A DNA stretch of 26,050 nucleotides from a virus: positions 1 through 26,050 of IMG/VR virus record IMGVR_UViG_3300037076_000106. One strand, 5' to 3'. A program made the translations under genes and the position numbers. Positions 1 to 26,050 of the stretch are shown piece after piece; within the stretch, counting starts at the first letter, position 1; every line of letters starts with the position of its first letter. The notes beneath the pieces were generated by a model. The model ran no database searches. It was not told where the DNA came from and was given only the letters and a program-made list of their open reading frames with translations.

Positions 1-1
1 T

Positions 2-1804
2 GTGATTCTACCAGATGCCTATGCAATACCGGGGTCGTTGGATTTGAGCACTTCACCATACTTAATTGAACCATCAAAAGCACTTCTGGATGGAAAATAT
101 AGAATGGTAAACCTTATAGCAGCTACGCAGACAGGCAAAACCATGCTTGGGAATGAGGTTTTTATACCTTGGATTATTGCTGAGAACCCCGGCTCTGTGA
201 TGAAGCTGCATCAAAACGATGATGTCGCAGAAACCTTCATTGAAACAAGATTGTCCCCGCTGTTGCATAATTGTAAGCCTTTAGTCCCCTACCTTGCGTT
301 CAAAAGATACTCGGTCAAGAAGAGAGGAATAGTTCTTCCACACATGGCGGTTAAAGTAAGTGGAGCACATGAGAACATATCTCACGGATTTAGCATACGA
401 TACTTACTGATGGATGAAACACATCTTTATTCCGTTGGATTGGTAGAGAAATTTATCGCCCGGACAACTGCATTTGCTGGACGTAGGAAGATAGTAATCA
501 CTTCTCAGCCTAACTCCCATGGGAGCGAACTGGAAAAGTATTACAATCTCGGATGGATATATGAATGGCAATGGGTATGTCCGTCCTGCAAAAAGGCACA
601 ACCTTGGTATTGGAGCAAGCAGAGGAACGACCTTTCTTATGCTGGCATCAACTGGGAAACCATATTGATGAAGGATAATGAGACTACGGACATCGCCAAG
701 AGTGCTGCCACAGCATGGTTGGAGTGCTTTCACTGTAAACATCGCATTGAGGATAATGTCACCAACCGCAGAATGCTCAATGACACTGGGACTTATGTAT
801 GCATAAAAAACGATGGAGACCCCGAAGTTGTGTCTTTTACATGGCCGGGGTTCGTAAATATCAACCTTTCCTTCGCATCGTTTGTCGTTCAGTATATCAA
901 TGCCAAGCGGATAATGCGAAACACAGGGCTGAACGAGGACATGATTACTTTTGTGAATCAATGCTTGGGGAAATTTTACAAAGCAGAGCCGATGAGTGAT
1001 GTGAGTAGGATACTCCTCGGGGAATATGATACCAGCCCCGACAAGGTGGACAGTACTGCTGTTCGATTTCTTGGGGTGGATTGTCAACGCAAAGGTCTTG
1101 TCAAGTATTATGTGGTGCGGGAGTTCGACAAGTCGGGTAACGAGAGCAGACGACTTGACTATGGAATTTGTAGGACATTTGAGGAAGTAGAGGCGTTATC
1201 TATCAAATGGAAAATTGCTTTGCCTTGTGTTGCTATTGATAGTGGTGACGGTGAGATGACCACACAAATTTATCAGGAGTGTATGAAGAGAAACACGGTC
1301 ATCAAGCGTCCAGATGGCTTGTTAGACATCATTTGCTGGACTCCTATGAAGGGTTCTGACAAATTATCCTTCGTCCACCCCGACAAAACCACCCGTTATT
1401 ATAGCCCACCGGGGCGTGGAGATACTATGTTTCCAGTGGACCACAAGCTTCGAGGCGTCCCCGCCCCATTTGTATTGTGGTCTAACTACAGTGTCAAGAC
1501 CATTTTGTCCAACCTTCGGGATGGAAAAGTGCCGGGGGTGAAGTGGTTGGTGGATAAAAAAGACCCCGAGTATGAGAAACAGATGTATTCGGAAGGTATG
1601 CAGTCGGTGGTGGATAAGAAAACGGGGATGGTTGTGACTCGTTGGGTACAGATTGGAGAGGACAACCACTGGTTCGATGCGGAGAATATGGTACTTACTC
1701 AAGCAATGAGGGCGGGAGTTTTCAGCGCCACGAAGGTCAATGAGGACGAACTTCGCAAAATTGTAGAGGACAAGAAACCTCTGGAAGTTAGAAAATCATC
1801 ATAA
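2..1804 (+). CDS. Phage terminase large subunit, GpA family (5' end cut by window)
   Basis: This is the DNA-packaging motor: an ATPase that pumps DNA into the prohead and a nuclease that cuts concatemers. The visible 600 residues show a Walker A motif ATQTGKT at 41-47, a Walker B motif LLMDE at 135-139 and a coupling-type SQPN at 168-171. Cys pairs at 193/196 and 242/245 look like the zinc-binding insertion of GpA proteins. Acidic residues D360 (FLGVD) and D413 (AIDSGDG) fit the RNase H-like nuclease. Known GpA proteins have more residues ahead of Walker A, so the GTG at base 2 is probably internal and the true start lies off the window. A small-subunit gene would be expected upstream. The downstream order (gpW, portal, protease) matches lambda and supports the call. 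Confidence 0.95.
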   Translation: MILPDAYAIPGSLDLSTSPYLIEPSKALLDGKYRMVNLIAATQTGKTMLGNEVFIPWIIAENPGSVMKLHQNDDVAETFIETRLSPLLHNCKPLVPYLAFKRYSVKKRGIVLPHMAVKVSGAHENISHGFSIRYLLMDETHLYSVGLVEKFIARTTAFAGRRKIVITSQPNSHGSELEKYYNLGWIYEWQWVCPSCKKAQPWYWSKQRNDLSYAGINWETILMKDNETTDIAKSAATAWLECFHCKHRIEDNVTNRRMLNDTGTYVCIKNDGDPEVVSFTWPGFVNINLSFASFVVQYINAKRIMRNTGLNEDMITFVNQCLGKFYKAEPMSDVSRILLGEYDTSPDKVDSTAVRFLGVDCQRKGLVKYYVVREFDKSGNESRRLDYGICRTFEEVEALSIKWKIALPCVAIDSGDGEMTTQIYQECMKRNTVIKRPDGLLDIICWTPMKGSDKLSFVHPDKTTRYYSPPGRGDTMFPVDHKLRGVPAPFVLWSNYSVKTILSNLRDGKVPGVKWLVDKKDPEYEKQMYSEGMQSVVDKKTGMVVTRWVQIGEDNHWFDAENMVLTQAMRAGVFSATKVNEDELRKIVEDKKPLEVRKSS

Positions 1805-1858
1805 ACAACAAGTGAACCACTATTTATAGAGTGAATATTCAACCAAAAGGATTATCCT

Positions 1859-2017
1859 ATGACCCCAATTTCCGCTATCCGTCCTCCTGCAAAGGCACCA
1901 ATCACTGGTTCTGTCAAACAAGTTGGTAAGAAAGCCGTTGCCCCCGTTTCACCATCGGCTCCTTATACTCAGAGTTTCAATAGTGGGTTTAGCAATGACT
2001 ATTCGTACACTTCCTAA
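1859..2017 (+). CDS. Small Pro/Ser-rich hypothetical protein, 52 aa
   Basis: This short gene lies between terminase and the next small gene. It starts at ATG 1859 behind a clear AAAAGGA ribosome site at the usual spacing, and ends at TAA 2015-2017. The product is basic and proline-rich in its first half (SAIRPPAKAP, KQVGKKAVAP) and Ser/Tyr/Asn-rich in its second half, so it is probably unstructured. I do not recognise a family. Its place between terminase and the gpW-like gene suggests a head-related or packaging accessory role, but this is position only. The ribosome site and tight packing are the main evidence that it is real. Confidence 0.55.
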   Translation: MTPISAIRPPAKAPITGSVKQVGKKAVAPVSPSAPYTQSFNSGFSNDYSYTS

Positions 2018-2031
2018 ACAAGGATACCTTT

Positions 2032-2343
2032 ATGGCTTTTACTGCTCAATCAAATTACCAATCTGCTTCGTATCAACATCAAAAGGGTGTTCCACCCAAT
2101 ACGGATTATCAACGTTCGAGTGAATTGTTCTCCGATTATGTTGCTCGTATGGCGGCTTCTGCTTTGCTTCCTGACATTGGACCAACCGAGAGTGATGCTG
2201 CTTACGTGACTCGACTCGCAAGCTACAATGTTCTCGCTCCATCTATTACTGCGGCTACGGCTTCGTATGTTGCTGGCAGCAATGTGGTAGGAACAGTGGT
2301 CTCGGCTTCTTATGCAACGACTTCATCTTACGTCAACGTTTAA
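2032..2343 (+). CDS. Hypothetical protein with SASYA-type C-terminal repeats, 103 aa
   Basis: The gene starts at ATG 2032 with AAGGA about eight bases upstream, and its TAA overlaps the next ATG (TAATG). The N-terminal part is polar, with a short helical-looking segment around LFSDYVARMAASALL. The last 30 residues contain TASYVAG, SASYATTSSYV and similar elements. The same repeat type fills the linkers of the fibre (22438) and spike (24200) proteins of this phage, which is unexpected beside the terminase. The function is unknown. It may be a virion protein that uses the same oligomerising repeat, or a remnant of a fibre gene. The reading frame is convincing; the role is not. Confidence 0.7.
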   Translation: MAFTAQSNYQSASYQHQKGVPPNTDYQRSSELFSDYVARMAASALLPDIGPTESDAAYVTRLASYNVLAPSITAATASYVAGSNVVGTVVSASYATTSSYVNV

Positions 2344-2555
2344 TGAGTAAGATACTCAAATGTTCTCCACCCGACAAGCGGGTAGGTAAAAAAAAGGTTG
2401 AGTGCCCTTCGTTTACTCATCATGAAAATGATTTGTGGCACGGTCTTTGTGATGCCACGGTTGCGAAGTACAATCGGGTAGAAACAGTTCACTCTCCATT
2501 TAGGGTAAGTGAGTTGTTTAGAGGTAATTACGATTCCATATTCAGGAAGGTATAA
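2343..2555 (+). CDS. Hypothetical small protein, 70 aa
   Basis: The start codon overlaps the stop of the upstream gene (TAATG at 2341-2345), which implies translational coupling. The product is basic at its N terminus (DKRVGKKKVE) and has three Cys residues and several His residues (FTHHENDLWHGLC), which could bind a metal, although no standard finger is visible. I do not recognise a family. It ends two bases before the gpW-like gene, and its last codons contain that gene's ribosome site (AGGAAGG). A head-joining or DNA-binding accessory role is possible from position alone. Confidence 0.6.
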   Translation: MSKILKCSPPDKRVGKKKVECPSFTHHENDLWHGLCDATVAKYNRVETVHSPFRVSELFRGNYDSIFRKV

Positions 2556-2557
2556 TC

Positions 2558-2833
2558 ATGAGCCAACTTGGCATTTTCGATACATTGGATGAAGATACTG
2601 TCCTTGCTATACAAGCAAAAGGAGTTGCCCTTATGCTTGAAGGAAAGACTATCATGGAGTGGAGCGGAGAAGGCACGGAAGTAACCCGTGAGTTCACTAT
2701 GTCTATCCCAGATATGCTCGAAGAGTGCAAATATACTTTGAAAAACAAGTGGCCATTAACCTATGGATACCCTGTTACCAGAGTTCGCCCATATTTTGGT
2801 GGATATTTGTATCCGACAAGGAGCATAGTATAA
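2558..2833 (+). CDS. Putative head-tail connector protein, gpW-like
   Basis: The 91-residue product resembles lambda gpW in layout: a helix (VLAIQAKGVALML), then the GKT turn at 29-31, a short beta hairpin with charged residues (EVTREFTMS), a second helix (IPDMLEECKYTL), and a basic/aromatic tail (RVRPYFGGY). gpW family proteins bind under the portal, stabilise packaged DNA and form part of the neck. The gene sits immediately before the portal gene, exactly where W lies in lambda (A-W-B-C). It has a strong ribosome site, AGGAAGG, seven bases before ATG 2558. Sequence similarity is modest, so the call rests on the pattern plus synteny. Confidence 0.65.
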   Translation: MSQLGIFDTLDEDTVLAIQAKGVALMLEGKTIMEWSGEGTEVTREFTMSIPDMLEECKYTLKNKWPLTYGYPVTRVRPYFGGYLYPTRSIV

Positions 2834-2836
2834 CGT

Positions 2837-4471
2837 ATGGCGATGACCAAAGGTTCAGTTGTATTGAAGCCAGAGCAAGTAAAGCTTGCCAATCAAGTAT
2901 TGCAGAATGCTCTTGCTCGTCAGAATGTCTCCGTTACACCCGATAAAAAGGCATGGGCACTCTATGGGAACATCTACCAGTGGCCTAATTTTGGTCGCTA
3001 TCGTCCCCGCTACTATGTCCAACAGGATTCCGAACAAGGACTTGACTCTCTGTCAAGAGAATTGCTTGTACGATGGTCTCGTGAGGTCACTTCTCAACAG
3101 GGATGGGTTGAATCAGCCATTCGTATCCTTGCACAATTTGCCGTTGGAGATGCTTACCTCCCCGAATATGTAGGCGATAATCCCACATGGGGCAAGGAAG
3201 CAACTGATTGGCTCGTAGAAGAATTCTATCCTAACTGTTGTGTTCGTGGTAGAGCGTTTGATTTTCAGACTACCATGTTTCTTGAGAGTCAGATAATTGA
3301 TGTGGATGGAGATTTCCTCTGTATCTATGGGAAAAGCAAGAGCGGAATGATGCCGCAGTTCCAGATTATTCCATCTCACCGTATTCGTTCAACTTCGATG
3401 AACGACACGACCTATTCGGCTGACCAACCTAATACATCCCTTGTTCCCGGCACGATTTTTAGTGATGGTGTCCTATATGACCTTCAGGGGTTCCCACTCG
3501 GATACAAAGTTGTCAATTTCAATAACCTTGTCAATACAACGGTAGGAAATGCCGAAGATATGGTTGTTTCGGCAAAGAATGCTATGCTTATCTATGACCC
3601 ACGATACTTTGATAAAGGTCGTGGTCGTCCAACGATAGGTTCAGCAATCCTACAAGCCCTATCTCTCCAAGAAATTGAGACGTATCTCATGGAGAAAATC
3701 AAGATTGAGTCCTGTGTTGGTCTCGTAGAGAAGACTCAATCGGGGGAAGGACCATTGGAATTGCAACAAACTCTTGCCGCATTGAATGCGTCTACCAATG
3801 GAGCAGGCATCTTCGGTGCTTCTCCAAACGTACACGGTCTCGAAATCATTGATGGTCCAACCATGCGATATGTCAAAGCATCGGGTGGTGAGATACAAAC
3901 ACTTTCTTCCACGACCCCCGCAGACCAGACAAGTAAGTACATTGATAGACTTGAGCAGGCGGTCCTCAGCACATTGGGCGTGCCATCAGTACTCCTTCTT
4001 AACCCCGGTGAGATTTCTGGTCGTATCAGTGATGGTGTGGGTGAGATTTTCAATCGTTCCGTTAAACGCAGACAGAAAATCCTTGACGGGCATGGCAAAT
4101 TCATTATTAGTTGGGCATTGGCAAATGCCATGCAGCAGGGGCTTATTTCTTCCAACTATAAGGAGAATTTGTACAAGTCGTTCAATCTTACTCACCCTGC
4201 TACGTTCTCTTTGAACAAGGGATACGATGACAAGGCTGATTTGGATGCTTATAAGGCAGGAACCAAGTCATTGAATGAGATTGCCAAGAAGCGTAATACA
4301 AGTGCCAAAGCTATCATGGAAGAACTTGAATCCGAGACGCTCGATTTCCTCACACGGGCACAACGAGTGGCAAAGACAACGGGCGTTGACTTGCCAATCG
4401 TTTTGCAATCAATGCGTGAAGGTATGGTAATGAAACCTTCCCCTGCGGCAACTGATGGAGAAAGACCATAA
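2837..4471 (+). CDS. Phage portal protein, lambda gpB family
   Basis: Portal proteins form the twelve-subunit ring at the head vertex through which DNA enters and to which the neck attaches. The 544-residue length is typical of lambda-type portals. The segment around residues 73-104 has the family pattern of a long helix with an SR pair, a Q/N-x-W-V, an AI-x-I helix and a final VG. The C-terminal third contains the STLGVPSVLLL stretch and long amphipathic helices. A second in-frame ATG lies six bases after the first, and AAGGAG upstream does not decide between them; the outer one is given. The stop overlaps the start of the protease gene (TAATG), so the two are probably coupled. Confidence 0.9.
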   Translation: MAMTKGSVVLKPEQVKLANQVLQNALARQNVSVTPDKKAWALYGNIYQWPNFGRYRPRYYVQQDSEQGLDSLSRELLVRWSREVTSQQGWVESAIRILAQFAVGDAYLPEYVGDNPTWGKEATDWLVEEFYPNCCVRGRAFDFQTTMFLESQIIDVDGDFLCIYGKSKSGMMPQFQIIPSHRIRSTSMNDTTYSADQPNTSLVPGTIFSDGVLYDLQGFPLGYKVVNFNNLVNTTVGNAEDMVVSAKNAMLIYDPRYFDKGRGRPTIGSAILQALSLQEIETYLMEKIKIESCVGLVEKTQSGEGPLELQQTLAALNASTNGAGIFGASPNVHGLEIIDGPTMRYVKASGGEIQTLSSTTPADQTSKYIDRLEQAVLSTLGVPSVLLLNPGEISGRISDGVGEIFNRSVKRRQKILDGHGKFIISWALANAMQQGLISSNYKENLYKSFNLTHPATFSLNKGYDDKADLDAYKAGTKSLNEIAKKRNTSAKAIMEELESETLDFLTRAQRVAKTTGVDLPIVLQSMREGMVMKPSPAATDGERP

Positions 4472-5331
4472 TGAAGAAGTCATTAGACATATCCAAATAC
4501 GCTACCAAATTGGCACAAAATAAGTGGATGCTTCCACCCGTGTATCATACTCAACTTTGTCGGTTGGTGTCTTCCTATATGGAAGGTGATTTGGGTTATC
4601 AACCCGATAATGGTATGCCTCCAAACACCGAGGCACCCCACAATCATCCATTTGAGACTGATGATACCGAAGTGGTAGATGCCACGGCAATCATCAAGGT
4701 ATGTGGTGTCCTATCCAAAGGTGTCACAGAGATTGAAGAAATCATGCTTGGGCTTGCCGATGTTGATGAAGTATCCTACGCTCTCGACCAAGCGGCAGAA
4801 GACCCAAGCATCAAAGAGATTGTCTTGGCATTTAGTTCCCCCGGTGGGGAAACATTGGGTATTGAAGAGTTGGGTAGGAAGATTAAGGCGATAGACGCCA
4901 ATGTCAAGCCTATTTATGGGTGGACGGAGAGTATGGCGACCAGTGCCGCCTATTGGCTGGTAAGTCAAACCAGACGCATTGGAATGATACCATCCTCGCA
5001 GATAGGTGGGGTCGGGGTATATTCTTTGGTGCTTAACATCACAGATGCGATGAAGCAGCAGGGGAACTCCATTGAGATTTTTAGTAGTGGCAAGTACAAA
5101 ATGATGGGCCACGAGTTTCGCAACCTTACGGATGCCGAAAGGAAAATCATCCAAGAGGATGTTGATAAACAGCATCAGGAATTCAATCAAGTAGTGCTAT
5201 CCAAAAGACCCCAAATCAATAAGGATGATTTGGAAGGTCTTTCCTATGAAGGACGAGATGCCTTGTCAAAAGGTTTTTGTGATGTTCTTTGTGATAGTTT
5301 CGAGGAATATCTGGCTAAGGTGACGGAGTAA
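4471..5331 (+). CDS. S49-family peptidase, head maturation protease (lambda gpC-like)
   Basis: This is a serine protease of the SppA/ClpP-fold S49 family, which in lambda-like phages cleaves portal and scaffold inside the prohead. The likely catalytic Ser is S158 in ESMATSAAYW and the likely general base is K210 in SSGKYK. The 52-residue spacing between them matches single-domain SppA. SSPGGE at 122-127 corresponds to the conserved glycine loop, and SSQIGGVGVYS at 175-185 to the following strand. At 286 residues it lacks the long C-terminal extension that in lambda encodes the Nu3 scaffold, so scaffold function may lie in the downstream acidic or coiled-coil proteins. The start is coupled to the portal stop; GGAG lies about ten bases upstream. 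Confidence 0.9.
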   Translation: MKKSLDISKYATKLAQNKWMLPPVYHTQLCRLVSSYMEGDLGYQPDNGMPPNTEAPHNHPFETDDTEVVDATAIIKVCGVLSKGVTEIEEIMLGLADVDEVSYALDQAAEDPSIKEIVLAFSSPGGETLGIEELGRKIKAIDANVKPIYGWTESMATSAAYWLVSQTRRIGMIPSSQIGGVGVYSLVLNITDAMKQQGNSIEIFSSGKYKMMGHEFRNLTDAERKIIQEDVDKQHQEFNQVVLSKRPQINKDDLEGLSYEGRDALSKGFCDVLCDSFEEYLAKVTE

Positions 5332-5333
5332 TT

Positions 5334-6041
5334 GTGTTCGACCAAAAAACATATAACCAAAAATACTATCAAAAAGACGTTGATGGTAAAGAACACAACA
5401 AACGTTGTCCTTCGTGTGGGAAAGAACAATCATATAAGACCAATCGGGGGTTGATGGTTGCCATTAGAGAGAATAGAAAATGTGGGTCGTGTGCTTTATC
5501 GGGAAAATTTCTTTCTGATGAGCACAAGAAGCAGTTGGGGCACATAGGAAATACTTATTGTTTGGGAAGAAAACAGTGCCTAAAAGAAAAAGAACTCCGA
5601 AGAGTTTCCAATAACAGACGGTTTGAGAACCCCGAAGAGAGAGAAAGAACCTCCCGTGCTATAAAAATAGCAATGCATAGACCTGATGTGAGGAAACGAC
5701 ACATAGATGCATTGCATCAATCTCAATGGTTGAAAGTAAAAACTGATAAAGGTCAGTTAGAACTTTTGGAAAAATGGAATGGGTTAGGATTTAAGTTTGA
5801 ACCAAATTATCAGGTTCATACTGATACGGATTTGTTCTATGTTGACGGTTTTGACAAAGAACACGGTGTTGTATTAGAGTATGACTCGAAATATCACAAT
5901 ACTTTAGGACAACAAAAGAAGGATTTGATTAGGCAGAATATACTTATAGATGTCCTTAAGCCTAAGAAATTCTGGCGGTATAATGCCGTTAACAAATCAT
6001 TTGAGGATGTCTTAAAAGGAAAAACAATATGTCAAATGTGA
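5334..6041 (+). CDS. Homing-endonuclease-like protein A (zinc ribbon plus EDxHD/Vsr-like nuclease)
   Basis: The product is a probable site-specific DNA endonuclease of a free-standing mobile gene. Its domains in order are a CxxC-x21-CxxC zinc ribbon (C25, C28, C50, C53), a helical NUMOD-like region around FENPEERERTS, then a C-terminal nuclease core. The core reads VDGFD, LEYDSKYH and KKDLIRQ, giving E182, D184, H188, D197 and R200, the arrangement of Vsr/DUF559-like EDxHD enzymes. It lies directly between the protease and the acidic protein, starting with GTG 5334 behind GGAG and overlapping the next gene by 13 bases. Neither neighbour is interrupted, so it is not intron-borne. Its C-terminal half closely matches protein D (12341). 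Confidence 0.8.
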   Translation: MFDQKTYNQKYYQKDVDGKEHNKRCPSCGKEQSYKTNRGLMVAIRENRKCGSCALSGKFLSDEHKKQLGHIGNTYCLGRKQCLKEKELRRVSNNRRFENPEERERTSRAIKIAMHRPDVRKRHIDALHQSQWLKVKTDKGQLELLEKWNGLGFKFEPNYQVHTDTDLFYVDGFDKEHGVVLEYDSKYHNTLGQQKKDLIRQNILIDVLKPKKFWRYNAVNKSFEDVLKGKTICQM

Positions 6042-6646
6042 CTGTAGAAAAAGTAAAGGTCGTCAAGGCACCAGAACAAACTGTTCCTGATGTCAAGGCT
6101 GAAACCCCCAAAGCAGAAGTTTCCCCGGTGGTAACTCCTGTAGTCGTAACCCAAATGGACAAGATGGAAAAGGCAATTGAATTGGTATCTGAAAAGATGA
6201 CCAAGATTGCTGGTTCTTACGATGGTAAATACCAAGAGGATGGAGTCCAAGGCGTCCCCGGCACTAAGGGTGAGAAAACCACCCCTACTTCTGATGGACA
6301 GCCAGACGAAGGACAAGCCGACAAGAAAGCCGAAGGCGACTATGATGACGGATATGCCAAAGGTGTAGAACCCGATGGTGACGAAGACCCCGAGTGTGAT
6401 GATTACGAAGAGTGCTCACATTGCAAGGGAAAAGGAAAGATGAAGAAAGCCGTCAAGAAAGATGCCGAAGAGGAAGAGGAAGAGGAAGAAGAGACATTGC
6501 CAAAGAAGGCAGAACTTTCTACCAAAGCCGACCTCAGCGTTGATGCTTGGCGAGCACATTTCGGTTTCAGTAACAAGCCATCCAAAGCCATGCAGACATG
6601 GAAAGATGCTTGCGACAACTTCACCAATCCCGTCATCAAGGAATAA
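6029..6646 (+). CDS. Acidic low-complexity protein, possible scaffold or capsid accessory
   Basis: The 205-residue product is Pro/Val/Lys-rich at the start (residues 10-45), has a short helix around MEKAIELVSEKM, a Gly-rich piece with GVQGVPGTKGE, and a very acidic middle. A single DnaJ-like CxxCxGxG element lies at 129-136 (C129, C132), followed by an uninterrupted run of Glu from 147 to 155. The C terminus (DAWRAHFGFSNKP) looks folded. It starts at ATG 6029 behind AAAGGA. It sits between the protease and the major capsid protein, where scaffolding and decoration proteins are found, so a head-assembly role is inferred. No family is recognised with confidence. Confidence 0.6.
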   Translation: MSNVTVEKVKVVKAPEQTVPDVKAETPKAEVSPVVTPVVVTQMDKMEKAIELVSEKMTKIAGSYDGKYQEDGVQGVPGTKGEKTTPTSDGQPDEGQADKKAEGDYDDGYAKGVEPDGDEDPECDDYEECSHCKGKGKMKKAVKKDAEEEEEEEEETLPKKAELSTKADLSVDAWRAHFGFSNKPSKAMQTWKDACDNFTNPVIKE

Positions 6647-6651
6647 TGTAT

Positions 6652-7062
6652 ATGTCAAAGTCAGCCCGTATCATAGAACTCGAACAGAGTCTTGCCGAGG
6701 CGAGCCTTGACGTACAGACCCTTCGGGAAGAGACCGAGAGCAATAAGAAACTAATCACTCAGTTCCAACAGCAAAAACTGGACTATGAGGATAAGGCAAA
6801 GAAACTTGCCGAGACTCATAAGAAAGAGTTGGATGAGGTAAAGAATTTGCTGAATGACAAGGAAGATAAGCTTAACAAGCGTCTTAGCGAGGCATTGGCA
6901 TCCATCGGTGTTGCGAATTTCGCAGCCGAAGAAATAATTTCAGTCGAAGGTACAGCCCCGAGTGAGTTGTATCATAAGTTCCTATCCCTCAAGGGTGCGG
7001 GGCAGACGTTGTTCTATAACAAGCATAAAGCTGAAATTGAACGCTTTATGAACCAGAAATAA
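6652..7062 (+). CDS. Coiled-coil protein, putative scaffold-like head protein
   Basis: The start at ATG 6652 is chosen because AAGGA lies eight bases upstream; an in-frame ATG at 6646 is too close to it, and frames further upstream run inside the previous gene. The 136-residue product is a nearly continuous charged helix from about residue 7 to 82 (IIELEQSLAEAS to NKRLSEALASI), followed by a small folded C-terminal domain with ELYHKFLSLKGAG and HKAEIERF. Long helical proteins immediately before the capsid gene are often scaffolds that are expelled or cleaved by the head protease. That role is inferred from architecture and position. It ends two bases before endonuclease B. Confidence 0.6.
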   Translation: MSKSARIIELEQSLAEASLDVQTLREETESNKKLITQFQQQKLDYEDKAKKLAETHKKELDEVKNLLNDKEDKLNKRLSEALASIGVANFAAEEIISVEGTAPSELYHKFLSLKGAGQTLFYNKHKAEIERFMNQK

Positions 7063-7064
7063 CA

Positions 7065-7802
7065 ATGCGGTTGAAGGCCATACAACTTATACGAGATGGA
7101 ATTATTACTGAACTCGAAGGAGAGGCAGTAACAATGAAGTGCCAAACGTGTAAAGGTGATAGGAAATTCAATAACATAGAATTGGCGTTGAATGCTATCC
7201 GAATGGGTAGAAATCAATGTATATCTTGTTCTTTGATAGGGAAACGTGTCGGGGTGCCAAATCTAAAAAATAGGCATCCAAAATCTGAGGAAGAGAAGCG
7301 AAAAATGTCGTTGGCTCGAATCGGAAAAGAACCCGGAAATAAAGGTAAACGGGGTCTTATGGTTCATTCCGATGAGTGGAAGCGAGATAACTCTATTCGT
7401 CAGAAAAAACGATATGAAAATCCCGATGAACGGAGAAAGGCAAGGATACTTGCCATAGAACAACACCGTAAAAACGGAATAGATTTTCCAGCGGTTGATG
7501 CTGGTGCAAATGAGTATTTTGGATGTTTGAACACGTCTTATGGATTGAACATTCAGTACCCAAACATAGAAATCAAAGATTTAGGTTATTTCTTGGATGG
7601 CTACGACAACGTAGCACATGCTGCTTATGAGTATGACTCAAAACGTCATCTTTTACCAGCAGTACAACATAATGACCTGATAAGACAGAAGGAGATTATT
7701 GATTACTACAATAGTATCAGTAAGCCTCTTTCGGCATTTTATCGAATCAATGCTACCGGAGTAGGTAGTAAAGAAATAGTAAATGTTTTAACAACAAAAT
7801 GA
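7065..7802 (+). CDS. Homing-endonuclease-like protein B (zinc ribbon, NUMOD3-like, EDxHD nuclease)
   Basis: The 245-residue product has a CxxC-x22-CxxC zinc ribbon (C26, C29, C52, C55), then a NUMOD3-like DNA-binding stretch at roughly 58-100 with repeated G-K turns (KSEEEKRKMS, GNKGKRG), a YENPDERRK helix, and the C-terminal nuclease core. The core shows DGYD, YEYDSKRH and HNDLIRQ (E189, D191, H195, D204, R207) and ends with FYRINATGVG, shared with protein E. It belongs to the same subgroup as C and E rather than A and D. It occupies the space between the coiled-coil gene and the major capsid gene. No ribosome site is visible before ATG 7065, so expression may depend on coupling to the upstream stop two bases away. 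Confidence 0.8.
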   Translation: MRLKAIQLIRDGIITELEGEAVTMKCQTCKGDRKFNNIELALNAIRMGRNQCISCSLIGKRVGVPNLKNRHPKSEEEKRKMSLARIGKEPGNKGKRGLMVHSDEWKRDNSIRQKKRYENPDERRKARILAIEQHRKNGIDFPAVDAGANEYFGCLNTSYGLNIQYPNIEIKDLGYFLDGYDNVAHAAYEYDSKRHLLPAVQHNDLIRQKEIIDYYNSISKPLSAFYRINATGVGSKEIVNVLTTK

Positions 7803-7814
7803 GCCAGTAGGCTC
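7800..7814 (+). promoter_or_regulatory. Short hairpin over the stop codon before the capsid gene
   Basis: The stem GAGCC/GGCTC closes a four-base loop (AGTA). The hairpin begins inside the TGA stop of endonuclease B and lies 20 bases before the GTG of the major capsid gene, leaving the GAAAGGA ribosome site in single-stranded, A-rich sequence. It has no T-tract and so is not a terminator. A 5' mRNA-stabilising or processing role for the capsid message is an inference. A similar hairpin precedes the gene at 9870. Confidence 0.35.
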
Positions 7815-7833
7815 ACAAATGAAAGGATAGCAA

Positions 7834-8805
7834 GTGGCTATTTCAAACAACAGTCTGGCGGGCTACCTCGCAGTATATGCACAGAAGTCCCTAACCGCCT
7901 TCTTGGCGGATATGCCGGCCCGTGATATGTTCACCGAGAATTTCGATGACTCTATTGCGACAGGTGGTGTGTCGGTAACGACTCGTATTCCAACCACAAT
8001 CTATGGCACCATGAACGACCTTGGTACTTCGGGATGGGAATCCGCACAAGCTACGGCAAGTGCAGTGACTATCACGTTGGCAACCAAGGGGCATGACCAT
8101 AGCTTCAACGTCACGGAATGGGCAACCATTACTCCGTCCATGTTGGAGTCTCTCTACTTCCCAGTCATTGCGAAGCAGACGGCAAACGGTGTCGTAGTTG
8201 ATGCCTTCAATCACGTAACCAGTTCGGTCAATGTTAGCGGTTCGTCCGTCAACAACGCAAGTGCATTTTCTCTCGCAGGAGCCACTGGCTCATTGCAGAG
8301 TGTTGCTCGCATTTTGGATGACAACGAAATCCCAGTAACAGACCGTTATGCCATCCTTAATCCAACAGCATGGCAAGCAATGGTGTCTGGTATGTATCAG
8401 ACGTACGTATGGGGCGACCCAACCGTAATCCGCACAAACGGATATAGCGAAAACGCCACTAACCGTGGATTGTTTGTGGCAGGTTTCAATACCTACAAGT
8501 ACCCACGCCTTAATGGAGCAGTTCTCCCTTATGGTGGAGACAAAGTGGCTCCGGGCGGAAGTGACAAACTTATTGGTGTCGCAGGACACAAGCAAGGTTT
8601 GGTCATGGCGTGTCGTACACCGATTGACATGAACACGGGATTGATTCAGAGCTATACGGCTGTGGACCCAACCTCGAAGTTGTCAATCCAAGTCATCTTG
8701 GCGTTTGACCAAAGCAAGCCAGTTTGGCGTATCGGTACGTATATTCTGTTCGGAACTGCTGCGGGTAATACCAAAGCCGTTGTCCCAATCCTCTCGCTGA
8801 CATAA
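7834..8805 (+). CDS. Major capsid protein (HK97-fold, P22 coat-like)
   Basis: The 323-residue product has features of HK97-fold coat proteins: a short N-terminal arm, FTENFDDSIATGGVSVTTRIP resembling the coat pattern of a disordered loop followed by a strand, an alternating Ser/Thr/Ala-rich region, and the spine/P-domain signature DRYAILNPTAWQAM. It starts with GTG 7834, favoured by GAAAGGA ten bases upstream; no better ATG exists in the frame. The gene is followed at once by a strong terminator, as expected for the most abundant virion protein. Family placement is by pattern and by its position after protease and scaffold candidates. Confidence 0.85.
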   Translation: MAISNNSLAGYLAVYAQKSLTAFLADMPARDMFTENFDDSIATGGVSVTTRIPTTIYGTMNDLGTSGWESAQATASAVTITLATKGHDHSFNVTEWATITPSMLESLYFPVIAKQTANGVVVDAFNHVTSSVNVSGSSVNNASAFSLAGATGSLQSVARILDDNEIPVTDRYAILNPTAWQAMVSGMYQTYVWGDPTVIRTNGYSENATNRGLFVAGFNTYKYPRLNGAVLPYGGDKVAPGGSDKLIGVAGHKQGLVMACRTPIDMNTGLIQSYTAVDPTSKLSIQVILAFDQSKPVWRIGTYILFGTAAGNTKAVVPILSLT

Positions 8806-8831
8806 GCGATTGGCAGAATAAAGAATTCACA

Positions 8832-8874
8832 ATGGGCGGTGGTGTGTAAAAGCTCACTGCCGCCCATTTTTTCT
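8832..8874 (+). terminator. Rho-independent terminator after the major capsid gene
   Basis: A 13-pair stem runs from 8832-8844 to 8855-8867, with two G-T wobbles and a GC-rich base (GGGCGG/CCGCCC). The ten-base loop is followed by a T-tract at 8867-8872. It is the clearest terminator in the window. It ends four bases before the next start codon, so any readthrough message begins its next gene directly behind this hairpin. Confidence 0.9.
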
Positions 8875-8875
8875 T

Positions 8876-9211
8876 ATGACATTAGCACAAGAAATGGTAT
8901 CTGGAATCGAGTTCCAAGAGACTGATTTGGGAGTACCCACATTCAATCTCATGGGAACCGACTACAACTGTGTTCCAAGTGTCAATCAGTTCAAACGAGA
9001 ACTTGAGTCAGGAGGTTTCGTTATTGACAAGATGCTGACAATGGTAGTGAGGCTACTTGATGACACTGGAAACGATGTCTTCACAACTCTCCCAACCCCG
9101 CAACAGGTGGTGGTATATCGTGGAGAACAATTTCGTATAGAAAGTATTCACACCCACCCCACGGGGGCGTACATGCGTATCATCGCAATGGGTGTTACCA
9201 AGGGTATCTAA
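8876..9211 (+). CDS. Putative head-tail joining (stopper) protein, gpFII position
   Basis: The 111-residue product has a helical N terminus and a mainly beta C-terminal half ending in YRGEQFRIESI and GAYMRIIAMG. Head-closure and stopper proteins often end in a similar strand pattern, with a charged hairpin (RGEQFRI) before a final strand. It follows the capsid gene and precedes a tail-completion-like gene, matching lambda E-FII-Z. The start at ATG 8876 has no ribosome site because the terminator T-tract lies in front of it. A second in-frame ATG at 8894 gives a protein six residues shorter, with only a weak upstream AAGAA. Function is inferred mostly from order. Confidence 0.55.
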   Translation: MTLAQEMVSGIEFQETDLGVPTFNLMGTDYNCVPSVNQFKRELESGGFVIDKMLTMVVRLLDDTGNDVFTTLPTPQQVVVYRGEQFRIESIHTHPTGAYMRIIAMGVTKGI

Positions 9212-9212
9212 A

Positions 9213-9839
9213 ATGGTAACTATCAAAGTGGATACCCGGGAGTTCGACAAGGTGTTCAGCGAGTATATGAAGTACACCAGTCGTGACTTGGTAGAAGCGT
9301 GTAATCAACATGCTTATTATATCGCAAGGAATGCGGTAGCTGATACCATAGCCGTTCCGAAGGAAAAAATTGTCTCGGAACTCGGACGGATGTCAAGGGA
9401 TTATCCTCCTGCTCCATTGGGGGCAATTATCGTTCAAAAGAAACGTGCTGCCCAAGGATTGAAGGGATTGAGTGGGCGCAAGATGGCCATAGCGGTTGAG
9501 AAAATGATAAGGGCCAGACAAGCGGCAAGGAATTTCGTAAAAGCTGGATGGATACCAGCGATTAAGTTGCTTGAACGAGTGGTTCCCAAACGTGGTGGTA
9601 AACCCATCGGTGGGACAAAAAAAAGAGGCGTTGATAAGGGTGGGGCGAGAGCCGCCATCCCGAGCCTCATCAATTGGAGTCCAATGACTTCCATTTGGAA
9701 CTCAGTAAGTAAACTTAGAGACCAAGGCTTCAAGGTAATGGAAGTGGGTGCTCAAAAGGCTGTTGCAGAAGAAACACAATCAATGAGAGACTACATCGAA
9801 AAGAAACTGATTGAGCGTGGAAAGAAAATTGGAGGGTAA
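9213..9839 (+). CDS. Putative tail completion protein, gpZ / HK97 gp10-like
   Basis: The start is ATG 9213, one base past the upstream stop, with AAGGG eight bases before it; frames beginning earlier run inside the previous gene. The 208-residue product begins with a short strand (TIKVDTREFDKVF), then long helices with the pattern TSRDLVEACNQHAYYIARNAV seen in tail-completion and neck proteins that act on assembled tails before head joining. The middle is very basic (residues 75-140). A C-terminal helix ends in KKLIERGKK. Gene order (capsid, stopper, this gene, terminator-like, tube) fits Z. Similarity is general, so the name is provisional. Confidence 0.55.
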   Translation: MVTIKVDTREFDKVFSEYMKYTSRDLVEACNQHAYYIARNAVADTIAVPKEKIVSELGRMSRDYPPAPLGAIIVQKKRAAQGLKGLSGRKMAIAVEKMIRARQAARNFVKAGWIPAIKLLERVVPKRGGKPIGGTKKRGVDKGGARAAIPSLINWSPMTSIWNSVSKLRDQGFKVMEVGAQKAVAEETQSMRDYIEKKLIERGKKIGG

Positions 9840-9847
9840 TAACCCTC
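9832..9847 (+). promoter_or_regulatory. Short hairpin over the stop codon before gene 9870
   Basis: GAGGGT pairs with ACCCTC around an AATA loop. The hairpin spans the TAA stop of the upstream gene and leaves the AAAGGA of the next gene in unpaired A-rich sequence. Without a T-tract it is not a terminator. Its position relative to stop codon and ribosome site matches the hairpin before the capsid gene (7800-7814), which suggests a shared role in message stability. Confidence 0.3.
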
Positions 9848-9869
9848 ATAACAACAAAGGAATAGATAT

Positions 9870-10247
9870 ATGGCAAATTCAATTCGAGTAAGCGGTAATG
9901 CAAGTGTAACGTCTGACGGTCTGACTGTCAACAACACGATTACCTATACAATCAATATGACGGGTTCAAACGTCACGGCAACAGTGACGGATGTAGCACT
10001 TGGTTCATGGCAAGCCCTGAACACATCAAGTCTTAGCGACATTCGTATCTTTGTAGCGAGCAACGTACCCCCAGTTGACGGGCAAAGTGGAAGCATTCAG
10101 ATTGCCTCTGCTGCCTCTGGAACACCAGTAGTCACAATCCTCGGGTCAGGTGACTCCGTAGTATTGCCTTGGTCGGGAAGTTTGGGTCTGTGGGCACGAG
10201 CCTATACATCCGCATCGGCCTTGCAGTACATTGTGGCTGAGTCATAA
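9870..10247 (+). CDS. Hypothetical beta-rich virion protein, 125 aa
   Basis: ATG 9870 follows a good AAAGGA ribosome site. The product is rich in Ser, Thr, Val and Gly with almost no charged residues, alternating short strands throughout (RVSGNASVTSDG, YTINMTGSNVTAT, IRIFVASNVPP, SGSIQIASAASG, LGLWARAYTSAS). This composition is typical of small beta-sandwich virion proteins such as decoration or tail-attached proteins. No family is recognised. It lies between the tail-completion and tail-terminator candidates. The strong ribosome site and preceding stop-codon hairpin hint at high expression, but this is an inference. Confidence 0.6.
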   Translation: MANSIRVSGNASVTSDGLTVNNTITYTINMTGSNVTATVTDVALGSWQALNTSSLSDIRIFVASNVPPVDGQSGSIQIASAASGTPVVTILGSGDSVVLPWSGSLGLWARAYTSASALQYIVAES

Positions 10248-10259
10248 TTTGATACCAAT

Positions 10260-10697
10260 ATGTCACTACCAATCCTAAGAACAACCGAACTGGCATGTGT
10301 TGCGTTAGCATACAGTGCTTCGTTGTCGGCAAACTTGGGGTTGACGATTGACAATGGGATTTACGCTGGAATTTCAAATACAGATAAACAAGCACCCGCA
10401 GTGATTTGTTATACAGAATCGGCAACTGAGGACTTTCCGTTCTCGGGCATCCATCACTGTCGAACACATGTGATGGTGAAGCAGATTGCGTATGACACAT
10501 CAACGTCATCAAGTTTGTCAGACGCAGTATTCGGAACCTTTTGCTCTGGTAGTAATGGAGCATATGCGAAAGACATCCTGAACCGTTATCCCGGTTTCTT
10601 CTGCTATGAGTATTTCATAGATGGAACCAGTGATAGTGTGGACGGAGACGCATGGGTGGAAGAATATGTGTTTGATATAGTGTCAGCACTTAAATAA
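10260..10697 (+). CDS. Putative tail terminator protein (gpU-like position)
   Basis: The 145-residue product has a helical N terminus (ILRTTELACVALAYSASL) and a mixed alpha/beta body including AVICYTESATEDFPFSGIHHCRTHVMVKQIAYDTS and a late EYFIDGTSDSVDGDAWVEEYVFDI. The pattern of central strands, a polar loop and then a strand near the C terminus resembles tail terminator/DUF3168-type proteins that cap the tube. It directly precedes the tail-tube-like genes, as U precedes V in lambda. No ribosome site is evident before ATG 10260, and the gap from the upstream stop is 12 bases. The role is assigned mainly from order. Confidence 0.45.
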   Translation: MSLPILRTTELACVALAYSASLSANLGLTIDNGIYAGISNTDKQAPAVICYTESATEDFPFSGIHHCRTHVMVKQIAYDTSTSSSLSDAVFGTFCSGSNGAYAKDILNRYPGFFCYEYFIDGTSDSVDGDAWVEEYVFDIVSALK

Positions 10698-10709
10698 AGG
10701 AAAAATCAT

Positions 10710-11108
10710 ATGAGCGACAGGAATAAATACCACGGAATTGCGGTTAACTTCGGTGTCAATTCGACAATCGGAAGCGTAGTCGGTGTCTTTCAAACGAGGG
10801 ACCACGGGCTTGAATCCGACAACGAAATCATCCGAAACGGAACTGGCGATGAAGTTGAAAAGACTTTCTACGGAACTGGCAGAGAGACCTGTACTTTCGA
10901 GTACGTGGCTTCACAAACGGGTGGTCCAGCAGGGAATGCAACCGTAACGTATCCAACTATTGGGGATGCATTTACAGTTACAGATACGAATTATCCAGCA
11001 ATCGCTGGAACTTCGTGGCTCTGCGATGGAGTGGACATCAAGGGTAGCAATACTACGGCAGTTCGAGTCACCGTTAAGGCCACAAGATACGCCCTCATAA
11101 GTTCATAG
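10710..11108 (+). CDS. Tail-tube-like protein, copy 1
   Basis: The 132-residue product is beta-rich and begins with a HGIAVNFGVNSTIGSVVGVFQ segment. It contains PTIGDAFTVTD and ends with GSNTTAVRVTVKATRY. It is a clear paralogue of the protein at 11910: both share HG-x-x-V-x-FG, G-x-FQ-x-R-x-H, a VA-x-Q step, the P-x-IG-x-F-x-V turn and the closing NTTAVRV-V-K-RY. Position between the terminator-like gene and the tape measure suggests a tail-tube subunit. AAGGA precedes ATG 10710. The tube call is by order and fold-like pattern, not by a recognised family. Confidence 0.55.
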   Translation: MSDRNKYHGIAVNFGVNSTIGSVVGVFQTRDHGLESDNEIIRNGTGDEVEKTFYGTGRETCTFEYVASQTGGPAGNATVTYPTIGDAFTVTDTNYPAIAGTSWLCDGVDIKGSNTTAVRVTVKATRYALISS

Positions 11109-11117
11109 GATAAATAG

Positions 11118-11146
11118 TTGCTTTTACTGTTATCCTCCTCTATACT
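11118..11146 (+). promoter_or_regulatory. Candidate sigma-70-like promoter for endonuclease C
   Basis: A TTGCTT element at 11118-11123 and TATACT at 11141-11146 are separated by 17 bases. The -10 matches the consensus at five of six positions, the -35 at only three. Transcription would begin about two bases before ATG 11155, giving an almost leaderless message. The element overlaps an inverted repeat (GGATAA/TTATCC at 11108-11135). This is one of the few gaps in the operon long enough for a promoter. Confidence 0.3.
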
Positions 11147-11154
11147 TATGGTAT

Positions 11155-11907
11155 ATGAAGATTACAAAGAAAAGTCAATTTGAGTCCTGTGGAGGGGCAA
11201 GAAATTGCCCTGTTTGTGGCAAGGTTTTGTATTCTAAAACCTACGATGGATGGCTTGTTGCTCTTAAACGACAAAGCAAATGTATGAGTTGTTCTCAAAT
11301 GGGGAAAATCCAGTCGGAAGAATCCAATGAGAAACGAAGAGCATGGAACAATTTACACCGAGGAAATAAGTTTGAACTCGCTGGTCGAAGTAGAGTATGC
11401 CCTCTGTGTGAAGACATAATTGTGTATTCCCATTATCGTACTTGGTGGCGAGCAGCTAAAGAAAATTCGTGTTGCGAACACTGTGCGAAATCACAAAACG
11501 GAAAGCACAATAAAGGACTTCTTCGTTCGGATGAGTTTCGGTTGAAGAAAAGTAAAGAAGTTCTTGGTCGTAAGCATTCGGAAGAAACAAAGAGAAAACT
11601 CCGAAAACTAAAAGCTGAGAGATTTCTTCGACTTAATATAGGGACGAGTGTAGATAAAGGTGCGACTGAATATTTCATTGGGTTGAATTCCAGTGGAAAG
11701 TCAATCGAAACCACCAAATATTTCTCTGACATAGGGTATTTTGCCGATGGGTATGACCCAAAGGACCATATCTGGTATGAGTATGATACAAAATATCATT
11801 CTACGAGAATCCAGAGAGAAAAAGATATGATACGCCAAAACAACATCATTGACTATTTCAAGTCAATCGGAAACCCGTTGAGGGATTTCGTAAGGATAAA
11901 GGAATAA
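11155..11907 (+). CDS. Homing-endonuclease-like protein C (two zinc ribbons plus EDxHD nuclease)
   Basis: The 250-residue product carries two tandem zinc ribbons: C18, C21, C43, C46 and C82, C85, C106 or C107, C110, with matching spacing and matching sequence after the first pair (YSKTYDGW against YSHYRTWW). A NUMOD3-like segment follows (KEVLGRKHSEETKRKLR), then the nuclease core with DGYD, YEYDTKYH and EKDMIRQ (E209, D211, H215, D224, R227). It sits between the two tail-tube-like paralogues. It may have its own promoter (11118-11146), and no ribosome site is visible. It belongs with B and E by its core (DKGATEYF, IGYFADGYD, IIDYFKS). Confidence 0.8.
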   Translation: MKITKKSQFESCGGARNCPVCGKVLYSKTYDGWLVALKRQSKCMSCSQMGKIQSEESNEKRRAWNNLHRGNKFELAGRSRVCPLCEDIIVYSHYRTWWRAAKENSCCEHCAKSQNGKHNKGLLRSDEFRLKKSKEVLGRKHSEETKRKLRKLKAERFLRLNIGTSVDKGATEYFIGLNSSGKSIETTKYFSDIGYFADGYDPKDHIWYEYDTKYHSTRIQREKDMIRQNNIIDYFKSIGNPLRDFVRIKE

Positions 11908-11909
11908 CA

Positions 11910-12335
11910 ATGCCCAAAGTACATGGCGTAAGCATATCATTCGGCATAGGCACCACAATCTACGGTGTCAATGGGATGTTCCAATCCCGAGAGCACCATT
12001 ACATCGCCAATTCCGAACTAATCACCGATGGTGGTGACACCACGGTCAGCAAGGTCTATTGGGACTTTCGTGAAGAGGCATCCTTTGTATATGTGGCGTA
12101 CCAACCTGCCCACAATTACTACAATGCATTCGTAGAAACGCCTCAAATCGGGTCGTTCGTAACTGTTGCTGATTTCATCTATCCAGCCGTCAGTACTGAT
12201 GGTGGGTATAACTATGCCATTGATGCCTACCGTGGTCCTTGGCTGGTGGATGATGTGGCGGTATCCAATAGTAATACAACTGCGGTAAGGGTCAGTGTTA
12301 AACTCAGCCGATACCCGCATCTGCAAAATACCTAA
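11910..12335 (+). CDS. Tail-tube-like protein, copy 2
   Basis: The 141-residue product aligns along its whole length with the protein at 10710, with an extra ten residues or so before the final strands (around YNYAIDAYRGPW). Conserved landmarks are VHGVSISFG, GMFQSREHH, PQIGSFVTVAD, YPAV and NTTAVRVSVKLSRY. AAGGA precedes ATG 11910. The two copies are separated only by endonuclease C, so they arose by tandem duplication or by acquisition of a second allele. They might form a mixed tube, or one may be a tube-end or baseplate hub subunit. Divergence is large, so the duplication is not recent. Confidence 0.55.
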   Translation: MPKVHGVSISFGIGTTIYGVNGMFQSREHHYIANSELITDGGDTTVSKVYWDFREEASFVYVAYQPAHNYYNAFVETPQIGSFVTVADFIYPAVSTDGGYNYAIDAYRGPWLVDDVAVSNSNTTAVRVSVKLSRYPHLQNT

Positions 12336-12340
12336 TCGTT

Positions 12341-13033
12341 ATGGAAGAATATAATAGAAACTGTCCAAAGTGTGGAAGGCTTTTAGAGTACTCTCGGAAA
12401 GATAGTATGAAAAATGCGGAGCGTCTTCAAAGTAGCTGTAAACGGTGCAGGGTTATTTCGGAGGAAACAAAACAACGCATAGGAAAAGCGTCCGTAGGAA
12501 GACATCATTCAGACCAAACTAAAGATAAATTGTCAACGTTGAAAATGGGAGACCGAAATCCTAATTATGGTATTAAACTGTCTGAGGAAGTACGTATAAA
12601 GATGTCTGGTTCTCAACTACAGAGATATAATAATAGAGAAGAACGAAAAAGGACATCTGATGCAATTACAATAGCGATGCATAGACCAGATGTTAGAAAG
12701 AGGCATATCGCTGGTCTTCTCCATTCTAAATGGTTAAATGTTAGAACGGATAAGGGGCAATTGGAACTGTTGGACAAATGGAACCGATTGGGGTTCAAGT
12801 TTGAGCCAAATTATCAGGTTCATACAGATACAGATTTGTTCTATATTGATGGATATGATATGGAACACAACGTAGTATTGGAATATGATTCCAAATATCA
12901 TAACAAATATCATCAACAACAGAAAGATTTAGTCAGACAACAAAAAATAATAGACCTTCTCCATCCTAAAAAGTTCTGGCGGTACAATTCCGTTAAGAAA
13001 CAATGTGAGAATGTTTTAGAAAAGGAAGGATAA
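12341..13033 (+). CDS. Homing-endonuclease-like protein D (zinc ribbon, NUMOD3-like, EDxHD nuclease)
   Basis: The 230-residue product has the zinc ribbon C8, C11, C33, C36, then NUMOD3-like repeats (SEETKQRIGKASVGRHHS, NPNYGIKLSEEVRIKMSG). Its C-terminal half is close to protein A: MHRPDVRKRH, TDKGQLELL, GFKFEPNYQVHTDTDLFY and KKFWRYN are shared almost unchanged, also visibly in the DNA. The core has E181, D183, H187, D196 and R199. It starts six bases after the tail-tube copy 2 with no ribosome site and ends just before the GTG of the next structural gene, contributing that gene's AGGAAGGA. Its own flanking genes are intact. Confidence 0.8.
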   Translation: MEEYNRNCPKCGRLLEYSRKDSMKNAERLQSSCKRCRVISEETKQRIGKASVGRHHSDQTKDKLSTLKMGDRNPNYGIKLSEEVRIKMSGSQLQRYNNREERKRTSDAITIAMHRPDVRKRHIAGLLHSKWLNVRTDKGQLELLDKWNRLGFKFEPNYQVHTDTDLFYIDGYDMEHNVVLEYDSKYHNKYHQQQKDLVRQQKIIDLLHPKKFWRYNSVKKQCENVLEKEG

Positions 13034-13037
13034 TCCG

Positions 13038-13664
13038 GTGTCCAAACAACTCGACCAGTTCGTCCAATCATCAATCCCCGAACCATATACTATTCTCGGG
13101 TGCAAACTGCATCCGCTTTCTGTGGGGCATTTGATTTTGATGAAGAGGTTTGAATGTGCGTTTGGACCAGATGATGTCAATAGGGATGGAAACGTCTGGG
13201 ACTTACTCGTGGCAGTAGCCATATGCTGCCGCAAGTACAATGAGTTCCTCGACTGGTATTCCAATACCGAAGAACGTGACGAATGGATACGGGAATGGTT
13301 GGAGGTTCTTACCAAAGAGGCAAATACCAATCCCCAGTGGAAACTTGTCAACAAGTTTTCCTTGTTCAATATGTATCGCCAAGAGGGCATCTCTATTCCG
13401 AAGTACTTTGATGAAGGAGACCATAATGATGACCGAGAGTCGGGGTCACACTGGATTCAGAACATCTTCACGGTCCTTATGACGGAGATGAACTATTCAG
13501 AACCCGACATACTTGACATGCCTGTAGCCAAAGCGTTGTCCCTCTACTTCAAGACATTGGAGAACAAGGGGCAGATAACCTTCATGGCTGATTGGCAGAT
13601 TGAGGACGAGGAACGACTTGCAGCACAAGCAGAGTCGGTGAAAGAAGTGAAAAAGGATAAGTAA
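13038..13664 (+). CDS. Putative tail assembly chaperone or tail accessory protein
   Basis: GTG 13038 lies seven bases after AGGAAGGA. The 208-residue, acidic and mostly helical product begins with a domain containing LGCKLHPLSVGHLILMKRFE, a pattern (hydrophobic-PL-x-x-GH-x-x-L) common in proteins encoded between tail tube and tape measure, followed by a Trp-rich helical middle (WDLLVAVAICCRKYNEFLDWY, WIREWLEVL). The C terminus is charged (EERLAAQAESVKEVKKDK). Position matches lambda G, the tail assembly chaperone. No second frame corresponding to a GT frameshift product can be seen, because endonuclease E begins at the stop codon. The name is positional. Confidence 0.45.
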   Translation: MSKQLDQFVQSSIPEPYTILGCKLHPLSVGHLILMKRFECAFGPDDVNRDGNVWDLLVAVAICCRKYNEFLDWYSNTEERDEWIREWLEVLTKEANTNPQWKLVNKFSLFNMYRQEGISIPKYFDEGDHNDDRESGSHWIQNIFTVLMTEMNYSEPDILDMPVAKALSLYFKTLENKGQITFMADWQIEDEERLAAQAESVKEVKKDK

Positions 13665-14356
13665 TGGTTAATCCAAACATATCTAATTCAGTGAAACGAC
13701 TTTGGGAGAACCCCGAATATCGTGAACGCATGAGAAAGGCACACTTGGGTCAGAATGCTTGGAATAGGGGTATCCCTATGTCAGATGAACAAAAGAAAAG
13801 GATTTCTTCCACATTAAAGGGGAGCGTTTCCCCGAACAAAGGAAAAACTTTTAGTGTGGAAGCATGTAACAATATGTCTCTCGCTCATAAAGGTAAACCA
13901 TCTGGAATAAAAGGAAAGAAAATGAGTTTTGTGGGGAGAGCCAACGTTTCTATAGGAAGCAAGGGTAAAGTGTTAAGTGATGTTCACAAAACCAAAATCC
14001 GTATTGCTACTTGCAAACGCATTCAGTCTTTAGGTATTGCCCCGAGAATAGACAAAGGAGCAACTTCATTTTTCAATATGCTTAATACTGTTGGGTATCA
14101 TATCTGCCATCCTAATATCTATGTGGATGATTTGGGGTACTTTGTTGATGGGTATGACCCCTTCAAACATATTGTCTATGAGTATGATACTCCGGTTCAT
14201 TTGAGACCCGGCAGGCATGACAAAGATGTTGTGAGACAAACTAACATCATCACCCATTTTGCTTCTAATGGTAATCCATTGAATGGATTTATCCGCATCA
14301 ATGATACGGGTATAGGAAATAATATCATGGTTGATGTAATGGAGGAAAATAACTAA
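13664..14356 (+). CDS. Homing-endonuclease-like protein E (NUMOD3 repeats plus EDxHD nuclease, no zinc ribbon)
   Basis: The start overlaps the upstream stop (TAATG), with AAGGA at normal spacing. Unlike A-D this 230-residue product has no CxxC pairs at its N terminus. Residues 10-115 instead form several NUMOD3-like units (ENPEYRERMRKAHLGQ, SDEQKKRISSTLKG, GKPSGIKGKKMS, GSKGKVLSDVHK). The nuclease core keeps E173, D175, H179, D188 and R191 but reads YEYDTPVH, with Pro where the others have Lys, so that Lys is not needed for the shared signature or this copy is weakened. The C terminus (FIRINDTGIG) matches protein B. Its stop overlaps the tape-measure start. Confidence 0.8.
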   Translation: MVNPNISNSVKRLWENPEYRERMRKAHLGQNAWNRGIPMSDEQKKRISSTLKGSVSPNKGKTFSVEACNNMSLAHKGKPSGIKGKKMSFVGRANVSIGSKGKVLSDVHKTKIRIATCKRIQSLGIAPRIDKGATSFFNMLNTVGYHICHPNIYVDDLGYFVDGYDPFKHIVYEYDTPVHLRPGRHDKDVVRQTNIITHFASNGNPLNGFIRINDTGIGNNIMVDVMEENN

Positions 14357-15588
14357 TGGCAAACCCTCGTGTACGTGTTGATGTAGGTGCTGATGCCAAA
14401 GGCTTTAACAAAGTCATGACTGGCGTTGAAGACCGTCTGAAAGGTCTCGGTAAAGGAGGCTTTGGGGGCGGTATTTTCGGTGCCATCAGCGGTGGTGGAA
14501 TAAGTGGATTGGGTGCCATGACGGGCATGGGGGCTGTCATTGGAGCATCTGTCGCAGCCGCAGCAGCTATTCTCGCTTTCACTATCAATACTGCCAAGTT
14601 TGCCAAAGAGATGGAAGAGACGGCAGCGAGGTTGAATATCACCACGGTTCAGGCGCAGCAACTATCCTTTGCCGCAGAACTGATGGGTAAGGATTTGGGG
14701 TTCTTGGAGACCATGATACACAAGGTAGATACGTTTGCTGAAAAGGCACTTGTGCGTGGTTCCAAAGAAGCAGAGATTGCCGAGAAACTTGGCATCGCCC
14801 GAGAACAACTTTCTCATTTGGATGATGTCGAATTGACTAAACTTATTGCTCGAAAAGCAGTTGAGAAGAAACTCGGCACAGCAGATTTGGATGTTATCGG
14901 TGGGAAAAAAGGTGGGCGAGAGTTGAAGGAAGCAGGAGAACAGATAGAGAAATCTGAGAAATACGGATTGACTCTTGACCCTCGGGCCATCGCTGCAATG
15001 CACGATGAGTGGGAGAAGTTTACGATTGTTCTTCATGATGGTCTTACCATTCTCAAGAGGGCGGCAGCGGGATTTGTTATTCTTTTCCGTATGATAAAAG
15101 TTCTATCTGACCCCAGAACTTATTTGAAACTCATTACTGGTAATTGGAAAGACGTGATAGAAGATTTGAAACTTGCTACGGGGCGTGGATTGGTGAAGCC
15201 AGTTGATGTAACCAATCGAGAGCCTCCTACTGAAAAACCAGAAGCTCTTGGTCCTATGGGTTCGGGTAATAACCAGTTCTTGAAGATTGGTGGTCTCATG
15301 GGTATTGATACGAGCTACAGGATTGAGAGATTGCTGGCAATGATTGAGCAGAATACTCGCAAAGAAAATGTCTCTACTCCTATAACCCCTCCATCTACAA
15401 GTCCGTTCCCAGTGAGTCAGCCATTGGCTCCATCTCCCGCACGGGTAGCTGGACCAAGTGGGTTTGGTCAGGCGGGGTCACCGGGGTTGTCAAGCCAGAA
15501 TGCTCCTGTATTTAATCCTGCGATGCCCGCCAAGTCGTCAACTCCAGCACAAGCATCATCACCATTCAAACGAAATTTGACGGAATAA
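14356..15588 (+). CDS. Tail tape measure protein (short)
   Basis: Tape measure proteins set tail length and are ejected into the host envelope. The 410-residue product starts with a strand/helix, then a Gly/Ala-rich hydrophobic stretch at about 36-80 (GGGIFGAISGGG, ASVAAAAAILAF), followed by a typical tape-measure helix, EETAARLNITTVQAQQLSFA. A second hydrophobic helix lies at about 225-250 (AAAGFVILFRMIKVL). The last 70 residues are a Pro/Ser-rich low-complexity tail. At 410 residues it is about half the length of lambda gpH, which predicts a short tail if the usual length relation holds. The start overlaps the stop of endonuclease E. Confidence 0.8.
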   Translation: MANPRVRVDVGADAKGFNKVMTGVEDRLKGLGKGGFGGGIFGAISGGGISGLGAMTGMGAVIGASVAAAAAILAFTINTAKFAKEMEETAARLNITTVQAQQLSFAAELMGKDLGFLETMIHKVDTFAEKALVRGSKEAEIAEKLGIAREQLSHLDDVELTKLIARKAVEKKLGTADLDVIGGKKGGRELKEAGEQIEKSEKYGLTLDPRAIAAMHDEWEKFTIVLHDGLTILKRAAAGFVILFRMIKVLSDPRTYLKLITGNWKDVIEDLKLATGRGLVKPVDVTNREPPTEKPEALGPMGSGNNQFLKIGGLMGIDTSYRIERLLAMIEQNTRKENVSTPITPPSTSPFPVSQPLAPSPARVAGPSGFGQAGSPGLSSQNAPVFNPAMPAKSSTPAQASSPFKRNLTE

Positions 15589-15589
15589 T

Positions 15590-16597
15590 ATGAGTAATCT
15601 CAACGTAAATACATTAGGTCAGAACATTGGAACGGTGGAGAATAACTCTGCATTCCGAGGTATAATCCGACAGGCGGCAGTAAATGGTCAAACGACCAGT
15701 ACATGGAATCCACGTACAGGTGGAACCAGCAAGACAGTTCTCAAAGGAACACAAACCAAAATACTTGAATATGCAACACAGTGTCAGACCCAAGGATTTG
15801 AGTATTCAGTCATGGGAGGACATGTATGGACGATAGAAATCACATTCCCGGTGGATGTTATCGTCAATGGAATTAACAGTGAACCGCCTCCTATTGCCAC
15901 TTGGGAACTATCCTATCAACCATTCGAGAAGAACCTTCTCGAACTCAACGATAGGGGACTTATCCAGAACCTTAGTACGTTGAGCAAACAACGAATCGAA
16001 CAAAAACTAAAACTCCCAGAAGAAAAAAGTACATATGCACCGTGGGGGTTTGATGATGTAACTCATTGGGCAGAGGCAACCATAGCATACAATCTAAAAC
16101 GAGCAGGTGTTGAAGGGAAACAAGGATGGGTACATACATTGAAGAAGACCATCGTGGTCAGCAACAATGCCGACACAACGGGTCTTCTTTTGAATCCACA
16201 GTGGGATGGTATGGTGTTCCTCAAAGACCATTTAGTTTCGGTGTATAGTGATGCAGAGCCTAATCCCCTAAGCCGTATGCCAGCCGTAATCAATGTAAAC
16301 ATGCCAGTTCAAACAGATGCCACGAATTGGAATGGAACTACTGCCCCGCATGTTATAACCGAAGGGTACGTGATGGACAAGAATGGTATTATTTCCTACA
16401 TTGGATGGCTTCAATATCCCGCTGAGTATCAGATGATTTCTTTACTGAAATGCCAAATCAGTCAACACTGGGTATTTAACAACTGGTCTGCGGGTCCAAA
16501 GTGGGGACTGTATGACCCTGTTGTGGCATCAACCGAACCAGACCCATCGGTTGGAAGTAATAGCCCGCTCCAAATTGGAGGATTCAACCCATCATAA
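15590..16597 (+). CDS. Putative distal tail / tail-tip protein
   Basis: The 335-residue product has no motif I recognise. It is beta-rich with many Trp residues (SVMGGHVWTIEITFPVD, IATWELSYQPFEKN, YIGWLQYP, HWVFNNWSAGPKWG). It begins one base after the tape-measure stop, so the two are closely linked. Lambda M and L, or distal tail proteins of other siphoviruses, occupy this place. The ribosome site is weak. The Trp-rich, compact-looking sequence with a Pro/Ser tail suits a structural tail-tip protein, but the assignment is by position. Confidence 0.45.
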   Translation: MSNLNVNTLGQNIGTVENNSAFRGIIRQAAVNGQTTSTWNPRTGGTSKTVLKGTQTKILEYATQCQTQGFEYSVMGGHVWTIEITFPVDVIVNGINSEPPPIATWELSYQPFEKNLLELNDRGLIQNLSTLSKQRIEQKLKLPEEKSTYAPWGFDDVTHWAEATIAYNLKRAGVEGKQGWVHTLKKTIVVSNNADTTGLLLNPQWDGMVFLKDHLVSVYSDAEPNPLSRMPAVINVNMPVQTDATNWNGTTAPHVITEGYVMDKNGIISYIGWLQYPAEYQMISLLKCQISQHWVFNNWSAGPKWGLYDPVVASTEPDPSVGSNSPLQIGGFNPS

Positions 16598-16600
16598 TTT

Positions 16601-17368
16601 ATGGCCGACCTGAGAGAAGTAGGAAGCTCGAATGACCCGTTTAGCTATTGGGCGAATTCGTTGAAGGATGTCACACGGGAGAGAGGTCTCTCTAAGAGTG
16701 GTGACATCTTGCTACGTAATACCCACATGGGGGCTTCGATTTCTGTACACCCTAAGTTCAAATACACTCCAAACTTCATGAACTATGTCAGTGAGTGGGA
16801 TGCCGCTGCTGCATATGGGGTAAATGATGTAGTAAGAGTAATGCCGGGAGTAGAGTACAAACTTCCTATGAGTGCTTCGAGCACAGGGGCAGTTCCATTT
16901 CCTTCTCCGGTGGGGTCAGTTGTAGTAACAAGTGGTTATTATATGGCACAAAACGGGCACCAGATGGCAATAACTTCACGAGTAGATAAACCATTGCCGG
17001 GGACGTATATTTGTGTATGCAATGTTCCTGCTTTCTCAACCCTGCCCGAACTTGAATCTATCAATGTCATAAGTCCTACTCTTCATATTCCGTCAAGTTT
17101 TAATGCCCGAGCGGATTTGGCAGGATATTTTGCTTTTCTCCCCTACATAAGATTGACTGACATCAACTATTTCCCTGCGTGGCCAGAATCAAGTAGTATT
17201 GCTGTTCTCAACCCCGACAATCTTACCAAGACGAGAGGACGGTACTGGGAACTTCTTTCATTGCTTCCAACCCCACAACAAGTTTGTCGTAACGGTGAAC
17301 AGAAAACAATCTATGTGGATGCAGAAGTTTCAACCTCGGGTAGTTACCTATACACCAGAACTTACTAA
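16601..17368 (+). CDS. Putative tail-tip protein with carbohydrate-binding-like segment
   Basis: The 255-residue product is beta-rich. Residues 64-100 read as SEWDAAAAYGVNDVVRVMPGVEYK followed by a Gly-Ala-x-Pro turn; this W-x(5)-Y-x-x-x-D-x-V-x(4)-G-x-x-Y pattern resembles chitin/cellulose-binding modules (CBM5/12) seen in tail and lysis proteins. The rest is unrecognised. No ribosome site lies at normal distance before ATG 16601 (a GGAGG is 19 bases upstream). It is followed closely by the Cys-rich gene, suggesting they work in the same tip complex. A role in envelope or glycan contact is an inference. Confidence 0.45.
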   Translation: MADLREVGSSNDPFSYWANSLKDVTRERGLSKSGDILLRNTHMGASISVHPKFKYTPNFMNYVSEWDAAAAYGVNDVVRVMPGVEYKLPMSASSTGAVPFPSPVGSVVVTSGYYMAQNGHQMAITSRVDKPLPGTYICVCNVPAFSTLPELESINVISPTLHIPSSFNARADLAGYFAFLPYIRLTDINYFPAWPESSSIAVLNPDNLTKTRGRYWELLSLLPTPQQVCRNGEQKTIYVDAEVSTSGSYLYTRTY

Positions 17369-17374
17369 TCACCT

Positions 17375-20300
17375 ATGGCATCATGCGTACAAAGCGACAA
17401 CGTTGGGCTTGGTGAGATAACGTTCGATGTAACGGGTTCCCCAGTCAAGATAAAATACAACGTAACGAAGATGCTGAATTATTCAGCATCGGGGATTCCC
17501 CAATGGATTGACCCTTACGAAATCGCCAAAGGCGGTGGTCTTGAAGCTTCCTGTTCCCCATACGCCAGTGACCCTCCACAAAACTTCATTTGCGGTAACT
17601 GGCTTAATGGCAACGTACCATGCTGGCCACAAGATGATAGCATAGTCAAACCATGCGATACAGGGTCATTCTCTACGGGTAATTTCCACAACTGTTTTAG
17701 TCAAAGCAATGATACTGCTTCCAATATCTGTATTGATAACCGACCTCTTGGGTTCAAGAACCTCTACGCCCACAAAACATGGGTAGGCAGACGTTCCTAT
17801 ACATCAAGAGACTGGCAAATCCCCGATGATTGGGATTGGTGCTGTGATGGTTGTGTGTATCACAATTTGGATGAATCCGTTGACAGCGTGAAGTATAGGT
17901 CTGTCTCGGCAACCTCATATTTCAATACTCATATAGATGTCTTTTCAATGGAATCTGTGGACACGGGAACTCAATACTGCTGTTCCGATGGATATACCGA
18001 GTGTGAATGTGGGGTAGGAGATTGTGGTGGAGGAAGCGAGATAGGATGCACAACCTATACAGTTGACCATTCCACCGAATACGGTGGTGCTGCTGATGCG
18101 GCAACCACGATTGATATTTATGGCAACATCATTGCTGTCTCTTGTAATTCAAGTTCCCACGGATGCTCGGTAGATTATTATGATGCATGTAATGATGCTA
18201 CTTCTGCCCAAGCATTAGGAATGCTTGGTGCGGCAAACTCAAATGTTGGAGCATTGATAAATCAGTGGTGTGGAGATTTGAACTCCTATGGTTCCTATGC
18301 CGCCCCTGATGTAGTTTCTCACGATGGACCCGGTAGTTGGACTATTGAGTGGCACGTTGACATCACTCTCTGTACGGCTGGTTGTGGTGGTCCGTTGGAT
18401 GTGACTCATGAACTGGCAGTCCAAATGGTCATTACTCCATCAACGTATGACATTTATACCTATGGACCCAAACCCCAACGTGGTGGATGTACCAATGATA
18501 CTCACTGCTATACGTGGATTCAGACCAACCATAGTCATATGGGATTTGGTGAAACTGATTATACTCAAACGACTGATACCACAGGAATAGGTTCCATTTC
18601 GTTTGACCAACAGTATCACGAAGAAGTCGGAGGAAGTTTAGCCGACCCATATACCATTCAACAGGTCTATGATGAAGTGGTGAACTTGATGTCGTTTTGG
18701 GATTTTGGAGATGAAAATGTTTATCCGTGGAGACGTGATGCTCTCGTCAATATGGGTCCAGTCATTTACCACGATGAAGGTGGGGGAGAGCCATATGTTC
18801 CTGCTTGTACAGCATTACTATTAACCCATACGGGGAATATCATAGGGAAACCCGGACCAGCGGGGATTGATAAAATATGGTGTGTTGACCATCCCAACTA
18901 CTGTAATTGTATGTTTTTCAATGACGTTGATGCATGTTGGGAAATATACCTTCGTGGGTATGGAGCATGGAGCACTGAATGTGGAGTACCAAGAGCTACA
19001 GCCTTCCTCACAGTCCCCGAGGCGAATAACGTACCTCAAGGAGCATTCATCGGAAGCAATTTCTTCTGGACATCCCCGTCAACATGTAACATGGATGCTC
19101 CATCCTATCAAGGGCATGATGATGTCATATGGGCATGTAAATATGCCGAATCCATTTTCTCCAAGCAGGCATTCAACTATTTCCGTCCTTGCGGCATTGA
19201 TAGGCTGCAACCAAGTGAATCGTACAGCAATCGTTGTATCTCAAGTACATCCGATAATGTCCTTACTTTAGAACCTATGGGTCAGCCAACAGACATATCC
19301 ACCGGAGAAACGATGTGGGTATGTGGCACTGGCAATCTTGATGGTATGTGGAAAGGGACAACTGACAGTGGGTATCAGATAACCCTTACTGAGCCACGCA
19401 TTGCCAGTGCTTCTCAATTCCCAATTCAACCTATTACAAGCTGCGGGTCGGGGGTTGTCTATAAAACCCGATGGCAAACCATGACCTCCATTATCTGTGG
19501 AAAAATTGGTGTATCGTCTGCTAACAATGAAAACCCAGTGACTTGTTCTCTATTAGAGCCGACTTATCTTGTCAACGGTGATTCAGTTCAAATTGGTGGG
19601 TCCAAAGGGCTTACTATCATCAATGGAGTTCATACTATCTCGGTCATTGATAATCAACATATTGCTCTTGTAGGAGTAAATGGAACAAGTCAACCTCCTT
19701 ATTCGGGGAGTGGGCAGATATGGTCGCCATTCAGTCCCGACCCGAAATTCAATACTGTGGCGAGCCGCAATGATTTCACTGTTCGTGCATGGCAATATAA
19801 CTATAGAGATATTGGGGAGTACAATAGAGTAATGGGGCAAATTGCTTGGAATACGGGAATCCCATATGATTGCACAAATGGACCCGCTGATAGTTGTGGC
19901 ATAATTCCCGCAACTCCTTCCGAGCCGAGGGGACATCAAGCCGAATGTGGGTTGGACCAGAATGTTATATCCTCTTCGTGTACTACGCATCAACTTCCGA
20001 TAAATGCTTGTGGAGCAATGGCAGCTTATTTCAGCCCCAATGTGGAAAGTTTCGGAAGCAGTTCTCGAAACTATTGGTCTGTGCCAGCAGGATTCACTTA
20101 TGGTGATGGTGTCTATATCACTATGATGCAATGGGCGATTTATCAAATGATGCCCGACCCATACTATGTTAATCCTCCGTGTGCATGTTCAGTAGTTACT
20201 GACCCCGACACTTTCGTTGAAACTCATGAATGTGACCCCAACTGTAGTTGGCAGGAAGATGATGGAAATTGTAATAGAGATGTTACTGGGGATGCAGAAT

Positions 20301-20671
20301 TGGGAATTCCGTGTCACAAATATTATCCTATGAGAGACCAATTTGAAGCAAGATGCGAGCCTCCGGTTGGTGCTCCACCACTTATGAATGGAGTGTATAT
20401 GGGATGTCTTACTACAGCAAACTTTGCGGGTGGAAGAGGCGGGTCTTGCCCCCGTGGCAATTTATGTTATCCACCGGGGCAACCTCTATTCATCTTTCCA
20501 GAACAAGGAAGTAACATCTGTGGCAACAATGCGCTCGACCCAAATATCTATGCCACGCCTTGGATTACTCTTTTGTTGCGTGAAAATTGCGTCTGCAATG
20601 CAGGGTCATTTTCCCAAGCATATATTGATAACGGAATTGGATGCCCTACCGATGTGGTGCCTGCACCGTGA
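17375..20671 (+). CDS. Giant cysteine-rich tail protein, 1098 aa
   Basis: This is the largest protein in the window and has about 57 cysteines by hand count, spread over the whole length with clusters at 156-160 (CC-x2-C), 202-225 (CC, C, C, C, C) and 933-1098 (14 Cys, several as C-x-C). It is also rich in Asp, Asn, Tyr, Trp and Gly, with no transmembrane helix or signal peptide visible and no long coiled coil. No known domain is recognised. Position after the tape measure and tip genes and before the fibres suggests a central tip or host-specificity protein (a gpJ-like place). Such Cys content implies many disulfides or bound metal. No ribosome site precedes ATG 17375. Its stop abuts the stop of the HNH gene on the other strand. 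Confidence 0.65.
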   Translation: MASCVQSDNVGLGEITFDVTGSPVKIKYNVTKMLNYSASGIPQWIDPYEIAKGGGLEASCSPYASDPPQNFICGNWLNGNVPCWPQDDSIVKPCDTGSFSTGNFHNCFSQSNDTASNICIDNRPLGFKNLYAHKTWVGRRSYTSRDWQIPDDWDWCCDGCVYHNLDESVDSVKYRSVSATSYFNTHIDVFSMESVDTGTQYCCSDGYTECECGVGDCGGGSEIGCTTYTVDHSTEYGGAADAATTIDIYGNIIAVSCNSSSHGCSVDYYDACNDATSAQALGMLGAANSNVGALINQWCGDLNSYGSYAAPDVVSHDGPGSWTIEWHVDITLCTAGCGGPLDVTHELAVQMVITPSTYDIYTYGPKPQRGGCTNDTHCYTWIQTNHSHMGFGETDYTQTTDTTGIGSISFDQQYHEEVGGSLADPYTIQQVYDEVVNLMSFWDFGDENVYPWRRDALVNMGPVIYHDEGGGEPYVPACTALLLTHTGNIIGKPGPAGIDKIWCVDHPNYCNCMFFNDVDACWEIYLRGYGAWSTECGVPRATAFLTVPEANNVPQGAFIGSNFFWTSPSTCNMDAPSYQGHDDVIWACKYAESIFSKQAFNYFRPCGIDRLQPSESYSNRCISSTSDNVLTLEPMGQPTDISTGETMWVCGTGNLDGMWKGTTDSGYQITLTEPRIASASQFPIQPITSCGSGVVYKTRWQTMTSIICGKIGVSSANNENPVTCSLLEPTYLVNGDSVQIGGSKGLTIINGVHTISVIDNQHIALVGVNGTSQPPYSGSGQIWSPFSPDPKFNTVASRNDFTVRAWQYNYRDIGEYNRVMGQIAWNTGIPYDCTNGPADSCGIIPATPSEPRGHQAECGLDQNVISSSCTTHQLPINACGAMAAYFSPNVESFGSSSRNYWSVPAGFTYGDGVYITMMQWAIYQMMPDPYYVNPPCACSVVTDPDTFVETHECDPNCSWQEDDGNCNRDVTGDAELGIPCHKYYPMRDQFEARCEPPVGAPPLMNGVYMGCLTTANFAGGRGGSCPRGNLCYPPGQPLFIFPEQGSNICGNNALDPNIYATPWITLLLRENCVCNAGSFSQAYIDNGIGCPTDVVPAP

Positions 20672-21205
20672 TTACACAAATTGTCTTTTTTTACGGCAAC
20701 GTATTTTATGAATATATTCCGATGTAGTATTGAACATTGTGGAGAGTCGAGAATTTGGCAATGAACTTTGTCGTATGAATTTTACATCCGAATTCCGTAT
20801 CTTTTTACTTAATCTATCTTTTTGGATAGCATCATGCGTATTAGATTCGGGGTTCCCCAGAAAAAGGTGCGATGGATTTACACACGGGGGATTATCACAA
20901 TGATGACAAACTTGCATTCCTTTTGGGATTGGACCATTGTGAAGTTCCCACGAGATACGATGAGAACTATAATTGCGTTTATTAAAAATAAACAACCCAT
21001 ATCCTTTTTGGTTACAATTAGCTGTCCATATCCAACATCCTTCCGTTTGTTTTTGAACTTTACACCAAAATCTTTCGGAGAGAGTTCGGGAGTCCTTTTT
21101 AGCACACCAATAACACAAATTATTTCTGTGAAGTGCTCTATTAAGAGCGCATTCACAACTATAAAACAATTCTTTTCCGCAGTTAGGACATATTCTTTTC
21201 CACAT
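20672..21205 (-). CDS. HNH homing endonuclease with N-terminal zinc ribbon
   Basis: The 177-residue product is the only clear minus-strand gene. It has a zinc ribbon at C6, C9, C31, C34 (CxxC-x21-CxxC, the same spacing as endonucleases A, C and D), then an HNH domain: GCWIWTA, YGLF, SSHRISWELHNGPIPKGM, VCHHCDNPPCVNPSHLFLG and NTHDAIQKDR. The H-x-C-x-N-P-x-C-x-N-P-x-H-L pattern is classic for phage HNH_3 enzymes. The basic C terminus probably contacts DNA. It ends immediately next to the Cys-rich gene's stop, so the message would run antisense to that gene. A candidate promoter lies at 21215-21243; no ribosome site is visible. Confidence 0.9.
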   Translation of the reverse strand: MWKRICPNCGKELFYSCECALNRALHRNNLCYWCAKKDSRTLSERFWCKVQKQTEGCWIWTANCNQKGYGLFIFNKRNYSSHRISWELHNGPIPKGMQVCHHCDNPPCVNPSHLFLGNPESNTHDAIQKDRLSKKIRNSDVKFIRQSSLPNSRLSTMFNTTSEYIHKIRCRKKRQFV

Positions 21206-21214
21206 AATGACAAT

Positions 21215-21243
21215 ATAGTATCAAGTTTGTCACCCCAAATCAA
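21215..21243 (-). promoter_or_regulatory. Candidate promoter for the HNH gene
   Basis: On the minus strand TTGATT (21238-21243) and TACTAT (21215-21220) are 17 bases apart, each matching the sigma-70 consensus at four of six positions. Transcription would begin about three bases before the ATG at 21205, giving an almost leaderless message like that predicted for endonuclease C. An independent promoter would be needed because no other minus-strand gene lies upstream within the window. Confidence 0.3.
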
Positions 21244-21255
21244 CTAATTATATCC

Positions 21256-21564
21256 GTGAAAATACTCATCAAAACAATTGAGCATCAGGCTTCCACTCGC
21301 CCCCCGAACTACATTGAGGACGTAATGTCCCACGGAAAAGTGGAAGGCGAATTTTTGGTAATCAGTCCCGAGGATTATACCCAACTCGTTAATAAATATC
21401 GTGATAGTCCACGGGGGTTAGGTGATATTGTCGAGCGTTTGGCAAGACCGATTGCGAAAATATCGGATGCTATATTACACACCCATTTGAGTGGTTGCAG
21501 TGGGTGTAAACATAGGCAAGAAACTCTCAATCGTCTTGTAACATTCAACGGAGGAAAAACATAA
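21256..21564 (+). CDS. Conserved small phage protein with CxxC-x2-R-x3-LN motif
   Basis: The 102-residue product contains GLGDIVERLARPIAKISDAILHTHL followed by GCSGCKHRQETLNRL (C81, C84). I recall this GLGD...C-x-x-C-x-x-R-x3-LN layout from many small phage proteins of unknown function, often found near tail or lysis genes. The Cys pair may bind metal or form a dimer. The GTG at 21256 is the outermost start and lacks a ribosome site. ATG 21325 (residue 24) has GAGG upstream and is a good alternative. The stop overlaps the methyltransferase-like gene's ATG, and it supplies that gene's GGAGG. Confidence 0.65.
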   Translation: MKILIKTIEHQASTRPPNYIEDVMSHGKVEGEFLVISPEDYTQLVNKYRDSPRGLGDIVERLARPIAKISDAILHTHLSGCSGCKHRQETLNRLVTFNGGKT

Positions 21565-22382
21565 TGTGGGTGTCCAGCGGGAGTCAACTTCCATTCGTAA
21601 ACGCTTGCGTGAGAGCTACCAATGACCCATATTGGTTCGATAGATTCAAAACTACAATGGAGATAGTGAGTGTTATTGGTTTAGCGGAGCCTTCGTACGG
21701 ATTTACAATGTTGAGTTCTTCGTACAATGACATTTCTGCATCACTATCTGCTTCTCTCCCGGCATCGTCTGCTCTATCTGCTGCTATTGCATCGGTTTAT
21801 GCTGCTTTCGCATTGAATGATACTTTGGGAGGCTCGCTCTACACTCTTGGGACTCGTTTCGGTCCTATCAGTGGAGAAACCCTCCGCTACGCTGGCTCTG
21901 CCGGTATGATAGTGAAAGCGTTTGGGAATCTGTCGGGGAGTACAATTGTAGAGTTTGGTCCGTTTGTGGGAGGTTTAGCTCATAATTTGCTATCCTATTA
22001 CACCGGGAGTATTTCGGAATACTATATGGTTGACCTACCCGAAGTGCAGGCACTCAGCAAGAAGTACTTTGACACGATGTCGTACACGGTATCGCTTCCT
22101 TACGATACTGCGTCATTCAACTACGATACTGCCTCGGCTCCATCTTCGGGGCACATATTTGTATCCGAATACGCATTAACGGAGTACACGGAGCCAGACC
22201 TTACCAACTATTTCAAGCAGTACGTATCTCAATCTGCGGGGTTCTTTATCCGTTCCAATTTCGTTGACCCGAGCATGTATTATGGCTTTGTTGCTTCCTG
22301 TTCGGTAAACTTCAACGTTACCGCATCGGAAGAACCAAAGATACGTTCCCCGAATGTTATACTTATCGGTTTGCCCAAGTAA
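21564..22382 (+). CDS. Putative SAM-dependent sugar O-methyltransferase-like protein
   Basis: The 272-residue product has a Rossmann methyltransferase motif I, IVEFGPFVGGLA (128-139), and a following acidic strand YYMVDLPE (153-160). This pair (G-x-x-x-GG-L-A, then Y-x-x-x-DLPE) is typical of putative sugar O-methyltransferases that modify surface glycans. An earlier region DPYWFDRFKTTMEIV and a later FVSEYALTEYTEPDL also fit that family's general plan. It uses SAM to methylate a substrate, possibly a host surface sugar or a virion glycan; the substrate is unknown. A strong GGAGG lies nine bases before ATG 21564. Motif I lacks the usual second Gly (GPF instead of GxG), so activity is not certain. 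Confidence 0.65.
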   Translation: MWVSSGSQLPFVNACVRATNDPYWFDRFKTTMEIVSVIGLAEPSYGFTMLSSSYNDISASLSASLPASSALSAAIASVYAAFALNDTLGGSLYTLGTRFGPISGETLRYAGSAGMIVKAFGNLSGSTIVEFGPFVGGLAHNLLSYYTGSISEYYMVDLPEVQALSKKYFDTMSYTVSLPYDTASFNYDTASAPSSGHIFVSEYALTEYTEPDLTNYFKQYVSQSAGFFIRSNFVDPSMYYGFVASCSVNFNVTASEEPKIRSPNVILIGLPK

Positions 22383-22408
22383 ATGATATGTATGTTACGA
22401 TAGCTAAA

Positions 22409-22428
22409 CCTCGGATTAAAAGCCGAGG
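22409..22428 (+). promoter_or_regulatory. Hairpin that pairs the ribosome site of the fibre gene
   Basis: CCTCGG (22409-22414) pairs with CCGAGG (22423-22428) around an eight-base loop. The right arm contains GAGG, the only ribosome-site-like sequence at proper spacing (nine bases) before ATG 22438. When folded, the hairpin would hide it. There is no T-tract, so a terminator is unlikely. Translational control of the fibre gene is an inference from this arrangement. Confidence 0.4.
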
Positions 22429-22437
22429 CATTATCAA

Positions 22438-23391
22438 ATGAACATCCAAACTCAATTTCTGGATTGCAATAGCAATCCGCTCAGTGTTCGTAAAGTCCTC
22501 TTTACGCCTGTCAAATCACCAGAGATTTCCGCTTCGTGGTTGGCGACTGCTGATTCGTATCAATTTACCACAAGCCTTGCGGGTGTTCTTTCTGCTTCAA
22601 TAGTTGCAAACAACTACAAGGTGGACATCGCAACCCCAGTCCCCCCAACTTCTTTCTACCTCACGGTATCTGAAACTGGGTCGTATATCTACTCGGGAAG
22701 CATCAAATCAGGTTCAGCACAGGATGTATTCTTCGACCTCTTCAACTTGGTCAAAGACCCGACTTCGGTAAAGAAACTCACTCTCACCCCCGTATGGAGT
22801 TATCCATTCGTTTGGAGTGGTTCCATCATTGCTCTCAACTCCACAAGTTCCGTTCCTGTAAATGGATACGTTGAATATGATGCACTTATCCCCGGTGTCT
22901 ATCTTTGTGATGCTCTCGGGAAAGTAGATACGACTTTTTATATCTCTGTCCCCAACTGGCCCTCCACAGGCTCAGATGCCCCAGCGTGGAACGCCAAAGA
23001 CCTATTGATAGTTAAGCCGTCCAAAGGCATCCCCGTCAAACTCTACAATGGAGATTCGTCATACGTATTGACAGTTTCAAGCTCTGACGCTCGATACGTT
23101 CATGCGGAGTCGGGTGGGCAGTTCACTTCGGCATCCTATTCAGTTTACGCTGATACGGCATCGTACGTAGCCAGCACAGTTTCATCATCTTATGCAAATA
23201 CAGCTTCATACGCTACCAATGCCGGTTATACCGTGACATTGATGGCCAGTTCAAGTTATGCTGCATTAGTCAATCCCGATGATAACATTCTTTTTTTCTT
23301 ATGGGATGATACACTAATTGGTAATTTCCGCATTACGGAAGATGGCTTCCGCCGAATCACGGAGGATGGAAATTGGAGAGTAATAGAATGA
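22438..23391 (+). CDS. Tail fibre-like protein with SASYA and RITEDG repeats
   Basis: The 317-residue product has two related beta domains (about 1-105 and 111-190), each starting V-x-K-x-x-x-TPV, reminiscent of baseplate or Ig-like folds. Residues 230-275 are SASYA-type repeats (SASYSVYADTASYV, SSYANTASYATNAGY), common in trimeric fibre shafts of environmental phages. The C terminus carries NFRITEDGFRRITEDGNWRVIE, a RITEDG repeat also found in phage tail proteins. No host-binding knob is seen, so it may be an adaptor that links a spike. Its stop overlaps the sigma-like gene's ATG (ATGA). Translation may be controlled by the hairpin at 22409-22428. Confidence 0.7.
   Translation: MNIQTQFLDCNSNPLSVRKVLFTPVKSPEISASWLATADSYQFTTSLAGVLSASIVANNYKVDIATPVPPTSFYLTVSETGSYIYSGSIKSGSAQDVFFDLFNLVKDPTSVKKLTLTPVWSYPFVWSGSIIALNSTSSVPVNGYVEYDALIPGVYLCDALGKVDTTFYISVPNWPSTGSDAPAWNAKDLLIVKPSKGIPVKLYNGDSSYVLTVSSSDARYVHAESGGQFTSASYSVYADTASYVASTVSSSYANTASYATNAGYTVTLMASSSYAALVNPDDNILFFLWDDTLIGNFRITEDGFRRITEDGNWRVIE
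23323..23388 (+). repeat. RITEDG-encoding repeat, first copy
   Basis: This segment encodes two RITEDG units and a degenerate third (RVIE) at the very end of the fibre gene. Related units reappear at 24099-24143 at the end of the next gene, so the sigma-like coding region is bracketed by the same repeat in the same orientation. Confidence 0.65.
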
Positions 23392-24203
23392 GTGGCACAT
23401 CTTTAATTGAGACTAAACAGAAACATTCCGGTTGGAAAGATGACGGAACGGAGCAAGCGATTGTTGAATATGTTGCTGCCAGCGATTACGACCGCAAAAA
23501 TGCTATATTCACAGAACACATTTATACCCCATTGCTTCAAATGGTGTATGGACTAATGGCTAAGCATCACATAACCCATTTGGATGAAAGTTGGGATAAT
23601 GTTGCTCAAGATACGGTTTCTCATTTGACATTGCATTTGCATGAATGGAAATCACTTCGGGGAAGTTCTGCCTTTTCCTTTTTCTATACGGTTGCCAAAT
23701 ACTATCTATGGAGTAGAAACAAATTGAATGTAAATAGGGAAGTTAAACACGTTAGCATATATGACTTGGATGACACTCAAGAGGATGGCGTTGACTCTCT
23801 TCTTATGTCCTCGGTTGTACCAGAAGATAATCTCAAAGAGAATGACACATTGACAAACAAAGAATTGCAACGGTGGAAGGCATTGTCAGAGTATGTCAAC
23901 CGTATCACGGATAAGAAATTCAAAATATATCATTACATTGTTACCCGTGTCCAGACACTCTTGGACAACCCAGAGTTAATACGTGTTCCAACCAATGCAC
24001 AATTTTGTCTTAACGAAAATATAGCTGGCTCTAAAGTGCGTAAACTCAAGGATAGAGTAATGCATAATTTGCCAATTCTGCTAAGACGGTTTGACGAGCA
24101 TAGAATAACCGAAGATGGAAACCATCGTATATTTGAAGATGGTTCAAGCAAGGTATCGGAGCAATCAAGAGAAGACATTAATGCGGAGGTACAAATAAAA
24201 TGA
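23388..24203 (+). CDS. Sigma-factor-like protein with C-terminal RITEDG repeats
   Basis: The start ATG 23388 overlaps the fibre stop (ATGA) and follows GGAGAG at seven bases. The 271-residue product has a sigma-70 region 2-like helical segment at about 45-115: IYTPLLQMVYGLMAKH, then NVAQDTVSHLTLHLHEW and SSAFSFFYTVAKYYLWSRNK. This resembles T4 gp55-type late sigma factors, whose core carries a similar aromatic F-x-Y-x-T-x-A stretch. Residues 198-228 (PTNAQFCLNENIAGSKVRKLKDRVM) could be a helix-turn-helix. Residues 238-252 are RITEDG-type repeats matching the fibre protein. It may direct RNA polymerase to late promoters. It overlaps the spike start. The sigma assignment is by pattern and not proven. 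Confidence 0.5.
   Translation: MSGTSLIETKQKHSGWKDDGTEQAIVEYVAASDYDRKNAIFTEHIYTPLLQMVYGLMAKHHITHLDESWDNVAQDTVSHLTLHLHEWKSLRGSSAFSFFYTVAKYYLWSRNKLNVNREVKHVSIYDLDDTQEDGVDSLLMSSVVPEDNLKENDTLTNKELQRWKALSEYVNRITDKKFKIYHYIVTRVQTLLDNPELIRVPTNAQFCLNENIAGSKVRKLKDRVMHNLPILLRRFDEHRITEDGNHRIFEDGSSKVSEQSREDINAEVQIK
24099..24143 (+). repeat. RITEDG-encoding repeat, second copy
   Basis: This segment encodes HRITEDGNHRIFEDG near the end of the sigma-like gene. It matches the repeat at 23323-23388 in protein sequence and in part in DNA. Such a tail is not expected on a transcription factor and suggests transfer from, or recombination with, a fibre gene. Confidence 0.6.
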
Positions 24204-25963
24204 TTATACAAACCAGATTAAATGGGGAAGAGGCGGTAATAAACTCTGCTAGTTATGCTGTTAGTGCTTCCTACTCCAAGCAAGCATTAAGTGCCTCATA
24301 CGCACCTTCAATTGGTGGAACCTCTGTTAGTAGTGCTTCATGGGTATCCGCATCTGTCCATATTATCAATTCGGATACCGCTTCTTATGCTTTGAATGCT
24401 GGATTGGTTCAACAAGTAAGTTGTTTCCCTAACGGCACATATGTTTTCAATGGTATCACCTATAATCCAGTCGGTTCTTCTACTTGCGGTATTCAAGAGG
24501 CTATTAACGCTTTGCCAACCGCAAGCAACTATCAAACCCCGGGCGGTGGCACTATTTATTTTGCTCCCGGCATTTTCTACACTTCCGCAAGCATAGTATC
24601 ACCTAATACTCGCTATCCGTTTGGGCTTCAACTCTATGGCGCTGGTATTAATACCACGGGTATTGTTATGAGTGGTTCAAACGCCACTGGTTCGGTAATT
24701 GAATTTGGTGGCGGTAACTTTGGTGCCTTGACTGGTTCTTGCAATGACAAATCTTTCCATATGAAGGATATGTTTGTTGCCAATGCTTTCAACACTACCA
24801 ATAGCATTGTGTATGTTAAGGGTCCGGGCGATAATGTAAGTTCTTCCAGTATAGCAACCGCAGTTATTGAACACTGCTGGTTTGGATGGTGGCAGGCAAT
24901 GATTACACAAGATTCTAATATCACACATGAAGGTGGCGTACTAACCCCAAGTGCAAATGATGATGCTATCTTCTTTGGACTAATCAAACACAACCTTGTA
25001 GGTCTGCGTATTGATTGTAATTTTAATAACAATACCATTGTTAGAGACTGCGAATTCACTTTCTTAGCAGTAGGTCTTGATGCTGCTGCCGACCACATTA
25101 TTATTCAAGATAACGTGTTTTCATTTTGTGGGCGTATTCATAGCGTAGATAACGACTGGCCTTGGACTTCACTGAATAGAATTGGTGCGGGTGTAGTGCT
25201 TCAAGAGTCCAGTAACGTTGGCGGATTGTGGAATGGTAATGATAACTGGCGTTGCAGTGGCAATAACTTTATCGGTTCAAGCCCATCTTCGTCTTGTTAC
25301 ATTTTCAATTCAATGCGCAAGTTCCCAAGAATGGTCTATGGTGATTCTTATGAAGTTGATGCTGGATGCGGTAACATTGTCACTAATGGTAGTCCTATCA
25401 CTATCATAAATCCAATGTTGCCACCCGACAGGATTTCTCAAATGGTAAACTATAAACTACCAAGCACTTCTGATTTTAGCAATTGGAATAGTCAACCAAT
25501 CACAGCTACGTTTAGTAGCAGCTTGATAAAGCTATGGGATATGAATTGGTACAACAGTTATGATGGCCCATTTGCATTCAGCGGCTCTATTACGGCATTG
25601 CACCTTACTGCTTCTGTGTTGGGTACTGCTTCTAATGCTATCAGTGCTTCATACGCTCCCGGTGTCAGTGCCGCAACTTACACTTCATCTTTGTTTGGAA
25701 CTGCGTCATGGGCAACCAATGCTATCATGTCATCCTACGTTTCTACACACAGAGCGGGAACACTTTCAATGAATGCAACGGCTGGAATGGTGTCATTTAC
25801 AAGTCCAATGACTAATACCAATTATGCAGTTTCAATAATGGGTACAACGGTTCCTCTTATAGGACCGACAGTCGGAGGCAAATCAGTCAACGGATTCACC
25901 GCTTCCTTTGCGAGTAACTTCTCTGGTGCTCTGGATTGGATTGTGATTCCATATACACAATAA
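24200..25963 (+). CDS. Tail spike with pectate-lyase-like beta-helix and SASYA repeats
   Basis: The 587-residue product starts with SASYA repeats at about 15-68, continues with a right-handed beta-helix domain (GIQEAINALP, GGGTIYFAPGIFY, LQLYGAGINTTGIVM, then repeated N-N-x-I/V coils such as NNNTIVRDCEFTF and IIIQDNVFSF) of the pectate-lyase superfamily, and returns to SASYA repeats at about 469-516. A final 71-residue domain (TNTNYAVSIMGTT, NGFTASF, LDWIVIPYTQ) is a common fibre C-terminal cap. Spikes of this class bind or cleave host surface glycans. Strong GGAGGT precedes ATG 24200, which overlaps the sigma-like stop (ATGA). The catalytic residues cannot be named from sequence alone. Confidence 0.85.
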   Translation: MIIQTRLNGEEAVINSASYAVSASYSKQALSASYAPSIGGTSVSSASWVSASVHIINSDTASYALNAGLVQQVSCFPNGTYVFNGITYNPVGSSTCGIQEAINALPTASNYQTPGGGTIYFAPGIFYTSASIVSPNTRYPFGLQLYGAGINTTGIVMSGSNATGSVIEFGGGNFGALTGSCNDKSFHMKDMFVANAFNTTNSIVYVKGPGDNVSSSSIATAVIEHCWFGWWQAMITQDSNITHEGGVLTPSANDDAIFFGLIKHNLVGLRIDCNFNNNTIVRDCEFTFLAVGLDAAADHIIIQDNVFSFCGRIHSVDNDWPWTSLNRIGAGVVLQESSNVGGLWNGNDNWRCSGNNFIGSSPSSSCYIFNSMRKFPRMVYGDSYEVDAGCGNIVTNGSPITIINPMLPPDRISQMVNYKLPSTSDFSNWNSQPITATFSSSLIKLWDMNWYNSYDGPFAFSGSITALHLTASVLGTASNAISASYAPGVSAATYTSSLFGTASWATNAIMSSYVSTHRAGTLSMNATAGMVSFTSPMTNTNYAVSIMGTTVPLIGPTVGGKSVNGFTASFASNFSGALDWIVIPYTQ

Positions 25964-26050
25964 ATATACGAGAATGGCGGAAAGAAGGGGAAAAGAAGGG
26001 CAGGAGGTTACTTCGTCTTCTTCAAATAGCATTTGACACTATCTCCCTCG

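Follow-up and report, generated by a model that had tools for sequence, protein, structure and literature searches.

Candidate free-standing homing endonucleases with a Vsr/EDxHD-like core at the gene junctions of a phage structural operon

In the virus record IMGVR_UViG_3300037076_000106 (26,050 bases; this whole stretch is referred to below as the window), which comes from an uncultivated phage, six nuclease genes were found within 16 kb of the structural operon, which raises the question of whether they multiplied in place or arrived repeatedly from other phages. The window contains genes for the terminase, portal, S49 head protease, scaffold-like proteins, major head protein, tail proteins, tape measure, and tail tip/fibre proteins.

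Nuclease genes between intact structural genes

The six ORFs, designated N1–N5 and H6, were located exactly where a first-pass annotation made from the sequence alone had placed them (Table 1), and neighbours of these genes were identified as structural (terminase large subunit, portal, S49 head protease, major head protein, and tape measure). The flanking genes are whole, as judged by relatives without the insert, and the overlaps proposed in that annotation are real: N5 has one base in common with the stop/start of each neighbour. In addition, N1 overlaps the start of the next gene by 13 nt, and the stop codon of H6 abuts that of the preceding gene. No Rfam intron was found and the neighbours are complete, in agreement with the view that the genes are neither introns nor inteins. 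The GC content of the six nuclease genes was 36.0–39.4% versus 41–50% in the surrounding structural genes. A scan for sigma-70-like promoters revealed no excess, and promoters belonging to the nuclease genes are therefore not claimed.

Table 1. Nuclease genes and exchanged tracts of the window; the last column gives the state of the junctions, all filled in the window, in related contigs
Feature	Positions	Strand	Composition or identity	Neighbours; junction	Junction in relatives
N1	5334–6041	+	GTG start; Zn-ribbon, Vsr/EDxHD-like core (clade A)	head protease / scaffold-like gene; s1	filled: G003 (clade B); empty: G001, G002, G004, G005
N2	7065–7802	+	Zn-ribbon, weak NUMOD3, core (clade B)	scaffold-like gene / major head protein; s2	filled: G004 (clade A); empty: G001, G002, G003, G005
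N3	11155–11907	+	two Zn-ribbons, weak NUMOD3, core (clade B)	two paralogous tail genes flank; s6	filled: G002 (clade A); empty: G001
N4	12341–13033	+	Zn-ribbon, NUMOD3 (3e-12), core (clade A)	s7	filled: window only; empty: G001, G002, G003
N5	13664–14356	+	without Zn-ribbon; NUMOD3 (2e-8), core (clade B)	5' of tape measure gene; s8	filled: G001, L069 (same-site orthologues of N5); empty: G002, G003
H6	20672–21205	-	HNH homing endonuclease; N-terminal Zn-ribbon module as in N1–N4	s9	filled with H6: G002; empty: G001
N4 core cassette	12701–13033	+	75–83% DNA identity with the copy at s5 of G001		
Recently exchanged tract, recognition end of N5	13640–13817	+	83–100% identical to G001		
Co-conversion tract with H6	20528–21575		1047/1048 identical to G002		

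Several other features of the window were recorded. The genes flanking N3 (10710–11108 and 11910–12335) are paralogues with an identity of about 36–39%, probably tail proteins that arose by duplication, and in G003 a match was obtained for only one of the two. The consecutive proteins at 22438–23391 and 23373–24203 carry RITEDG-type repeats at their ends (FRITEDGFRRITEDGNWRVIE; EHRITEDGNHRIFEDG). The second of these matched no Pfam or PHROG family, and a relative of it is present on several other contigs with these nucleases. Finally, (T/S)ASYA motifs are repeated in separate proteins (2032–2343, 22438–23391, and 24200–25963), one of which is fibre-like with a weak pectate-lyase match.

Nuclease core and recognition modules

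The C-terminal core D-G-[YF]-D...E-Y-D-[ST]-x-x-H...[KN]D...RQ, described in the first-pass annotation from E-Y-D onwards, is common to N1–N5. Their five-way alignment contained 19 invariant columns, including D166, D171, G172, D174, E182, Y183, D184, H188, D197, R200, and Q201 (N1 numbering). When N4 was used as a query against the window, the other four genes were recovered with E-values from 2e-66 to 3e-7; thus, the common core is not a matter of chance. Across 45 cores, D43, D46, E54, D56, H60, D69, and R87 were invariant, as was G, while the glutamate of the first core helix typical of EDxHD enzymes was present in N1–N4 and replaced by S in N5 and by K in part of clade C. The ribbons that open N1–N4 are of the CxxC...CxxC type, and the Pfam NUMOD3 module, clear in N4 and N5 and weak in N2 and N3, was matched by 31 of the 44 homologues.

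Profile comparison of the core with Pfam DUF559 and with solved Vsr yielded no significant match; among the 44 homologues, DUF559 and MTES_1575 gave few and weak matches (best 0.011 and 0.0037, respectively). Sequence profiles searched against the PDB likewise returned nothing significant for the core (no core match below 0.06), and the best PDB sequence match was the DNA-binding domain of I-TevI, which was weak (E-value = 0.02). A weak, non-significant alignment of the nuclease-core profile with residues 332–408 of Cas lambda2 (PDB 9izp_A, E-value = 0.06) is possibly due to chance.

AlphaFold2 with 44 sequences gave a confident model (pLDDT 87.9), and the core alone (pLDDT 87.3, pTM 0.80) was predicted to have an alpha-beta-beta-beta-alpha-beta order. 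The nearest PDB folds were mostly restriction-endonuclease-like (Cas4, R2 endonuclease, Vsr, and others), although all matches were weak, with E > 0.001 (best E-value = 0.015; 1vsr, E-value = 0.09, probability 0.80), and I-Bth0305I was not among the 50 matches listed. Among the predicted viral proteins of BFVD, the core matched Vsr, DUF559, NUMOD3, and homing endonuclease proteins (E-values from 1e-7 to 1e-3). The likeness to Vsr/DUF559/EDxHD enzymes noticed in the initial reading is supported, the Pfam profile and PDB fold matches being weak. Because of the predicted fold, the BFVD matches, and the invariant residues, the description of the core as Vsr/EDxHD-like appears well supported; it is not filed as a formal EDxHD/Vsr member, since membership in that sense is not proved.

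The minus-strand gene was correctly assigned to the HNH type: H6 matched HNH_3 (Pfam 1e-13, 51.1 bits against the curated cut-off of 24.8) and phrog_1872 (1e-29). Over its N-terminal 40 residues, H6 shows homology to Zn-ribbons of the Vsr-like proteins (best E-value = 1e-8, in a small set); therefore, the HNH and Vsr-like classes have one recognition module in common.

The dN/dS of the cores was 0.06–0.08, similar to that of the structural genes (0.05–0.06), which indicates that the enzymes are kept functional; by this measure, the cores appear to be under strong purifying selection. The possibility that they are nucleases that have decayed or been recruited, and that now regulate the late operon by binding DNA, was also considered, as Zn-ribbon/NUMOD modules bind DNA and capsid transcription is repressed by CapR, a homing endonuclease that has been domesticated (PMC10448857). 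However, the invariance of the catalytic-type residues in 45 sequences, the low dN/dS of the cores, and the scattered presence of the genes make such a role extremely improbable. The evidence supports N1–N5 as free-standing homing endonucleases of a Zn-ribbon/NUMOD3/Vsr-like type, with predicted cleavage activity.

Origin, turnover and exchange of the nuclease genes

Phylogenetic analysis of the 45 cores revealed clade A (22 sequences), clade B (12 sequences), and a more distant clade C. N1 and N4 fell into clade A and N2, N3, and N5 into clade B, both clades being mixed with copies from other phages, and monophyly of N1–N5 was rejected (AU p = 8e-64). The initial suggestion of one core expanding fivefold as a lineage-specific invasion was thus abandoned. 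Duplication of a single nuclease inside the operon would account for the core common to all five genes and for the closeness of N1 and N4 (72% in the core; DNA identity of 74.5% over 369 bp), and for this pair a single local duplication is conceivable. Nevertheless, the rejection of monophyly between two deep clades refutes expansion for the five as a set, the N4 core is nearer to copies in G001 (84%) and G002 (80%) than to N1, and the same core family occupies other junctions in other phages, so that this origin is very unlikely. As N1–N5 do not form one clade, the tree indicates that the operon was invaded time and again by members of a pool common to many phages, in place of a fivefold expansion. 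As for the density described as unusual, it is indeed high here, but other contigs equal it (four in 14.7 kb and five in about 21 kb).

This pool is large, the clade-B profile having matched 167 stretches in IMG/VR. In 50,697 phage records, no core match to clades A and B was found except in one uncultured 484-kb megaphage; clade C reached Lak megaphages and few others among these records. Neither the portal profile nor the clade-A profile had matches in bacterial genomes, and the closest cultured phage by portal was Verrucomicrobia phage P8625 (23%).

The junctions, numbered along the conserved gene order, were compared in seven related contigs (G001–G005, L069, and L071), which are mostly fragments; no relatives were found with the protease gene as a query. 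Each of the six junctions occupied in the window was empty, with intact neighbours, in at least one relative (Table 1), and the relatives had other junctions filled: s3 and s5 were occupied solely in G001 and s4 solely in G002, and the portal/protease junction of L071 held a further nuclease. Junctions s1, s2, and s6 were filled by different clades in different phages, which points to recolonisation of the same junctions. At s8, the L069 nuclease matched N5 along its entire length with 46% identity, whereas the neighbours were only 23–28% identical, as expected for horizontal movement. A separate observation concerns s0 (g2558/portal), filled in G003 only by a gene that by eye reads as GIY-YIG (L045, reverse complement 2632–3237), putatively a third nuclease class at another junction.

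A recent transfer was traced at H6. The tract shared with G002 (contig IMGVR_UViG_3300050132_000139) runs from the terminal part of the upstream gene through H6 and the complete following gene to the opening bases of the one beyond, and H6 itself has 99.4% amino acid identity in that contig. Outside the tract, the remaining aligned 3.7 kb of the window was 74% identical to G002, with a longest identical run of 46 bp, and a k-mer from the H6 tract was present in one other viral contig only. These data support reading the 1,048-bp tract as the scar expected from homing with co-conversion. It should be noted that co-conversion was seen for the HNH gene, whereas among the N genes it was limited to a short 5' tract in N5 and covered no whole gene. 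The two ends of the G002 contig (33,435 bases) are near-repeats of about 140 bp with a few differences, and because of this the contig probably represents a whole genome that is circularly permuted and was assembled from a mixture of strains.

Exchange was also found within the genes. In contrast to the N4 core cassette (Table 1), the 5' part of N4 (12401–12700) had a DNA identity of 36–57% with the same s5 copy of G001, and among clade-A copies at different junctions (window, G001, G002, and G004) the cores were 67–84% identical and the recognition halves 28–42%. Conversely, the first 160 bases of N5 had a dS of 0.22 relative to G001, as compared with 1.47 in the adjacent structural gene and saturation in the rest of N5. 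Judging by these identities, recombination exchanges the recognition half and the nuclease core independently of each other. That recognition halves track the insertion site better than cores do is only partly supported: in clade A, at equal core identity, they averaged 43% in same-site pairs against 33% in different-site pairs, most same-site pairs representing one locus.

The presence of the genes in differing gaps, together with the freshly copied 1-kb stretch, therefore suggests selfish genes that hop between structural genes and shuffle them. Retention for the benefit of the phage, through exclusion of competitors' structural genes, was weighed against this. Marker exclusion by homing endonucleases is on record in the T4 literature (PMC2988022), the nuclease genes adjoin essential genes, and the cores are strongly constrained. 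Selfish mobility nevertheless fits the turnover seen among closely related phages and the junctions at which one copy has replaced another, and exclusion would be an added benefit and no distinct mechanism, because it uses the same cut and conversion; as the main explanation it is rather unlikely. Selfish homing, that is, free-standing homing endonucleases spread by cutting and repair copying, is taken as a whole to be the very probable explanation.

Proposed mechanism and comparison with known systems

DNA cleavage, target sites, and homing upon coinfection are inferred here. In the proposed scheme, N1–N5 would combine an I-TevI-like recognition half (Zn-ribbon and/or NUMOD3) with a Vsr/EDxHD-type PD-(D/E)XK core, and H6 would be an HNH homing endonuclease with the same Zn-ribbon. 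When two related phages coinfect a cell, each enzyme would cleave the partner's genome at a junction that lacks its own gene, within or close to a head or tail gene. Recombinational repair would then transfer the endonuclease gene, together with adjoining structural-gene DNA, to the cleaved genome. Essential genes would be spared because the insert enters between the stop of one gene and the start of the next, and new targets could arise as cores recombine with other recognition halves. A more general proposal, put forward tentatively and perhaps somewhat less likely than its opposite, is that the structural operon of this phage group is a row of interchangeable docking junctions for homing endonucleases that recombine as a population. 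One conserved Vsr-like cutter would acquire new targets through exchange of its recognition half, an exchange that would extend across the HNH and Vsr-like classes with their common Zn-ribbon, and homing would drive head/tail mosaicism.

These genes supply a little-described subfamily of homing endonucleases, and one small phage group displays empty sites, a fresh conversion tract, same-site replacement, and domain swapping. Should cleavage take place as predicted, these enzymes would be compact nucleases that can be re-aimed, and they would account mechanistically for the mosaicism of phage head and tail genes at gene boundaries.

EDxHD enzymes are an accepted family in which an elongated DNA-binding region made up of several modules is joined to a Vsr-type PD-(D/E)XK core (PMC3943268). 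Its representative I-Bth0305I resembles N1–N5 in having such a core and region, and the D, H, D, and neighbouring acidic residues are conserved here. However, it was described with mobile introns, whereas N1–N5 are free-standing between structural genes; it has no significant sequence match to N1–N5, and the helix glutamate is not strictly kept in their family. A large, previously unrecognised Vsr-like outgroup of EDxHD/Vsr endonucleases, reported in 2025 from phage group II introns, has a similar plan, with Zn-finger modules at the N-terminus and a Vsr-like core of about 100 aa at the C-terminus (PMC12350094). By description, it is set apart by 3–5 CapR/DUF723/DUF4379-like repeats and its location in introns, in contrast to the CxxC...CxxC ribbons, NUMOD3, and lack of an intron here.

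Intergenic insertion, co-conversion tracts, and intronless homing are known for the free-standing homing endonucleases of T4 (PMC2988022), but these have other nuclease folds (seg, GIY-YIG; mob, HNH) and number 12 across a large genome, as compared with the six found here in so short an operon. The HEG islands of ICP1-like phages, with HEGs beside capsid and tail genes, unstable content at fixed loci, and domain swapping (Barth et al. 2023, PMC10448857), share with the present genes their position beside capsid and tail genes, their instability, and their domain swapping, but they belong to the T5orf172 and IPA-HNH families, and the main text of PMC10448857 does not mention EDxHD or Vsr. Relative to these systems, the architecture and free-standing habit of the subfamily and the extent to which its members saturate a single small structural operon are new, as is the clear evidence for empty sites, conversion, and swapping within one phage group.
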